64,000 nucleotides of DNA, from positions 2,201,501-2,265,500 of the forward strand of contig NZ_CP060695.1 of the NCBI RefSeq assembly GCF_014352875.1. Reading direction: 5' to 3'. This document shows, piece after piece, positions 1-64,000 of the stretch. The notes under the pieces were generated by a model. That model worked only from the letters and a program-made list of their open reading frames with translations, had not been told where the DNA came from and ran no database searches. The DNA comes from Polaribacter pectinis (GTDB lineage: Bacteria > Bacteroidota > Bacteroidia > Flavobacteriales > Flavobacteriaceae). Position 1 is the first letter of the stretch; each line of letters starts with the position of its first letter. The position numbers and the translations under genes are program-made.

Positions 1-3000
1 ATTTAATTGCCCAGAAACTGCATCATTTAAATTGTCTCTTGCAATGGTAGCAAAACCTCCAGAACTTCCATCGCTACCAGAATCTGGGTAGAACCTATTT
101 AAAACTAACAATGAGAAAACTTGTCTATTTAACTCATCTTCTTGTTGGTTTACTTGTTGAACTCGTCCATAAACTTGCCCACCAATTGCACCTCTGTCAT
201 TTTCTGGCATATCTAAATTAAAAGATATTTTGGGCTGTAACAATTCTCCATCAATATTCAAGTACACATTAAATGGTAACACTTGTTTGTATTTATTTTT
301 TACGGATGAATCTTCTCCAGAAATTTGCGAAGCCATTAAAGATGAAGCAGAAGTTTCTAATTGATAAATTGCTCTTATATCTAATTTTGCATCGAAAGGA
401 TCCCCAGCCCAAGAAATACGACTTCCTGAAGCTAGTAAAAATTTTCTGTTTACTAAATTGTATAAATTGAGTTCGTAATGTCCATCAGAAATTTGGTAAA
501 CTCCTGTTAAAGACAAACGCCCATTAGGAAACATTGTAAAAATAAAATCTCCTTCTCCAGAAACTTTAAAATTATCTCCAGTATCTTTATTTATAATTAT
601 GTTAACAACAGCTTCTTTACCAATTTTTAATTGACTTTTAATATCGAAACCAGTAATTATAGCTTCTTGTTCTTCTGTTTGTGTTAGAATTGCGTTTGGA
701 TTCTTTCTATTTACAAATTTTACAACTCCATCTCTCTCTTCTACATTAGCATAAGTAGAGGGCATTACATAGTTTACATCTGTATCTGCACCCAATGTAA
801 TTTTGGCATTTAATTTTGGCACTTGTAAATCTCCAGTTAATTTTGCATTAGCATTAAAAGAAGCTTTACCATACAATGAAGGGTTGTCTTCTTTAGTTGC
901 ATTTAGCACTCTAAAATTATTTGCTTTTAAATCTAGGTTGAAAGTTGGATTTATAAAACTTTTTGTATTGATTTTTCCTGAAAGTATTAGTGGATTCTTT
1001 TTAGCATCTAAAATGGTAAAATTAGACATTGTTAAACCACTATTATCGATGTTTAAAGTCTCGTCTTTTAATGTAAATTTTGTATTTAATTTAGTAATAT
1101 TAAAATCTGCATTGGTAAACTTTAAATTTCCTTTATATTTTGGTTCTGCAACTGTACCTGTTACTTTAAATTCTCCTGAAAAACTTCCAGAAGTTTCTTT
1201 TATTTCGCCTAATGAGAGTGTATTTAAAGCTTTCATTTTAAACTCATTAATTATTAAATCTAAGTCTAAATTGGCAACAGTATTACTAACATAATAATCT
1301 CCATTTACATCTAAATCTATATCACCTCCATTTAATTTTGCTTTAAAATCGTATTTGCTATTTCCTAAAGATTTTGCATCTAAAGTTAGTTTACCTAAAG
1401 GAGTTTTTAATACTTTTAGTTGACTAACATTTAAGTCTGCAATAATACCAGTATCTGTAAATGGTTCTTCTAAAACAAAATCTCCATTTAAAATTCCGGT
1501 AGTAATTTCTTGCTTCGGATTTAAATAGTTGAAAACTTCACTTATTTCAAAATTATTATAATTTATTGCAATGTGATTTTTTTTAATATTTGGTAATCTG
1601 TCTGTAATTTCTATTGATTGATTGCCTTTAGTTATTTTAAAATCGGTAAAAGCGAGCTTATTTTTGGTTAGAATTACTTCGTTATTTTCTGGAATATTCC
1701 ATTTTCCACTATTTAAAACCAAGCTATCTTTATCTACAGTAAACCTTAATTTGTTTCTATCTCCAGTAATTTTTGTGTTTACATTCATCAATTTTTCACC
1801 TTGATGAAAACCTAAAAAATTAAGAGACAATTCGTTGTTATTTTGGTTTCCGGTAATTATAGTTTTTGGGATATCTAAAGGACCAGCTGTAATGTTTCTA
1901 AACCCTAAATTAAAGTTGAAATTCTCTTTATCTGTATTCATAGAAAAAGCCAAACTATCTAACTCATTACCGCTATAATTTACATGCGGTGCAGTAATAT
2001 TTGCTACTAATTTTCTATCTAATTCTTTAAAATCTACAGAAAGGTTAATAGTGTCTAAATCTTTAACATTTACCAAAAAGACTTCTTTTATTAAGGGTGT
2101 TTGAGAAATTTTAGCTTTTAATTTTAAATTAACTGGGTTTTTAATAGAATCAGAAATTTTTTCGTCCCTATAAAAATAACTAAAAACATGGCGTTGTATA
2201 GCTTTACTAAATGACTGCGGATCTGTGTTAGATTCTAAATTTAAATCTATCATTTTATTTTTAACCGAAAGTGCAGTTGTATCTTTATCTACGTAGACTT
2301 TTGCATTTACAGGCCCCAATAAATAGGTTCTATTATTATATACTACTACTCCGTTTTTAATATTACTTTTTATAGCATATTTTTTTGAGTTTCCTTTAAA
2401 ATCTAAATCAAGTTCTAACCCAGTTTTTACTTTACGATTCATAAAACCTAAACCTTCTAAATCTGCTCCAATTACATTTAGATTAATGTCTGCCTCTGTA
2501 GCAACAGAGTCTAAAACAACATAAGTATTTAGGTCTAAATTTAGGTTTTCATCTTTATATTTGGAAGTAAGATTTCCTTTTCCGTTTTTAATATCGCCTT
2601 CAATTTTTAAATCTTTTACAGCATATTTGCCTAACTGAAATTTAGAAATATTTGCCTTTAAGGTAGCATCTAAATTATTAATGCTTTTTCCACTTCCTTC
2701 AGAATTTACAGTAAGACTTAAATTACCTAATTTAGGATTCATTAAAAGTTCTCCAACATTGTAATCTTCTACATTTAAAGCTAGATTGTAATTTAATATA
2801 TCTTTATTTTTAAATCCTCCTTTAATTCTTGCTACACCTTGTGTTGTGGTAATTTTACCATCTAAACTTATATTTTTTAAAGTTCCGTTTGCACTTCCAG
2901 TAACTAAAATTTCTTCTGGTAAATGAATATTTAATTGCTTTTCATCTACTATTTGTAAAAGGTCTGTACGTTTAGTTTCTGCTTTAAAACTTGTTAAATT

Positions 3001-4557
3001 TAGTTGAAGTATATCAGGTTTAGTTACATTTTTTATGGTTCCGTTTAAAGAAACTGCAGTAGAATTTCCCCAATTTATGTTAGTCCCTAATATTTTTACA
3101 TCTGCTAAAGAACCCTTTAGATTTAGATTCCCAGTAATTTTTTTTGCGCTTAATTTCCTTAAATACTCTTGCTTTTTTAAATTTGGCTGAAACCTAAAAA
3201 CTTCTTCTAACCAAAGTTTAAAAGAAGAAATTTTTAGCTGAACATTTGTCTTTTCTGGCGAAGAAATTAATTGAGAAAGAGATAGGTAATCTGCTCTTGT
3301 AAAACCTGTAATTTTATTTTTATTTATTGCAATATCAAAATTTGAAACCTCCAAATTTTTATCCGTAATTTCTGCATTTAAAGAAAGTGAATTTAAGTGA
3401 ATACCAGACTGCTCTATAAAATTAAACTTTTTAAGTTCTAAACCACCTTTTTGGTCTTTAAGGTAAACATCTGTAACTTTTAAGTTTAAATTTTGTAATG
3501 ATATTGCATTCGGGTTAAACACATTCTTCTGCACTATAGCATCATTTACAAAATATTTAATATTATTATTTTCTAAATTTAAATCGTTTATTTTAATAGC
3601 TATCTCTGGCCAAATTACATTTGTTGTATTTGTTGATGATGAAACTACTGTATTTTCAACAGTTTTCATTTTCATTAAAATTGCCGAATTTTTCAACCTT
3701 ATTTTGTTTAAATTGAAGGTTTTGTTTTTTAAATTTAATTCAGGAATTTCTGTATAAAAATCTTTAATGTTTGCATCTGCAAGGATATTATCTACTTCAG
3801 ATTTATAATATGCTTTTGTATTTTTTATGGTAATACTTTCGGCAGAAAAAGTCGGTAGCGGAACTTCTTCAACTGGTAATGCTATTGTAACTGGATTTTG
3901 AATAAACTTAACATCAGCATCAGAAAGCGAAATATCATGTGTCTTAAAAATCATTTTTTCAAGATTTAGAGATTCCATACTTGCATCCAAAGAACCAATT
4001 TTAAATTTGCTATCTATAGCTAAAACATCATCTTTAAAATCTACATTAATATCTTCTAAATTTAGATTTCCAATGATAATATCTAATGGTTCTGAAGTGG
4101 ATTTATCTTCAACTGAATTCGTTTTTTTTGAAGTAAAAGCATCAATTAGAAATTGAAAATTATAACTAGAAAAGGTGTCTTTTCTTATAATATTAGCTCT
4201 TAAACCCTTCCATTTTAAATCATCTACACCTATTGCGTCTCCTCTTATTATAGACCAAAGAGGTAAATTAGCTTCTAAAGATTTAGAATAAATTAAGGTA
4301 TCTCCTTTTTTATCTTCTAAATACAAACCTTCTAATTGCAAGTTTCCGTTAAAAGTAAGAAACATTTTTTCTACAACAACTTTAGTTTTAGTTTTTTCAG
4401 AAACATAATTTACTCCTTTTTGTACAATAATGCTTTGCCCCCAAGAACTTCTCACAAAAAGAACAAGGAGTAATAGAAAAACTACAACTCCTAGGAAAAC
4501 CCTTAAAGCTCTTCTTAAAAACCGATATTTTCTCTTTTCTCTTTTTTTAGTTGACAT
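1..4557 (-). CDS. tamB: TamB/AsmA-like translocation and assembly module protein, 3' end outside window
   Basis: One uninterrupted minus-strand frame runs from an ATG at 4557 to the window edge (1519 codons). The N terminus is basic (MSTKKREKRKYRFLRR) and is followed by a single membrane segment near residues 16-35. The rest is a long run of beta-rich repeats with many Asn, Lys and Leu, as in AsmA/DUF490 proteins that bridge the periplasm and move lipids or assist outer-membrane protein assembly. The last residues visible read SGSDGSSGGFATIARDNL, just after SLLVLNRFYP, which I recognise from the C-terminal TamB domain of Flavobacteriia. Little of the protein should therefore be missing. It belongs to the core chromosome, not to the mobile regions further right. 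The family call is fairly sure; the exact function in this organism is inferred. Confidence 0.8.
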   Translation of the reverse strand, partial: MSTKKREKRKYRFLRRALRVFLGVVVFLLLLVLFVRSSWGQSIIVQKGVNYVSEKTKTKVVVEKMFLTFNGNLQLEGLYLEDKKGDTLIYSKSLEANLPLWSIIRGDAIGVDDLKWKGLRANIIRKDTFSSYNFQFLIDAFTSKKTNSVEDKSTSEPLDIIIGNLNLEDINVDFKDDVLAIDSKFKIGSLDASMESLNLEKMIFKTHDISLSDADVKFIQNPVTIALPVEEVPLPTFSAESITIKNTKAYYKSEVDNILADANIKDFYTEIPELNLKNKTFNLNKIRLKNSAILMKMKTVENTVVSSSTNTTNVIWPEIAIKINDLNLENNNIKYFVNDAIVQKNVFNPNAISLQNLNLKVTDVYLKDQKGGLELKKFNFIEQSGIHLNSLSLNAEITDKNLEVSNFDIAINKNKITGFTRADYLSLSQLISSPEKTNVQLKISSFKLWLEEVFRFQPNLKKQEYLRKLSAKKITGNLNLKGSLADVKILGTNINWGNSTAVSLNGTIKNVTKPDILQLNLTSFKAETKRTDLLQIVDEKQLNIHLPEEILVTGSANGTLKNISLDGKITTTQGVARIKGGFKNKDILNYNLALNVEDYNVGELLMNPKLGNLSLTVNSEGSGKSINNLDATLKANISKFQLGKYAVKDLKIEGDIKNGKGNLTSKYKDENLNLDLNTYVVLDSVATEADINLNVIGADLEGLGFMNRKVKTGLELDLDFKGNSKKYAIKSNIKNGVVVYNNRTYLLGPVNAKVYVDKDTTALSVKNKMIDLNLESNTDPQSFSKAIQRHVFSYFYRDEKISDSIKNPVNLKLKAKISQTPLIKEVFLVNVKDLDTINLSVDFKELDRKLVANITAPHVNYSGNELDSLAFSMNTDKENFNFNLGFRNITAGPLDIPKTIITGNQNNNELSLNFLGFHQGEKLMNVNTKITGDRNKLRFTVDKDSLVLNSGKWNIPENNEVILTKNKLAFTDFKITKGNQSIEITDRLPNIKKNHIAINYNNFEISEVFNYLNPKQEITTGILNGDFVLEEPFTDTGIIADLNVSQLKVLKTPLGKLTLDAKSLGNSKYDFKAKLNGGDIDLDVNGDYYVSNTVANLDLDLIINEFKMKALNTLSLGEIKETSGSFSGEFKVTGTVAEPKYKGNLKFTNADFNITKLNTKFTLKDETLNIDNSGLTMSNFTILDAKKNPLILSGKINTKSFINPTFNLDLKANNFRVLNATKEDNPSLYGKASFNANAKLTGDLQVPKLNAKITLGADTDVNYVMPSTYANVEERDGVVKFVNRKNPNAILTQTEEQEAIITGFDIKSQLKIGKEAVVNIIINKDTGDNFKVSGEGDFIFTMFPNGRLSLTGVYQISDGHYELNLYNLVNRKFLLASGSRISWAGDPFDAKLDIRAIYQLETSASSLMASQISGEDSSVKNKYKQVLPFNVYLNIDGELLQPKISFNLDMPENDRGAIGGQVYGRVQQVNQQEDELNRQVFSLLVLNRFYPDSGSDGSSGGFATIARDNLNDAVSGQLN

Positions 4558-4901
4558 AAGTATATTACAAAATGCAAATTTACGTTAGTTAAGTATTTAT
4601 ACTTAACTTTATTAACCATTATTTTTAACTCTTTTGCTTTAACTACATATTAATTTAGTTTTAATAATATAGTAAAACATTAATGTAAGTTCTAAAGAAA
4701 CTAATGACTAATTAAATATTTAGTGTGACTTTTAAAATCATTGAGTGTCATAAAGATGTAATAACAAAGTGTAAAATAGTTTAATATAATAAATTTAGCA
4801 ATTAATCAAAAAAATGATTAATTTTGCAAATTCACTAGATTTAATTATTATCATAATCAAGTCTAAACATTTCCCCCAAAAACATAAACAAATAGTATAC
4901 T
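4558..4901. other. Divergent intergenic region between tamB and the giant TSP3 gene
   Basis: This AT-rich stretch separates two divergently transcribed genes and contains no plausible reading frame. The only structure I see is the inverted repeat and promoter-like element near 4800-4826, listed separately. Confidence 0.6.
4800..4826 (+). promoter_or_regulatory. Bacteroidota-type promoter with overlapping inverted repeat
   Basis: A perfect 9-bp inverted repeat, AATTAATCA (4800-4808) and TGATTAATT (4815-4823), has a 6-nt all-A spacer. Its right arm overlaps TAATTTTG (4819-4826), which fits the TAnnTTTG -7 consensus of Bacteroidota. No good -33 TTTG box is visible. The position, 76 bp before the start of the giant gene, fits a regulated promoter, but the regulator is unknown. 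Confidence 0.4.
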
Positions 4902-7900
4902 ATGAAAAAAAGTTTTTTTCAAGTAACTGAATTTGGGGAAATTCAGTGCTTATCTAAAAAAAATGCATCAAAAAAATCAATAGGTTTTTTAACTGTGCTA
5001 TTTTTATTCCTTTTTAACTTTCAATCTTTTTCACAAACTATTACAGGTACAGGTTCTAGAACTACTACCTGCGGTACATGTACACCTGTAGGTTGGTTTA
5101 ACACTGGTGGATCTCCAGATGTTTCTAACAGAAATAACGCTGGTGGTCAAGGCACCAATGGTGGTAATGCATCTTGGATTAGTGCACCATTACCATTACC
5201 TCCTACCGGAGATATTACTTGGATTTCCATGAGAGATGTTGGTAACTTAAATACGTTACCAGAAGAATCTGTAACTACTAATATGGGTGGTCTTGTTAAT
5301 GGAAAATTATACAAACTTTCTGTTTACCATATGACTTCTATTAGTAATTATAATGGCGTAGGTGGTGACCCTTACTCTCGTAAATTTATAGACGCTTTCG
5401 ATTACCAAATTGATGGAAATGCAAGACAAAAGATACCAGTAATATCTTCTGCACATAACAACTGGGTTGAAAAAGCTTATATTTTTAAAGCTGAACCTAA
5501 TGCAAGTGGTGAAATGACATTAATTTTTTATCCATTAGATAATGTAGTTAATCCTTTTGATGGAAATGGTAACCCTACTTTTGATAATGTAGAATCGATA
5601 CACATCGCAGTAGAATTAAACGCTGTAGAGGAATTAGATTCAGATGGCGATGGAGTTCCAGATACAATAGATATAGATGATGATAATGATGGTATTTTAG
5701 ATACAGTAGAAAGTACAGTAAATGGAACAGTATACAATCCTTTAGGAGATGAAGATGGAGATTTACTTCCAAATTATTTAGATACAAGAGATGATGGTAC
5801 TGGAGATGGAAGTACTACCAATTATAACGATATTAATGGAGATGGAGTTGCAGACATATTCGATTTTGACAATGATGGAGTTCCAAATCATTTAGATTTA
5901 GACGCAGATGGTGATGGTATTCCAGATATTATTGAAGGTCAGCCAACAGCAACTTATATAGCTTTTACAGGGAATGTTGGGGCAAATGGTTTAGATAGCG
6001 CTTTCGAAAATAACGATTCACCTACCGCAACTAGTTATACACTCGTAAATACTGAGAATGCAGGTAATCCAGATTATTTAGATTTAGATTCAGATGGTGA
6101 TGGACAATCAGACGAAGAAGAAGCTAACATTACTCTTACTGGAGATGTTGGTGTAAATGGTTTAGATAATTCTTATGATAATGGAGACGATTACACTGAC
6201 CCAAATGGTATTTTCGATAATACACAAACAGACAACTTTCCAGACTCTACTGTCGGTGGAGATGTAGATTGGAGAGATGCATCAACCTCAAAAGATACAG
6301 ATGGAGATGGTGTAGCAGATGCTGTAGATATAGATGATGATAATGATGGTATTATAGACACGGTAGAATGCCCAAGTGTAGCAGGAAGTAATGCAACTGC
6401 AATACAAAGTAGTACTAGTGTTACTAATCCTACCGATGCTATTGGGTCAAATAATGCTAGAGCAACCTTAAACGACATTGCAGATGTATTGGTAATAGAT
6501 TTAGGGACAATTGTAGCTAAAAATGCAATTATAGAAATTGAGTCTCGTGTGACTAGTAACATTAATCACTTTATGAGTGTAGATCAATCTCTAACTGCAG
6601 CTACATCTAGCTATACAAATGCAAAATCTTATTCATGGACTACAGTAAATACTGAAGAAAATAAGCAATATAAATTAACATCAGCAGCAAGATACATCAG
6701 AATTAAATTAGCTGTAGATGGTGGTGGTTCATTACAAATAGACAATGTTCTTTACAAAAGTTTTCAACCAATTTGTGATTTCGATGGAGATGGTATACCA
6801 AATATTAGAGATTTAGATTCAGATAACGATGGTATTCCAGACAACATAGAAGCACAAAGTACATTTAATTATTTAGCACCTTTAAATCTTGATACAGACA
6901 ATGATGGTCTAGACAATAGATATGATACGACTCCTCTTGGAAATTCTAATGGGTCAGGTTCTTTAGGTTTAACACCAAATAATCATGATGCAGTAGATAA
7001 TCAAGATTACTTAAATACAGATTCAGATAATGATGGTACTACAGATAGAATAGAAGCTGGCTTATCTTTAAGTGGTGTTGTTGGTAAAAATGGTTTAGAT
7101 AACAATTATGATAATGGTGATAATTATGCAGATGTTAATGGTAATTTTGATAATACACCTTATGGTGAAATTCCAAATACAAGTGCAACAGATTCTCCAA
7201 ACAACGTAGATTTTAGAGATGCAAGTACTGTGTTTTTAGACACCGATGGAGATGGTGTACCAGATTCTGTAGATATAGATGATGATAATGATGGTATTTT
7301 AGATACTGAAGAGGATGGTACATGTAATGTATCGACATATAATTTTACAAGCCAAACAAGTGCTGAAACTAATTGGAATTTTGAAGCACCTGGGGGGAAT
7401 AATCTGCAAGGCCCTGATACTTATCGTCGATGGTCTTGGGATAATAATGACACTACCTCAAGTGGTGTTGGTCCGAACACTGGGCAAGGAGATGCGGGCT
7501 ATGTATATACAGAAATGTCTTCTACTGGAGTTAATGGAGATATATTTATAGCAGAATTAGATGTACCTTTCGATGCAAGTGATCGTAGTATCAGCTTTAG
7601 TTATTACTTTGGTTATAGAGGAGATGTTAATGACGGAAACATACAGTTACAATCTAATGAAAACGGAGCAGGATGGGTAAATAGAGGTAACGCTGAACAA
7701 CTAGATCAACAAGGTATAGCACAGAACGGCACTTTTGCTTGGCTTCAAAAAACAGTAGATTTAAGTGGTTTAATAAGTGGAAATGCTACAAGGTTTAGAC
7801 TTGTAATCACACAAGGTACAACTGGTACAGTTTGGCATAAAGATGTTGGTTTAGATTCAGTAACAGTTTCTTCATGTACTATAAGTAAAGATATAGATGG

Positions 7901-10900
7901 GGATGGCATACCTAACTCTTTAGATTTAGATTCAGACAACGATGGTATTCCAGATATTATAGAAGCACAAAGTACAAAAGATTATACGAAACCTTTAGGT
8001 TTAGATTCAGATAACGATGGTTTAGATGATGCTTATGATTCTACACCAAACGGTGCTTCTTCTGGTGCAGGTTCTTTAGGTTTAGACCCAACTAATACAC
8101 ATGGTCCTTCAAATCCAGATTATATTAATTTAGATGCAGATAACGATGGTATCTTTGATATTATTGAATCTGGTAGTGGGTTGTCAAATGACGGAAGTGG
8201 AAAAGTTACAGGAGCTGTTGGTGTAAACGGTTTAGTAAACGCATTAGATAATGGCGATAATTATGCAGATGTAAATGGTAGTTTTGATGATACGCAAACA
8301 GACAATTTCACAGATGTAGATGATGATGCTAATTTTGGTGGAGATGTAGATTACAGAGATACAACTTTCGATTTAGATACTGATAAAGATGGGGTTCCAG
8401 ATGATACAGATTTAGATGACGATAACGATGGTATTTTAGATTCAGAGGAAACTGGAGTTTGTGGAACTGATAATACAGTTGCAAGTGTAACAGGTTTTGA
8501 AGGAATACTATTTGATATGCCAGATCAAGATACTTGGTCGTTTATTAATGCTTCTAATCAATTTCCTGATTTTAATCAAACACAAATAGCAACGTTTGAT
8601 TACGTAGAATATAAAAATACAGACAATGCCTTTAACGTAAGGTTTGCTAATTCACCAGTAAATCTTTCAGGATACTCTAAAGCAACCAACTATAATGGTT
8701 CCAATGTACCAAATGGTTCTGAAGATGCTGCCATTTTATTTACTAAAACAATTACAACTGTAGAAGCAGGAGTATATCAAATAGATTTAGGGTATGGAGA
8801 TGACCATATTGTAGTATATCATAACGGTAATAAGGTGTATTCAATTCAAAATGCATACAATTCAACTACTAATAATAATGCAGTAAGTATTAGCAGTGTA
8901 ATACCATCAATAACACTTAATACAGGTGACGTTTTACAATATCTTTTAATAGAAGAACATACTGGTAACACTAATATCGATATTTATGGAACAAAACTTA
9001 CTGAAATTGGTGGTGGAGAAAAAAGATGTGTAATTGATACAGATGGTGATGGAATTCCAAATCATTTAGATTTAGATTCAGATAACGATGGAATTCCTGA
9101 CGTTATAGAGGCTGGTGGTACAGACACTAACAGAGATGGTATGGCAGATGATGATGATGATAATGCAGACAATACTGCAACTAATGGTATTCCAACTTCT
9201 GCAGGATCAGGTCAAACACCAAGAAACACAGATACAGACGGTATTCCAGACTATCTAGACATAGATGCAGATAATGATGGAATTCCAGATAATATAGAAG
9301 GTCAACCTTCTAACAACTATAAAGAACCAAGTGGTATTGCAACAGGAATTACAGATGTTAACAATAATGGTGTAGATGATACTTACGAAATTGGTGCCAT
9401 TATTGGTTTAGAAGCAACAAACACAGATAATACAGATACTCCAGATTATATAGATTTAGATGCAGACAATGATGGTATTCCAGACATTCAAGAAAACGGA
9501 GACACAGATAACGTTGCTTCTGGAGACGATGCAGATAACGATGGTTTAGACGATGTTTTTGATGATAATAACGATACAAGTATTTCAGGTTTTACAGTTA
9601 ATGATGGTTTAGGTGCAAATAATAAAGTAACAGACGAAGCTACATTAGAAACGGCTTATGGAGATTCAGACAATGATTTTCCACTTCCTGAAACTGGTGA
9701 TTTAGACTATAGAGATGCTACAGACACAGATAATGATGGTATACCTGACAATGTAGATTTAGATGACGATAATGATGGTATTCCAGATACTGTTGAAAAT
9801 GCATGTGATGGTAATTTAAATTTACTTAAAGAAGATTTTGGTGTAGCTGCCAGTGGTACTGTAAGCCCTAGTGCAGGTGTTACTTTGGCGTCTATAGATC
9901 CAGGTGTTTCTACTGCATATGGTTACGTACAATTAAACAGCCCTCGTACTAACGATTTACAAGATAACTTTTATTCTGTTTTTAATAATATTCCAGAATC
10001 GGCTAGTTGGGCTAGTCAAGGTAGCGAAAGATGGCAAAACATTGGAGACCATACCAGTGGTAGTGCAACGCCTACAATCGATAGGATGCTTATGGTTAAT
10101 GCAGGTACTACATTAGATGTAATTTATCAAAAAACCTTAACAGGAATAACTGCAGGTGCTGCAATAAATGTTTCTTTTTGGGTATTAAATTTAGATGTCG
10201 ATAAACCAAATGACCCAGGAACTAATAATAGAGCGTTACCTAACATACAAGTAGAACTTATACAAAACGGTACTATTTTAGGAACTGCTTTAGGTACTGG
10301 CGATATACCACGTGTAACAAAAGGAGATATTAGTGCATGGAAATTTTACAGTCCTACTACCCCAATAATAGCATTAGATAATAGTGATATTACATTTATT
10401 ATAAGGAATAACGTTGCTAATATTACTGGGAATGATTTAGCTATAGATGATATTTCTGTAACACAATTATGTATATCAGATACAGACGGAGATGGTATTC
10501 CTGATTCTTTAGATTTAGATTCAGACAATGATGGCATTCCAGATTTAGTAGAAGCAGGAGGAGAAGATACAGACGGAAATGGACTTATTGATGATATTAA
10601 CACTGATGGTACCTTAGTAAATGATTTTGACAATGACGGTTTAGACGATCGTTATGATGCAGATGTTACAGGTGGAACAGATGGTAATGCGATAACAAAT
10701 CCAGATACAGATGGAGATGGTATTCCAGACACCCAAGATTTAGATGCAGACAATGATGGTATTCCAGATGTAGTAGAAGCAGGAGGAACTGATGTAAATG
10801 GAGATGGTAAAGCAGATAATTTTGTAGATGTAGATAATGACGGATTCAACGATGTTGTCGATGGAGATGTTGGTCAAGATGGTACTTCAGAAAACACAGC

Positions 10901-13900
10901 CAATGCATTAGTTGTAACTGGAGATGATGCTAATAACGACGGTAAACCAGACACCTACCCTAATGGAGATTCAGATAATGATGGTCTTCCTAATCACGTA
11001 GATTTAGATGCTGACAATGATGGTATTGCTGATGTAGTTGAAGCTGGTGGAACTGATGTAAATGGAGATGGTAAAGCAGATAATTTTGTAGATGCAGACA
11101 AAGATGGATTCAACGATGTTGTTGATGGTGATCCAACCAATGCATTAGCAAATGGAACAGATACTGCAGGTGCTAACACAGCAAATGCTTTAATTATAAC
11201 AGGTACAGATACAGATAATGATGGTAAACCAAATACGTATCCAAATGGAGATACAGACAAAGATGGTATTTTAGATCATTTAGATTTAGATGCTGATAAT
11301 GATGGTATTGCTGATGTAGTTGAAGCTGGTGGAACCGATGCAAATGGAGATGGTAAAGCAGATAATTTTGTTGATGCAGATAATGACGGATTCAACGATG
11401 CTGTTGATGGAGACCCAACCAATGCATTAGCAAATGGAACAGATACTGCAGGTGCTAACACAGCAAATGCTTTAATTGTAACAGGTACAGATACAAATAA
11501 TGATGGTAAACCAAATACATACCCAAATGGAGATACAGACAATGACGGTATTTTAGATCACTTAGATTTAGATGCTGACAATGATGGTATTGCTGATGTT
11601 GTTGAAGCTGGCGGAACAGATGCAAATGGAGATGGTAAAGCAGATAATTTTGTAGATGCAGACAAAGATGGGTTCAACGATGCTGTTGATGGAGACCCAA
11701 CCAATGCATTAGCAAATGGAACAGATACTGCAGGTGCTAACACTAGTGGTGCATTAATCTTAACTGGAGCTGATACAGATAATGACGGTAAGCCAAATTC
11801 TTACACAAAAGGAGATACAGATAATGATGGTATTTTAAATCATTTAGATTTAGATGCAGACAATGACGGTATTGCTGATGTAGTTGAAGCTGGTGGAACT
11901 GATGCAAATGGAGATGGTAAAGCAGATGGTTTTGTAGATGCAGATAATGACGGATTCAACGATGTTGTCGATGGAGATCCTACCAATGCATTAACAAATG
12001 GAACAGATACTGCAGGTGCTAACACTAGTGATGCATTAATCTTAACTGGAGCAGATACAGATAATGACGGTAAGCCAAACTCTTACACAAAAGGAGATAC
12101 AGATAGTGACGGTATTTTAGATCATTTAGATTTAGATGCTGACAATGACGGTATTGCTGATGTTGTCGAAGCTGGTGGAACTGATGTAAATGGAGATGGT
12201 AAAGCAGATAATTTTGTAGATGCAGATAATGATGGATTCAACGATGTAGTCGATGGAGATCCAACAAATGCATTAGCAAATGGAACAGATACTGCAGGTG
12301 CTAATACTAGTGATGCATTAATCTTAACAGGTGCAGATACAGATAATGATGGTAAACCAAATACGTATCCAAATGGAGATACAGACAATGACGGTATTTT
12401 AGATTATTTAGATTTAGATGCTGACAATGACGGTATTGCTGATGTTGTTGAAGCTGGTGGAACAGATGCAAATGGAGATGGTAAAACAGATAATTTTGTA
12501 GATGCAGATAATGACGGATTCAACGATGTTGTTGATGGAGATCCAACCAATGCATTAGCAAATGGTACAGATACTGCAGGTGCTAACACAGCAAATGCTT
12601 TAATTGTAACAGGTACAGATACTGATAATGATGGTAAACCAAACTCTTATACAAAAGGAGATACAGATAGTGATGGTATTTTAGATCATTTAGATTTAGA
12701 TGCTGACAATGACGGTATTGCAGATGTTGTTGAAGCTGGTGGAACAGATGCAAATGGTGATGGTAAAGCAGATAATTTTGTAGATGCAGATAATGACGGA
12801 TTCAACGATGTTGTCGATGGAGATCCTACCAATGCATTAACAAATGGAACAGATACTGCAGGTACTAACACTAGTGATGCATTAATCTTAACTGGAGCTG
12901 ATACAGATAATGACGGTAAGCCAAATTCTTACACAAAAGGAGATGCAGATGGCGATGGAAAATTAAATCATTTAGATTTAGATGCAGACAATGACGGTAT
13001 TGCTGATGTAGTTGAAGCTGGTGGAACTGATGTAAATGGAGATGGTAAAGCAGATGGTTTTGTAGATGCAGACAAAGATGGATTCAACGATGTTGTTGAT
13101 GGTGATCCAACCAATGCATTAGCAAATGGAACAGATACTGCAGGTGCTAACACAGCAAATGCTTTAATTATAACAGGTACAGATACAGATAATGATGGTA
13201 AACCAAATACGTATCCAAATGGAGATACAGACAAAGATGGTATTTTAGATCATTTAGATTTAGATGCTGATAATGATGGTATTGCTGATGTAGTTGAAGC
13301 TGGTGGAACCGATGCAAATGGAGATGGTAAAGCAGATAATTTTGTTGATGCAGATAATGACGGATTCAACGATGCTGTTGATGGAGACCCAACCAATGCA
13401 TTAGCAAACGGAACAGATACTGCAGGTGCTAACACAGCAAATGCTTTAATTGTAACAGGTACAGATACTGATAATGATGGTAAACCAAATACATACCCAA
13501 ATGGAGATACAGACAATGACGGTATTTTAGATCACTTAGATTTAGATGCTGACAATGATGGTATTGCTGATGTAGTTGAAGCTGGCGGAACAGATGCAAA
13601 TGGAGATGGTAAAGCAGATAATTTTGTAGATGCAGACAAAGATGGGTTCAACGATGCTGTTGATGGAGACCCAACCAATGCATTAGCAAATGGAACAGAT
13701 ACTGCAGGTGCTAACACTAGTGGTGCATTAATCTTAACTGGAGCTGATACAGATAATGACGGTAAGCCAAATTCTTACACAAAAGGAGATACAGATAATG
13801 ATGGTATTTTAAATCATTTAGATTTAGATGCAGACAATGACGGTATTGCTGATGTAGTTGAAGCTGGTGGAACTGATGTAAATGGAGATGGTAAAGCAGA

Positions 13901-16900
13901 TGGTTTTGTAGATGCAGACAAAGATGGATTCAACGATGTTGTTGATGGTGACCCAACAAATGCATTAACAAATGGAACAGATACTGCAGGTGCTAACACT
14001 AGTGATGCATTAATCTTAACTGGAGCAGATACAGATAATGACGGTAAGCCAAACTCTTACACAAAAGGAGATACAGATAGTGACGGTATTTTAGATCATT
14101 TAGATTTAGATGCTGACAATGACGGTATTGCTGATGTTGTCGAAGCTGGTGGAACTGATGTAAATGGAGATGGTAAAGCAGATAATTTTGTAGATGCAGA
14201 TAATGATGGATTCAACGATGTAGTCGATGGAGATCCAACCAATGCATTAGCAAATGGAACAGATACTGCAGGTGCTAATACTAGTGATGCATTAATCTTA
14301 ACAGGTGCAGATACAGATAATGATGGTAAACCAAATACGTATCCAAATGGAGATACAGACAATGACGGTATTTTAGATTATTTAGATTTAGATGCTGACA
14401 ATGACGGTATTGCTGATGTTGTTGAAGCTGGTGGAACAGATGCAAATGGAGATGGTAAAACAGATAATTTTGTAGATGCAGATAATGACGGATTCAACGA
14501 TGATGTTGATGGAGACCCAACCAATGCATTAGCAAATGGAACAGATACTGCAGGTGCTAACACAGCAAATGCTTTAATTGTAACAGGTACAGATACTGAT
14601 AATGATGGTAAACCAAACTCTTATACAAAAGGAGATACAGATAGTGATGGTATTTTAGATCATTTAGATTTAGATGCTGACAATGACGGTATTGCAGATG
14701 TTGTTGAAGCTGGTGGAACAGATGCAAATGGTGATGGTAAAGCAGATAATTTTGTAGATGCAGATAATGACGGATTCAACGATGTTGTCGATGGAGATCC
14801 TACCAATGCATTAACAAATGGAACAGATACTGCAGGTACTAACACTAGTGATGCATTAATCTTAACTGGAGCTGATACAGATAATGACGGTAAGCCAAAT
14901 TCTTACACAAAAGGAGATGCAGATGGCGATGGAAAATTAAATCATTTAGATTTAGATGCTGATAACGATGGTATTACGGATATTGTTGAAGCTGGCGGAA
15001 CAGATGTAGATAGAGACGGTTTAGAAGATGCTTTTGTAGATGCAGATAATGATGGGTTTAATGATGTTGTGGATGGAGATCCAACAAACGCATTAGCAAC
15101 CGGAACAGATACAGCAGGTGCCAACACCAGTAATGCAACAATAGTTACGGGTGCTGATACAGATAATGATGGAAAACCAAATACATATCCAAATGGAGAT
15201 TTAGATACAGATGGAAATCTAAACCATTTAGATATCGATGCAGACAATGATGGTATTCCAGATAACGTAGAAGGACAACCTTCTAAAGGTTATATTACAC
15301 CAAGTGGACAAGGTACAGGTATTACAGATGTAAATAACAATGGTGTAGATGATGTTTATGAAGATATTCCAAATAATTTAGTTGGTCTATTAACAGAAAA
15401 CACAGATATCACTAATGATGCAATACCAGATTATTTAGATACAGATTCAGACAATGATGGTATTTTAGACATCGCAGAAAACGGAGTTCCTGCACATAAT
15501 GTATTATCAGGAGGTGATGTAGATGGAGATGGTTTATACGATATTTTTGATGAAAATAACGATTCTAGTATTTCAGGATCTACTGTAAATGATAATCACA
15601 ATCCACCTAGTGTTGCCGATTTAGGTGATGTAGACAATGATTTTAATACAATTGGAGATTTCGATTATAGAGATACAGGAGCAAATGGAACCCCAATGAT
15701 TACGCAAGTATATCAATTTGGTTCAGAAAGATGGATTGAAATCACAAACATTAGTACAACAAATAGTATTCCAGCAAATCTTATTAAAATTCAATTATAT
15801 AAAGATAAAACAGGAGACCAGTTAGGAGTACTTCCAGATGTTAACTTTATCGTTCCTGCAGTTCTAGATCCAGGAGAATCTGTATTATTTAGAAACTCTT
15901 CGAATGTGATCACTAATTTCGATAATTCAGAACCAGCAAGAGTAATCACAAATGATGCACTTACAGATATTGGTGGAGCAAATGATATTATTACTCTATC
16001 TGCTATTACAGATAAAGGTTCATATAACTTTAGATACGATGCTGTTTCAGGTTTTGCAGATAAGACCTCTTATGTTAGAATCGATGAGACATTAGTACCA
16101 AATAAAGACTATACACCTAGCGAGTGGGTTGTATTTGTAAACGATATTGTAACAGATCCAGATTATTTAGATCCGTACAAATTGTTAGGAGATGGAGGTC
16201 CAGAAAGACATCCACATGATCCTCTTATTTCAGAAATCATTAATTCTAACACAGATGCCAACACAAGATTAGGTTTGCATAGAATCAATGTTACTACAAG
16301 AACAGGTAATGTTTGGAATAACGGATTCCCAGATAGATCTAGGCACACAGTTGTAGAAGAAAACTACAACCATATTGGTAGTAGATTAAGCGCAAGAAAA
16401 CTTGTTGTGAATAACAATAGTAAATTAGCAGTTACAGATGAGTTATTAGTAGTTACTAATGACATCACTTTAACAAATTCTAATGATGAGATTCGTTTAG
16501 TAGGTACTTCACAATTGATACAAACCCATACAGGAACAACTAAAGTATCTGGTAGTGGAAAACTATTAGTAGACCAAAACTCAACAGTACCTAGTTTGTA
16601 TAGATACAATTACATGAGTTCTCCAGTAAATACTATTGGAGCAAACACCTACTCTTTAGAAACTGTTTTAAAAGACGGAACAACACCTTTAGATGCTACA
16701 TCTAGTATTGGAACGATTGCTAAAGACATTACTTTCGTTGGAGGTTATGATGGAGCAACAACAGATCCTATTACGCTAGCAGAACACTGGGTATATTCAT
16801 ATTCACCAGGATCTAACGGAAGATCTAATTGGGCTCATAAATATAGAGGACTTCCTTTAGATAAAGGAGAAGGATATATATTTAAAGGACCAGGAAGACC

Positions 16901-18476
16901 ACAAAACTACACGTTTTTAGGAACTCCTAACGATGGTAACTTTAATACGGTTGCGCCTGTAGGGGCTAATGAGTCTTATTTAATAGGAAACCCATTCCCG
17001 TCTGCAATGAGTGTTAAGAAGTTTATTGAAGACAATATAAACTCTACCAATGCAACATTATATTTTTGGCAGCATGTGTCAGAAAGTACTGTTGACGAAG
17101 GTTCTGCCGGACATAATTTTGCAGGATACATTGGTGGGTATGCTACAAGAAATATCTCTATGGGGGTTACTGCAAATGACCCTTCTGCAAATGCTCCTTT
17201 TGAGTATACTGTAGAAGTAGAAGATGCAGATGAGTATAATGTTTCTATTACACAAGATCAAGCTTTAGATGTAGCAAACATGAACACCAATACTAGCTTT
17301 GTAAAGTTCTCTAACATCTCTAGAGGTTTAGATACTTTAAGAGTTGTGTACAAATCTATGGTAGATAAAAACATAAAAATTAAAATAGACAATGCTGATA
17401 AAGGAAACTTTGTATTTCAACATACAGATGGTTCTTATGACGAGGGTTATGTAATTATATGTATAGAACCTGGTAGTGATGTTACATTAACCTCTAACGA
17501 CACCAACGACTTTTTCGTAGACAGTGTCATCTTTAAAGATGATGGGAAAATTGTATGTGCACCAAGTACAGGTGGTAGCCAATATGCAGATTCTTACACG
17601 GCTCCAGAACCTTACATTGCCATTGGACAAGGATTCTTTGTACAAGGAGATGCAACAGATGGTGGCCCAATTGTCTTTAACAACAGTCAAAGAGAATTTA
17701 AAACAGAAGGAACAGGTTCTTCTGTATTCTTAAGAGGTGAAAGCGCTAAATCTGATGAGACTACTGGATTTGAGTTACCTATTATAAAACTAGGAATGAA
17801 CTACCAAGACGACCAAGGAACAAACCTTCACCGTCAAATTGGAGCCTCTTTTCATTCATCAAATTCTTTTGCCTTTGAAAAAGGATATGACTCTGAAATG
17901 TATGATACCAATACTACGGATTTCTATTGGAAGTTTCCAAATGATGAATTAGGCTATGTAATTACAGGAGTGCAAGAAATCTCTAATGATTTAGAAGTTC
18001 CTTTAGAAGTAATCATGAATAAAAATGGTTTAATTACCATTACAATTGATGAGATGAAATACATTAACAATCAAGATGTATTTATCAAAGACAAGCTTAC
18101 AGGAGAAACACAGCAAATAAACGATAAAAGTGCTGTATACCAATTAGAAAAAGGTACTTACACAGACAGATTTGTGTTATCTTTTGTAGAGAATTCTACT
18201 TTAGATGTAGATGATAACATCAATGAAGAATTACAGAAAACAATCGCTGTGTTTATGGACAACGCGAATAAAGAAATGGTGATTCAGAATTTAGATAACC
18301 TAGAGATTACCAAAGTGCAATTGTTTAACATACTTGGACAAAAAGTAGCACAATGGAAAAACCTAGAATCTAAACCAGAGAACAGACTAGAAACTAAAAA
18401 TTTAGTCAACCAGATTTACATTGTTAATGTATATACCAACAAAGGAAAAATTAGCAAGAAAATAGTTATTGAATAA
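4902..18476 (+). CDS. Giant T9SS-exported protein with thrombospondin type 3 calcium-binding repeats
   Basis: The protein has 4524 residues. A hydrophobic signal segment lies near residues 27-45 (ends SFSQ) after an unusually long basic leader. Most of the chain is DxDxDGxxD-type thrombospondin type 3 repeats, known to bind calcium and to stiffen on binding it. These are interrupted by four unlike domains at roughly residues 489-626 (discoidin-like), 804-993, 1184-1376 and 1633-1856 (jelly-roll-like). Residues about 2031-3440 are fifteen nearly identical 94-residue units. A lamin-tail-like domain follows near 3596-3746, and the last 80 residues (KVQLFNILGQKVAQW ... SKKIVIE) are a type A T9SS sorting domain, so the protein should be attached to or released from the cell surface. 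Adhesion or gliding is likely but inferred. The gene stands alone with its own terminator. Confidence 0.85.
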   Translation: MKKSFFQVTEFGEIQCLSKKNASKKSIGFLTVLFLFLFNFQSFSQTITGTGSRTTTCGTCTPVGWFNTGGSPDVSNRNNAGGQGTNGGNASWISAPLPLPPTGDITWISMRDVGNLNTLPEESVTTNMGGLVNGKLYKLSVYHMTSISNYNGVGGDPYSRKFIDAFDYQIDGNARQKIPVISSAHNNWVEKAYIFKAEPNASGEMTLIFYPLDNVVNPFDGNGNPTFDNVESIHIAVELNAVEELDSDGDGVPDTIDIDDDNDGILDTVESTVNGTVYNPLGDEDGDLLPNYLDTRDDGTGDGSTTNYNDINGDGVADIFDFDNDGVPNHLDLDADGDGIPDIIEGQPTATYIAFTGNVGANGLDSAFENNDSPTATSYTLVNTENAGNPDYLDLDSDGDGQSDEEEANITLTGDVGVNGLDNSYDNGDDYTDPNGIFDNTQTDNFPDSTVGGDVDWRDASTSKDTDGDGVADAVDIDDDNDGIIDTVECPSVAGSNATAIQSSTSVTNPTDAIGSNNARATLNDIADVLVIDLGTIVAKNAIIEIESRVTSNINHFMSVDQSLTAATSSYTNAKSYSWTTVNTEENKQYKLTSAARYIRIKLAVDGGGSLQIDNVLYKSFQPICDFDGDGIPNIRDLDSDNDGIPDNIEAQSTFNYLAPLNLDTDNDGLDNRYDTTPLGNSNGSGSLGLTPNNHDAVDNQDYLNTDSDNDGTTDRIEAGLSLSGVVGKNGLDNNYDNGDNYADVNGNFDNTPYGEIPNTSATDSPNNVDFRDASTVFLDTDGDGVPDSVDIDDDNDGILDTEEDGTCNVSTYNFTSQTSAETNWNFEAPGGNNLQGPDTYRRWSWDNNDTTSSGVGPNTGQGDAGYVYTEMSSTGVNGDIFIAELDVPFDASDRSISFSYYFGYRGDVNDGNIQLQSNENGAGWVNRGNAEQLDQQGIAQNGTFAWLQKTVDLSGLISGNATRFRLVITQGTTGTVWHKDVGLDSVTVSSCTISKDIDGDGIPNSLDLDSDNDGIPDIIEAQSTKDYTKPLGLDSDNDGLDDAYDSTPNGASSGAGSLGLDPTNTHGPSNPDYINLDADNDGIFDIIESGSGLSNDGSGKVTGAVGVNGLVNALDNGDNYADVNGSFDDTQTDNFTDVDDDANFGGDVDYRDTTFDLDTDKDGVPDDTDLDDDNDGILDSEETGVCGTDNTVASVTGFEGILFDMPDQDTWSFINASNQFPDFNQTQIATFDYVEYKNTDNAFNVRFANSPVNLSGYSKATNYNGSNVPNGSEDAAILFTKTITTVEAGVYQIDLGYGDDHIVVYHNGNKVYSIQNAYNSTTNNNAVSISSVIPSITLNTGDVLQYLLIEEHTGNTNIDIYGTKLTEIGGGEKRCVIDTDGDGIPNHLDLDSDNDGIPDVIEAGGTDTNRDGMADDDDDNADNTATNGIPTSAGSGQTPRNTDTDGIPDYLDIDADNDGIPDNIEGQPSNNYKEPSGIATGITDVNNNGVDDTYEIGAIIGLEATNTDNTDTPDYIDLDADNDGIPDIQENGDTDNVASGDDADNDGLDDVFDDNNDTSISGFTVNDGLGANNKVTDEATLETAYGDSDNDFPLPETGDLDYRDATDTDNDGIPDNVDLDDDNDGIPDTVENACDGNLNLLKEDFGVAASGTVSPSAGVTLASIDPGVSTAYGYVQLNSPRTNDLQDNFYSVFNNIPESASWASQGSERWQNIGDHTSGSATPTIDRMLMVNAGTTLDVIYQKTLTGITAGAAINVSFWVLNLDVDKPNDPGTNNRALPNIQVELIQNGTILGTALGTGDIPRVTKGDISAWKFYSPTTPIIALDNSDITFIIRNNVANITGNDLAIDDISVTQLCISDTDGDGIPDSLDLDSDNDGIPDLVEAGGEDTDGNGLIDDINTDGTLVNDFDNDGLDDRYDADVTGGTDGNAITNPDTDGDGIPDTQDLDADNDGIPDVVEAGGTDVNGDGKADNFVDVDNDGFNDVVDGDVGQDGTSENTANALVVTGDDANNDGKPDTYPNGDSDNDGLPNHVDLDADNDGIADVVEAGGTDVNGDGKADNFVDADKDGFNDVVDGDPTNALANGTDTAGANTANALIITGTDTDNDGKPNTYPNGDTDKDGILDHLDLDADNDGIADVVEAGGTDANGDGKADNFVDADNDGFNDAVDGDPTNALANGTDTAGANTANALIVTGTDTNNDGKPNTYPNGDTDNDGILDHLDLDADNDGIADVVEAGGTDANGDGKADNFVDADKDGFNDAVDGDPTNALANGTDTAGANTSGALILTGADTDNDGKPNSYTKGDTDNDGILNHLDLDADNDGIADVVEAGGTDANGDGKADGFVDADNDGFNDVVDGDPTNALTNGTDTAGANTSDALILTGADTDNDGKPNSYTKGDTDSDGILDHLDLDADNDGIADVVEAGGTDVNGDGKADNFVDADNDGFNDVVDGDPTNALANGTDTAGANTSDALILTGADTDNDGKPNTYPNGDTDNDGILDYLDLDADNDGIADVVEAGGTDANGDGKTDNFVDADNDGFNDVVDGDPTNALANGTDTAGANTANALIVTGTDTDNDGKPNSYTKGDTDSDGILDHLDLDADNDGIADVVEAGGTDANGDGKADNFVDADNDGFNDVVDGDPTNALTNGTDTAGTNTSDALILTGADTDNDGKPNSYTKGDADGDGKLNHLDLDADNDGIADVVEAGGTDVNGDGKADGFVDADKDGFNDVVDGDPTNALANGTDTAGANTANALIITGTDTDNDGKPNTYPNGDTDKDGILDHLDLDADNDGIADVVEAGGTDANGDGKADNFVDADNDGFNDAVDGDPTNALANGTDTAGANTANALIVTGTDTDNDGKPNTYPNGDTDNDGILDHLDLDADNDGIADVVEAGGTDANGDGKADNFVDADKDGFNDAVDGDPTNALANGTDTAGANTSGALILTGADTDNDGKPNSYTKGDTDNDGILNHLDLDADNDGIADVVEAGGTDVNGDGKADGFVDADKDGFNDVVDGDPTNALTNGTDTAGANTSDALILTGADTDNDGKPNSYTKGDTDSDGILDHLDLDADNDGIADVVEAGGTDVNGDGKADNFVDADNDGFNDVVDGDPTNALANGTDTAGANTSDALILTGADTDNDGKPNTYPNGDTDNDGILDYLDLDADNDGIADVVEAGGTDANGDGKTDNFVDADNDGFNDDVDGDPTNALANGTDTAGANTANALIVTGTDTDNDGKPNSYTKGDTDSDGILDHLDLDADNDGIADVVEAGGTDANGDGKADNFVDADNDGFNDVVDGDPTNALTNGTDTAGTNTSDALILTGADTDNDGKPNSYTKGDADGDGKLNHLDLDADNDGITDIVEAGGTDVDRDGLEDAFVDADNDGFNDVVDGDPTNALATGTDTAGANTSNATIVTGADTDNDGKPNTYPNGDLDTDGNLNHLDIDADNDGIPDNVEGQPSKGYITPSGQGTGITDVNNNGVDDVYEDIPNNLVGLLTENTDITNDAIPDYLDTDSDNDGILDIAENGVPAHNVLSGGDVDGDGLYDIFDENNDSSISGSTVNDNHNPPSVADLGDVDNDFNTIGDFDYRDTGANGTPMITQVYQFGSERWIEITNISTTNSIPANLIKIQLYKDKTGDQLGVLPDVNFIVPAVLDPGESVLFRNSSNVITNFDNSEPARVITNDALTDIGGANDIITLSAITDKGSYNFRYDAVSGFADKTSYVRIDETLVPNKDYTPSEWVVFVNDIVTDPDYLDPYKLLGDGGPERHPHDPLISEIINSNTDANTRLGLHRINVTTRTGNVWNNGFPDRSRHTVVEENYNHIGSRLSARKLVVNNNSKLAVTDELLVVTNDITLTNSNDEIRLVGTSQLIQTHTGTTKVSGSGKLLVDQNSTVPSLYRYNYMSSPVNTIGANTYSLETVLKDGTTPLDATSSIGTIAKDITFVGGYDGATTDPITLAEHWVYSYSPGSNGRSNWAHKYRGLPLDKGEGYIFKGPGRPQNYTFLGTPNDGNFNTVAPVGANESYLIGNPFPSAMSVKKFIEDNINSTNATLYFWQHVSESTVDEGSAGHNFAGYIGGYATRNISMGVTANDPSANAPFEYTVEVEDADEYNVSITQDQALDVANMNTNTSFVKFSNISRGLDTLRVVYKSMVDKNIKIKIDNADKGNFVFQHTDGSYDEGYVIICIEPGSDVTLTSNDTNDFFVDSVIFKDDGKIVCAPSTGGSQYADSYTAPEPYIAIGQGFFVQGDATDGGPIVFNNSQREFKTEGTGSSVFLRGESAKSDETTGFELPIIKLGMNYQDDQGTNLHRQIGASFHSSNSFAFEKGYDSEMYDTNTTDFYWKFPNDELGYVITGVQEISNDLEVPLEVIMNKNGLITITIDEMKYINNQDVFIKDKLTGETQQINDKSAVYQLEKGTYTDRFVLSFVENSTLDVDDNINEELQKTIAVFMDNANKEMVIQNLDNLEITKVQLFNILGQKVAQWKNLESKPENRLETKNLVNQIYIVNVYTNKGKISKKIVIE
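10994..15223 (+). repeat. Fifteen 282-bp tandem repeats with a 1974-bp duplicated block
   Basis: The unit encodes 94 residues starting around LDLDADNDGIADVVEAGGTD. Units 1-7 (10994-12967) match units 8-14 (12968-14941) in order, including unit-specific variants such as SGALILTG and NSYTKGD, at a constant offset of 1974 bp, which is seven units. Unit 15 (14942-15223) has diverged. Whole units keep the reading frame, so the copy number can change without breaking the protein. Confidence 0.9.
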
Positions 18477-18491
18477 CTATAATAAAAAAAC

Positions 18492-18533
18492 AAAAAGCAA
18501 CGAACTCTAAATAGAGCTTGTTGCTTTTGTTTT
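18492..18533 (+). terminator. Terminator of the giant TSP3 gene
   Basis: The arms AAAAAGCAAC (18492-18501) and GTTGCTTTTG (18520-18529) pair around an inner CTCTA/TAGAG stem and are followed by a T-rich tail. The site lies 15 bp after the stop codon. Confidence 0.75.
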
Positions 18534-18790
18534 ATAAAAAATCCAACTAAAAGGTGGTTCTTAAAAGATCTTTTTTAAACATTTTATCTTTTAATGCAAT
18601 TTTTAAAATTTCCCCAAAAAATTTTAATCCCACCTTTTATTTAGGGTTTTATAACTAGAGAAAGCCTATTCCCTACTCCTATAATTAGAAATGAAACTAA
18701 TTAAAGTATCAAACAAAACTATTTCATTAATAGATTTTAAATAGTCATTTTAAACTCATCTAAAAAAACTGTATGAGAATTTATTAACTC
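18534..18790. other. Convergent intergenic region
   Basis: No gene is visible between these two convergent genes. A perfect 16-bp palindrome, TAACTCTTAAGAGTTA (18785-18800), overlaps the stop codon of the minus-strand regulator. It lacks a T-tract and does not look like a normal terminator. Confidence 0.5.
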
Positions 18791-20395
18791 TTAAGAGTTA
18801 GAATCTATAGTATTACTAGAAAATGATTCTTTTAAATAGTCTGAAAGTTTAAAATCTTTTTCTTTAAGGTTTAATTTATTAGTAATTCTATACCTTTTAC
18901 TTTCCACAGATCTTACAGATGTATTTATAAAAGCAGCAATTTCTTTACTCTTAAAATCCATAAATAAGTAGTAACATATTATTCTTTCAGAAGAATTTAA
19001 TTCTGGGTGTTTTATAGATATTTCATTAAAAAATTCAACATTTAGTTCGTTTATTAAATCTAAATGACTTTCTCCTTTTGCTAATAATACAGATGAATTA
19101 TGGTGAATTTCTTTATGAAGTTCTTGAATCCTTTTCTTTTGCTCATCAATCGTAGTAATTGAAGAAATAGTTTTTACTTCTTTTTTTATTTCAGCAATAT
19201 AATTTTCGAGACCTTTAACTTTTACTTTTAATTTTTCATGATTGTTTTGTAAAAAGGTATACTCTTTTTTCCTTTTCGAAAATTCTTCAATTTTCTTCCT
19301 AATTTTTTTTTGCTTAACAATTATAAAAACAATTGAACCAATTAATGAAACAGTTAAAAATAAAATCCAATTTCTATTTAAAAATTTTTTTTCAGTTTCT
19401 ATTTTTAAGTTGTTAGAAGTTTCCAAAAAAGACTTATTAATATTATAACTTGCATTAAGATTTTTTTCAATTAAGTTTTCATTATGCAGTTTTAATGAAT
19501 CAATGTAGTTATTTTTTGCGGTTGCATCATTAACTTTTTCAAAGTAATCTAAGTAGTTTTTAAAATGTGATTCTTTATCAGAATTATTCATAAAATCACG
19601 CATTTTATCAACTTTATTAAGAAAATGGAGTGCAGAATCTAATTCATTCCTTTCTAAATGCAGATGTTGCATACAGATGTTTAAAGTAACTTCATGTATT
19701 TTATATAGTGATGTTGAAATAGTAGTGTCATTTTCTAATTTTCTAAATTCTTTAAAATATTTTTCGCGATTTACATCATCATCTAAATGAATATAATTAG
19801 AAGTTAACATAAACAAAGCATACATATAATAAAAAGAGTCATCTTTAATAGATTTGTAGTATGTTAATTTAGGTATGAGTAAGTCGTTACATTTCTTGTA
19901 ATTTTTACGATTAAATTCGGTAAATGCTCTCATTTGCATTACATCTATGAGACCTTTTTCATTGTTATCTAATGTGTAAAATTTTTCTGCTTTTTCTAAA
20001 TAATCCAACGCAGTTGAATCTTTTTTTATAATGTATAGGTTGTAAAACAATTCAATACTTGAAGCACCAGCCATTTCATAATTCTTTTCTTTTTCTGCAT
20101 ATTTTAGAGAAAGAATATTATAATGATACACTTCTGCATCATCACTTAAAAAACTGCTTATTACAGCTTTAAAGTGATAATATTTAGCAACATGGCCTTT
20201 GATATTATTCTCTAAAGGTTTAGGTATGGAATCTAAAAAATCATTAGCAATACTTGGAAAATCATAAATTTTTGCATCTGCTGAATCAATAAATCGAACA
20301 TATTTATTAGAATCAGCTTTTTGAGCAAATGATGTAATGCTAAAAAAAAGAAAGTTTATTACAATTAATTTATATAGATTTTTTGATTTCAACAT
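18791..20395 (-). CDS. Membrane-anchored TPR protein with LuxR-type DNA-binding domain
   Basis: The protein has 534 residues. It begins with a signal-like segment (LIVINFLFFSITSFAQ) and a periplasmic alpha-helical region of tetratricopeptide-like repeats up to about residue 320. One membrane span (NWILFLTVSLIGSIVFIIV) follows, then a charged coiled coil, and at about residues 467-510 a helix-turn-helix of the LuxR/GerE kind (LNSSERIICYYLFMDFKSKEIA ... SVESKRYRI). This layout is common in Bacteroidota one-component regulators in which a periplasmic sensor controls a cytoplasmic DNA-binding end. The ligand and targets are unknown. It sits between two giant surface-protein genes, so a role in their control is possible but is only suggested by position. 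Confidence 0.75.
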   Translation of the reverse strand: MLKSKNLYKLIVINFLFFSITSFAQKADSNKYVRFIDSADAKIYDFPSIANDFLDSIPKPLENNIKGHVAKYYHFKAVISSFLSDDAEVYHYNILSLKYAEKEKNYEMAGASSIELFYNLYIIKKDSTALDYLEKAEKFYTLDNNEKGLIDVMQMRAFTEFNRKNYKKCNDLLIPKLTYYKSIKDDSFYYMYALFMLTSNYIHLDDDVNREKYFKEFRKLENDTTISTSLYKIHEVTLNICMQHLHLERNELDSALHFLNKVDKMRDFMNNSDKESHFKNYLDYFEKVNDATAKNNYIDSLKLHNENLIEKNLNASYNINKSFLETSNNLKIETEKKFLNRNWILFLTVSLIGSIVFIIVKQKKIRKKIEEFSKRKKEYTFLQNNHEKLKVKVKGLENYIAEIKKEVKTISSITTIDEQKKRIQELHKEIHHNSSVLLAKGESHLDLINELNVEFFNEISIKHPELNSSERIICYYLFMDFKSKEIAAFINTSVRSVESKRYRITNKLNLKEKDFKLSDYLKESFSSNTIDSNS

Positions 20396-20425
20396 TTAGA
20401 ATTACTTGGGGATGAATGAATATAA

Positions 20426-20433
20426 CAAAAATA
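20426..20433 (-). promoter_or_regulatory. Possible -7 element for the TPR/LuxR gene
   Basis: Read on the minus strand this is TATTTTTG, a match to TAnnTTTG, about 30 nt before the start codon. No clear -33 TTTG is present, and such motifs occur by chance in AT-rich DNA. Confidence 0.3.
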
Positions 20434-20657
20434 AGAAAGGTTTAGTAAAGAAAGCTAATATTAACTTTAAACTATCTCTAGTATATAAGATAATGTTTTA
20501 TTGATAGATATTTCTTTTTTTAAAATAATTACTTTATCTAATTATTGCGTGGTAAGTGAGTAGTACAATACAAGCCTTTATTAACTGAATTACTACATAT
20601 TTGTGTACATAATTAAATTTTAATTTTTCCACTAAAATTCACATTAATCAAGTTAAT

Positions 20658-23600
20658 ATGAAATCCTACAAAAAAAACACTTTTTCAAAAGTATTAGCAA
20701 TTCTCATTTTTTGCTTTACATTAACTTTAAGTGCACAATTAAAACCTAAATTTAGTGCAGCAAAAGGTCCTACTCGTTTATCTGGGAGTCCAGCAAGTAA
20801 TACAGTTGGTGCTAAATACATTTATCAGAATGTAGTTGTAAATCAAGATGGAATTACAGTAGATGCAGTTGTAACTATTGTAAATATTTCACATGCAAAT
20901 ATTGGTGAAACTGATGAAAGTACTTACGGTTCGGATAATCGTTTTCAACCAACAACAAGTATAACTCAAGGTGGTGGTTATGTGGAATGGGAAATTAATT
21001 TTGTTGCAGACGGAACTGTAACTAATGCTTCAGATATAGGTACTCCTGTTGTTTTAAATAATTTTTCTGTTGAAGCAATTGATGTTGATGGTAGAGAATT
21101 TTTTAGTGCAGTTGTGGCAAAATCGTATGTTTTAGAAGGAGGAAATAATTCTCTTTTAACAGTTTCGCAACCACATGCTCCATTTACAAGATTTCAATCG
21201 CCTTCTGGAAGTATAAACGGAATTTCTACAAACCCAAGAGCAGTAGTAAGAATCGATTACGAAAATGTAAGTACAATTAGATTTAGAAATGGAGATGCAA
21301 CAACCTCTTCTTATGCAAGATTACATTCTGTAAGTTTTTTAAAAGAAATTAATTTTAGTAATCCACAAACTACAACTTTAAACACTGCCCCAACAGTTGT
21401 AGATAATTTAGGGAATACTATAAATATAGGCACAACTTTTTCTGGAAATATTTTAACGGGTGCAAATGATGTTGATGGAAATATAGACTTAACTACAGTG
21501 AAGTTAATTGATCCAAACAATACCGCTAACCAAGGAAAAGTAGGTTCACCTTTGGTAATTTCAAATGTGGGAACATACACAGTAACAAACAATGGTAGTT
21601 TTGTTTTTACACCAATAGTAACTTTTGCAGGTGATGCTTCTATAAAATTTACTGTTGAAGATACTTTAGGTTTGCACGCAGAAAACGGAACATTGGGTAT
21701 TTTAGTTATTGATAATGATAACGATAATGATGGAATTGGAGATACTATAGATTTAGATGATGACAATGACGGAATTTTAGACACCGTAGAAAATAATGGA
21801 ACAAATCCAATTCTTGATGCGAATAATAATGGAGTTATAGATTATAAAGATCCAGCAACTCCAGGGTTTATAGATACAAATTCAGATAATATAGATGACA
21901 GATTTGATATTGATAAAGATGGAAAAATAGACCAATTTGATACAGATTCAGATGGTGATGGTTGTCCGGATGTTAGAGAATCTTTACATGTAGAAAGTAC
22001 AGTAAAAGCTGGTGAAGTTCAAGGAACAGGTTATAGTTCTAACGGAAAAGTTAAAGGTTTTACAACAGCATATACAGGTACAAATGCAAATGTTGTAACG
22101 GCAGGTGTTGCAGAGGCTATAACAGCTCAACCAACTGATAAAACAATCATTTCTGGTGCTAACACATCATTTACAGTAGCAACTACTGGTAATGTTTTTC
22201 AATGGGAAGTTAGTTCTGATAATGGTACAAGTTTTCACACAATTTTAAACAATGGTGTTTATAGTGGAGTACATACAAATACTTTAAACATAACAGGGGT
22301 AACAGTTTCACAAAATAACTACTTATTTAGATTAAGAGTTTCTAAAACAGATTATGTATGTGAAGTAATTTCTAATCAGGCAAAATTAACGGTATCTTCT
22401 AACAATCCTCCAGTTGCAAATAGTTCTGCAATTACAGTTGCAGAAGAAAGCAAAAATACTGCATTAGGTTTAACAGCACCATCAGACCCAGATGGAAATA
22501 CATTAACAATTACAGTTACAGGTTTACCAACTTTAGGAGTTGTTAAAAAAGCAAACGGAACAGTTGTTGCAAATGGAGCAACGTTAACTTCTGCTGAATT
22601 AGTTGGTTTAATTTATGATGCACCAACTGCTTATAATGGTACAGACAATCCTGGAGATTTTACATATTCAGTTTCAGACGGAATTGCACCAGCAGTTTCT
22701 GGTGCTACTGATATTACAATAACAGCTGTAAATGACGCGCCAGTTGCAGTTGCAGATTCTGGAACAGCGGCAGAAGACAACCCTGTAAATATTGCCACTA
22801 TTAATGTAAATGATACAGATGAGGATGGAACAGTAGATCCTTCAACTATTATATTAATAGATCCAACAGATGCAACAAATACAGGGAAAACAGGAACTCC
22901 TTTAATTATTGCAGGAAAAGGAACTTATACTATTGATGCTTCAGGAAATTTAGTATTTACACCAGAAGCAAATTTTAACGGAACTGCTAATATTAAGTAT
23001 ACAATTAAAGATGATGCAGGGTTTACATCTAATGAAGCGCCATTAAATATTACTGTTACTCCGGTAAATGACAATCCAATTGCAAATCCTGATACAAATG
23101 CAACAACACAAAATGTTACTTTAAATGTGAATGCTGCACATGGAGTTTTAAAGAATGATTCTGATGTAGAATCATCAAGTTTAACTGTTTTAACTTTTGT
23201 AATTACTGGAGACGGTGCAACTTATAATGCCAACCAAACAGTAACAATTGCAGGTGTTGGAACTTTGAAAATAAATGCAAACGGAAGTTATGTTTTTGTG
23301 CCAAATAATGGTTATGCAGGTTTAATACCTGTGGTAACATATACTGTTTCTGATGGAACTGGAGGAACTGCTTCATCAACCTTAACGATTACGATTAAAG
23401 TTGATTCAGATTCAGATGGAATTCCAGATGTAATAGATTTAGATGATGACAATGATGGAATTTTAGATACACAAGAAACTCCAGGAAATGTAAATCCTGA
23501 TGCAGATTCAGACACAGATGGAACACCAGATTATAAAGATCCAGATTACGGAACTTTAAACGCAAGCGGAATTGTTTCAACTTTTGATAGAGATTCTGAC

Positions 23601-26600
23601 GGAAAACCAGATCATCAAGATACAGATTCAGATAATGACGGTTGTCCAGATGTTAAAGAAGCTGGTCATACAGAAAGTACTACAAAACCAGGAGAAGTTA
23701 ATGGAACAGGAATTGGTGTAGATGGTAAAGTTACCGGTTTTGCGACTGCTTATACAGGTACAAACATCAACGTAACTACTGCAGGTACAGCAGTTGTTGT
23801 GAGTTCTCAACCAACAAATAAAACAGTATTTGTAGGTGCAAGTACAACTTTTGAAGCTACTTCTACAGGTTCAGTTTTTCAATGGCAACAAAGCACAGAT
23901 AATGGCGCAACTTTTACAAATATTGCAAATGGCGGAAAATATGCAGGTGCAACTACAAAGAAATTAACGGTTTCTAATATTGCAATTACAGAGAATAATT
24001 ATTTATATAGAGTTGTAATTTCTAAAGCAGATTATGTTTGTAGCACAATTTCAGATGCAGGAAAATTATCAGTTAATAATACTCCACCAGTTGCTTTAGA
24101 TGATTTAGGAAACTCAACTCCAGAAGATACACCAATTACAATTCCAACAATTGCAGGGAATGACACAGATTCTGATGGAGCAATCGTTCCATCAACAATT
24201 ATTTTAATTGATCCAAATAATCCTGCAAATACAGGAAAATCAGGAACTCCATTAGTAATTGCAGGAAAAGGAACTTATACAGTAGACCCACAAGGTAACG
24301 TAGTTTTTACACCTATTGCCAACTTTAATGGAACTGCAGATATAAAATATACGGTAAAAGATACTCGAAACATTACTTCAAATGAAGGAACGGTTGGTAT
24401 TTCTGTTTCGGTTGTAAATGATGCACCTATTGCCAATAATGTTTCAGGAACAATTAATGAAGGAGATGTTTTAACACTTAATACAATTACATCAAATGAT
24501 ACGGATGTAGATGGAACCATAGATACAACGTCTATCATTTTAATAGATCCAAATAATCCTGCAAATGTAGGAATGACAGGAAATCCGTTAGTAATTGCAA
24601 ATGTAGGAACTTATACAGTTACTGGTTCAGGAACATTGGTTTTTACACCAGTTGCAAACTATTATGGAAATCCGAATATCAATTATACCGTAAAAGATAA
24701 TTTAGGTTTAATTTCAAATACAGCAATTATTAATATAACAGTAAATGCTGTTAATGATGCACCAATTGCAAATCCAGATACAGCTACAACACCAGAAGAT
24801 GTTACCTTAAACATTACAACAGTTGATGGTTTGTTAAAAAACGATACAGATGTAGATGGTAACACAATGATTGTTACCAAATTCGTTGTTGAAGGAGTTT
24901 CAGTTACTGTAGACCCGAATATTGGAGGAAAAAGAACAATTGCTAATAAAGGAGAATTAACAATTAGAAGAGATGGAAGTTTTGCTTTTGTACCTGTTTT
25001 AAATTTCCACGGAACAATTCCGCAAGTAATGTACACTGTTTCTGATGGTGTAAATACAGCAACAAGCACTTTAGATATTACAGTTTCTGATGTAGATGAT
25101 GCACCAATAGCAAATCCAGATGCAAATACAACCAACGAAGATGTTATTTTAAATGTTTCTGCTTCAAACGGAGTTTTAAAAAACGATACGGATATTGATG
25201 TAGGAACAACTTTAGTAGTTTCAAGTTTTATTATTGATGGAATTGCAGGAACTACAAATGCAAATGGTACAGTAACAATTCCAAATGTTGGAACTTTAAA
25301 ATTAAGTGCAAACGGAAGTTATACCTATACACCTTTTGCTAATTTTAATGGCAATGTTCCTCAAGTAACGTATACAATTTCAGACGGAATATTAACAGCA
25401 ACAAGTACATTAGATATTACTGTAATTCAAGTAAATGATGCGCCAATTGCTTTGCCAGATACAAATACTACAAATGAAAATACAACCTTAACAGTTGCAG
25501 AAGTAGATGGTTTATTAAAGAATGATAATGATCCTGATGGACATGGAATAAACATAATTCAATTTGTTGTAGAAGGAGTAGTTGTTGATGTTCCAGTTGA
25601 TGATCCAGCAGGAGCTTCAACATTAATTCCAGGAAAAGGAACGTTAACAATCACAAGAAATGGTAGTTATACTTTTGTACCAGTTACTAACTTTAACGGA
25701 AAAGTACCTCAAATACATTATACTATTACAGATGATGTTAATACAGCAAATGCAACTTTAGATATTACTGTAAATGCTGTAAATGATGCCCCAATTGCAA
25801 ATCCTGATACAAATGTTACTAATGAAGACATTACATTAACTGTTTCTGCTCTAAATGGAGTTTTAAAAAATGATACAGATGTTGATGAAGGAACCACCTT
25901 AAATATAGTAAGTTTTGCAATCAACGGAATTGCAGGTACAACAAATGCAGGTACAACTGCAACAATTCCTACTATTGGAACTTTAAAAATGAATGCTGAT
26001 GGAAGTTATGTTTTTTCTCCAGCATTAAATTATAACGGAGCTGTACCACAAGTTACATACACTGTTTCTGATGGAACGCTAACAGCAAGTTCAACTTTTG
26101 ATATTACAGTAAACCCAATAGATGATGCACCAGTTGCAAATCCGGATACGAATTCTGTAAATGAAGATACAACCTTAACAGTTTTAGCTGCTAATGGTTT
26201 ATTAACTAATGATACAGATATAGAAAACGATCCTTTAACAGTTAGAAAGTTTGTTGTAAACGGAACAACAGTTCCTGTAAATGCTACAACTGGCGGAACC
26301 ACTACAATTCCAGGAAAAGGAGATTTAACTATTAAAGCTGACGGAAGTTACACGTTTGTACCAGTTGCCAATTTTAACGGTGCTGTTCCTCAAATTGTGT
26401 ACACCATTTCTGATGGTTCAAAAACAGCAAATAATACTTTAGAATTAACAGTAAACCCAATAAATGATGCGCCAATTGCAACCAATGATGTTGCAGGTAC
26501 AGATCCTGGTGTTGCCGTTAAAATTCCAGTTTTATCAAATGATACTGATATAGATGGAGACGTTTTAACAGTAAGCAATATTACAGTTGCTCCTACAAGA

Positions 26601-29600
26601 GGAACTGCAGTTATAAATGCTGATGGAACAATAACCTACACACCAAATGCAGGAGTAACAAATGGAACAGATACATTTACTTATGAAATTTCTGATGGAA
26701 ATGGAAACAATATAACAGCAGTTGTAAATATTTCAATTCCTGTTTCGCCATTTCCACCAGTTGCAAATGCAGATACAAATTCTGTTGATGAAGACACAAC
26801 TTTAACGGTTACTGAAGCAAATGGAGTTTTAAAAAATGATACAGATGGTAATTTAGATCATTTAACTTTAGTTAGTTTTATTATAGACGGAGCTGCCGGT
26901 ACAAACAATGCAGGAGATTTAGTTGCAATTCCAAATGTTGGAAACATTAAATTAAATTTTGATGGAAGTTATGTATTTACACCAGTTCCTAATTTTAACG
27001 GAAATGTTCCAGATATTACCTACACAATTACAGATGGAACTGCTACTGCAAATGCAAGTACTACTTTAAAAATAACTGTAAATCCTGTAAACGATCATCC
27101 AGTTTTAGTAGCAGATGTAAATTCAACAACCGAAAACACACCATTAAATGTAGCTGCTGCAAATGGAGTTTTAGCAAATGATACAGATATTGATGGCGAT
27201 GCAGAACACGTTACTCAGTTTGCAATAAACGGAACAACATATCTTGTTGGAACAACTGCAAATATTACAAAAGGTTCAATTCACATTAATGCAGATGGAG
27301 GTTACGTATTTACCCCAGCAACTAATTTTAACGGAGCTTTTCCACAGGTAACATACACAATGACTGATGGAACTGATATTTTAAGCAGCACATTAGACAT
27401 TACAGTTGGTGCAGTAAATGATGCACCTGTTGCAGTAAAAGACACAAATTCAACAAATGAAGATACGTTACTAACAGTTGTTGCTTCAAATGGAATTTTA
27501 AAAAATGATTCTGATGTAGATGGAGATGCAATTACAGTGAGCGCAATTTCAATTGGTGGAACTGTAAGAACAGTAGGTACAGATATCAACTTAACAGAAG
27601 GGGTTTTAAATTTAAAAACTGATGGAAGTTACACATTTACACCAACACATGATTTTAACGGAAACGTACCACAAGTTACCTATACAATTTCAGACGGAAA
27701 TTTAACAGCAAGTTCAACATTAGATATTACTGTTATTCCAGTAAATGATGCACCATTAGCTGTGGCAGATTTTGGTGCAACAAATGAAGATGTAGTTTTA
27801 ACAGTTTCTGCGGAAAACGGAATTTTAAGCAACGATTCTGATGTTGATGGAAATTCATTAACCGTAACCAAAACAATAACACAAGTTTCTATTGGAACAA
27901 CAACGTATAATGCAGGTGAAACAGCTCATTTAACAGAAGGAAATTTAGTTGTAAATTCAGACGGAAGTTATACTTTTTATCCGGCATTTCATTTTCACGG
28001 AAACGTGCCACAAGTCCATTATGTAGTTTCAGATGGCGAGCTAACATCAAGTTCTACGTTAGATATTACCGTAAATGCTGTAAATGATGGACCTACTGCA
28101 GTACCAGACACAAATAGTACAAATGAAGATACTATTTTAAATGTAGTTGCAGCAAATGGTGTTTTAAAGAATGATACTGATGAGGAAAATCTTCCATTAT
28201 CGGTTACTAAATTCCAAATTAATGGAACCGATACTAATGCAGGAACAACAGCAACAATAACTGAAGGGACTGTAAAATTAAATGCAGATGGAAGTTATGT
28301 GTATACACCGGCGTCACATTTCCACGGTAATGTTCCTCAAATTACTTATACTGTTACTGATGGAGATAAAACAGCATCATCAACATTAGATATTACAGTA
28401 ATTGAAGTAAATGATGTTCCTGTTGCAGTAGCAGACACAAACAGCACAAATGAAGATACACCATTAAATGTATTAGCTGCTGATGGAGTTTTAAAGAACG
28501 ATTCTGATCCAGAAAATCATGCTTTAAATGTTTTAAATTTTGAAGTTAACGGAATACCTTATAATGCAGGAGCAACTGCAACACTTACAGAAGGAACTGT
28601 TAGAATTAATCAAGATGGAAGTTACGTTTACACTCCAGCATTGCATTTTAAAGGAACTGTTCCTGTAATTACATATACAATTTCAGATCAAGTTCATACA
28701 GCTCATAGCACATTAACAATAACTGTTGATAATGTAAATGATGTACCAATTGCTTATGCAGATACAAACAGTACAAATGAAGACACCATTTTAAATATTG
28801 ATGTAGCAAATGGAGTTCTTAAAAATGATTCTGATTCAGATGGGGATACTATAACAGTAACAAAATTCCAAATTAACGGAACAGATTTTAATGCAGGAAC
28901 AACTGCAACAATTACAGAAGGAACTATCAAAATAAATGCAGATGGAAGTTATGTGTACACACCAGCTTCACATTTTGTAGGAACTGTCCCTCAAGTTATG
29001 TATACTATTTCAGATGGAGTTCTTACAGCAACAGCAACATTAGATATTACAGTTTCCAATATAAATGATACACCAACTATAATTGCAGATACAAATACAA
29101 CTTTAGAAGATACTCCTTTAACTGTTTCAGCAGCAAATGGAGTTTTAAATAATGATACAGATTTAGATGGAGATGTAATTACCGTTTCTCAATTTACAAT
29201 TAATGGTACAAATTATCTAGCAGGAACTTCTGCAACAATTGCTTCGGGAGTTGTAAAATTAAATGCTGATGGAAGTTATACGTACACACCAACATTAAAC
29301 TATAACGGAACTGTACCAACAATTACTTATACAGTAACAGATGGAACAAATACTGCGCATACAACATTAACAATTACAGTAACTTCTGTAGATGATAATC
29401 CTGTTGCAGTAGATGATACAGCAGCAACAGACCCAAATACACCTAAAGATATTCCTGTGTTAACAAATGATACAGATATAGATGGAGATGTTTTATCAGT
29501 AAGTGCAATTACAATTCAACCAACAAAAGGTGCAGCAGTAATTAATGCAAACGGAACGATAAAATATACTCCAGGAGCAGGATTTAATAATGGTTCAGAT

Positions 29601-30284
29601 ATTTTTACCTACCAAGTTTCTGATGGACAAGGAGGTTTTGATACAGCAGTTGTAACAGTTGTTGTTCCTAAATCTTCTTTTGCACCAATTGCGAATCCAG
29701 ATACAAATATTACTGATGAAGAGGTTACGTTAACTGTTGCAGATGGTGATGCAAAAAGCATCATCAAAAATGATACAGATGCAAATTTAGACCCAATAAC
29801 GGTTGTTAATTTTACAATCGGTGGCGTTACTAAAATTGCTGGTCAAACTACAGTGGTTACAGAAGGTTCTATAACTGTAAATGTAAATGGAGGTTATGTT
29901 TTTATACCAACACCAAACTTTAATGGTAAAGTTCCTGAAATTCAATATGAAATTTCAGACGGAACTGTATCAGCAAATGCAACAAGTACTTTAAACATTA
30001 CAGTAAATCCTGCAAATGATGCACCAATTGCAAATACAGATTCTAAAACAATTAATGAAGATGAAGTTTTAACAGTTTCTGCAACAGATGGATTGTTAAT
30101 GAATGATACAGATATTGATGGAGATGTTTTATCAGTAAAAGAATTCAAAATAGGAATTACTACTTATCAAAAAGGAGAAGTTGCCCATTTAACACAAGGT
30201 AATTTGTTAATACTTGCAGATGGAGGTTACACATTTACACCAACAAAAGATTGTTATTCTTATCTTTTGCTATACTTCTTGTAA
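20658..30284 (+). CDS. Giant cadherin/VCBS-like adhesin, 3'-truncated at a junction
   Basis: The protein has 3208 residues and a signal peptide (ILIFCFTLTLSAQ). After a unique N-terminal domain (to about residue 235) come two short DxDxDG calcium-binding stretches (about residues 348-434 and 914-994). A long series of roughly 95-100-residue cadherin-like modules follows, typified by NDAPIANPDTN, ANGVLKNDTD, DGSYVYTP and VTYTISDG ... LDITV. Such chains are calcium-stabilised surface adhesins. The last module stops abruptly: GGYTFTPTKD is followed by ten unrelated residues and a stop, without the sorting domain a T9SS adhesin needs. The frame change coincides with the end of an equally truncated gene on the other strand, so this is a broken gene or a misassembly. 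Without its anchor the product is probably non-functional on the surface. Confidence 0.8.
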   Translation: MKSYKKNTFSKVLAILIFCFTLTLSAQLKPKFSAAKGPTRLSGSPASNTVGAKYIYQNVVVNQDGITVDAVVTIVNISHANIGETDESTYGSDNRFQPTTSITQGGGYVEWEINFVADGTVTNASDIGTPVVLNNFSVEAIDVDGREFFSAVVAKSYVLEGGNNSLLTVSQPHAPFTRFQSPSGSINGISTNPRAVVRIDYENVSTIRFRNGDATTSSYARLHSVSFLKEINFSNPQTTTLNTAPTVVDNLGNTINIGTTFSGNILTGANDVDGNIDLTTVKLIDPNNTANQGKVGSPLVISNVGTYTVTNNGSFVFTPIVTFAGDASIKFTVEDTLGLHAENGTLGILVIDNDNDNDGIGDTIDLDDDNDGILDTVENNGTNPILDANNNGVIDYKDPATPGFIDTNSDNIDDRFDIDKDGKIDQFDTDSDGDGCPDVRESLHVESTVKAGEVQGTGYSSNGKVKGFTTAYTGTNANVVTAGVAEAITAQPTDKTIISGANTSFTVATTGNVFQWEVSSDNGTSFHTILNNGVYSGVHTNTLNITGVTVSQNNYLFRLRVSKTDYVCEVISNQAKLTVSSNNPPVANSSAITVAEESKNTALGLTAPSDPDGNTLTITVTGLPTLGVVKKANGTVVANGATLTSAELVGLIYDAPTAYNGTDNPGDFTYSVSDGIAPAVSGATDITITAVNDAPVAVADSGTAAEDNPVNIATINVNDTDEDGTVDPSTIILIDPTDATNTGKTGTPLIIAGKGTYTIDASGNLVFTPEANFNGTANIKYTIKDDAGFTSNEAPLNITVTPVNDNPIANPDTNATTQNVTLNVNAAHGVLKNDSDVESSSLTVLTFVITGDGATYNANQTVTIAGVGTLKINANGSYVFVPNNGYAGLIPVVTYTVSDGTGGTASSTLTITIKVDSDSDGIPDVIDLDDDNDGILDTQETPGNVNPDADSDTDGTPDYKDPDYGTLNASGIVSTFDRDSDGKPDHQDTDSDNDGCPDVKEAGHTESTTKPGEVNGTGIGVDGKVTGFATAYTGTNINVTTAGTAVVVSSQPTNKTVFVGASTTFEATSTGSVFQWQQSTDNGATFTNIANGGKYAGATTKKLTVSNIAITENNYLYRVVISKADYVCSTISDAGKLSVNNTPPVALDDLGNSTPEDTPITIPTIAGNDTDSDGAIVPSTIILIDPNNPANTGKSGTPLVIAGKGTYTVDPQGNVVFTPIANFNGTADIKYTVKDTRNITSNEGTVGISVSVVNDAPIANNVSGTINEGDVLTLNTITSNDTDVDGTIDTTSIILIDPNNPANVGMTGNPLVIANVGTYTVTGSGTLVFTPVANYYGNPNINYTVKDNLGLISNTAIINITVNAVNDAPIANPDTATTPEDVTLNITTVDGLLKNDTDVDGNTMIVTKFVVEGVSVTVDPNIGGKRTIANKGELTIRRDGSFAFVPVLNFHGTIPQVMYTVSDGVNTATSTLDITVSDVDDAPIANPDANTTNEDVILNVSASNGVLKNDTDIDVGTTLVVSSFIIDGIAGTTNANGTVTIPNVGTLKLSANGSYTYTPFANFNGNVPQVTYTISDGILTATSTLDITVIQVNDAPIALPDTNTTNENTTLTVAEVDGLLKNDNDPDGHGINIIQFVVEGVVVDVPVDDPAGASTLIPGKGTLTITRNGSYTFVPVTNFNGKVPQIHYTITDDVNTANATLDITVNAVNDAPIANPDTNVTNEDITLTVSALNGVLKNDTDVDEGTTLNIVSFAINGIAGTTNAGTTATIPTIGTLKMNADGSYVFSPALNYNGAVPQVTYTVSDGTLTASSTFDITVNPIDDAPVANPDTNSVNEDTTLTVLAANGLLTNDTDIENDPLTVRKFVVNGTTVPVNATTGGTTTIPGKGDLTIKADGSYTFVPVANFNGAVPQIVYTISDGSKTANNTLELTVNPINDAPIATNDVAGTDPGVAVKIPVLSNDTDIDGDVLTVSNITVAPTRGTAVINADGTITYTPNAGVTNGTDTFTYEISDGNGNNITAVVNISIPVSPFPPVANADTNSVDEDTTLTVTEANGVLKNDTDGNLDHLTLVSFIIDGAAGTNNAGDLVAIPNVGNIKLNFDGSYVFTPVPNFNGNVPDITYTITDGTATANASTTLKITVNPVNDHPVLVADVNSTTENTPLNVAAANGVLANDTDIDGDAEHVTQFAINGTTYLVGTTANITKGSIHINADGGYVFTPATNFNGAFPQVTYTMTDGTDILSSTLDITVGAVNDAPVAVKDTNSTNEDTLLTVVASNGILKNDSDVDGDAITVSAISIGGTVRTVGTDINLTEGVLNLKTDGSYTFTPTHDFNGNVPQVTYTISDGNLTASSTLDITVIPVNDAPLAVADFGATNEDVVLTVSAENGILSNDSDVDGNSLTVTKTITQVSIGTTTYNAGETAHLTEGNLVVNSDGSYTFYPAFHFHGNVPQVHYVVSDGELTSSSTLDITVNAVNDGPTAVPDTNSTNEDTILNVVAANGVLKNDTDEENLPLSVTKFQINGTDTNAGTTATITEGTVKLNADGSYVYTPASHFHGNVPQITYTVTDGDKTASSTLDITVIEVNDVPVAVADTNSTNEDTPLNVLAADGVLKNDSDPENHALNVLNFEVNGIPYNAGATATLTEGTVRINQDGSYVYTPALHFKGTVPVITYTISDQVHTAHSTLTITVDNVNDVPIAYADTNSTNEDTILNIDVANGVLKNDSDSDGDTITVTKFQINGTDFNAGTTATITEGTIKINADGSYVYTPASHFVGTVPQVMYTISDGVLTATATLDITVSNINDTPTIIADTNTTLEDTPLTVSAANGVLNNDTDLDGDVITVSQFTINGTNYLAGTSATIASGVVKLNADGSYTYTPTLNYNGTVPTITYTVTDGTNTAHTTLTITVTSVDDNPVAVDDTAATDPNTPKDIPVLTNDTDIDGDVLSVSAITIQPTKGAAVINANGTIKYTPGAGFNNGSDIFTYQVSDGQGGFDTAVVTVVVPKSSFAPIANPDTNITDEEVTLTVADGDAKSIIKNDTDANLDPITVVNFTIGGVTKIAGQTTVVTEGSITVNVNGGYVFIPTPNFNGKVPEIQYEISDGTVSANATSTLNITVNPANDAPIANTDSKTINEDEVLTVSATDGLLMNDTDIDGDVLSVKEFKIGITTYQKGEVAHLTQGNLLILADGGYTFTPTKDCYSYLLLYFL

Positions 30285-31311
30285 AGTTGTTAGAAAGGCT
30301 ATTAATATTATTTAATTGATGTTGAATTTTATAAAAAGGAAGTTTTTTAGGGTTAAAATAGTTTATACCACCACCATAAGTGGCTACCCATAAAATACCA
30401 TCTTTACTTAACTCCAAATCATATATTCCGTTACTAGAAATTGAAGTAGGATTATTGGAGTTTTGTATAAAATGATTTAAGGTTTTATTTTGTGCATCTA
30501 AATGATAGATTCCATCTCCATCTGTAGCAACATAAATACTTTCACTATCTTTTGCAATAATATCTTTTATAGGATTTTTAAAATCTCTTAAAACCTTATT
30601 AAAAGACACTTCATTTAACATTATCTTTAAATTGAAAACCACACCTTGTTTTGTGCCAACATATACAGTATTTCTTACACTACTTAAATGATATATATTT
30701 TTAAGTGCTGAATCTAAATCAATTTCTTGTATATTATTCTTACTAATATTATAAATAAAAAGCCCTTTTTCTGTACCAAAAAATATTTTATTAGAAGCTA
30801 TTGTTAAAGCTTCAATAGGTTCTTCAAATTTTTTAAGATTTAATTCTTGTGTTTTTGTATTATATTCCCACAAACCATTAAAAGCACCAATCCAAATATT
30901 TCCTTCAGAATCCTCATCAATACTAGTAATTAGAGAAGGATTTATATTATTTTTATTCTGAATTAAATCAAATTTATCTAACTCTTTATTATACAAACAA
31001 ACTCCTTTCTCTAAACCAGCCCAAATATTATTTTTACTATCAATAAAAATTTCTGTTGTTCTATTACTTAATGTTTCTGGTAATCCATTATAAGTATTAT
31101 AGTTTTTGTAGTTAACAGAATTATGCTTTAGAATACCTTCTTCAGAACCAATCCAAACATTCCCATCTTTGTCTTGCTTAATTGCATAGGTAATACTTTG
31201 AGTGGAAGCATTTTCTCCTGACAACTGTAAAAATTCTACTGTGTTTTGTGCAATTACAGTTTGAAAGAAAATAAATGTAAAAAAAGAAAATAATTTTAAT
31301 TTAAAATTCAA
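30235..31311 (-). pseudogene. Beta-propeller sensor gene fragment (two-component regulator propeller repeats)
   Basis: The product has 358 residues with a signal peptide (FFTFIFFQTVIAQ) and at least five propeller repeats of the kind KDGNVWIGSEEGILKHN, KNNIWAGLEKGV and EGNIWIGAFNGLWEYN. These repeats form the periplasmic sensor of Bacteroidota hybrid two-component systems and related HTH regulators, whose full length is usually 900-1400 residues. Here the chain ends just after NNFTRSIAKDKNNNL, in the middle of a repeat, with no membrane span, kinase or DNA-binding domain. Its last 50 bp overlap the truncated adhesin. The start appears to be TTG at 31311, since no in-frame ATG precedes the signal peptide. 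I read it as the 5' part of a sensor gene cut by a rearrangement. Confidence 0.7.
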
Positions 31312-31753
31312 TTTTTGTTGATTTTAGAAGTAAAAATAATAAATATTAAATGATTTACTAATTAATACATCCTTTATTATGCTCTAAAAGAAAAGCCACA
31401 TTATTTTTAATAAAATCTTTTAACTAAATTTCAGTTAAAAAATCATAAGGAAAACTTCAAATTTCAGGAGTTATAACATACTCTACTCTTATCTCTAGAG
31501 TTTTACTCATAAAGTATAACCTATAATTTATGTTGAAATATGAAAATTGAAGACATAAAAAAGCTAAAAAGTTACCTCGCATTAAATAAATATAATTTTA
31601 CTTTTTTTCAAAAAATAATTTGATGATGAAACATTCTGCATCTAATTATTTATTATCAGTACTTCGCTTAAAAAACACTCTTTAAAAATATTTTGATACC
31701 AAAAAACAAATAATTAATTCTTTTTTATTAAATTTAAGAGCTATACAAAAAGA
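31312..31753. other. Intergenic region upstream of the recombinase
   Basis: This AT-rich 442-bp stretch has no convincing gene and no clear TAnnTTTG promoter. It separates the broken sensor gene from the recombinase. I see no attC-like palindrome here, so the array does not extend to this side. Confidence 0.5.
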
Positions 31754-32911
31754 ATGAATAATCTACCTACTATTGTTTTAGAACAAAAAGTCCATCGAAA
31801 AATACCTCAACTATTATTAAAGTTTAAGTATAACGACTTATTAAAAGATACTTTAAAAAAAATTAAAGGTTCTAAATGGAGCATAACTTTAAGAGCGTGG
31901 TATATTGAAGATACAAGTCAAAATTTAGAATTAGTCCATAAATATTTTGATAGGATAGCCATTATAGATGATAGTAAAATATCTAAAAAAACACTTTTTA
32001 AACGGAACCTTACTGAAGATGAAAAAGTACTACTTAACCAATATTACTCTTACCTAAAAGGTAAAAGATATAGTTTAAGCACAATACAAACCTACACATT
32101 CTTTGTAGCTGATTTTATTAATTTTCACACTAAAACCCCTTTAAACGAATTAAACAACAGAAGTGTAGAGCTGTTTATAGAAAAAGTATTCATTGAACGT
32201 AAATATTCTGTAAGCTCCCAAAGGCAGTTCATTAGTGGATTGAAATTATTTATAGCATTCTATCCACACACACAAATTAATGATTTAGTTTTAGAAAGAC
32301 CTAAAAAATCAAGAAAACTACCAAATGTACTCTCACAGGAAGAAGTTTTAGACATTATAAGATCTACACAAAACTTAAAACACAGAGCTATTCTTGCATT
32401 AATTTATTCTTGTGGATTAAGAATAAGTGAATTGATAAATTTAGAGTTAATAGATTTTCACATAGATAGAAAACAACTAATTGTTAAAGATAGTAAAGGC
32501 CGAAAAGATAGATATGTAAGTTTAGCTGAAAGTTTTCTACCGCTACTATCCAATTATTATTATTCTTACAAACCGAAAAAATTTTTCGTTGAAGGGCAAA
32601 AAGGTGGAAAATATAGTGCTGAAAGTGTTAGACAATTTTTAAAAAAGAGTTGTTTAAAAGCGAATATAAAAAAGCCAGTAACACCACATACATTAAGACA
32701 TAGTTACGCAACTCATTTATTAGAAAACGGAGTAGACATAAGATACATACAATCTCTACTAGGACATTCAAAACCAGAGACTACTATGATTTACACACAC
32801 GTAAAAAGAAAGGATTTATTAGAAATTCAAAATCCGTTAGATTTAGCTTTACAGAAATTAAAAAACACGGATAATAATAACGAAAAACTTGGTTTATCCC
32901 CTAAAATATAA
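31754..32911 (+). CDS. Tyrosine recombinase, candidate integron-type integrase
   Basis: The protein has 385 residues. It contains an N-terminal domain of about 80 residues typical of Bacteroidota integrases (IKGSKWSITLRAWYIED), a SAM-like core-binding domain (about 85-175) and a catalytic domain. The active-site residues are visible: Arg223 in CGLRISE, Lys248 or Lys251, His312 and Arg315 in PHTLRHSYATHLL, His338 in LLGHS and nucleophile Tyr347 in TTMIYTHV. The end, TMIYTHV followed by NPLD, resembles IntI (TMIYTHV ... SPLD). However, only about 60 residues separate Lys251 from His312, as in XerC/XerD. Classical IntI has about 35 more there, carrying the extra helix that grips folded attC. The gene points toward the array, as in the so-called reverse integrons. 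The recombinase family is certain; its role on these cassettes is inferred from position. Confidence 0.85.
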   Translation: MNNLPTIVLEQKVHRKIPQLLLKFKYNDLLKDTLKKIKGSKWSITLRAWYIEDTSQNLELVHKYFDRIAIIDDSKISKKTLFKRNLTEDEKVLLNQYYSYLKGKRYSLSTIQTYTFFVADFINFHTKTPLNELNNRSVELFIEKVFIERKYSVSSQRQFISGLKLFIAFYPHTQINDLVLERPKKSRKLPNVLSQEEVLDIIRSTQNLKHRAILALIYSCGLRISELINLELIDFHIDRKQLIVKDSKGRKDRYVSLAESFLPLLSNYYYSYKPKKFFVEGQKGGKYSAESVRQFLKKSCLKANIKKPVTPHTLRHSYATHLLENGVDIRYIQSLLGHSKPETTMIYTHVKRKDLLEIQNPLDLALQKLKNTDNNNEKLGLSPKI

Positions 32912-32951
32912 TTATTATACAATATATTTGATTACATATAACCAGTTCTAC
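32912..32951 (+). other. Candidate attI insertion site
   Basis: The bases TATAACCAGTTCTACGC cross from the recombinase's downstream flank into cassette 1. Comparison with the identical cassette 17, preceded by ACAAAACCG, shows that identity begins at the G or the following TT (32945/32946). That fixes the crossover. The left flank lacks an attC-like palindrome, as expected for a simple attI site next to the recombinase. Confidence 0.7.
32923..32930 (+). promoter_or_regulatory. Possible cassette promoter (Pc) -7 element
   Basis: TATATTTG matches the TAnnTTTG consensus and lies 15 bp before the crossover point, where a promoter would drive whichever cassette is newly inserted. No -33 TTTG at the right spacing is visible, so this is tentative. 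Confidence 0.3.
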
Positions 32952-32977
32952 GCAATTAAACAAAATCTTAACCTAAA

Positions 32978-34105
32978 ATGAAAACTGTAGTAAAAAGCAC
33001 TAACATCATATTATTGATTGGAAATGGATTTGATTTATCTCACAACTTAAAGACAGGCTATAATGATTTTGCTACTTGGCTTATTGAAAAAATTGAAAAA
33101 GAAATCAAAACTTTTATAACGACAAAAGAAGCTACAACTTTTTTGAAAGACATTTTTTTTGATTTTATAAATAGAGAACAATATCGGTATGTTATTTTTC
33201 AGCCGGATGAGATTGATAATGTTGTTAGACGATATTTTAATAATTACACAAACGACTCTTTAAACGAGCTACTAACTAATAATTCAGATAAAATCCAAAC
33301 TATTATATCTAATACATTTTTGGGTAAATTATATAATAATCAATATACAAACTGGTTTGATATAGAAAATGCTTATTTCCAAGAACTAATTAGATTAAAA
33401 ATTCTATATAAATCCGATTCTAAATACATAAACCAAGTAAAAAGACTCAATAAAGAATTAATAGAAATCAAAAATTACCTAAAAGAATATTTAAATACTA
33501 TTTTACTAAAGCATAATCCGAAAATAAATGAATTCTTTAATAATATAAAAGTATATGATAATTTAGATTTTAATATATTCATTATAAACTTTAATTATAC
33601 CAAAACCATTGGAAATTACTTCTCGGAATTCAGTAATGGAATAACTAATCTCAAAAGCGTAAATATTAATTATATCCACGGTAATTTGACACAAGACAAT
33701 ATCGTTTTTGGATATGGTAACGATAAACATAAGGAATATCAAGAAATAAAGGATTTAGAAGCAAATGAGTTTTTGGAAAATTTTAAAACTTTTGCGTATT
33801 TAAAAAATAATAATTATAATAGAATTTATAGTGATATTTTAGATAATAATAGTATAGATGATTATGAAGTTCTTGTTTTAGGGCATTCTTTAGGTACAAC
33901 TGACAAAACTTTATTAGAAGAAGTATTTAATAATGAGAAATGTAAAAAAATTCGTTTATTTAAAAGGTCGGACCTAAATGAAAATGAAGATAAAGTCAAA
34001 AAATCATTTGATAACTTGGTTTTTTCAGCGAGTAGAATACTTCGAAATGAGAAAGATTTACGCAAAAAAATATTGAATTATGAAGATAGTGATTTTTTCC
34101 CTTGA
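32978..34105 (+). CDS. AbiH-family abortive infection protein (cassette 1)
   Basis: The protein has 375 residues. It starts with a nucleotide-binding-like motif, ILLIGNGFDLSH (Gly15, Asn16, Gly17, Asp19), followed by YNDFATWL. Further motifs of the AbiH family are FIINFNYTKTIGNYF, YIHGNL ... VFGYGND and VLGHSLGTTDKTLLEEVF. AbiH proteins are phage-resistance factors first described on lactococcal plasmids; their mechanism is not well established. The start codon lies 32 bp inside the cassette, too close for a private promoter, so expression probably comes from the recombinase side. The DNA and protein are identical to cassette 17, which makes this the most recently moved cassette. Confidence 0.85.
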   Translation: MKTVVKSTNIILLIGNGFDLSHNLKTGYNDFATWLIEKIEKEIKTFITTKEATTFLKDIFFDFINREQYRYVIFQPDEIDNVVRRYFNNYTNDSLNELLTNNSDKIQTIISNTFLGKLYNNQYTNWFDIENAYFQELIRLKILYKSDSKYINQVKRLNKELIEIKNYLKEYLNTILLKHNPKINEFFNNIKVYDNLDFNIFIINFNYTKTIGNYFSEFSNGITNLKSVNINYIHGNLTQDNIVFGYGNDKHKEYQEIKDLEANEFLENFKTFAYLKNNNYNRIYSDILDNNSIDDYEVLVLGHSLGTTDKTLLEEVFNNEKCKKIRLFKRSDLNENEDKVKKSFDNLVFSASRILRNEKDLRKKILNYEDSDFFP

Positions 34106-34134
34106 CAATTGAACTTGACAGAATAAATAACTGC

Positions 34135-34268
34135 GTAGAACACCGTATATAATTTATTGCTGGCTTCTTGCTTACTTGCGAAAGTCCTCGCGGACTTTCT
34201 TGGTCGGTAATTATTTACTAAATTAGGTGCTTGAAACACGCAACAAACCATATACAAACACGTTGGCA
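34135..34268 (+). repeat. attC-like site 1
   Basis: Closes cassette 1. The left arm GCGTAGAAC (34133-34141) is the complement of the cassette's own start, GTTCTACGC. The inner hairpin GAAAGTCC/GGACTTTC is at 34180-34199. Family A, with a TTGC/GCAA shoulder. Confidence 0.88.
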
Positions 34269-34334
34269 TTCATTGAGCAGAACACTAAAAATGAAAATAA
34301 TTATTAAAAATTGAAATTTGAAATATATAATTAT

Positions 34335-34363
34335 GTGATTAAGTCACTAAAATTGTAACTTTG
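34335..34363 (+). promoter_or_regulatory. Possible promoter inside cassette 2
   Basis: TAACTTTG (34356-34363) fits the -7 consensus. An inverted repeat GTGA-N5-TCAC (34335-34347) sits where the -33 box would be and could be an operator. The gene starts 75 bp further on, leaving a long leader, which is unusual in this array. Confidence 0.35.
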
Positions 34364-34437
34364 TAGATTAAAATTTAGTCGGAATTATCTGAAAAAGGAC
34401 TTTAAAAAGGAGTAGGAATAACTAAACCATTAAAAAT

Positions 34438-34686
34438 ATGGAAGAGAATAAACAAATAGATGAAAAAAAGTTGGCAAGAGATGAAGCCTACAAAGATGTA
34501 AAAATGTACATCGCAAATGATTGGAAATTAAAAGAAGAAACACCTGAATATTTTCTTTTAACAAGAAATAATGGTTCTACAACTGGACATCTATTAATTG
34601 CCTTTTTTACACTTTGGTGGACTTTGGGAATTGGAAATTTAATTTACTATTTTGCTAAAAAAGAAAAGAAAAAAATATTGAAGTAA
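34438..34686 (+). CDS. Small membrane protein of unknown function (cassette 2)
   Basis: The protein has 82 residues: a charged N-terminal half (MEENKQIDEKKLARDE), a short soluble stretch with NDWKLKEETPEYFLLTRNNG, one long hydrophobic segment (LLIAFFTLWWTLGIGNLIYYFA) and a lysine-rich tail. I do not recognise the family. It is the only gene in its cassette and has an unusually long 5' leader with a promoter-like element. The single C-terminal membrane anchor and small size could suit a toxin, an immunity protein or a regulator, but nothing in the sequence decides this. Confidence 0.6.
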   Translation: MEENKQIDEKKLARDEAYKDVKMYIANDWKLKEETPEYFLLTRNNGSTTGHLLIAFFTLWWTLGIGNLIYYFAKKEKKKILK

Positions 34687-34804
34687 AATTATTTTAAAAG
34701 CTAAATTCTAATTCATTATCTGGAATTTAGCTTTTGTAATTATATTAAATTTTCAAAAAAAATCGACTAAAGACTGAATAATTTTAGCTCGAAAAACAAC
34801 GAAA

Positions 34805-34938
34805 TGCCAACACAGTATATAATTTATTGCTGGCTTCTCGCCTACTTACGAAAGTCCTCGCGGACTTTCTTTGTCCGTAATTATTTACTAAATTAGTTGC
34901 TTGAAACACGCAACAAACCATATACAACAACGTTGTGT
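34805..34938 (+). repeat. attC-like site 2
   Basis: Closes cassette 2. The left arm AATGCCAAC pairs with that cassette's start GTTGGCATT. The right core GTTGTGT belongs to cassette 3. Family A hairpin at 34850-34869, the same bases as in site 1. Confidence 0.88.
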
Positions 34939-34959
34939 GTAATTTATTAGAACGAAGAA

Positions 34960-35811
34960 ATGAAAATTAGAAAAAAAATACTTTTAGTGCTTTTATTGGG
35001 ACTCTTTTTTATAGGAGGTGCAATAGTTCAAAAGAAATATGGCTTAGGAAACTTAATCAAAATTTTAAATCCTAAATATAAGTCTGAAACCAAAAAGGAA
35101 GTTTTGAATGAAAACCATCGTGGCAAAATGTCTATTTATCTCCTAGCAGGTCAATCAAATATGGAAGGTGATGGAGAAGAAAAAATCGAAAGTTTGAATG
35201 ATGGTAAAATATATGTATTTAATAAAGACTATAAATGGGAATTTGGTAGAGAGCCTGTAAGAAAAAAAGTTGGACCGAGTATGGCTATGGCAAAAGTAAT
35301 AAGTCAAAATTCAAGTAATCCAATTGGTGTAATTAATGTTGCTGTAGGAGGAACAAATATCGCTCAATGGCAAAAAAGTTTTTCTGATAATTCTCTTTAC
35401 CTAAGATTATTAAAAAGGGCTTTAGCCTCGCAAACCCAAGGTGAAATAAAGGGACTATTTTTTTTACAAGGCGAAAATGATGCTGAAGGAGATAGTACGG
35501 ACCATTATGACGATTGGCACATTCAATTTGAAAAATTCATAACTAATATTAGAGAAGATTTGAAAGATAGTTCACTTCCCGTGGTTTATGGACAAATAGG
35601 AAAGGGTGATGGAAAGTATTGGTTGAAAGTTAAAAAAAGTCAAGAAAAAGTTTCTTTACCTAATGTGGTGATGATAAAAACTGATGACATTGACTATAAA
35701 GCTGGAATAATACATTATAACTCTGAAGCATATATTCAAATTGGAGAACGTTTTGGAAAAAAATATGTCGATGAGTTTGCAACTACACACAACAATGTAT
35801 ATAAAAAATAG
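34960..35811 (+). CDS. SASA-type SGNH carbohydrate esterase (cassette 3)
   Basis: The protein has 283 residues and an N-terminal membrane anchor or uncleaved signal (ILLVLLLGLFFIGGAIV). The catalytic domain begins with LLAGQSNMEG, with nucleophile Ser66. It continues with NVAVGGTNIAQW (oxyanion Gly), FLQGENDAEG and a late His252 in YKAGIIHYNSEAY. These are the blocks of the sialate O-acetylesterase/CE6-like family, which removes acetyl groups from sugars, here probably in the periplasm or on the surface. The last residues THNNVYKK are encoded inside the attC-like site, whose first bases overlap the final codons. The start is 28 bp after the cassette boundary. Confidence 0.8.
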   Translation: MKIRKKILLVLLLGLFFIGGAIVQKKYGLGNLIKILNPKYKSETKKEVLNENHRGKMSIYLLAGQSNMEGDGEEKIESLNDGKIYVFNKDYKWEFGREPVRKKVGPSMAMAKVISQNSSNPIGVINVAVGGTNIAQWQKSFSDNSLYLRLLKRALASQTQGEIKGLFFLQGENDAEGDSTDHYDDWHIQFEKFITNIREDLKDSSLPVVYGQIGKGDGKYWLKVKKSQEKVSLPNVVMIKTDDIDYKAGIIHYNSEAYIQIGERFGKKYVDEFATTHNNVYKK

Positions 35812-35918
35812 GCGAAGTAGTGCTGAAATCAATAGTGTTGACTTGTTTCTGACTCAGTGAAGAATCGAAAATACAGTACATCAAAATCGCCTAATTTTCA
35901 TATACAAAAACGTTGGCA
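35787..35918 (+). repeat. attC-like site 3
   Basis: Closes cassette 3. The left arm TACACACAAC pairs with the start GTTGTGTGTA. The shoulder stem is TAGGCGA (35809-35815) with TCGCCTA (35887-35893), instead of TTGC/GCAA: family C. It overlaps the end of the esterase gene. Confidence 0.83.
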
Positions 35919-35925
35919 ATAATTT

Positions 35926-36378
35926 ATGAAAGACACAATCCTTTTAGACAAATACCTGCTTTTATGGAAAGAAAGGAATGAAAATGTCATTGTTGCCGAG
36001 TTACGACATTATATAAAAAATGAATTTGGAGGGACTTTAGAAACACCTATTGGAAACTTGATTTGTTATAAAGAACACAAACCTATATTTTGGAGAATTA
36101 AAATTGTTTTGAGAGAAGACATTAAATATAGTCAAACCCAAAATCGAATTTTTGTAATTACAAAATCTGCTTATAAACGTAAACTCAATTACTATTTAGA
36201 GAAACTGAAAGATTTTGTCAACCCAAGATTTAGAGCAGAAAAAGAACTTGACAATGAAATCAAAAAATTCCTGTTGGATAATAATTTGATTTCTGAACCT
36301 TTTTCAATTTCTCGTTCAATCGAAAAAACTGAAAATTTTGAATTTATTGGAGAAATAGAAGAATTCGATTATACTTAA
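35926..36378 (+). CDS. Protein of unknown function, first gene of cassette 4
   Basis: The protein has 150 residues, is soluble and mostly charged, and has no signal or membrane segment. It contains ELRHYIKNEFGGTLETPIGNLICYKEHKPIFWRIKIVLRED, then a predicted helical region KRKLNYYLEKLKDFVNPRFRAEKELDNEIKKFL. I do not recognise the family. The start lies 14 bp inside the cassette, so it has no room for its own promoter. It is followed after 15 bp by a second small gene, so the two are probably translated from one transcript and may work together, like a toxin-antitoxin or effector-immunity pair. That is a guess from arrangement only. Confidence 0.6.
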   Translation: MKDTILLDKYLLLWKERNENVIVAELRHYIKNEFGGTLETPIGNLICYKEHKPIFWRIKIVLREDIKYSQTQNRIFVITKSAYKRKLNYYLEKLKDFVNPRFRAEKELDNEIKKFLLDNNLISEPFSISRSIEKTENFEFIGEIEEFDYT

Positions 36379-36393
36379 AAACTAATTTAATAA

Positions 36394-36744
36394 ATGAATA
36401 ATCTGACCTTTGACAAACTATTTGACCTAATCGAAGAAAATCGATTTGTAAACGAGTCGGACAAAAAGATTGCCGAAAAGATACTCGAAGCGGAAAATGA
36501 TTGGGGAGATTGGAAAACTTCAGTAAATAATTTAAATGAATTTATTATTGTATTGGAAAGAGAAGTTGGAGGAACTGTTAACAAAACAAGTCTGAACAAA
36601 CTCTTGAAAAAATATAATCGGAATATTACTCAAAACATGTGGGAAGCGGAAACGGTTTGTTCTTTATTAGAAATTTTTGAGCTAACCAAAGAGACTGAAT
36701 TGAGAAAAATATTTAATGAATTGACTGAAAAAGTAAAAACATAA
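36394..36744 (+). CDS. Protein of unknown function, second gene of cassette 4
   Basis: The protein has 116 residues, is acidic and appears all alpha-helical (FDKLFDLIEENRFVNESDKKIAEKILEAEND ... LLEIFELTKETELRKIFNELTEK). It has no signal peptide or membrane segment, and I do not recognise the family. It starts 15 bp after the preceding gene and ends 13 bp before the attC-like site. An acidic helical partner of a basic protein would fit an antitoxin or immunity role, but no diagnostic motif is present. Confidence 0.6.
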   Translation: MNNLTFDKLFDLIEENRFVNESDKKIAEKILEAENDWGDWKTSVNNLNEFIIVLEREVGGTVNKTSLNKLLKKYNRNITQNMWEAETVCSLLEIFELTKETELRKIFNELTEKVKT

Positions 36745-36756
36745 TAAAAAAACTAT

Positions 36757-36888
36757 TGCCAACACCGTGTAAAATTAATTGCTGGTTTTAGCCAATTTAC
36801 GAAAGTCCTCGCGGACTTTCTATCTGTGATTTATTTGCTAACTTTAGTGCTTAAAACACGCAACTAATCTTACACAAACACGTTGCCA
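36757..36888 (+). repeat. attC-like site 4
   Basis: Closes cassette 4. The left arm TATTGCCAAC pairs with the start GTTGGCAATA. The L-type stem GTGTAA/TTACAC is perfect. Family A hairpin at 36801-36820. Confidence 0.88.
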
Positions 36889-36925
36889 TTAATTTACAAA
36901 CCGAACATTTCACATTGAATATTTT

Positions 36926-37804
36926 ATGATAGAAAGAATTAGAAATAAATTAGATAAAATCGAAAAATGGGAGGTTTTAGGCTTTATATTTAACATTTTA
37001 ATATTTTTAGTTGGATTCGGAATTGGAGGTATTTATTTGATTGCGAATGGTTTTGATGAATCAAATTATATATCAATAATTTTAGGTATTATAATATCCT
37101 CAATAGGCTTTGGCTTTATTTTTAATGTATATTTCAGTAATATAAAATGGTTGAATTTCTTTATTTATATACCAGCAATTATAATTGGAATAATTGCAAT
37201 TACATCTGTAGTTGGAATTGCAATTATTCCTTTTTCATCTAAAGTAGACTTAAAAATAGATTTAGGAATATTAATATTAAAAGACAGTTTTGTCCGATTT
37301 GCTTTAATCATATTAGATTTTTTCTTAGCATTTAAGTTATTTACATATGCAAAAAACAGAATAAGAGAGCGTAAACGAATAAAACTACTTGAAGTTGATA
37401 AAAAAACCGAAAACAAAAAAATGAATAAATCAGATTTAGAAATTCAAAAAAAACTTGTAGAAATATTCATGAATTTAGAAAAAGAAATTGAGTTAAATAA
37501 TTCTGAAACAAATAAATTGGGTTGGCAACAAAGAAATGAATTAATTACACACGTAAATTCAGAATACGATAACCACAATAATCTTAATTCAAAAAGAAAC
37601 GAATGGGATGATTCTGTAAAAAAAGGAAATGTTCTAAAGTGGGTTTATGACCTTTTCAAAGAAAGGAGAGATTTATATGGCTATTTTGAAAATTACAAAG
37701 AAATTGAATTGAATTTAGAAAATCTAAAAACTGAAGCAATTCAAAAAGAGAAATATAAAATTGCTAACTATATAAATGAATGGATAATTGAACTTCCGAA
37801 ATAA
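36926..37804 (+). CDS. Four-span membrane protein with cytoplasmic helical domain (cassette 5)
   Basis: The protein has 292 residues. Four hydrophobic spans fill the first 150 residues (for example VLGFIFNILIFLVGFGIGG, ISIILGIIISSIGFGFIF, IIIGIIAITSVVGIAIIPF, FALIILDFFLAFKLF). A soluble, charged, helical C-terminal half of about 140 residues follows, with LGWQQRNELITHVNSEYDNHNN. I do not recognise the family. A membrane region joined to a cytoplasmic helical domain is a common design for phage-defence effectors that damage the membrane, but here that is only analogy. Single gene in its cassette. Confidence 0.6.
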   Translation: MIERIRNKLDKIEKWEVLGFIFNILIFLVGFGIGGIYLIANGFDESNYISIILGIIISSIGFGFIFNVYFSNIKWLNFFIYIPAIIIGIIAITSVVGIAIIPFSSKVDLKIDLGILILKDSFVRFALIILDFFLAFKLFTYAKNRIRERKRIKLLEVDKKTENKKMNKSDLEIQKKLVEIFMNLEKEIELNNSETNKLGWQQRNELITHVNSEYDNHNNLNSKRNEWDDSVKKGNVLKWVYDLFKERRDLYGYFENYKEIELNLENLKTEAIQKEKYKIANYINEWIIELPK

Positions 37805-37811
37805 AAACTAA

Positions 37812-37943
37812 TGGCAACACCGTATATAATTTATTGCTAGTTCTAGCCTACTTACGAAAATCCTCGCGGATTTTCTATTCGGTTTTTATTTGCTAAATTA
37901 GGTGCTTAAAACACGCAACAAACCATATACAAACACGTTACCC
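37812..37943 (+). repeat. attC-like site 5
   Basis: Closes cassette 5. The left arm TAATGGCAAC pairs with the start GTTGCCATTA. Family A with a compensated inner hairpin, GAAAATCC/GGATTTTC (37856-37875): two bases changed on one arm are matched on the other. Confidence 0.88.
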
Positions 37944-38053
37944 ACAAGCTGAAAACCAACCGCATATTTTAGCACTTTCGGTTTTTTCCGACACACACAT
38001 CCAACGCTCAAAAAACCAAAAGAGCTAAAATTTCCCAACGCTTGAAATTATGT

Positions 38054-38093
38054 ATTTAAGTATTTGCTTAAATAAGAAATAACCGTAACTTTG
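38054..38093 (+). promoter_or_regulatory. ArsR-type operator and leaderless promoter of the mercury cassette
   Basis: A -33 TTTG (38063-38066) and a -7 TAACTTTG (38086-38093), 19 bp apart, form the best Bacteroidota promoter in the array. The inverted repeat ATTTAAG (38054-38060)/CTTAAAT (38067-38073) encloses the -33 box, the usual place for a metal-sensing ArsR repressor to bind. The start codon follows the -7 box by only 4 bp, so the mRNA should have little or no leader. Confidence 0.65.
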
Positions 38094-38097
38094 TTTT

Positions 38098-38472
38098 ATG
38101 GAAAATAATTCTTGCATAAGACAACAAGCCGATATTGAACAAATAAATCGTTGCAAAGACACAGTTTCGGAATTAAGCGAATCGTTCGACTATTTGGCGA
38201 ACGGACTTTCATTAGTCGGAAATAGCGTTCGACTGAAAATACTTTACCTACTCTTTGAGGAAAAAAGACTTTGCGTTTGTGATTTAAGCGATATTCTCGG
38301 AATGAACATTTCTGCTATTTCTCAACATTTGAGGAAAATGAAAGACCGAAATTTAATAGAAACGGAAAGAGAAGCTCAAACCATTTTTTACTCATTGACA
38401 GCGGAATACGAAAAAATGTTAAATCCGTTTTTTGAGATACTTGATGATAACAAAATTTTAGAATCAATATGA
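38098..38472 (+). CDS. ArsR/SmtB-family metal-responsive repressor (cassette 6)
   Basis: The protein has 124 residues. A winged helix spans about residues 40-110 (LVGNSVRLKILYLLFEEKRLCVCDLSDILGMNISAISQHLRKMKDRNLI). A metal-binding pair, Cys59 and Cys61, lies in RLCVCDL at the start of the recognition region, as in ArsR/CadC-type sensors. Further Cys residues occur at 6 and 19. It is the first gene of a three-gene operon with a mercury transporter and overlaps that gene's start by 4 bp. A Hg(II)-sensing repressor acting on the inverted repeat just upstream is therefore the best reading. This family replaces MerR in mercury operons of many Bacteroidota. Confidence 0.85.
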   Translation: MENNSCIRQQADIEQINRCKDTVSELSESFDYLANGLSLVGNSVRLKILYLLFEEKRLCVCDLSDILGMNISAISQHLRKMKDRNLIETEREAQTIFYSLTAEYEKMLNPFFEILDDNKILESI

Positions 38473-39068
38473 AAAGTGAAAACAAATTAATTGGTGCAGG
38501 TTTATTAACCGCAATTACAGCTTCATTATGTTGTATTACACCTGTTTTGGCTCTAATCGCAGGAACAAGCGGAATTGCTTCAACATTTTCTTGGATAGAA
38601 CCTTTTAGACCATATTTAATCGGACTTACAATTTTAGTTCTTGGTTTTGCTTGGTATCAAAAACTAAAACCTCAAAAAGAAATCGACTGTGATTGTGAGA
38701 TGGACGAAAAACCAAAATTTATTCAATCAAAAAAGTTTTTAGGAATTGTAACCGTATTTGCAATTGTGATGTTGGCTTTCCCATACTATTCAGGAATTTT
38801 TTACCCAAATACAGAAAAGCAAGTTATCGTAGTCGACAAATCGGACATTAAAACAACGGAATTTAAAATCAATGGAATGACCTGTGCGAGTTGCGAAGAG
38901 CACGTAAATCACGAAGTAAACAAACTCAACGGAATTGTAAACTCAAAAGCGTCTTACGAAAATGGAAATGCAATCGTTGAATTTGACAAAACCAAAACCA
39001 ATGAAACGGAAATTGAGAAAGCAATTAATTCAACAGGCTATAAAGTAACCGACAAAAAAGAAAATTAA
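38469..39068 (+). CDS. merTP: Mercuric transporter MerTP (MerT fused to a MerP-like HMA domain)
   Basis: The protein has 199 residues. Membrane span 1 carries the paired cysteines Cys21-Cys22 (ASLCCITPVLALIAG) typical of MerT, span 2 is YLIGLTILVLGFAW, and a DCDCE loop leads to a third span (FLGIVTVFAIVMLAFPYYSG). The C-terminal 70 residues form a heavy-metal-associated domain with GMTCASC (Cys139, Cys142), equivalent to MerP. The protein brings Hg(II) into the cytoplasm, normally for reduction by MerA. No merA is present in this window, so reductase activity would have to come from elsewhere. It lies in the middle of the operon and overlaps both neighbours' ends. Confidence 0.88.
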   Translation: MKSENKLIGAGLLTAITASLCCITPVLALIAGTSGIASTFSWIEPFRPYLIGLTILVLGFAWYQKLKPQKEIDCDCEMDEKPKFIQSKKFLGIVTVFAIVMLAFPYYSGIFYPNTEKQVIVVDKSDIKTTEFKINGMTCASCEEHVNHEVNKLNGIVNSKASYENGNAIVEFDKTKTNETEIEKAINSTGYKVTDKKEN

Positions 39069-39274
39069 TGGAAACTATATTAAAATCTGAAATCACTTGT
39101 CCAAACTGCGGACATAAAAAAGTAGAAGATATGCCAACAAACGCTTGTCAATTTTTCTACGAATGTGAGAATTGCAAAACGGTTTTGAAACCTAAAGAGG
39201 GGGATTGTTGTGTTTATTGTTCTTATGGTACAGTAGCTTGTCCACCAATTCAAGAAAATAAAAGTTGTTGTTAA
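39068..39274 (+). CDS. GDCCVxC-domain small cysteine-rich protein (cassette 6)
   Basis: The protein has 68 residues with 12 cysteines: CPNC (11-14), Cys27, CENC (33-36), the family signature GDCCVYC (45-51), Cys58 and a terminal CC. GDCCVxC proteins are found almost only in mercury operons and are thought to bind or pass on metal. The start shares one base with the end of merTP, so they are cotranslated. The gene is followed by about 120 bp of non-coding DNA before the attC-like site. Confidence 0.85.
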   Translation: METILKSEITCPNCGHKKVEDMPTNACQFFYECENCKTVLKPKEGDCCVYCSYGTVACPPIQENKSCC

Positions 39275-39395
39275 AAAGCCAACGCTAAAAGCCATACACA
39301 TTTGTAATTCGCATCAGCCGACACACAAGCCAAAAATTACAAAAGAGTATGTCTTTGCCAACGCTGAAAACCAAGCTGAACGGAATAAAGCCAGT

Positions 39396-39526
39396 GGGTA
39401 ACAACGTATATAAAAAATAGCGGTTTAGGTGCTAACCTGAACCGTTTTTGCATTTAATTAAGTATCTTGCTTTCCGAAAATTTAGTGCTTAAAATCCGCT
39501 ACTTTTCATATACAAGACCGTTGTGT
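39396..39526 (+). repeat. attC-like site 6
   Basis: Closes cassette 6. The left arm GTGGGTAAC pairs with the start GTTACCCAC. The shoulder stem is TAGCGG (39418-39423)/CCGCTA (39496-39501): family C. It contains a terminator-like hairpin, listed separately. Confidence 0.85.
39421..39449 (+). terminator. Terminator-like hairpin within attC-like site 6
   Basis: CGGTTTAGGT pairs with ACCTGAACCG (one G-T pair) and is followed directly by five T. It would end the mercury operon transcript inside the recombination site. Confidence 0.55.
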
Positions 39527-39564
39527 GTAAGCGGAAAAAAATGTTAAGAATTAAAAATTGAACT

Positions 39565-40167
39565 ATGAGAAATTTACGAAAAACGATTATTCTATCATTT
39601 CTGATTATTTTAATGTTTGGATTTAATTCTTGCAAAAGAAATTCATCAAATGAATGGATTAAAGCTGGAGATAAACCAGATAGTTATATAATAAGTTTTG
39701 ATAATTCAATTTTCCAAAACGGAGAAAAAAGTTCTTATATTGAATCTATAGAGCCTGAAATTAATGGTTTTGGCACTTTAATGCAAACTTGTAATGCAAA
39801 AGAATATCTTGGAAAAAAAGTTAAAATGAGTGGATTTATTAAAACTGAGAATATTTCCGATTGGGTTGGAATGTGGTTAAGAATTGACCCAATAAAATCT
39901 CCATCATCCGAATATTTTGACAATATGAGAGATAAACAGATTAAAGGAACTACAAATTGGACGAAATACGAGATTATTTTAGATATTCCGACAAATAGTA
40001 ACTCTATGAATTTTGGAGTACTAATTTACGGAACAGGAAAAGTCTGGTTTGATAATTTGAGTTTTGAGATTGTTGGAAAATCAACGGAGAAATTTAATGA
40101 TTCTTTAAATATTGGGATTTCAAATAAACTTTTACCTAAACCGACAAATCTCGATTTTGAAGAATAA
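39565..40167 (+). CDS. Lipoprotein with jelly-roll carbohydrate-binding-like domain (cassette 7)
   Basis: The protein has 200 residues. The signal peptide ends in the lipobox-like FGFNSC, so the mature protein should be lipidated at Cys23. The main domain (about 55-175) has the pattern LGKKVKMSGFIKTENISDWVGMWLRID ... GTTNWTKYEIILDIP ... FGVLIYGTGKVWFDNLSFEIV, which resembles the beta-sandwich domains attached to some AraC-type and sigma-factor regulators and to CBM4/9-like modules. Here it is free-standing on a lipid anchor. Sugar binding is plausible but unproven. It is the only gene of its cassette. Confidence 0.65.
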   Translation: MRNLRKTIILSFLIILMFGFNSCKRNSSNEWIKAGDKPDSYIISFDNSIFQNGEKSSYIESIEPEINGFGTLMQTCNAKEYLGKKVKMSGFIKTENISDWVGMWLRIDPIKSPSSEYFDNMRDKQIKGTTNWTKYEIILDIPTNSNSMNFGVLIYGTGKVWFDNLSFEIVGKSTEKFNDSLNIGISNKLLPKPTNLDFEE

Positions 40168-40174
40168 AGCCTAC

Positions 40175-40307
40175 ACACAACACCTCATAAAATTTATGCT
40201 TAAATTTGAACTAGTACGAACCGACAAACATTTTAACAAACCGATTTGCAACCACCGAAAAATCTTTGATTTTCCAGTCGCACAAATCTTATAAAAACTC
40301 GTTAGCG
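40175..40307 (+). repeat. attC-like site 7
   Basis: Closes cassette 7. The left arm TACACACAAC pairs with the start GTTGTGTGTA. The most divergent site: the shoulder is ATTTATGC/GCACAAAT, and the inner hairpin is GAAAAATC/GATTTTCC. The core geometry is still intact. Confidence 0.78.
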
Positions 40308-40334
40308 GTCATTGAAAAAAACATCCGTCAATAA

Positions 40335-40814
40335 ATGAAAATTATAGAACAAAACATAAAAGTTTGCGGACTTGTTACCGAATTGACAAAGTCTCAATCT
40401 GAAAATTTTGGAATAATACAAAATCATTGGTCTGAATTTAATACGGAATTGAAAAGAAAAAAATTAAATCAAAATGGTGGGAATTGGACAAAATATGGAA
40501 TAACATTCAAAACGAACAAAAAATATTTCTATTTGACTGCTATTCCTGTAGGCAATTTAACTATTCCAGATAATTTTAAACATTTAGAAATTCCAAAAGG
40601 AGAATACGAGGTGTATTCACATAAAGGAAAAATGGAAGATATTAAAAACACTTTTTTTGAGATTTATAAAGTTATTTTGCCCAAGTCAAATCTGAAAATT
40701 GAAGACCAAGCAAAAACAGGATTTATACATTTTGAAAAGTATGATTATCGGTTTAAATGGAATAAACCAAATTCGCTAATTGACATTTATTTACCAATAA
40801 AAACGAACAATTGA
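40335..40814 (+). CDS. GyrI-like small-molecule-binding domain protein (cassette 8)
   Basis: The protein has 159 residues. The C-terminal two thirds carry the GyrI/AraC effector-binding pattern: IPKGEYEVYSHKGKMEDIKNTFFEIYKVILPKS, then FIHFEKYDYRFKWNKPNSLIDIYLPI. Stand-alone members bind hydrophobic or cationic small molecules, and some hydrolyse cyclopropanoid or other toxins. No DNA-binding domain is attached, so it is not a regulator itself. The start is 33 bp into the cassette. It overlaps the next gene by four bases. Confidence 0.75.
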   Translation: MKIIEQNIKVCGLVTELTKSQSENFGIIQNHWSEFNTELKRKKLNQNGGNWTKYGITFKTNKKYFYLTAIPVGNLTIPDNFKHLEIPKGEYEVYSHKGKMEDIKNTFFEIYKVILPKSNLKIEDQAKTGFIHFEKYDYRFKWNKPNSLIDIYLPIKTNN

Positions 40815-41086
40815 ACAATTACAAGAAAGAAATATTAAACAAGATTTGTTACACAGAACTTGTTTACGGCAGAATAAACAAAAAATTGAATTTAGAACTT
40901 TCTAAAGACCGAATTGAAAAGTTGATTTCTGAAATTCTCTCTAAAACTGACGAATCTGAATTTCAGAAAAAGGGAAAGAATATTTATATAACAAACAACG
41001 AAAGAAATATAAGACTAACAATTAATTCCTTTACGAATAGAATAATTACTGCGGACAAACTGAAAGAAAAAACAACGAACCGCTAA
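40811..41086 (+). CDS. DUF3781-family protein with TTG start (cassette 8)
   Basis: The protein has 91 residues. The stretch ICYTELVYGRINKKLNLELSKDRIEKLI ... KKGKNIYITNNERNIRLTINSFTNRIITADKL matches what I know of DUF3781, a small family of unknown function seen in Firmicutes and Bacteroidota. There is no ATG at the right place: the TTG at 40811 overlaps the TGA of the GyrI-like gene, which implies translational coupling. The pairing of these two small proteins in one mobile cassette suggests they act together, perhaps in coping with a small molecule. The function is unknown. Confidence 0.65.
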   Translation: MNNYKKEILNKICYTELVYGRINKKLNLELSKDRIEKLISEILSKTDESEFQKKGKNIYITNNERNIRLTINSFTNRIITADKLKEKTTNR

Positions 41087-41212
41087 CACCGTATAAAATT
41101 AATTGCTGGTTCCAGCCTACTTACGAAAGTCCTCGCGGACTTTCTATCTGTGTTTTATTTGCTAAATTTAGTGCTTAAAACACGCAACTAATCTTATACA
41201 ACAACGTTGTAG
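41081..41212 (+). repeat. attC-like site 8
   Basis: Closes cassette 8. The left arm ACCGCTAAC pairs with the start GTTAGCGGT and overlaps the last two codons of the DUF3781 gene. Family A hairpin at 41125-41144. Confidence 0.87.
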
Positions 41213-41260
41213 TGCATTAGGGAAAAATGAAAAATCGTACTTAAAAAAGAGAAAATCAAT

Positions 41261-42307
41261 ATGGAAAAATGGAATGAACTATGTTACATATTATCTGAAA
41301 ACTTGCCAACAAACACGAGCGAACAGTTATTTGAATTAAAAGTAGTTCAAGCATTTGAAAAATTAGGATGGAGCGAATTTAATAATGAAATTGCCGTACG
41401 AGAAAGTATTCAATTAGGAGCTTCAAATAGAATAAGTCCAGATTTAATTTTAAGATCAAAAGAGAAAGGAAATCTTTTCATTGTAGAAGTTAAAAAACCT
41501 TCTCTCGAAATTGACAATTCTACTTTCAAAGGACAGCTATCATCTTATATGGGAATTACAAGAGTTGAATTAGGTATTCTAATTGGTAATAAAATTCAAT
41601 TGTTTTTAGATGGTAAATTTTTCAATAAAAATAGCATCGTTTTAATCGATGAAATTGAATTTAATAGAGATAGTGAAAAAGGTTTAAAATTTGTACAATT
41701 ATTTAGTAAAGAGAATTATAACAAAGAAAATATTGAAAATCACGCTCAAGAAAAAATTCAACAATTAAAAGAAATAGAGGATTTTAAAAAATTAAAAACC
41801 AAAATACTATCTGAAAATTATAGCGGAAAAATAATTGATTATTTAAAAACTGAACTTCAAGATGAATTCGATGAAAAAATAATAGATAATGTTTTTAAAG
41901 TATTAGAAGTAAAAATTGAGAGTAAGAACAAAATAGTTCCGATAGAAAATTACGAAAAACCGAGAACGAAAAAATATAGAACTTTTGAGAATTTTAATGA
42001 ACCGACTGGAAAACTACCAATTGGAAAATATGTCCGAAAAACATTCAATGATTTAGTTAATAACAACTTAATAGACAGAAATGAAATTGAAAGATTACAA
42101 AGAGGCGATTATTCAAAATTGACCTTTGATATTCAATTCCCATTTTTGGCAAAAGAAAATTCGCCATATTACGAGAGAATAAGATATTGGAAAAATCCTT
42201 ATCAAATAAACGGAGAAATTTATTTTGTCTGTTCACAATGGTATGAAGTTCCAGCAAATAATGATAGACCATATTACGAAGAATGGTTAAAGAAAATGAA
42301 AAAATAA
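41261..42307 (+). CDS. PD-(D/E)xK nuclease-like protein, HsdR N-terminal type (cassette 9)
   Basis: The protein has 348 residues. An N-terminal restriction-endonuclease-like fold is indicated by Glu21, Asp61 in ISPDLIL and Glu76-x-Lys78 in LFIVEVKKP, the D ... ExK arrangement of HsdR N termini. A charged helical middle (about 140-225) links to a C-terminal domain (GKLPIGKYVRKTFNDLVNNNLIDRNEIERLQRGDYS ... YFVCSQWYEVP), a module I associate with other nuclease-like or restriction proteins. No helicase or methylase accompanies it, so this is a stand-alone putative nuclease, probably antiphage. The cassette boundary is 55 bp upstream. Confidence 0.7.
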   Translation: MEKWNELCYILSENLPTNTSEQLFELKVVQAFEKLGWSEFNNEIAVRESIQLGASNRISPDLILRSKEKGNLFIVEVKKPSLEIDNSTFKGQLSSYMGITRVELGILIGNKIQLFLDGKFFNKNSIVLIDEIEFNRDSEKGLKFVQLFSKENYNKENIENHAQEKIQQLKEIEDFKKLKTKILSENYSGKIIDYLKTELQDEFDEKIIDNVFKVLEVKIESKNKIVPIENYEKPRTKKYRTFENFNEPTGKLPIGKYVRKTFNDLVNNNLIDRNEIERLQRGDYSKLTFDIQFPFLAKENSPYYERIRYWKNPYQINGEIYFVCSQWYEVPANNDRPYYEEWLKKMKK

Positions 42308-42311
42308 CGCA

Positions 42312-42445
42312 CTACAACACCGTGTAAAAAAAATTGCTGGTAAAAGCTTACTTACGAAAATCCTCTCGGATTTTCTTCGTTTGTGTTTTATTTACTAAAT
42401 TCACTGCTTAAACCACGCAACTTTCTTTACACAAACACGTTGTAC
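42312..42445 (+). repeat. attC-like site 9
   Basis: Closes cassette 9. The left arm GCACTACAAC pairs with the start GTTGTAGTGC. Family A variant: GAAAATCC/GGATTTTC with loop TCTC at 42356-42375. It begins five bases after the stop codon. Confidence 0.87.
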
Positions 42446-42461
42446 TGCATTTGACCAAACT

Positions 42462-43262
42462 ATGAAAATAACAGAAAAAACAATCAGATTTTTAGGTAGA
42501 GCGTTATGTGGAGATACAGGATTAGTGCCTTATAAAAGTGGACCTCAATTAGTTGATTTTTTTGTTAATTACGGAGCGGACGACCAATATGGAGAAGGTT
42601 TTCCTTCAAGATGGAAATATACAGAAGAAAAGATTCGAGAATATAACGGAACAAAATTTTTGAAATCAATAATTGAAGACTCTGTTGACCCAAGAGATTT
42701 TATGGAGTCAAATATTGACATCAATGAAACCATAAAAACATTTAATGAACTTTTAAATTTTGATGGTTATGAGTTGAAAAAAGTTGGAGCGTTTTACAAA
42801 ATAGCAGACTCAAAAGGAATATTAGTAGAACCTGAAACCGTAACTGGAATTAATCACGATTTTATCCAAGAACAAATTAAAAAATGTAACGAAAAAATTG
42901 AACAAGGCGATTTCAATGGAGCGATTACGAATGCGAGAAGTCTTGCTGAAGCTGTTATGATTGAAATCATCGAAAAACACGAAGGAAAAGAAATCAAAAA
43001 TGACGGAAAAATAGAAAATCTTTATAAGCAAGTAAAGAAAATTCTAAATTTGACTATTGACCCGAAAACAATGCCACAAACAGTTTTACAAATTCTTTCG
43101 GGATTAGATTCAATTGTTGGTGGGCTTGCTGGTTTAAGCAATAATTCTGGAGATAGACACGCTAATAAATTTAACACTAAAAAACATCACGCTAGATTGG
43201 CTGTTAATTCAACAATGACTTTAGTTGATTTTTTATTAGAAAGTAAAGAATATCAAAAATAA
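42462..43262 (+). CDS. Abortive infection protein with Abi_C domain (cassette 10)
   Basis: The protein has 266 residues. The C-terminal half matches the Abi_C domain: FNGAITNARSLAEAVMIEIIEKHEGKEI (about 151-178), then GLSNNSGDRHANKFNTKKHHARLAVNSTMTLVDFLLES (about 224-261), with the conserved GDRHA and HHARLAVNS blocks. Such proteins are linked with phage exclusion, and the helical Abi_C region is related to HEPN-like folds, so RNA cleavage is a reasonable guess. The N-terminal half is unique. The start codon is only 22 bp inside the cassette, so transcription must come from upstream. Confidence 0.8.
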   Translation: MKITEKTIRFLGRALCGDTGLVPYKSGPQLVDFFVNYGADDQYGEGFPSRWKYTEEKIREYNGTKFLKSIIEDSVDPRDFMESNIDINETIKTFNELLNFDGYELKKVGAFYKIADSKGILVEPETVTGINHDFIQEQIKKCNEKIEQGDFNGAITNARSLAEAVMIEIIEKHEGKEIKNDGKIENLYKQVKKILNLTIDPKTMPQTVLQILSGLDSIVGGLAGLSNNSGDRHANKFNTKKHHARLAVNSTMTLVDFLLESKEYQK

Positions 43263-43270
43263 AAAACGCA

Positions 43271-43464
43271 GTACAACAATGGCTATAATTAATACGGGTT
43301 TAGGTGCTTAATCCAAAGTTTAGGTGTATTTATGAAGTCCGCCAAATCTTTTGATTTGGCTTTAAAAATGAAAAGATAAAACAAAATAAAAAGTTTTGGC
43401 TAAGTGCTTAATCGGAAATTAATTACTTTTAATTCCCGTACTAACCATAGCCGAGACGTTGGCA
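43271..43464 (+). repeat. attC-like site 10 (long, 194 bp)
   Basis: Closes cassette 10. The left arm GCAGTACAAC pairs with the start GTTGTACTGC. Shoulder stem TACGGG (43293-43298)/CCCGTA (43435-43440), a further compensated variant. The variable middle is about 60 bp longer than in the other sites. Confidence 0.8.
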
Positions 43465-43517
43465 TTAATTTAAAAAAAAATCGTAAATTGTAATTTATAA
43501 TCAAATAAAAAACAGAC

Positions 43518-44975
43518 ATGAAAAAAATTTTACTTTTAGTTATCTATGTTATTGCGTTTCAATTACATGCGCAAACTTACATGTATGGCACAACTTATGA
43601 AGGAGGTGCGAATGGGCTTGGAATCATTTACAGAGTTGACCAAAACGGCCAAAACTTTCAAAAAGTTTTTGATTTTACAACTAGTACGGGTGGTAAACCA
43701 TTAGGAGGTTTAACACTAGCAAATGGTAAACTTTATGGTTTTACTACAGAAGAAGGGCCTGTTGATAACCCTGGAGCTACCGCTGGGTTCGGATCTTTTT
43801 TTAGTTTTGACCCTCTAACAAATAATTTAACTGTAATTGAATCACTTGATGATAAATCTATAATTGGTAGTGACATTAATCATAGTCCACTTCTTGCTAA
43901 TGATGGAAAGCTCTACATTATTAGTGCACAAAGTGAAGTCGGTGTATTTAATAGTATAATATCAACTTATGACCTAGGTACGCAAGCTATTTCTGTTTTA
44001 GCTACCTTAGATAGAACTACTCACGGTCAAGGAAGATCAAAATTAATGCAGGCTAGCAACAACCATTTTTATATTGCTACCTCCAATGGTGGAACAAATG
44101 ATTTTGGAACGATCACTCGTTGGAATACCTCTACAAATCAACTAGAGGTGTTATTTAATTCAACTGGACCTGGTGAATCTCCAAATCACGGTTTTAAAAA
44201 TGCACAAAATGGTTTAATAGAAAGTAGCGATGGATATCTTTATGGTACATCTACACAAGGTGGTGATATAACAGATGTAGGTGTGTTATTTAGAATTAAA
44301 TTAGATGGTACAGATTACAGTGCATTAGAAGTTTTCAAATCAGGAATACAAGACCAGGGTTTTTATCCATATAGTGGTCTAACAGAATTGAATGGACTTT
44401 TATATGGTAATACATCAGAAGAAAATATAGATAACGTAAACGCTGGTACACTTTTCACTTATAATTTAACAACTGGTGTTGTTGATTATTTTTACACATT
44501 AGATCTTGAAGGTTATACACCTAAAGGAACTATGACATTATCAACTAATAACCGTTTATACTTTACAACTACAGGTGAAAACGGCGGAAATAATGGTAGC
44601 CTAATTGAATACAATCCTATCAATGGTAATGTAACTCAAAGACATTCATTCAACGGAACTAATGGTTCTAAACCATATTATGATGAATTAGCTGTCGTGG
44701 ATTTCACTTCCTTGAGTATTGATGAATCTTCTTTACTAGATAATATTGTCAATACATACCCGAATCCATTTCAGGACGTAGTTAATATTAAAGTTGAGGG
44801 GTCACATCTGATTGAAACTATTAAAATATTAGATCTTAAGGGTTCTGAATTGTATATTGACAATTCTAAGTCAAATGAATCTAATGTAAATACATCTTTT
44901 CTGTCATCAGGTGTTTATTTATTGTACATCCAAACAGATTTAGGTAGCACAACAAGAAAGATAATAAAAGAATAA
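43518..44975 (+). CDS. T9SS-exported GloVer-repeat protein (cassette 11)
   Basis: The protein has 485 residues, with a signal peptide (LLLVIYVIAFQLHAQ). The body is built of propeller-like repeats of the GloVer type: MYGTTYEGGANGLGIIYRV, LYGFTTEEG, YLYGTSTQGGDITDVGVLFRI and LYGNTSEEN. The C terminus has a type A T9SS sorting domain (NTYPNPFQDVVNIKV ... IKILDLKGSELY ... LSSGVYLLYIQTDLGSTTRKIIKE). The product should therefore be exported across both membranes and attached or released at the cell surface. It is the only clearly secreted T9SS client among the cassettes, and its export depends on host T9SS machinery. Function unknown. Confidence 0.8.
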   Translation: MKKILLLVIYVIAFQLHAQTYMYGTTYEGGANGLGIIYRVDQNGQNFQKVFDFTTSTGGKPLGGLTLANGKLYGFTTEEGPVDNPGATAGFGSFFSFDPLTNNLTVIESLDDKSIIGSDINHSPLLANDGKLYIISAQSEVGVFNSIISTYDLGTQAISVLATLDRTTHGQGRSKLMQASNNHFYIATSNGGTNDFGTITRWNTSTNQLEVLFNSTGPGESPNHGFKNAQNGLIESSDGYLYGTSTQGGDITDVGVLFRIKLDGTDYSALEVFKSGIQDQGFYPYSGLTELNGLLYGNTSEENIDNVNAGTLFTYNLTTGVVDYFYTLDLEGYTPKGTMTLSTNNRLYFTTTGENGGNNGSLIEYNPINGNVTQRHSFNGTNGSKPYYDELAVVDFTSLSIDESSLLDNIVNTYPNPFQDVVNIKVEGSHLIETIKILDLKGSELYIDNSKSNESNVNTSFLSSGVYLLYIQTDLGSTTRKIIKE

Positions 44976-44979
44976 CTAA

Positions 44980-45110
44980 TGCCAACAAGGTATAAAAGCA
45001 ATAGCGGTTTGGGTGTAATCTCAAACCGCTATTATATTTAATAGCCAACTTTGCCTACTGAAAGGAAGAGCATCTAATTCCGCTACTGTTCTTATACAAG
45101 TCCGTTGGGC
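44980..45110 (+). repeat. attC-like site 11
   Basis: Closes cassette 11. The left arm TAATGCCAAC pairs with the start GTTGGCATTA. Shoulder TAGCGG (45002-45007)/CCGCTA (45080-45085), family C. It carries a perfect 9-bp hairpin, AGCGGTTTG/CAAACCGCT (45003-45030). Confidence 0.85.
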
Positions 45111-45156
45111 GTCATTAAAACGAAATCCGAACAAAACGAGAAACATAACTGAATAA

Positions 45157-47217
45157 ATGAAAGCAAACGAAACTAAAGTTGAGGACTTTTTATCTTCAAA
45201 CAAAACACAATTCGTAATCCCAGTTTACCAAAGAAATTATGATTGGTCAACTAGCCAATGTAAACAACTTTTAGACGATATTCTCGAAGTCGGAACTAGT
45301 AAAAAAACAAACGCACATTTCATTGGAAGTGTAGTTTACGTCCACGATGATGTTTATACTTCTTCAAGAATAAAGGAATTAACAGTAATTGACGGACAAC
45401 AACGTTTGACTACATTAACTTTAATTTATTTAACTCTTTATCGTTTAGCAATAGAAATGAATGACGAAGGACTTGAAGCTGAAATAAGTGAAACATATCT
45501 GACAAATAAATTTGCACCAGAAGAAGAAAAACTAAAGTTACGTCCTACAGAGAATAATGATAAAGCAATCAAGTATTTATTGAGAAGTGACTCAACAGAA
45601 GAGTTTAATGATTTCTCTAAAGTAATTGATAATTTTAATTACTTCAAAAGTAGAATTACTCAAGAAAATATCGAATATGTTTTAAAAGGTCTTTCAAAAC
45701 TTATGTTCGTTGAAATTTCTCTTGACAGAGAAAAAGACGACCCTCAACGTATCTTTGAAAGCTTAAACTCGACAGGTTTGGAATTATCTCAAGCGGATTT
45801 AATTCGTAACTATATTTTAATGGGTCTTAATCGTAAAAGTCAAAATAAGATTTATAATAATTATTGGGAGATAATTGAGAAATTAGCAAAAGACGAAAGT
45901 TTAAATACAAGTAAAGTTTCTGATTTTATTAGAGATTATTTGACTTTAGTTAATAATAAAATACCTAATAAAAGTAAAGTCTATTTAGAGTTTAAAGCTA
46001 AATTTCCAACAAGTGATTTAGAGCAATTAGAAAACAATTTATTGCCTATAAAATCACTAGTAAAGTTTTACAACAAACTGTTAAACCCTAAAAACGAACC
46101 TGATAGAGCAATTAGAACTCAACTAGAATATATAAATCGTCTTGAAATAAACGTAGCCTTTCCATTTTTAATGAAAGTTTATGAAGACTATTCAGAAAAC
46201 ATAATAGATAAAGAAACATTTATTAAGGTTTTAGATTTTATTCAATCATTTGCTTGGCGAAGATTTATTCTCGGTTTACCGACAAATGCTTTAAATAAAA
46301 TATTTATGACACTTTATGAGAAAATTGACAAAGAAAATTATTTAATTTCTCTTCAAAAATGGCTTTTAAAAAGACCTGGTTCTCAACGTTTTCCTAAAAA
46401 CAATGAATTAATAGAAAGTCTTAAACTTAAAGACGTTTATAACGTAAAATCCAAGAACAGAACTTACCTTTTAGAACGTTTAGAGAATTTTGAAAACAAG
46501 GAACCTGTTAAAATAGAAGGAAATACAGATATAACTATAGAACATATTTTTCCACAAAATCCTGACCCAAAGTGGAAAGTCGATTTAGGAACTGATGAAT
46601 ATAATTTTATAAAAGAAACTTATTTAAACACAATAGGAAACCTTACGTTATCTGGAAATAACGGAAAATTAGGAAACAAAGTTTTTACTTTTAAACGAGA
46701 TTTAGAAAATGCTGGTTACAAAGACAGTAGATTATGGTTAAATAAGTATTTATCAATTGCAGAAAAGTGGGACAAAGCAGAAATCGAAAAACGTTTTGAC
46801 TTATTAGCAGAACGTTTCTTAAAAATATGGGAATATCCAGAAATTGAATTAGACGATAGAGATGAAAACAACGAAGTAAACATATTCGAAGCTGAAGACC
46901 CAAAACATAAGAAGCTTGAATATGCAATCTTCTTTGACCAAAAAATTGAGGTTACTCAAGTTGCTAAATTATATGTAGAGGTTTTTAAGCAATTATTTGA
47001 CTTACAACCTGAAACATTTTTCACAACTGATTTAGCAGAAAAAGTAACTTTAACAAAAACACCAAAAGAAGGAAACCCAAGACAGCCAGTTCAAATTAAT
47101 GACACTTATTTTATCGAAGGAAACATTGATAATATTGGAAAATTTGAGAAGATAAAACATGCATTGACAATATTTGATTCAGAAGATGAACTAACAATTA
47201 AATATGCGGAAAAATAA
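45157..47217 (+). CDS. GmrSD-like DUF262/DUF1524 antiphage nuclease (cassette 12)
   Basis: The protein has 686 residues. The N-terminal DUF262 domain shows FVIPVYQRNYDWS and ELTVIDGQQRLTTLTLIYL, a ParB-like nucleotide-binding and hydrolysing fold. The DUF1524 nuclease domain near residues 450-510 has ITIEHIFPQNPDPKW and TIGNLTLSGNNGKLGN, an HNH-type site with His in the EHIFPQN motif. A C-terminal domain of about 90 residues (EYAIFFDQKIEVTQVAKLYVEVFKQL) is extra. GmrSD enzymes cut modified phage DNA, so restriction of hypermodified phages is the likely role. It is the largest cassette gene and begins 53 bp after the boundary. Confidence 0.85.
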   Translation: MKANETKVEDFLSSNKTQFVIPVYQRNYDWSTSQCKQLLDDILEVGTSKKTNAHFIGSVVYVHDDVYTSSRIKELTVIDGQQRLTTLTLIYLTLYRLAIEMNDEGLEAEISETYLTNKFAPEEEKLKLRPTENNDKAIKYLLRSDSTEEFNDFSKVIDNFNYFKSRITQENIEYVLKGLSKLMFVEISLDREKDDPQRIFESLNSTGLELSQADLIRNYILMGLNRKSQNKIYNNYWEIIEKLAKDESLNTSKVSDFIRDYLTLVNNKIPNKSKVYLEFKAKFPTSDLEQLENNLLPIKSLVKFYNKLLNPKNEPDRAIRTQLEYINRLEINVAFPFLMKVYEDYSENIIDKETFIKVLDFIQSFAWRRFILGLPTNALNKIFMTLYEKIDKENYLISLQKWLLKRPGSQRFPKNNELIESLKLKDVYNVKSKNRTYLLERLENFENKEPVKIEGNTDITIEHIFPQNPDPKWKVDLGTDEYNFIKETYLNTIGNLTLSGNNGKLGNKVFTFKRDLENAGYKDSRLWLNKYLSIAEKWDKAEIEKRFDLLAERFLKIWEYPEIELDDRDENNEVNIFEAEDPKHKKLEYAIFFDQKIEVTQVAKLYVEVFKQLFDLQPETFFTTDLAEKVTLTKTPKEGNPRQPVQINDTYFIEGNIDNIGKFEKIKHALTIFDSEDELTIKYAEK

Positions 47218-47225
47218 TAACGAAC

Positions 47226-47357
47226 GCCCAACACCGTATAAAATTAATTGCTGGTTTTAGCCTATTTACGAAAGTCCTCGCGGACTTTCTATCTGTGTTT
47301 TATTTGCCAACTTTAGTGCTTAAAACACGCAACTAATCTTATACAAACACGTTGGCA
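47226..47357 (+). repeat. attC-like site 12
   Basis: Closes cassette 12. The left arm ACGCCCAAC pairs with the start GTTGGGCGT, the only core here that also fits the canonical GTTRRRY. Family A hairpin at 47270-47289. Confidence 0.88.
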
Positions 47358-47386
47358 GTTATTAAAATTCGGAACAATAAATAATT

Positions 47387-48028
47387 ATGAGTAAAGCTGA
47401 AAAAGAAAACTTGGATTTAGATAAATTTAAAAAAGAAATTGCTGATCAACTATTACCATTTATCGTTAACGATTTATATAAAAACGGAGAAATAAACGAA
47501 AATGAACTGAATGACAAAAAAACAGTTTATGAAAAAACACTTAAACACTTTGTAAATAACAACGATTTTGAAATTGAGACTTTAATTGACCATCGGAATT
47601 CAATCCTGAAAACAGCCAAGGAATATGAAAAAAGTAATTTTGATTTATCAAATACGTTATATGCCACATTCATTGAACATACATTGAATTATATTATTCA
47701 ATCAGCTTGTTACAATTCTGAAATAGACAGAAAAACTACAACCGAGATTATTAGAAATGTAAATATCGGTGGAAAATCAACGTGGCTAATTAAACTTTTA
47801 GGTTTACGACCAATAAACAAGAAACATATAAAAACAATTTTAAAAACATCTGAATTAAGAAACGCTTATATACATTACAAATGGAAACCGGATAAACCTA
47901 AAGAAAAAGATGAAAATGAACATTTAAAGAATGTAAAAGAAATGATAAAATATCTTCGAACATATGAAACAAAAGTAGAATTTGAAGGAAAAAAGAATAT
48001 CATAAATAAGACAATAAATAGTAAATAA
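47387..48028 (+). CDS. HEPN-domain protein, putative RNase (cassette 13)
   Basis: The protein has 213 residues, is alpha-helical and soluble. The motif ELRNAYIHYKW contains Arg158-x4-His163, the catalytic signature of HEPN ribonucleases, preceded by helices LSNTLYATFIEHTLNYIIQSACYN that suit the HEPN bundle. HEPN proteins commonly act as toxins or abortive-infection effectors. No antitoxin (such as an MNT nucleotidyltransferase) is present in the cassette, so it is either self-regulated or acts as a single-gene defence module. The start is 36 bp inside the cassette. Confidence 0.65.
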   Translation: MSKAEKENLDLDKFKKEIADQLLPFIVNDLYKNGEINENELNDKKTVYEKTLKHFVNNNDFEIETLIDHRNSILKTAKEYEKSNFDLSNTLYATFIEHTLNYIIQSACYNSEIDRKTTTEIIRNVNIGGKSTWLIKLLGLRPINKKHIKTILKTSELRNAYIHYKWKPDKPKEKDENEHLKNVKEMIKYLRTYETKVEFEGKKNIINKTINSK

Positions 48029-48037
48029 AAAAACAAC

Positions 48038-48171
48038 TGCCAACACCGTATAAAAAAAATTGCTAAATTAGTGCTTAATCAAAGTTAGTTGCATTTTTTG
48101 CTACTTCTGAATTTCCTGCGGAAATTCCTCGCACACAAAAACGCAACTTTCTTTATACAACAACGTTGGCA
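48038..48171 (+). repeat. attC-like site 13
   Basis: Closes cassette 13. The left arm AACTGCCAAC pairs with the start GTTGGCAGTT. First of family B: inner hairpin GAATTTCC/GGAAATTC (48109-48127). Confidence 0.86.
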
Positions 48172-48260
48172 AAAACTTGTTGAATGACGCTAGAAAGTCA
48201 TAAGTTCACTAAATTAACTTTCTGCTTAAAATAAAACTCAAATCAAAAATTAGATATTAA

Positions 48261-48818
48261 ATGAAAAAAGAATCAAAGTTTCAAAATAATGCATTACTCG
48301 TAATAATTATTTTTGTAATACTTTATTTTGTCAATTATATATTTTCAAAAGAACAAATAATTTTTGGTTTAAATTATTATGTAATAATTTGGATTCTTCC
48401 AATAATTTTTGGGTTAATTATATTATTTATAATTAGAAAAAAGTTTTTACAGGAAAACTTAAAAAATCCAGGAATAGGAATTTGGTATCTAATACAAGGA
48501 ATTATTTTTTCTCATTTGACAATTGGACTAATATCATTATTTTTATTTGAACAAATAAATTCTCAATTTATTGAAAACAAAAAAGTGGAAGTAGTTAATT
48601 GTTCAATAAACGAATTAGTAAGCTTTGATAACAATAGATTTTCTATAGACTTCAATTTAAGAAATGAATCAAAAAGAATAAGCATAAGTCAAAAAACATA
48701 CTTTAATTTTAAGAAAAAAGATTTGAATAAATATATGCTGAAATTTGAGTTTAAAGATGGTCTTTTGGGAACAGTAACTAAAATTAATTCTAAATTAATA
48801 AGAAAGATGAATATTTAA
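48261..48818 (+). CDS. Three-span membrane protein of unknown function (cassette 14)
   Basis: The protein has 185 residues. Three hydrophobic spans occur in the first 100 residues (LLVIIIFVILYFVNYIF, YVIIWILPIIFGLIILFII, YLIQGIIFSHLTIGLISLFLF). A basic beta-rich tail of about 80 residues follows (KVEVVNCSINELVSFDNNRFSIDFNLRNESKRISI). The family is not recognised. The leader of 95 bp inside the cassette is longer than most and includes a near-match to the -7 box, but I would not call a promoter from it. Confidence 0.6.
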   Translation: MKKESKFQNNALLVIIIFVILYFVNYIFSKEQIIFGLNYYVIIWILPIIFGLIILFIIRKKFLQENLKNPGIGIWYLIQGIIFSHLTIGLISLFLFEQINSQFIENKKVEVVNCSINELVSFDNNRFSIDFNLRNESKRISISQKTYFNFKKKDLNKYMLKFEFKDGLLGTVTKINSKLIRKMNI

Positions 48819-48976
48819 CAAAAAATATTGAACACTTTCTCACTTATAAATATAATCAGAATTAATATTCTGAATACTAAAATTCGGAATTGAATTTCTT
48901 ATTCAAAATCTAAGTTTTAAAACCATTTCAAAGTATAAAATTTTGAAAATTAAGAAATGAAAACAAAATACGCATT

Positions 48977-49110
48977 TGCCAACACCGTGTAATAAAAATT
49001 GCTTATTTTTAGCTTAATCAAAGTTAGTTGCTTTTTTATAAACTTCAATTTTACTGCGGAAAATAGCCGTTCATTTAAAACGCAACTTTCAGTACACAAA
49101 ACCGTTAGCC
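48977..49110 (+). repeat. attC-like site 14
   Basis: Closes cassette 14. The left arm TTTGCCAAC pairs with the start GTTGGCAAA. Family B with a degenerate inner hairpin (ATTTT/AAAAT around 49048-49063). Confidence 0.82.
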
Positions 49111-49127
49111 ACAATGTAAACCAACCA

Positions 49128-49757
49128 ATGAACAGAAAGATATTTTTGATTATGATTTTAACCTCTATTTTAAGTTTTTTCGGATGTAAAAAACAACCTG
49201 AAAAATCAAATGAAGAAATCGAAATGGATAAACATTTTGAAGAATGGAATAATCGAAAAATATATAAGGTTCTGACATCGGAAATTCTTGAATCTATTTC
49301 TGATGATAATCTTGAGCAAACTATTTTTGATAATATCTATGAAATTATTGGAGATGATTACAGAAATGAGTTAGCTGATATCCAAAAACTATCAAAAGGA
49401 CAACAGGCATTTTGGTCTACTTGGGTTTTAGAAGGAGAAGTAAATAATGGAGGATTTAATCAATTCTATTTTAACCCAAGTGGACAATATTCGGATATGG
49501 CGGAATTCGGATTTAAAACAATTGGAGCGGAAAAACATGCAGACTTGACTACTAATGCGAATAAAATTTATGCAGAAAACAAAGAGAGACTAGCGGAATT
49601 TGATGATGGAACAATGGAAAGTTTTAGCGAATCCTATAAAGACAATCCTTTGAATAAGTTGGATACCGAATTTTATGAATTGGGAGATTTAGAAAGTATT
49701 AGTGAATTAAGAATAAAATATATTCGTGAACATATAAGCGAATTTACAACTGAATAA
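49128..49757 (+). CDS. DMP19/DUF4375-like lipoprotein (cassette 15)
   Basis: The protein has 209 residues when started at ATG 49128. The open frame extends back to 48999, but those codons lie in the preceding attC-like site and would bury the signal peptide, so I chose the internal start. The signal peptide (IFLIMILTSILSFFGC) ends in a lipobox. The mature domain has QAFWSTWVLEGEVNNGGFNQFYFNPSGQYSDMAEFGFKTIGA, the DUF4375/DMP19 pattern. DMP19 of Neisseria is a DNA-mimic protein, but a lipid-anchored version outside the cytoplasm must do something else. It is the sole gene in its cassette. Confidence 0.7.
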   Translation: MNRKIFLIMILTSILSFFGCKKQPEKSNEEIEMDKHFEEWNNRKIYKVLTSEILESISDDNLEQTIFDNIYEIIGDDYRNELADIQKLSKGQQAFWSTWVLEGEVNNGGFNQFYFNPSGQYSDMAEFGFKTIGAEKHADLTTNANKIYAENKERLAEFDDGTMESFSESYKDNPLNKLDTEFYELGDLESISELRIKYIREHISEFTTE

Positions 49758-49766
49758 AAACACAGT

Positions 49767-49899
49767 GGCTAACAAAGTATATAAAAAATTGCTAGTTTTA
49801 GCTAAACCAAAGTTTGTTGCTCGTTTGCTAGCTTCTGATTTTCCTTCGGAAAATCCTCGCACACAAAACCGCAACTTTCCATATACATAAACGTTAGCT
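49767..49899 (+). repeat. attC-like site 15
   Basis: Closes cassette 15. The left arm GTGGCTAAC pairs with the start GTTAGCCAC. Family B; the inner hairpin GATTTTCC/GGAAAATC (49837-49855) differs from site 13 by paired changes on both arms. Confidence 0.86.
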
Positions 49900-49911
49900 G
49901 TAATTAGAAAA

Positions 49912-50502
49912 ATGGAACAACCTATAAAAATAGAGATTTTAGATATTGATAGTTATTACAGACAAATGGAGAAATATTTTCTTCAACATTTCTATAGTAA
50001 TAAAACACTAATTCCGATATTGATTTTCTTCGGAATCGGAATATTTCTTTTAATAAGCGGATTTTTGAGTGGATATGATTTAGAGATTATGACTTTAAAA
50101 AACGGACAGGAAGAAGTTACTCATAAAAACTACGGAATATCAATTGGAATTGGTTGCGGTTTAATCCTATATTCAATTCTTAAATTTCTTGATATTAGAA
50201 AATCTAAAAAAGCAACTGAACTTCTATATAGCATAAAAAGAAATAGAGAGAGAAAAGTAAATGACAAAGTTGAATTTACGCTTTCAGAAAATAAAATAAG
50301 TTATTCATCAAGTTTAAATAGTTGGAATAAAAAATGGGAATTTTACGATTATTACAAAATGACCAACAATAATCTGAATTTATATTCTAACAGTTATTAT
50401 TCTGGTTTTCCTGAATTAGTTATTCCTTTAAACGATTTGAATTCGGAGCAAATTGAATTTTTAAATAAATACATTAGTGGAAAAGTAAAAAACTACAGCT
50501 AA
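49912..50502 (+). CDS. Two-span membrane protein, possibly YcxB-like (cassette 16)
   Basis: The protein has 196 residues. Two close membrane spans (LIPILIFFGIGIFLLISGFL and YGISIGIGCGLILYSILKFL) are followed by a cytoplasmic domain of about 95 residues. In it, VEFTLSENKISYSSSLNSWNKKWEFYDYYKM ... LVIPLNDLNSEQIEFLNKYI has the outline of the C-terminal domain of YcxB-like proteins. That family is uncharacterised. The start codon is 19 bp after the cassette boundary, so the gene depends on upstream transcription. Confidence 0.6.
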   Translation: MEQPIKIEILDIDSYYRQMEKYFLQHFYSNKTLIPILIFFGIGIFLLISGFLSGYDLEIMTLKNGQEEVTHKNYGISIGIGCGLILYSILKFLDIRKSKKATELLYSIKRNRERKVNDKVEFTLSENKISYSSSLNSWNKKWEFYDYYKMTNNNLNLYSNSYYSGFPELVIPLNDLNSEQIEFLNKYISGKVKNYS

Positions 50503-50629
50503 CAACGTGTATAAAAAATTGCTAAATTAGTGCTTAATCAAAGGTAGTTGCATTTTTGTTACGTCTGAATTTCCTTCGGAAATTCCTCGCACACAAAACC
50601 GCAACTATTCATACACAAAACCGTTCTAC
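50497..50629 (+). repeat. attC-like site 16
   Basis: Closes cassette 16. The left arm TACAGCTAAC pairs with the start GTTAGCTGTA; the arm overlaps the stop of the membrane-protein gene. Family B hairpin at 50567-50585. Confidence 0.86.
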
Positions 50630-50655
50630 GCAATTAAACAAAATCTTAACCTAAA

Positions 50656-51783
50656 ATGAAAACTGTAGTAAAAAGCACTAACATCATATTATTGATTGGA
50701 AATGGATTTGATTTATCTCACAACTTAAAGACAGGCTATAATGATTTTGCTACTTGGCTTATTGAAAAAATTGAAAAAGAAATCAAAACTTTTATAACGA
50801 CAAAAGAAGCTACAACTTTTTTGAAAGACATTTTTTTTGATTTTATAAATAGAGAACAATATCGGTATGTTATTTTTCAGCCGGATGAGATTGATAATGT
50901 TGTTAGACGATATTTTAATAATTACACAAACGACTCTTTAAACGAGCTACTAACTAATAATTCAGATAAAATCCAAACTATTATATCTAATACATTTTTG
51001 GGTAAATTATATAATAATCAATATACAAACTGGTTTGATATAGAAAATGCTTATTTCCAAGAACTAATTAGATTAAAAATTCTATATAAATCCGATTCTA
51101 AATACATAAACCAAGTAAAAAGACTCAATAAAGAATTAATAGAAATCAAAAATTACCTAAAAGAATATTTAAATACTATTTTACTAAAGCATAATCCGAA
51201 AATAAATGAATTCTTTAATAATATAAAAGTATATGATAATTTAGATTTTAATATATTCATTATAAACTTTAATTATACCAAAACCATTGGAAATTACTTC
51301 TCGGAATTCAGTAATGGAATAACTAATCTCAAAAGCGTAAATATTAATTATATCCACGGTAATTTGACACAAGACAATATCGTTTTTGGATATGGTAACG
51401 ATAAACATAAGGAATATCAAGAAATAAAGGATTTAGAAGCAAATGAGTTTTTGGAAAATTTTAAAACTTTTGCGTATTTAAAAAATAATAATTATAATAG
51501 AATTTATAGTGATATTTTAGATAATAATAGTATAGATGATTATGAAGTTCTTGTTTTAGGGCATTCTTTAGGTACAACTGACAAAACTTTATTAGAAGAA
51601 GTATTTAATAATGAGAAATGTAAAAAAATTCGTTTATTTAAAAGGTCGGACCTAAATGAAAATGAAGATAAAGTCAAAAAATCATTTGATAACTTGGTTT
51701 TTTCAGCGAGTAGAATACTTCGAAATGAGAAAGATTTACGCAAAAAAATATTGAATTATGAAGATAGTGATTTTTTCCCTTGA
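50656..51783 (+). CDS. AbiH-family abortive infection protein, identical copy (cassette 17)
   Basis: The 375-residue protein is the same as that of cassette 1, with the same GNGFDLSH, NFNYTKTIG and HSLGTTD blocks. The identity covers the whole 1317-bp cassette, including the leader and closing palindrome, and stops at the recombination points on both sides. The two copies are 17,678 bp apart. This copy sits deep in the array and is probably the older one, since insertion normally occurs at attI. Both copies look intact, and neither has its own promoter. Confidence 0.85.
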   Translation: MKTVVKSTNIILLIGNGFDLSHNLKTGYNDFATWLIEKIEKEIKTFITTKEATTFLKDIFFDFINREQYRYVIFQPDEIDNVVRRYFNNYTNDSLNELLTNNSDKIQTIISNTFLGKLYNNQYTNWFDIENAYFQELIRLKILYKSDSKYINQVKRLNKELIEIKNYLKEYLNTILLKHNPKINEFFNNIKVYDNLDFNIFIINFNYTKTIGNYFSEFSNGITNLKSVNINYIHGNLTQDNIVFGYGNDKHKEYQEIKDLEANEFLENFKTFAYLKNNNYNRIYSDILDNNSIDDYEVLVLGHSLGTTDKTLLEEVFNNEKCKKIRLFKRSDLNENEDKVKKSFDNLVFSASRILRNEKDLRKKILNYEDSDFFP

Positions 51784-51812
51784 CAATTGAACTTGACAGA
51801 ATAAATAACTGC

Positions 51813-51946
51813 GTAGAACACCGTATATAATTTATTGCTGGCTTCTTGCTTACTTGCGAAAGTCCTCGCGGACTTTCTTGGTCGGTAATTATTTACTAAA
51901 TTAGGTGCTTGAAACACGCAACAAACCATATACAAACACGTTGGCA
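51813..51946 (+). repeat. attC-like site 17
   Basis: Closes cassette 17. Identical to site 1 up to GTTGGCA, after which the next cassette begins (AACATTTAAG here, TTCATTGAGC there). Family A hairpin at 51858-51877, although its neighbours are family B. Confidence 0.88.
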
Positions 51947-51962
51947 AACATTTAAGAACTGA

Positions 51963-52469
51963 ATGGAAAATTCTATATTTTTAATAATTGTAATTTTAAT
52001 TGTTTTATCAATTTGGATTTTGACTATAAAATATTTTCTTAATCCCTTATTTTTAAAACCGAAATTAAGTTTGCCTGAAATTATCAAATTTCTGAATGAA
52101 AAGAAATGTTCATTTATTGAATACAAAAATCTGAATAAAAATGAAAAGCAAAGGAATATTTTCAATCACACAAAAGGTTTCACAATCGAAAATGTTATTT
52201 ATGCAAAATCTGAATATAAAATAATAGGATTTTCTGAAAGTGAGAATATTTATAAAATTTTCTGGCTGAATTTAGAATCTTCTTTGCGACTTTTCGGAAA
52301 ACGAGAATTGAATTTTATTGAGGAAAAAGACTCTGAATTATTAATTGAATTACAAAATAAATATAATAAAGAAATAATAATCGTGACTGACAAATGTCCT
52401 GCTTGTAAAAATGGAATTTTAACAAATGAAATTGAATGCAAAAGTTGCGGATTAAATTTAGTCGCTTAA
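51963..52469 (+). CDS. Membrane-anchored zinc-ribbon protein (cassette 18)
   Basis: The protein has 168 residues. One N-terminal membrane span (IFLIIVILIVLSIWILTIKYF) is followed by a cytoplasmic domain of about 110 residues (LPEIIKFLNEKKCSFIEYKNL ... YKIFWLNLESSLRLFGKRELNFIEE). The protein ends in a small zinc ribbon, CPACKNG ... CKSCGLNL, with four cysteines in two CxxC pairs. I do not recognise the central domain. The start lies 22 bp inside the cassette, and the gene is alone in its unit. Confidence 0.6.
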   Translation: MENSIFLIIVILIVLSIWILTIKYFLNPLFLKPKLSLPEIIKFLNEKKCSFIEYKNLNKNEKQRNIFNHTKGFTIENVIYAKSEYKIIGFSESENIYKIFWLNLESSLRLFGKRELNFIEEKDSELLIELQNKYNKEIIIVTDKCPACKNGILTNEIECKSCGLNLVA

Positions 52470-52483
52470 TGAAAAAAACGATT

Positions 52484-52617
52484 TGCCAACACCGTGTATA
52501 AAAAATTGCTATTTTAGTGCTTCACCAAAGACAGTTGCAATTTTGCCAACTTCTGAATTTCCTTCGGAAATTCCTCGCAGACAAAATCGCAACTTTCCAT
52601 ACACAACAACGTTAGCA
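52484..52617 (+). repeat. attC-like site 18
   Basis: Closes cassette 18. The left arm TTTGCCAAC pairs with the start GTTGGCAAA. Family B hairpin at 52555-52573. Confidence 0.86.
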
Positions 52618-52646
52618 AATATTAACAAAAATCAATAATAATTATA

Positions 52647-53330
52647 ATGAAAAGAATAACAATCAGATTATTAATAGTATTGGGAATAATTACATTTGTA
52701 AAATGTAGTAATTTGAAAAAAGAGAAAACTATCTCCAATGGAAAACTTGAAAAAAAATCTCAAAGTATTATACCGAAATCAGATTTCAATAATGTTTTAG
52801 ACAATTTACTCATTTTTAAGTCTCAAAAAGAACTTGAAAAAACATTTGGTATAGAAAATATTAAAACTGAAACAACTGGAAATATAGACTCAGAAAGTGA
52901 AAATTATTACACTGTACTTTTTCCTAACACAAAAAATGAGATATTATTTTTCTGGAAAAATGAGAAAGAATTGAAAATTCTTGATTTTATTAAAATATCA
53001 GAAAAAAATGTTAGATGGTTAACAAAAGATGATTTAAGAATTGGTTTAAGACTTAAAGATTTAGAAAAAATAAATAAAAAAACTTTTACCTTTTATAATT
53101 TCGAGAGTGAATTACTTAGTGGTAAAATAGATTGGGATAATGGTTTTTTGAGTAACAGAAATGTTTCAGGAAAATTATCTCCTCCAAAATTTGAAGACCC
53201 ACATTATTCAACTCAATTAGATAAAGCATCTTTCGAAGGTTTTTCTAAATTAAAGAAAATACATAATTCATCAAGATTCTTAACGTCATATGATATATAC
53301 TTATCTGAAATAAAAGTATGGAATAAATAG
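52647..53330 (+). CDS. Lipoprotein of unknown function (cassette 19)
   Basis: The protein has 227 residues. The signal peptide (RLLIVLGIITFVKC) ends in a plausible lipobox cysteine. The domain that follows includes LTKDDLRIGLRLKDLEKINKKTFTFYNFESELLSGKIDWDNG, a block I have seen in uncharacterised Bacteroidota lipoproteins but cannot assign. It is the last cassette of the array. Its closing site is incomplete, so it may no longer be able to excise. Confidence 0.6.
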   Translation: MKRITIRLLIVLGIITFVKCSNLKKEKTISNGKLEKKSQSIIPKSDFNNVLDNLLIFKSQKELEKTFGIENIKTETTGNIDSESENYYTVLFPNTKNEILFFWKNEKELKILDFIKISEKNVRWLTKDDLRIGLRLKDLEKINKKTFTFYNFESELLSGKIDWDNGFLSNRNVSGKLSPPKFEDPHYSTQLDKASFEGFSKLKKIHNSSRFLTSYDIYLSEIKVWNK

Positions 53331-53360
53331 ATTATAAAAAATTGAAATACTAAAAACATT

Positions 53361-53390
53361 TGCTAACACCGTGTTATATTAATAACATCT
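53361..53390 (+). repeat. attC-like site 19, truncated
   Basis: The left half is normal: ATTTGCTAAC pairs with the cassette's start GTTAGCAAAT and is followed by ACCGTGT. It then changes to a short TGTTAT/ATAACA hairpin, and no GTT core or GCAA arm follows. The array ends here. Confidence 0.7.
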
Positions 53391-53489
53391 TAAAAGTATT
53401 GTATTTATTGACTTTAAATAAATATTATTGAAATAGGTACAACATAGGTATAACATTTTTAACCTTGTAATTAAATGATCTATAAGCAT

Positions 53490-53526
53490 AAAAAAACCGC
53501 TTCTAAATTAATAGAAACGGTTTTTA
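53490..53526 (-). terminator. Terminator of the DUF6266 gene
   Basis: AAAAAACCG and CGGTTTTT form the outer stem, with CTTCTA/TAGAA inside. Read on the minus strand it ends in a T-run 24 bp after the DUF6266 stop codon. Confidence 0.75.
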
Positions 53527-53549
53527 ATATGTATTTAAACTTAAAGTTA

Positions 53550-54191
53550 TTAAGCTGCCGTACCAGAGCCTAAATACACACTATTTGATACTTGTGTACC
53601 ATCAGCAGAAACAAACGCCATAAATAGCTCTACTGTATCTCCTGCATAGGTATTTGGTATTGTAACCACTTGCGAACCTACAGTTCTATCAGCACCATCC
53701 AAAATAGAAATTGATTCTTTCTTGCTTGGATTGTAAACCAATACCATCGCTTTGTCTGTTACATTTGCGTTACCCTCTGCCGAGTTATCATCCCAATCAA
53801 AACTTACTTGTCCTGCGGTTGTTAAATCGGTTGTAGGATTCAAAACTCCAGACAAAGGACCTCTACTTAATAAAGCTAAAGAATAATCAATCGTAAAGTT
53901 AGGTGCGATACCTCCTACTGCATTATTTAATACATAGGACATCGCTGCATTAAATTCCGTTTTCTTGGTCGCAAATGACTTATAACCGATTTTGATAAAA
54001 TCTTTAGTCGCTTGCAAATACTCCAATGTAATGATAAATTTATTACGCTGATTTACTTGTCCCTCTGTTCGAGGATTCGCCACGCTCGATGGCTTAATTC
54101 TAATGTAGTCAATACCTTTCCAACTACCACCAACAATGTTACCTACCTTACCAGATAAGCCTCCTAAAATTCCTTGAGCTATTTTACCCAT
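53550..54191 (-). CDS. DUF6266-family protein
   Basis: The protein has 213 residues. The N terminus MGKIAQGILGGLSGKVGNIVGGSWKGIDYIR, followed by NPRTEGQVNQRNKF, is the hallmark of DUF6266, a family almost confined to Flavobacteriia and often present in accessory regions. The body is beta-rich (VSFDWDDNSAEGNANVTDKAMVLVYNPSKK), and there is no signal peptide. The function is unknown; the fold may be a fibronectin-like or phage structural type. It is convergent with the integron array, from which the terminator insulates it. Confidence 0.8.
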   Translation of the reverse strand: MGKIAQGILGGLSGKVGNIVGGSWKGIDYIRIKPSSVANPRTEGQVNQRNKFIITLEYLQATKDFIKIGYKSFATKKTEFNAAMSYVLNNAVGGIAPNFTIDYSLALLSRGPLSGVLNPTTDLTTAGQVSFDWDDNSAEGNANVTDKAMVLVYNPSKKESISILDGADRTVGSQVVTIPNTYAGDTVELFMAFVSADGTQVSNSVYLGSGTAA

Positions 54192-54328
54192 TTTATAAAC
54201 AATTTTAAATTAATACACCTTCGGATTTGGTACGGACTTAACATTGCTTTTAAACCTTATTTTCGTTACTAATATAACTAATATTGTGCCATATTGTTAC
54301 GGTTTCAGGCTCTTTAGATGCCTTTGCG

Positions 54329-54769
54329 CTAAGCTTCTTTAGTTTGCATTACTTTGAAACAATTACGAATATACGCAACCTTTAAAACTGCCATTTTTTC
54401 AATGACATTTTGAAGCTCTTTTTCCTTTTTACAGATAACAGAAACCGCATTAATATGTTTTTGCATCTGATTAGCGATATTACCATTTGATTTTAAACCT
54501 TTTTTAAGCGTGTTTCTGCAATCATCTATTGAGATAAACGGAATAACACTACCTTTTAAATAGTAGGCGTAAAAACCACCTATTTGCAACATCATCGATA
54601 AGTGAAATAATGTGTTTTTTGCTTCTTCGGTTGCAGTTGTTACTACAAAACAATTAGGACAGGGATTTGTTAAGGGTTTTCCGCTGTTTAGACCTTTGTT
54701 TAAGATGAAAAAATGAGGGTTCGAGTAAGTGCGACCAGATTTGTGTGTTTTTAGTTCAAAAGTTGACAT
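54329..54769 (-). CDS. DUF6943-family protein
   Basis: The protein has 146 residues. FELKTHKSGRTYSNPHFFILNKGLNSGKPLTNPCPNCFVV is the pattern I recall for DUF6943, which occurs in conjugative or mobilisable elements of Bacteroidota. CPNC could bind zinc. The later block KGSVIPFISIDDCRNTLKKG also fits. The role is unknown. It shares the minus-strand orientation with the DUF6266 gene 137 bp downstream and the HTH gene upstream, as in a mobile-element accessory module. Confidence 0.7.
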   Translation of the reverse strand: MSTFELKTHKSGRTYSNPHFFILNKGLNSGKPLTNPCPNCFVVTTATEEAKNTLFHLSMMLQIGGFYAYYLKGSVIPFISIDDCRNTLKKGLKSNGNIANQMQKHINAVSVICKKEKELQNVIEKMAVLKVAYIRNCFKVMQTKEA

Positions 54770-55018
54770 AGCTATCCAATTTAAAATTGCTTCGCTACGC
54801 TTCGCACCATTATTTTTTTTGAAAAGAAAAAAAGATAGCCATAGTTATTGTGGCGTGGGTGAGGCTGTCAAGGTTTTTGGATAAAAGTTTTTTGAGTTAA
54901 AATGTTTAATGAAAAAGAAGAATTATTGTGAAAAAAGTTTTATTCAAAACCCGTAGGGCTTGACCTTTACTGCCTTGTGCGGCTGGCAGAGGTAGCCACA
55001 TATATTTGCTACCTTTTT
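54770..55018. other. Intergenic region
   Basis: No gene is visible in these 249 bp. A short tandem TTCGCTACGC-TTCGC sequence occurs near 54790-54805; its role is unknown. Confidence 0.4.
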
Positions 55019-55312
55019 TTATTTTAATTTCAATTGATTCTTTTTTAATGTGTCTATAATTTCTTGCTTGTTGTAATATCTTCTATTCCCTAAACCATAA
55101 CTATTGACTTTACCTTTATTTGTCCAATGCCAAAGTGTCGTTGCATTAATCTTCAAAAAATCTGCTGTCTCTTGTCTTGTTAAATAGACATCGTTTTCTT
55201 TATTGCTTAAATCATCTAAATAGCTTTTTATTTTAAGCAATAGTTTATCGGCTACTTTATCTGCTAATTCATCAACTGATACTTCTGTAATTTGGATTGT
55301 TTTTGTTATCAT
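55019..55312 (-). CDS. Excisionase-like helix-turn-helix protein
   Basis: The protein has 97 residues when started at ATG 55312. The open frame extends to 55459, but the added residues are low-quality and cysteine- and phenylalanine-rich, so I rejected that start. Residues about 43-90 (VYLTRQETADFLKINATTLWHWTNKGKVNSYGLGNRRYYNKQEIIDTL) form a MerR-like winged HTH as in excisionases (HTH_17 family). The first 40 residues are a short helical region. Such proteins steer excision or transfer gene control in Bacteroidota mobile elements. No matching integrase is within the window on this side. Confidence 0.8.
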   Translation of the reverse strand: MITKTIQITEVSVDELADKVADKLLLKIKSYLDDLSNKENDVYLTRQETADFLKINATTLWHWTNKGKVNSYGLGNRRYYNKQEIIDTLKKNQLKLK

Positions 55313-55859
55313 AATATTAAATTTTAGAACGAAAATAAAACACTTTTCTGGGGAATTAAGACTTAAAAAAATAGGTTTCAGTTCGTCTTTGAGCGTTGGG
55401 TGAAGCGTTTGTATGGGTAGCGTTTTAAATAGTTGTTTGATAAAACAGCATTTAAACAAGCTACTTATACAGGACTTTTAGGCAATAGCTTATTGCTTTT
55501 TTGAGGCACGATAAAAAGTAATGTGCTATGGCGTAGTACTACATATTCTAAACCTATTTTTTTTATAACCGCTGACTTGGGTGGTGGGGAAAAGTGGACT
55601 TTAATATTTGTTAACGAAATGAAACAAACAAAGACTTGAGGTAAGGAATACTTGGATACTTCGGCTACGCTCTGCACTGGCTTAACGATGGTTTTGTGCA
55701 GTTGAATGAGATAACGAATATTATTATTAATTAACGAAATTCTGTAAATGTTCGACTGTTTAATGCTTATTTAAAATGTGGTTAAAAGTTCGGATGTGAG
55801 CGTTGGATGAGCGGATATTTAGCTCGTATCACTTTTATTTTAAATTAATGTACTCGTGA

Positions 55860-55910
55860 ATATCCACAGTTTAATTTTAGTACCGAATTGTGCGGGTGGT
55901 GTGTGGATAT
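55860..55910. repeat. Inverted DnaA-box-like repeat
   Basis: ATATCCACA (55860-55868) and TGTGGATAT (55902-55910) are perfect inverted copies. Each differs by one base from the DnaA box TTATCCACA. The spacing is 33 bp. Confidence 0.55.
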
Positions 55911-55911
55911 T

Positions 55912-56003
55912 TTACATAATAGCAGTTATAGCTACCAAAACATAAGAACACGCCGTAGGCAACCTTTGAAAAGGTTTTTGCTACTATAACTTCTATTATG
56001 TAA
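55912..56003. repeat. Long inverted repeat with inner hairpin
   Basis: A 20-bp arm starting TTACATAATAG (55912-55931) pairs at 19 of 20 positions with the arm ending CTATTATGTAA (55984-56003). Between them AACCTT/AAGGTT (55961-55976) forms a small hairpin. Confidence 0.65.
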
Positions 56004-56239
56004 CTTAGCTTTGGGTTGGTTTTGTGGCGGAATAGTTGTTTGAGCGTTGGCAATGGCTCTTTGCTTTTTTATTGTACCAATTTAATAAAATAGATACGTT
56101 TAAATAAAATAAGCAATGTGCCATTATAGCTGTGGGTACAAGTATTATGACATAAAACCAACTATGCGTTGGCGCGCGGAACAACACAAAAAACAGAGGA
56201 TTTTGAGGTACGAAAAAACTGGGTTTTGTGTTGTGGGGA

Positions 56240-59200
56240 CTATTTAGTCCAATGATTTGCTAATAATTCAGCTTGTTTTAATACGGTATCTGTTGCTAAT
56301 TTTTGAAGGTCTGGTGGATAGCCAAATTTTCTTAATGCTCTTTTTACCATTACTTTCAGTTTAGCTCTTACGCTTTCCTTAATCGTCCAATCTATTGTTG
56401 CATTGTTTTTTACAACTTCTGATAAATAGACTGCTAATTCTCTTAAAACCTCATTACCTAACACTTCTTTTGCACTTTCATTTTCTGCTATTGCGTAATA
56501 GAAGGCTAATTCTTCATTGGTTAAGCCTGTGTCTTTATCGGCTTTATCTTTATTTTTAATACTATTAGCTAACTCAATCAATTCTTCTATAACCTCTGCT
56601 GCTGTAATAATTTTGTTCTGATATTTTTTAATAGAATTTTCGAGCATTTCCATTAAGGATTTACTCTGTATTAGATTTGTTTTTGCTCTTGATTTTATTT
56701 CGTCATTAAGCAATTTTTTTAATGTTTCTAATGCTAAGTTTTTATGCTCCATATCTTTGATTTCCATAAGGAAATCATCCGATAGGATTGAAATATCAGG
56801 TTTCTTGATACCTGCTGCATCAAATACATCTATTACACCATCTGAAACTAATGCTTTATCAATTACTTGTCTGATAGCTGATTCTATTTCATCATCTGAT
56901 TTACCTGAGCCTGTTGTATCAAATTTTTGAAGTCTTGATTTTACCGCTTGAAAAAAGCCTATTTCATCTTTAGCATCCAATGCTTGCTCGTGAGGTATAG
57001 CAATTGCAAACGCTTTAGACAATGCTGTAACTTCATTGATAAAACGTTTCTTCCCATCTTCAATACTCAATATATGCTCTTCCGCTGCTAAGATGATTTT
57101 AAGTTTGGTTTTGGTATCTGCTGTAAAATATTCCTCATACAATAAGCCTTTATCTTTGCCTAAATAAGGAACTGATGGATCTTCTACCAATGAAGTAAAA
57201 TCGTTGGAATACCCTTGCTCTGGTTTCTCTAAAAACATTTGCGATACAACTTCTAATTTCTCTAACATTAGTTGTACTGCTTGTTCTTGTGCAATTGTTG
57301 GGTCGCCTTTACCACCACTATCTGAATAAAAGGCTAATGCCTTTTTAAGGTCTGATGCTATACCCAAATAATCAACAACTAAACCACCTGGTTTATCTTT
57401 ATAAACCCTATTTACTCTTGCAATAGCTTGCATTAAATTATGGCCTTTCATTGGCTTGTCAATGTAAAGGGTATGCATAGAAGGAGCATCAAAACCAGTT
57501 AACCACATATCACGAACTATTACTAATTTTAATTCGTCTTTTGGGTCTTTCATACGGTCTGCTAAAGCTCTACGCTGTTGCTTTGTAGTATGATGTTTCG
57601 CCATTTCTGGACCATCAGAAGATGATGCAGTCATTATTACTTTTACAGCACCTTTATCTAAATCGTCATTATGCCAATCTGGTCTTAACGTGGTAATAGC
57701 TTTGTATAGTTCTGCGGCTATTCTTCTCGACATAGAAATTACCATTGCCTTACCTTCAAAAACTTCTTGGCGTGCTTCAAAGTGTGTTACTACATCTTTA
57801 GCAATACTTTTTACTCTTTTTTCGCTACCGACTAAGGCTTCTAATTTTGTCCATTTTGCTTTAGCTTTTTGGGTTTCGGTTAATTCTATTTCGCCCAATT
57901 CCTCATCTAAATCTTCAACCAATTTTTTACCTTCATCTGTTAAGGCAATTTTGGCTAATCTACTTTCATAAAAGATTCTGACTGTTGCACCATCTTCAAC
58001 TGCTTGGGCTATATCATATATATCTACATAATTTCCAAAAACAGCTGATGTGTTTACGTCTGTATTTTCAATAGGTGTTCCTGTAAAACCTAAATAAGTG
58101 GCATTTGGTAAAGCATCTCGCATATACTTTGCAAATCCATACACTACTTTATTACCCACTACATTTCCCTCTGCATCTTTTTCATCTATGGTTTTTGCTT
58201 TAAAACCATATTGTGTTCTGTGAGCTTCATCTGCTACAACTATAATATTTTTACGTTCTGATAAGGTTTCAAATATGTTACCTTCTTCTGGTTGGAATTT
58301 TTGAATGGTGGCAAAAACAACTCCACCTGATGCAACTTTTAGCAACTCTTTTAAGTGTTGGCGATTTTCAGCTTGTACCGGTGTTTGTCTTAATAATTGA
58401 GTAGAAGAAGCAAAGGTGTCAAATAATTGGTCGTCTAAATCATTTCTATCTGTTATGACTAATATGGTAGGGTTATTTAGATTCAATACTATTTTACCTG
58501 AATAGAAAACCATAGACAAAGACTTTCCAGAGCCTTGTGTATGCCATACTACACCACCTTTTCTGTCACCATCTTCAACACTTGCCAATTGTGTGCTTAT
58601 AACTGCTTTATTTACTGCATAATATTGATGATAGGCTGCTATTTTTTTTACTGTTTCTATGGTAGTAATTCCTGTTTTTAAATCCTCTTTTTTAGATTTC
58701 TCAAATACAATAAAATGACGAATAAGGTCTAATACTGTTTCTTTATTTAGCATTCCATTGATAAGGGTTTCCATTTCAGGAATAAGGTGTGATGCTTCAC
58801 TTTCTCCGTCTGCTGTTTTCCAAGACATAAAACGGGTAAATCCTGCCGATAATGAACCTGCTTTTGCTTCTGTACCGTCTGATATTACCAATATGCTATT
58901 GTAAGTAAATAATGATGGAATAGTAGCTTTATAGGTTTGTATTTGCTTATAAGCTGACCTTATGGTCGCATTTTCATCTACTGCATTTTTTAGCTCAACT
59001 ACGACTAATGGTAAACCATTAATAAATAGAATGACGTCTGGTCTTTTATTGTTGTTATTTTCAATTACCGTAAACTGATTGACAACATTAAACTCATTGT
59101 TATTTACAGTATCAAAATCGACTAATTTTACAATATCTCCTCTTTGGCTACCGTCTTTTTGATAGGTAACATTTATGCCCTCTGTGAGCATTTTATGAAA

Positions 59201-59464
59201 CGTTTCGTTATCTGTTAATAAATCAGGTGTACCTATACGCAATACTTGTTTTAGAGCATCTTCTTTAGCATTACTTGGAATACTTGGATTTATACGGTCT
59301 ATTGCTTTCTGAAGTCTTTCGGTAAGAATTACTTGGTCAAAAGAGGTTCTTTCTTGTGCATCTGTATCAGGTGCAATATCTGGACCATAGATATAGGAAT
59401 ACCCAAGGTTTTCTAATTCTTCTATTGCATATAATTCTATGTCGTTTTCAGTAATTTTTGCCAT
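56240..59464 (-). CDS. hsdR: Type I restriction enzyme, R subunit
   Basis: The protein has 1074 residues, a normal HsdR length. The N-terminal nuclease has Asp143 in RPDVILFINGLPLVVVELKN and Glu157-x-Lys159. The translocase has Walker A HTQGSGKSLSM (about 308-318), the DEAH box ADEAHRTQYGF (about 411-421), VIMTASSSDGPEM and the helicase motif AIARVNR. It cuts and translocates DNA after the methylase/specificity subunit finds unmodified sites. It is the last gene of a minus-strand operon with the HsdM-HsdS fusion, from which a toxin-antitoxin pair separates it. The start codon is only 3 bp past the antitoxin's stop. Confidence 0.92.
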   Translation of the reverse strand: MAKITENDIELYAIEELENLGYSYIYGPDIAPDTDAQERTSFDQVILTERLQKAIDRINPSIPSNAKEDALKQVLRIGTPDLLTDNETFHKMLTEGINVTYQKDGSQRGDIVKLVDFDTVNNNEFNVVNQFTVIENNNNKRPDVILFINGLPLVVVELKNAVDENATIRSAYKQIQTYKATIPSLFTYNSILVISDGTEAKAGSLSAGFTRFMSWKTADGESEASHLIPEMETLINGMLNKETVLDLIRHFIVFEKSKKEDLKTGITTIETVKKIAAYHQYYAVNKAVISTQLASVEDGDRKGGVVWHTQGSGKSLSMVFYSGKIVLNLNNPTILVITDRNDLDDQLFDTFASSTQLLRQTPVQAENRQHLKELLKVASGGVVFATIQKFQPEEGNIFETLSERKNIIVVADEAHRTQYGFKAKTIDEKDAEGNVVGNKVVYGFAKYMRDALPNATYLGFTGTPIENTDVNTSAVFGNYVDIYDIAQAVEDGATVRIFYESRLAKIALTDEGKKLVEDLDEELGEIELTETQKAKAKWTKLEALVGSEKRVKSIAKDVVTHFEARQEVFEGKAMVISMSRRIAAELYKAITTLRPDWHNDDLDKGAVKVIMTASSSDGPEMAKHHTTKQQRRALADRMKDPKDELKLVIVRDMWLTGFDAPSMHTLYIDKPMKGHNLMQAIARVNRVYKDKPGGLVVDYLGIASDLKKALAFYSDSGGKGDPTIAQEQAVQLMLEKLEVVSQMFLEKPEQGYSNDFTSLVEDPSVPYLGKDKGLLYEEYFTADTKTKLKIILAAEEHILSIEDGKKRFINEVTALSKAFAIAIPHEQALDAKDEIGFFQAVKSRLQKFDTTGSGKSDDEIESAIRQVIDKALVSDGVIDVFDAAGIKKPDISILSDDFLMEIKDMEHKNLALETLKKLLNDEIKSRAKTNLIQSKSLMEMLENSIKKYQNKIITAAEVIEELIELANSIKNKDKADKDTGLTNEELAFYYAIAENESAKEVLGNEVLRELAVYLSEVVKNNATIDWTIKESVRAKLKVMVKRALRKFGYPPDLQKLATDTVLKQAELLANHWTK

Positions 59465-59467
59465 AGC

Positions 59468-60571
59468 TTAAATAGTTAAGTCAGTAAATTCTACCTTAGT
59501 TTTTAAGCTATTCAAACGTACATTTTTATACAAATGGGTGTATTGTCTTTGTACTTGGGCTACAATAATACCAGGGTGTTTTTTAAACTTTTCACTTAGT
59601 TGCAAGACCAATTCTCTATCAAAATTGGGATATTGAAACAACTCGTTTCTTTCTTTTTCTGATAATAACATACGTGCTGCAAATGCATCTGCCTCATCTT
59701 CTTTTTCTTTATCAGGCTTAATACTTTCTAAACCATCTATAAAAATGTCTTTTTTACCGTGGTATAAAATATGCCCTAATTCGTGAAAGAACGTGAACCA
59801 AAATGCATTGTAATCTTTTTGTCTATCCGTAATTTGAATTAGTGGTACACTATTATTTTTAATCCATCTGGTAGCCCCATAGATAGGAGCTTTAGAGATA
59901 CAAGGCGTATAAACTAAAGCTACGCCACAAGATGCACAAAGTGTTTGTAACTCTTCTAACCAAGTATCTGAATGCTTATAGGCAATATCTTGAATTTTAT
60001 CTAAACAGTTTCTTAAACCTTTTTTATCAAATGTAGCTACTTTTATTTTCTCTGCTTGTAATTCTCCTAAACGCAACCAAACTGAAATAGCTTGTGGTTC
60101 TGTGGTGTGTTTTAATTCAATTTTAAAGGCTAATGAACTACCATTATAAATATTTGACCATTGTGCAGGAGAAGCAACTCTAAAAAACTTTAGTAAGCCG
60201 TCTGCTAATTCAGGTTTCTTGCGAGTATCTGGAAGCAAACCAAAAGATTTCATTTTAGCTAATGGGAAAGAGGACACCCATTCTTGGCATTGCTCTAAAT
60301 ATTCCATTTGCTCTATTTCCAATAATTCATCTTGATAGGTACGTTCTAAGTTTATCCAAAAACTTGCAGGAACACCCAATACATATTCTAATTTGGTGGC
60401 TGTTTCTTTGGTTATTGGTGCTTTTCCTTTGATTAACTCATTAAGTTTAGGAACAGACCTCCCTAAACGCTCTGCTAATTCTGCTTGCGACATACCTATA
60501 TGGTCTATATGCTCTTGAATACTATCGCCTGGGCAAGAGAGTAAGGATTTTTTTATTTGTAAATCAGTCAT
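59468..60571 (-). CDS. HigA-type antitoxin fused to ImmA/IrrE metallopeptidase
   Basis: The protein has 367 residues. Residues about 18-75 form an XRE helix-turn-helix of HigA type (HIGMSQAELAERLGRSVPKLNELIKGKAPITKETATKLEYVLGVPASFW). The C-terminal half is a zinc peptidase with His263-Glu264-x2-His267 in FFHELGHILYHGKKD and a likely third ligand in EDEADAFAARMLL. Proteins of this layout act as antitoxins or as stress-relieved regulators that cleave their partners. Immediately upstream (18 bp) is a HigB-like toxin, so this is a higBA pair in which the antitoxin carries a protease. Confidence 0.85.
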   Translation of the reverse strand: MTDLQIKKSLLSCPGDSIQEHIDHIGMSQAELAERLGRSVPKLNELIKGKAPITKETATKLEYVLGVPASFWINLERTYQDELLEIEQMEYLEQCQEWVSSFPLAKMKSFGLLPDTRKKPELADGLLKFFRVASPAQWSNIYNGSSLAFKIELKHTTEPQAISVWLRLGELQAEKIKVATFDKKGLRNCLDKIQDIAYKHSDTWLEELQTLCASCGVALVYTPCISKAPIYGATRWIKNNSVPLIQITDRQKDYNAFWFTFFHELGHILYHGKKDIFIDGLESIKPDKEKEDEADAFAARMLLSEKERNELFQYPNFDRELVLQLSEKFKKHPGIIVAQVQRQYTHLYKNVRLNSLKTKVEFTDLTI

Positions 60572-60588
60572 TTTGTTTCCTTTTTAAG

Positions 60589-60921
60589 TTAGTGAGGGTC
60601 TTCTACAGACTCAATACTTATAATGGTTATCGCTTTTAAATCTACTCCACCATCTTCTAAGGTTTGAATAGGGTCTTGGTTTATTATGAATAGTATTCTC
60701 CAATTTTCTTGAATGTCTATTGACCAAGTGCCTTTCCCTTTGCCTATGTGTTGGTGCAATCGTAATACAGGTAATTTTGAGATAACCTCTAAATTATCTG
60801 CATTTTTAAGCTGAGTGATACGCAACTTTACCTTTTTTGCTAATGTGCCGTAACTCTTTGCTATACCTTTATCAGTATCGAGCTTCTTCTTCAGCTTGTT
60901 ATTTTTATACGATAATTCCAT
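60589..60921 (-). CDS. HigB/RelE-family toxin
   Basis: The protein has 110 residues. LPVLRLHQHIGKGKGTWSIDIQENWRILFIIN, preceded by YGTLAKKVKLRITQLKNADNL, is the RelE/HigB fold pattern with its Arg- and Trp-containing strand. The family members are ribosome-dependent mRNA interferases. It is encoded before its antitoxin, the HigB-first order typical of higBA. It lies between hsdMS (68 bp upstream) and hsdR, inside the restriction operon, where it may make the loss of the operon costly. Confidence 0.85.
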   Translation of the reverse strand: MELSYKNNKLKKKLDTDKGIAKSYGTLAKKVKLRITQLKNADNLEVISKLPVLRLHQHIGKGKGTWSIDIQENWRILFIINQDPIQTLEDGGVDLKAITIISIESVEDPH

Positions 60922-60989
60922 TGCAAAGTTACAAAATTATTTACTTAAAGGGTTAATGATTTTTAGTTTTTATGATTTCGTTAGTGCAA

Positions 60990-63125
60990 TTACACACGAC
61001 TTTTTTGAAAAATTGCTTTATTTGATTCTGTCAAATATGAGTTAATGACTTTATTGATGTACTTCTTTCTATCAATAGCCTTGATTATAGCTGAAAATTT
61101 AACTTGGTCATCATAAGAGGGTAACATTATCTTCGTACTCAAAATTTGAGTTGGTGATAAATTAGATTGACCACCAGAACCTCTTGCAATTTTCACAAAC
61201 AATTCTTGATAGTAATCATTACTTATTAGATAGTAAACATAATTTAAGTCGATATCTACTTCCTCTTTTAATTTTAGAATACCCACCCTTTGATTTAAGT
61301 AATAGTCTTTATTTTCTTTAAACATTGCTACCTTACCAACCCAACTATCTTTACCTCCTTCGAAACGATTACCAGTCATTGTTATTAAAAGGTCATTATT
61401 CTTTATTTTGTAATTCTGGAATTGATCAGATGTTTCTTTAGAGATAAAATCAATGTTGTCCAAAAGTAACCTCCTTGCTTTAACATTCTTTATTTTAATT
61501 ACAGGGTATCCCTTGGACTTAAAATCTTTACTTTTAAAGGATGCCCCACCTTTTAAAGTAAAAAAATCTCCTAATTTATATTCTGATTTTTCTACTTTTT
61601 CTAAAGTTATATTTTCGACAATATCACTTATTTCATTGTTAATTTCTTTTTCCTCTTCTATCCATTTATCAATATTTTCCTTTAAATCTATTATCTTATT
61701 ATCTATTAATGCTTCATCCAAGGTATTTTCTTCTACACCTACATAATAACCTGGATTAAGCTCATAATCTTTCTCTTTTATTTCTTCTTCACTAATTGAA
61801 ATACAGAAGCCCTCTATATCGCTATAATTCTCGTCATTGTTTTTCCAATTTTGAAAGGTGTTAATTAAAGTTTGGTTTTCATCAGGACTTAAGGCTCTTA
61901 AATTTTTATTTCTTAGACTACCTAATTTACGAGCATCAATAAGTAATATTTCGCCCTTTCTCTGTTGTTTATTCTTGTTCAGGAACCAAAGTGATGCAGG
62001 AATATGAGTTGAGTAAAATAGCTTATCAGGTAGACTTATTATACATTCCACTAAATCATTATTAATTAACTTCTGACGTATTTCACCCTCTGAACCTGTG
62101 TTTGATGTTAATGACCCATTTGCTAAAACAAAACCTGCTTTCCCATTTGGTGTCATATGATATAAAAAATGTTGTACCCATCCAAAATTAGCGTTCTTAT
62201 CGGGAGGTGTCCCATACTTCCATCTTGCATCATTTCTCATTAAGTTACCACCCCAATCGCTATCGTTAAAAGGTGGATTTGCAATAATGTAATCTGCTTT
62301 TAAATCTTTATGTGCATTGTTTAAAAATGAGCCTTCATTATTCCATTTTACTTGTGAACTGTCGATACCTCTAATGGCTAAATTCATTTTAGCTAAACGC
62401 CAAGTAGTTTGATTGCTTTCTTGCCCGTAAATTGAAATATCATTGATTTTACCTTGATGAGATAAGGTGAATTTTTCAGACTGTACGAACATACCACCTG
62501 AACCACAACAAGGGTCAAACACTCTACCTTTATAAGGTTGTAGCATTTCTACCAATAATTTTACTATGCTCTCTGGTGTGTAGAATTGTCCGCCCTTTTT
62601 ACCTTCAGCCAATGCAAATTCACCTAAGAAATATTCATATACTTTACCTAATACATCTTGACTTCTGCTTACTTCATCACCTAAAGCAATGTTACTAATC
62701 AAATCAATGAGTTGCCCTAAACTGGTAGGGTCTAAATTCTCTTTGGCAAATGCTTTGGGTAGTACTCCTTTTAATGAAGCATTGTCTCTTTCAATAGCAT
62801 CCATTGCATTATCAATGTCTTTACCTATTTCAGGAAGTTTGGCTCTACCTTGCAAGTAAGACCATCTTGCAGAAGGAGGCACAAAGAATACATTTTCTGC
62901 TCTGTATTCGTCTCTATCTTCTGGGTCAGCACCTGCATATTCGCCTTCACCTGCTTGCAGTTTAGCATAGAGTTCTTCAAAAGAATCAGATATATATTTT
63001 AGAAAGATTAAGCCTAATACAATATGTTTATATTCTGCTGCATCAATATTTTTACGCAGTTTATCTGCTGCTTTCCAAAGCTGTTTCTCAATTGGTTCTT
63101 GCTTGGTTTCCTTCTTTTTTGCCAT
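60990..63125 (-). CDS. hsdM: Type I methyltransferase HsdM fused to a single HsdS specificity domain
   Basis: The protein has 711 residues against about 500 for a normal HsdM. Residues 1-500 hold the HsdM N-terminal helices and the N6-adenine methylase with the S-adenosylmethionine motif FDPCCGSGGMF (203-213) and catalytic NPPF (283-286). From about residue 515, KLGDFFTLKGGASFKSKDFKSKGYPVIKIKNV ... GNRFEGGKDSWVGKVAMF ... YYLNQRVGIL is a target-recognition domain of HsdS with its closing helices (LPSYDDQVKFSAIIKAIDRKK). Only one recognition domain is present and no separate hsdS is visible, so two copies would have to pair to read both halves of a symmetric site. First gene of the operon. Confidence 0.88.
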   Translation of the reverse strand: MAKKKETKQEPIEKQLWKAADKLRKNIDAAEYKHIVLGLIFLKYISDSFEELYAKLQAGEGEYAGADPEDRDEYRAENVFFVPPSARWSYLQGRAKLPEIGKDIDNAMDAIERDNASLKGVLPKAFAKENLDPTSLGQLIDLISNIALGDEVSRSQDVLGKVYEYFLGEFALAEGKKGGQFYTPESIVKLLVEMLQPYKGRVFDPCCGSGGMFVQSEKFTLSHQGKINDISIYGQESNQTTWRLAKMNLAIRGIDSSQVKWNNEGSFLNNAHKDLKADYIIANPPFNDSDWGGNLMRNDARWKYGTPPDKNANFGWVQHFLYHMTPNGKAGFVLANGSLTSNTGSEGEIRQKLINNDLVECIISLPDKLFYSTHIPASLWFLNKNKQQRKGEILLIDARKLGSLRNKNLRALSPDENQTLINTFQNWKNNDENYSDIEGFCISISEEEIKEKDYELNPGYYVGVEENTLDEALIDNKIIDLKENIDKWIEEEKEINNEISDIVENITLEKVEKSEYKLGDFFTLKGGASFKSKDFKSKGYPVIKIKNVKARRLLLDNIDFISKETSDQFQNYKIKNNDLLITMTGNRFEGGKDSWVGKVAMFKENKDYYLNQRVGILKLKEEVDIDLNYVYYLISNDYYQELFVKIARGSGGQSNLSPTQILSTKIMLPSYDDQVKFSAIIKAIDRKKYINKVINSYLTESNKAIFQKSRV

Positions 63126-63218
63126 TTATTGGATTGTTAATATAGTTTTAAGTAACTTTAAGAATTAGTGATATTTTTATAAAGGCTATAAAAATATAAA
63201 TCTTTTAACAGATAAAAC

Positions 63219-64000
63219 CTATACTTTTAAAATAACTTTTAATTCTTGCAATCTCACTAAATATGGAAAGTATATAAGATTACCATTATTCGCTTTAATA
63301 GTTGCTAAATGACTTGTTGTAAATTTATTGGGATTTGAAATTTTAGTACATTGATTTAGTTTTATTTCTTTTTTAGGTAATTGAATGTTCTTAAAAAATA
63401 ATTCTAATTCCTCTATTTGTTTATTCCAATTAACGGTCTGTTTTTCTTGAAAAACAAACGTTTCATCCAAAAGATATTTATTGCTATTTGAAGGTGTTTG
63501 CGTAGATGCATTATTAGAATGTTTGCTACTTATGCTATTGGGTTTATTAGGTATTACTTTAGTTATGTTTTTTGTTTCTTTTTCTCTAAAGTCTTGCCAA
63601 TTCAATTTTATGAGATAGTCTGCAATATCTTTACCTTGTTCTTTATCTTGGTTTGGTGCAAGTTCTTCCAATAAATCTGAAACTTTAAAAAATGAATTTT
63701 CTAATTGTTCTTGAATTTTCTGTACCTTATTAGACCATAAATTAAATGCTTTACCCTCTTTTGATAGATCTGGAAATAAATACACGTTTCTACCTTTTAA
63801 TGATTTACATTTATTAATATTTAAACTACTCAAATTATACACTGCTAACCATAATAAATTTTTAGGATTGTTAGGAAAACCGAAATATAACGTGCCATAC
63901 ATTGCTGTTTTTGGTGCTTCAACTAATGCAACAGGATTTAAAGGATGTTTGCTTAATAGATGCTCTCCGAATAAACAAGAAACTTTAGTTTCGTTTTTAC
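63219..64000 (-). CDS. DUF6371/TOPRIM-like mobile-element protein, 5' end outside window
   Basis: The frame stays open past the first ATG at 63902 to the window edge. The upstream codons read KVSCLFGEHLLSKHPLNPVALVEAPKTAMYGTLYFG, the toprim-like core of DUF6371 proteins, so the true start is outside. The rest includes NVYLFPDLSKEGKAFNLWSNKVQKIQ (a second toprim-like acidic motif, DLS), PNQDKEQGKDIADYLIKLNW and a variable Ser/Asn-rich linker. DUF6371 proteins are primase-related and travel with mobilisable elements in Bacteroidota. This supports the view that the right part of the window is a mobile element. Confidence 0.75.
   Translation of the reverse strand, partial: KNETKVSCLFGEHLLSKHPLNPVALVEAPKTAMYGTLYFGFPNNPKNLLWLAVYNLSSLNINKCKSLKGRNVYLFPDLSKEGKAFNLWSNKVQKIQEQLENSFFKVSDLLEELAPNQDKEQGKDIADYLIKLNWQDFREKETKNITKVIPNKPNSISSKHSNNASTQTPSNSNKYLLDETFVFQEKQTVNWNKQIEELELFFKNIQLPKKEIKLNQCTKISNPNKFTTSHLATIKANNGNLIYFPYLVRLQELKVILKV

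What the first reader, a model, noticed from the sequence alone, without database searches (positions are those of the whole stretch)
31754..53390. Integron-like 19-cassette array in a Bacteroidota genome
Seen: 19 unrelated gene units, all in one orientation, separated by palindromes of about 130 bp and headed by a tyrosine recombinase gene. Every unit's first bases complement the first bases of its own closing palindrome, which is how cassettes look when they move as circles by recombination at attC. Known: integrons are well described in Proteobacteria and a few other phyla. I do not know of a characterised array like this in Flavobacteriia. Inference: this is a working gene-capture system, either a distant integron lineage or a separate invention using a Xer-like enzyme.
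Basis: partly seen in the sequence, partly recalled or inferred. Interest (0 to 1): 0.96.

Follow-up and report, generated by a model that had tools for sequence, protein, structure and literature searches.

The report
Patch-less integron-like gene-capture system in Flavobacteria
A sea bacterium of the Flavobacteria group carries a row of 19 swappable genes that looks as if an enzyme pastes them in one at a time, much like the integrons that spread resistance genes elsewhere but with a differently built enzyme and differently built docking sites, and many relatives seem to have it too.

Summary
A tyrosine recombinase (31754-32911) is followed 33 nt on by an insertion site and 19 co-oriented units. 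Each unit's closing palindrome begins with 9-10 nt complementary to the unit's own first bases (19/19; next unit's start, 0/18 at 8 nt or more). The same Polaribacter genome holds a second platform: recombinase 98% identical, same attI-like site, 20 cassettes. One cassette is shared between the arrays (1645/1646 nt); another sits at attI and again at position 17 (1317/1317). In 63 loci of named records, all 146 detected sites lie downstream of the recombinase, in one orientation. The bottom strand folds better in 38/38 circle-form sites. So it works like an integron. By standard criteria it is not one: the IntI insert is absent, canonical R cores are rare (4 of 39), and most sites lack extrahelical bases but keep near-invariant G.T wobbles. 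The recombinase clade lies outside IntI. I found no description of the platform in ten searches of an open-access library; fragments are in print. Recombination itself is inferred, not assayed.

The parts
31754..32911 (+). platform recombinase, 385 aa: conserved N-terminal stretch (about 90 aa), SAM-like core-binding domain, tyrosine recombinase catalytic domain without the IntI insert
   Evidence: Pfam PF00589, PF13495; TIGR02249 206 bits against a cut-off of 265; insert absent against 2a3v and 5 Bacteroidota IntIs; R223, K248, H312, R315, H338, Y347 invariant in 38 rows (catalytic roles recalled)
32912..32944 (+). attI-like insertion site, ..TATATTTGATTACATATAACCA before the first GTT
   Evidence: identical at the second platform up to the first cassette; motif and spacing recur in named loci
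32945..34261 (+). cassette 1, AbiH; attC-like site from about 34132
   Evidence: Pfam AbiH; exact copy = cassette 17
34262..34931 (+). cassette 2, 82-aa protein
34932..35911 (+). cassette 3, SASA esterase
35912..36881 (+). cassette 4, two ORFs without Pfam match
36882..37936 (+). cassette 5, 292 aa, no Pfam match
37937..39519 (+). cassette 6, ArsR regulator and MerT/HMA transporter
   Evidence: 87% identical counterpart in another genus, locus L062
39520..40300 (+). cassette 7, 200 aa, no Pfam match
40301..41205 (+). cassette 8, Cass2 (integron-associated effector-binding protein) and a second ORF
   Evidence: PF14526
41206..42438 (+). cassette 9, HSDR_N_2 protein
42439..43457 (+). cassette 10, AbiJ/Abi_C; long site (186 nt)
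43458..45103 (+). cassette 11, T9SS-sorted GloVer protein
   Evidence: the same cassette in array 2, 1645 of 1646 nt
45104..47350 (+). cassette 12, GmrSD-type protein
47351..48164 (+). cassette 13, no Pfam match
48165..49103 (+). cassette 14, no Pfam match
49104..49892 (+). cassette 15, DMP19-like
49893..50622 (+). cassette 16, no Pfam match
50623..51939 (+). cassette 17, AbiH, exact copy of cassette 1
51940..52610 (+). cassette 18, no Pfam match
52611..53390 (+). cassette 19, 227 aa, no Pfam match; palindrome reduced to its left half (AAC at 53365), end of array (end approximate)

Best explanation
It is an integron-like gene-capture platform with its own type of integrase. Shown by sequence comparison: the unit that moves is gene plus palindrome; its ends lie at the GTT core; an entry point is the attI-like site 33 nt behind the recombinase gene; the platform recurs in many Flavobacteriaceae. 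Inferred: the recombinase excises cassettes as circles and inserts them at attI or at another palindrome, and the substrate is the folded bottom strand of the palindrome. Inferred and new: strand choice is read not from extrahelical bases (absent in most sites) contacted by the IntI additional domain (absent; the contact is recalled) but from an asymmetric unpaired spacer (5 against 2 nt) and conserved G.T wobbles, which become C.A mismatches when the top strand folds.
For: Self-matching boundaries: 19/19 units (array 1), 19/20 (array 2); in named loci 73 of 91 neighbouring site pairs at 8 nt or more, against 4 of 91 for the next start and a permuted mean of 2.4, maximum 8 in 200 (of 146 sites 2 cut-off ones were left out and 21 could not be located). 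Copies at different sites: cassette 1 (at attI) = 17, 1317/1317 nt; cassette 11 in both arrays, 1645/1646; attI plus internal copies also in L091 (100%, 800 bp), L055 (93.6%, 408) and L062 (96.2%, 426), and across genera L057/L058 (92.5%, 1067 bp). Same attI at both platforms. In 29 of 80 named loci a first cassette start was found near the recombinase stop, 21 of 29 at 24-42 nt, 24 of 29 with TATAAC before it. 146 of 146 sites downstream of the recombinase in one orientation; 0 in about 589 kb upstream, 146 in 272 kb downstream. Bottom strand better in 37/38 integrated and 38/38 circle-form sites, random windows 31.5% (a few of the 38 are copies of each other). 150 sites: 98.0% of cells paired, 0/500 shuffles as high; 345 G.T against 7 A.C cells in the bottom-strand stem; two stem pairs are G.T in 141 and 149 of 150.
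Against: No recombination, circle or strain-level change was observed. 12 of 20 genomes without a recombinase at E<=1e-50 still carry sites; 12 of 48 named loci with at least 1 kb of downstream sequence show none, 24 of 63 in all; 18 of 91 site pairs fail the 8-nt rule, some by one mismatch; one array-2 cassette fails it. 18 of 56 sites in the genome lie outside the arrays. 12 of 150 sites have one inserted base in the L stem, which could be an extrahelical base. The sites in A5 were found with a model of this family and include related copies, so part of the conservation, wobbles included, is selection. The cut between G and TT is not resolved, because both partners carry GTT. In phage P12002L the genes next to the sites run against the orientation seen in the arrays. 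No structure model was obtained. That the recombinase is the agent rests on linkage.
Confidence: 0.85

Rival explanations
1. It is an ordinary integron whose integrase is a divergent IntI that lost its insert.
For: IntI, the platform and the more distant group form one clade against XerA and XerC/D (97/97); platform+IntI as one clade is not rejected (p 0.216); TIGR02249 gives 206 bits; NCBI names some orthologues 'site-specific tyrosine recombinase/integron integrase'; GTT core and bottom-strand preference as in integrons.
Against: IntI (100/100) and platform (100/100) are each monophyletic, so the platform is not inside IntI in that tree; the insert is absent from 6 of 6 platform rows and present in 5 of 5 IntI rows; GTTRRRY in 4 of 39 own starts and 0 of 73 in named loci; no indel in the L stem in 136 of 150 sites; 0 R1 sites around 12 IntI loci.
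Confidence: 0.15
2. The palindromes are repetitive elements (REP/MITE-like) beside genes, moved by homologous recombination between repeats.
For: 18 of 56 detected sites lie outside the two arrays; nearby copies could arise by recombination between repeats.
Against: Cassette 1 sits at attI with no homology to its internal copy's left flank beyond the core; the arm matches the unit's own start, not its neighbour's; one orientation and downstream of the recombinase in 146/146.
Confidence: 0.03
3. The units are cassettes, but another enzyme (XerC/D, or an IntI acting in trans) moves them; the platform gene is a bystander.
For: Polaribacter phage P12002L carries 7 sites found by R1, and one attC of that phage was recombined by IntI1 (PMC9892861, passages; whether it is one of the 7 was not established). 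12 of 20 genomes without the recombinase at E<=1e-50 have sites.
Against: Fixed recombinase-attI-array order in many genera; none of the 85 genomes with a TIGR02249 match at E<=1e-60 belongs to the host's family, and the own genome has none; two near-identical recombinases each head an array.
Confidence: 0.1

Closest known systems
Integrons (IntI, attI, attC), especially sedentary chromosomal integrons
   Same: recombinase plus attI plus array of co-oriented gene cassettes; own-end complementarity of 9-10 nt (9-11 in attC, PMC2727003, passages); GTT core; bottom strand folds better; entry at attI
   Different: no IntI-specific insert; conserved N-terminal stretch; R cores seldom GTTRRRY/RYYYAAC; 16-bp L stem without indels in 136 of 150 sites, with G.T wobbles; attI lies behind the recombinase gene and cassettes run in the same direction as it (divergent order in class 1 integrons is recalled)
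XerA / XerC-XerD tyrosine recombinases
   Same: same core-binding and catalytic architecture; best PDB match is 4a8e, 147 bits, named there 'probable tyrosine recombinase XerC-like' (recalled as archaeal XerA)
   Different: Xer enzymes resolve replicon dimers at dif (recalled); this one heads cassette arrays, and the genome has two other matches of Xer size (38% and 31%)
attC sites of Polaribacter phage P12002L (PMC9892861)
   Same: R1 finds 7 sites at E<=0.1 in that phage, some beside methyltransferase genes; attC2 of the phage recombined with attI1 by IntI1 on its bottom strand, none on its top strand (passages)
   Different: described as a cluster without integrase; neighbouring genes have the other orientation relative to the sites; the tested attC was not matched to an R1 site
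Homology-independent insertion of a gene with a 140-bp attC-like 3' end in Riemerella anatipestifer (PMC13148043)
   Same: Flavobacteriales; gene plus about 140-nt folding 3' segment inserted without flanking homology (section 11 read)
   Different: recombinase not identified there; whether its site belongs to this family was not tested here

Membership tests
Integron | integrase with the IntI-specific additional domain | tested here: not met
   24 aa in place of 67 aa of 2a3v; absent in 6 of 6 platform rows, present in 5 of 5 IntI rows; TIGR02249 206 against 265
Integron | attI beside the integrase gene as cassette entry point | tested here: met
   same site at two platforms, attI copies of internal cassettes; by comparison, not by assay
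Integron | array of cassettes, each gene plus recombination site, one orientation | tested here: met
Integron | insertion between G and TT | tested here: inconclusive
   boundaries of copies fall in the GTT core, but both partners carry GTT, so the exact cut is not resolved
Integron | R boxes RYYYAAC / GTTRRRY | tested here: not met
   4 of 39 starts and 4 of 39 closings in the own genome; 0 of 73 starts in named loci
Integron | attC bottom strand forms the better hairpin | tested here: met
   38 of 38 in circle form, 37 of 38 as integrated
Integron | extrahelical bases in the L stem | tested here: not met
   136 of 150 aligned sites without any insertion or deletion in the 16-bp stem; 12 have one inserted base
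Integron | integrase recombines attC with attI and attC with attC | not testable with these tools
   needs an assay
REP/MITE repeats | dispersed copies without cassette boundaries | tested here: not met
   own-start matching and array position; 18 of 56 sites are dispersed
Xer/dif chromosome dimer resolution | housekeeping recombinase acting at one dif site | tested here: not met
   two copies head arrays, additional to other Xer-sized matches; dif itself was not searched

The most novel reading that the evidence does not exclude
A second integron lineage, dominant in Flavobacteriaceae and overlooked by survey tools that require the IntI insert: its integrase never gained (or lost) the additional domain, its sites carry no extrahelical bases, and strand choice is written in conserved G.T wobble pairs. 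It would be the enzyme behind 'integrase-less' attC clusters of Flavobacteria and perhaps behind the unexplained homology-free gene insertion in Riemerella.
Probability: 0.5. Interest if true: 0.94.

Novelty: new variant of a known kind. Interest (0 to 1): 0.88.

Why it matters
Integron integrases are recognised by an additional domain needed for recombination (PMC9668308, passages), and attC strand choice depends on extrahelical bases (PMC2727003, passages). A widespread system that lacks the one and, in most sites, the other would show that cassette capture does not need them and would make the origin of integrons from Xer-type enzymes testable. It would also give Flavobacteria a major gene-capture route, with defence genes among the cargo, where a 2022 survey names one complete integron in Bacteroidetes, in Salinibacter (PMC9024848, passages).

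Tried and rejected
Considered and rejected: REP/MITE repeats; plain duplication; canonical IntI (no insert, outside the IntI clade). Rfam: no family at E<=0.1 over 31500-54500. One palindrome against the phage collection at nucleotide level found nothing, although the covariance model finds sites in P12002L. A strict scan for canonical attC arrays around 12 IntI loci found a pair in 1 of 12, so it failed as a positive control and is not used. tet(X3) behind a shortened relative of the recombinase (TnpF) on an Acinetobacter plasmid: no self-matching closing site found, so it is not shown to be a cassette. Orientation of sites relative to replication is only a lead (GC skew noisy; dnaA at 1.47 Mb, does not mark the inferred origin). 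Structure prediction was never served (12 tries), so no fold comparison was made. Half of the array-2 ORFs were not scanned for families (one search failed). The careful tree (31 rows) left out 37 of the 68 rows of the quick tree, phage integrases and TnpF among them; in the quick tree three rows that I had labelled distant fall inside the platform clade, and XerA and other long branches are unsure.

Papers: passages only of PMC9668308, PMC8618304, PMC8138268, PMC9892861, PMC2426708, PMC8352920, PMC9024848, PMC9366087, PMC2727003; passages plus section 11 of PMC13148043; all others only as search listings. The ten paper searches showed no description of this platform in the held open-access library; preprints and most subscription journals are not held, and the original IntegronFinder paper is not held. 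Reviews and surveys do list Bacteroidota or Bacteroidetes/Chlorobi among phyla with integrons (PMC8618304, PMC9668308, PMC2426708, passages).
Full report
Observation. In the window a 385-aa tyrosine recombinase (31754-32911) is followed by 19 units on the + strand. Each unit starts with GTT and ends in a palindrome of 123-126 nt (186 nt in unit 10; only the left half in unit 19). The first 9-10 nt of each unit are the reverse complement of the arm (ending in AAC) that opens its own palindrome: 19 of 19; the next unit's start reaches 8 nt or more in 0 of 18. 0 of 20,000 permutations reached the observed sum. Unit 17 is an exact copy of unit 1.

Second platform. The genome is one contig of 3,471,153 bases. 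Its genus is Polaribacter by inference: the same-genus genome G131 has the contig length of Polaribacter huanghezhanensis. A second recombinase, 98% identical, lies 110 kb away and heads 20 further cassettes, of which 19 obey the self-match rule. Both platforms share the same sequence up to the GTT and then differ. That defines the attI-like site. A third, degraded relative (39%, five stops) lies at 1.905 Mb.

Movement. Cassette 1, at attI, and cassette 17, inside the array, are identical over 1317 of 1317 nt, while the 20 nt to the left differ: attI in one case, an attC half in the other. Cassette 11 is also in array 2 with other neighbours, 1645 of 1646 nt. Array 2 has a duplicate of its own (99.7% over 703 nt). 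Pairs of one attI copy and one internal copy recur in L091 (100% over 800 bp), L055 (93.6%, 408) and L062 (96.2%, 426); L057 (internal) and L058 (attI) share one across genera (92.5% over 1067 bp); cassette 6 of the window has an 87% counterpart in L062, another genus. Two pairs of loci (L047/L085, L048/L086) are the same contig fetched twice and are not counted. All these boundaries fall in the GTT core; the exact cut is not resolved because both partners carry GTT.

Generality. Relatives of the recombinase at E<=1e-50 are in 186 of 299 sampled genomes of the host's family, the own genome included. The listed part shows two groups, about 45-76% and mostly 35-43% identity; many of the second have stop codons. 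In the phylum 52 of 148 genomes match at E<=1e-40. 63 of these 80 were scanned with the site model R1: 146 sites, all downstream of the recombinase and all in one orientation, none in about 589 kb upstream. 39 of 63 loci have sites; of 48 with at least 1 kb of downstream sequence, 36. R1 finds sites in 39 of 40 hand-picked genomes with the nearer recombinase, 20 of 20 with only the more distant group, and 12 of 20 without a recombinase at E<=1e-50 (counts cap at 40 scored candidates). The 12 are against a strict pairing; orphan arrays or a missed recombinase could explain them. Of 20 downstream stretches fetched, 17 were scanned (3 too short) and all 17 have sites. Around 12 canonical IntI loci R1 finds 0 sites at E<=0.1.

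Self-match elsewhere. Of the 146 sites, 2 cut-off ones were left out and 21 could not be located by my script; the other 123 give 91 neighbouring pairs, of which 73 match over 8 nt or more; the next start does so in 4 of 91, and dealt-out arms in 2.4 on average.

attI. In 29 of 80 named loci a first cassette start could be found from 60 nt before to 350 nt after the recombinase stop: 21 at 24-42 nt, 8 at 64-311 nt; 24 of 29 carry TATAAC just before it.

Site structure. On the bottom strand 150 sites (the best of 247) form a 5-bp R helix and a 16-bp L helix; 98.0% of cells pair, 14 pairs show changes on both sides, 0 of 500 shuffles as high. 136 of 150 have no insertion or deletion in the L stem; 12 have one inserted base and 2 one deletion. 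So the extrahelical bases of canonical attC (PMC2727003, passages) are missing in most. Instead two L-stem pairs are G.T in 141 and 149 of 150, and the inner pair of the R helix in 147; in the L stem there are 345 G.T cells against 7 A.C. The top strand has C.A there. Energies agree: bottom better in 37 of 38 integrated and 38 of 38 circle-form sites, against 31.5% of 200 random windows. The sites were found with a model of this family, and some are copies of each other, which inflates conservation.

Recombinase. Against IntI4 (2a3v) it aligns in two pieces with 24 residues where IntI4 has 67; against five Bacteroidota IntIs the insert is missing in all six platform rows. It has a conserved N-terminal stretch. 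In a careful tree of 31 rows IntI (100/100) and platform (100/100) are separate clades; with the distant group they join against XerA and XerC/D (97/97); the order among the three is unresolved and platform+IntI is not rejected (p 0.216). Sampling of other recombinases was thin and several rows are long branches. TIGR02249 (IntI) is over its cut-off in 84 of 296 genomes of the phylum; none of the 85 genomes with a match at E<=1e-60 is in the host's family. NCBI's own names for some orthologues include 'integron integrase'.

Cargo. AbiH twice, AbiJ, a GmrSD-type protein, a type I restriction-like N-terminus, ArsR with MerT/HMA, a Cass2 protein, an esterase, a T9SS-sorted protein, a DMP19-like protein, and units without a Pfam match. 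Of ten array-2 ORFs scanned, four match above cut-off: a methylase, a barstar domain, a thioredoxin-like protein and a MtlR-like protein; the other array-2 ORFs were not scanned (one search failed).

Known or new. The 2022 survey with the standard tool names one complete integron in Bacteroidetes, in Salinibacter, besides Chlorobi and Ignavibacteriae (PMC9024848, passages). Attached facts are in print: attC sites of Polaribacter phage P12002L, one active with IntI1 on its bottom strand and not its top strand (PMC9892861, passages). I find 7 R1 sites in that phage (E 1.9e-12 to 6.1e-4), but I could not match them to the tested site, and the neighbouring genes run the other way round than in the arrays. 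Further, homology-free insertion of a gene with an attC-like 140-nt end in Riemerella (PMC13148043, section 11). I found no paper that describes this recombinase as a cassette integrase (ten searches, listed in Tried and rejected).

Verdict. It works like an integron (0.85). It is not a member by the features that define IntI integrons; common descent with IntI is possible and untested beyond the tree.

Noticed in passing
G000:C1, 56 sites: All 56 fit one orientation relative to replication if the origin lies near 2.7-3.0 Mb and the terminus near 0.6-1.3 Mb (two rRNA directions; noisy GC skew); the bottom strand would be the lagging-strand template. Break points chosen after the fact; weak.
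   Followed up: partly
L156 (plasmid NZ_CP104735.1) 2967-4988: A shortened relative of the platform recombinase (TnpF, 47% over aa 130-364) lies 190 bp before tet(X3) in the same direction; no self-matching closing site was found.
   Followed up: partly
L196 (NC_028924) 2790-2931 and 8028-8096: Phage P12002L: a compact 69-nt form of the same stem, and a site that overlaps the annotated small gene gp42.
   Followed up: partly
window 34130-53365, sequence before each R'' arm: Most closing arms are preceded by a second AAC about 10-11 nt upstream, and cassette starts often go on with AAT: possibly a longer R helix. Seen by eye, not counted by script.
   Followed up: no
window 42439-43457; array 2 sites at L008:11586 and L009:5591: A long form of the site (186-189 nt) recurs and scores low with the model.
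   Followed up: no
L049: One array holds many diverged copies of small related cassettes.
   Followed up: no
G000:C1:1905264-1906364: A degraded recombinase relative (39%, five stops), without R1 sites in the 20 kb fetched around it (L011).
   Followed up: partly
window 4902-18476 and 20658-30284: Two giant ORFs (4524 and 3208 aa); inside the first, minus-strand ORFs recur at multiples of 282 bp, which suggests internal repeats.
   Followed up: no
window 56240-59464: HsdR-type restriction gene beyond the array on the other strand.
   Followed up: no
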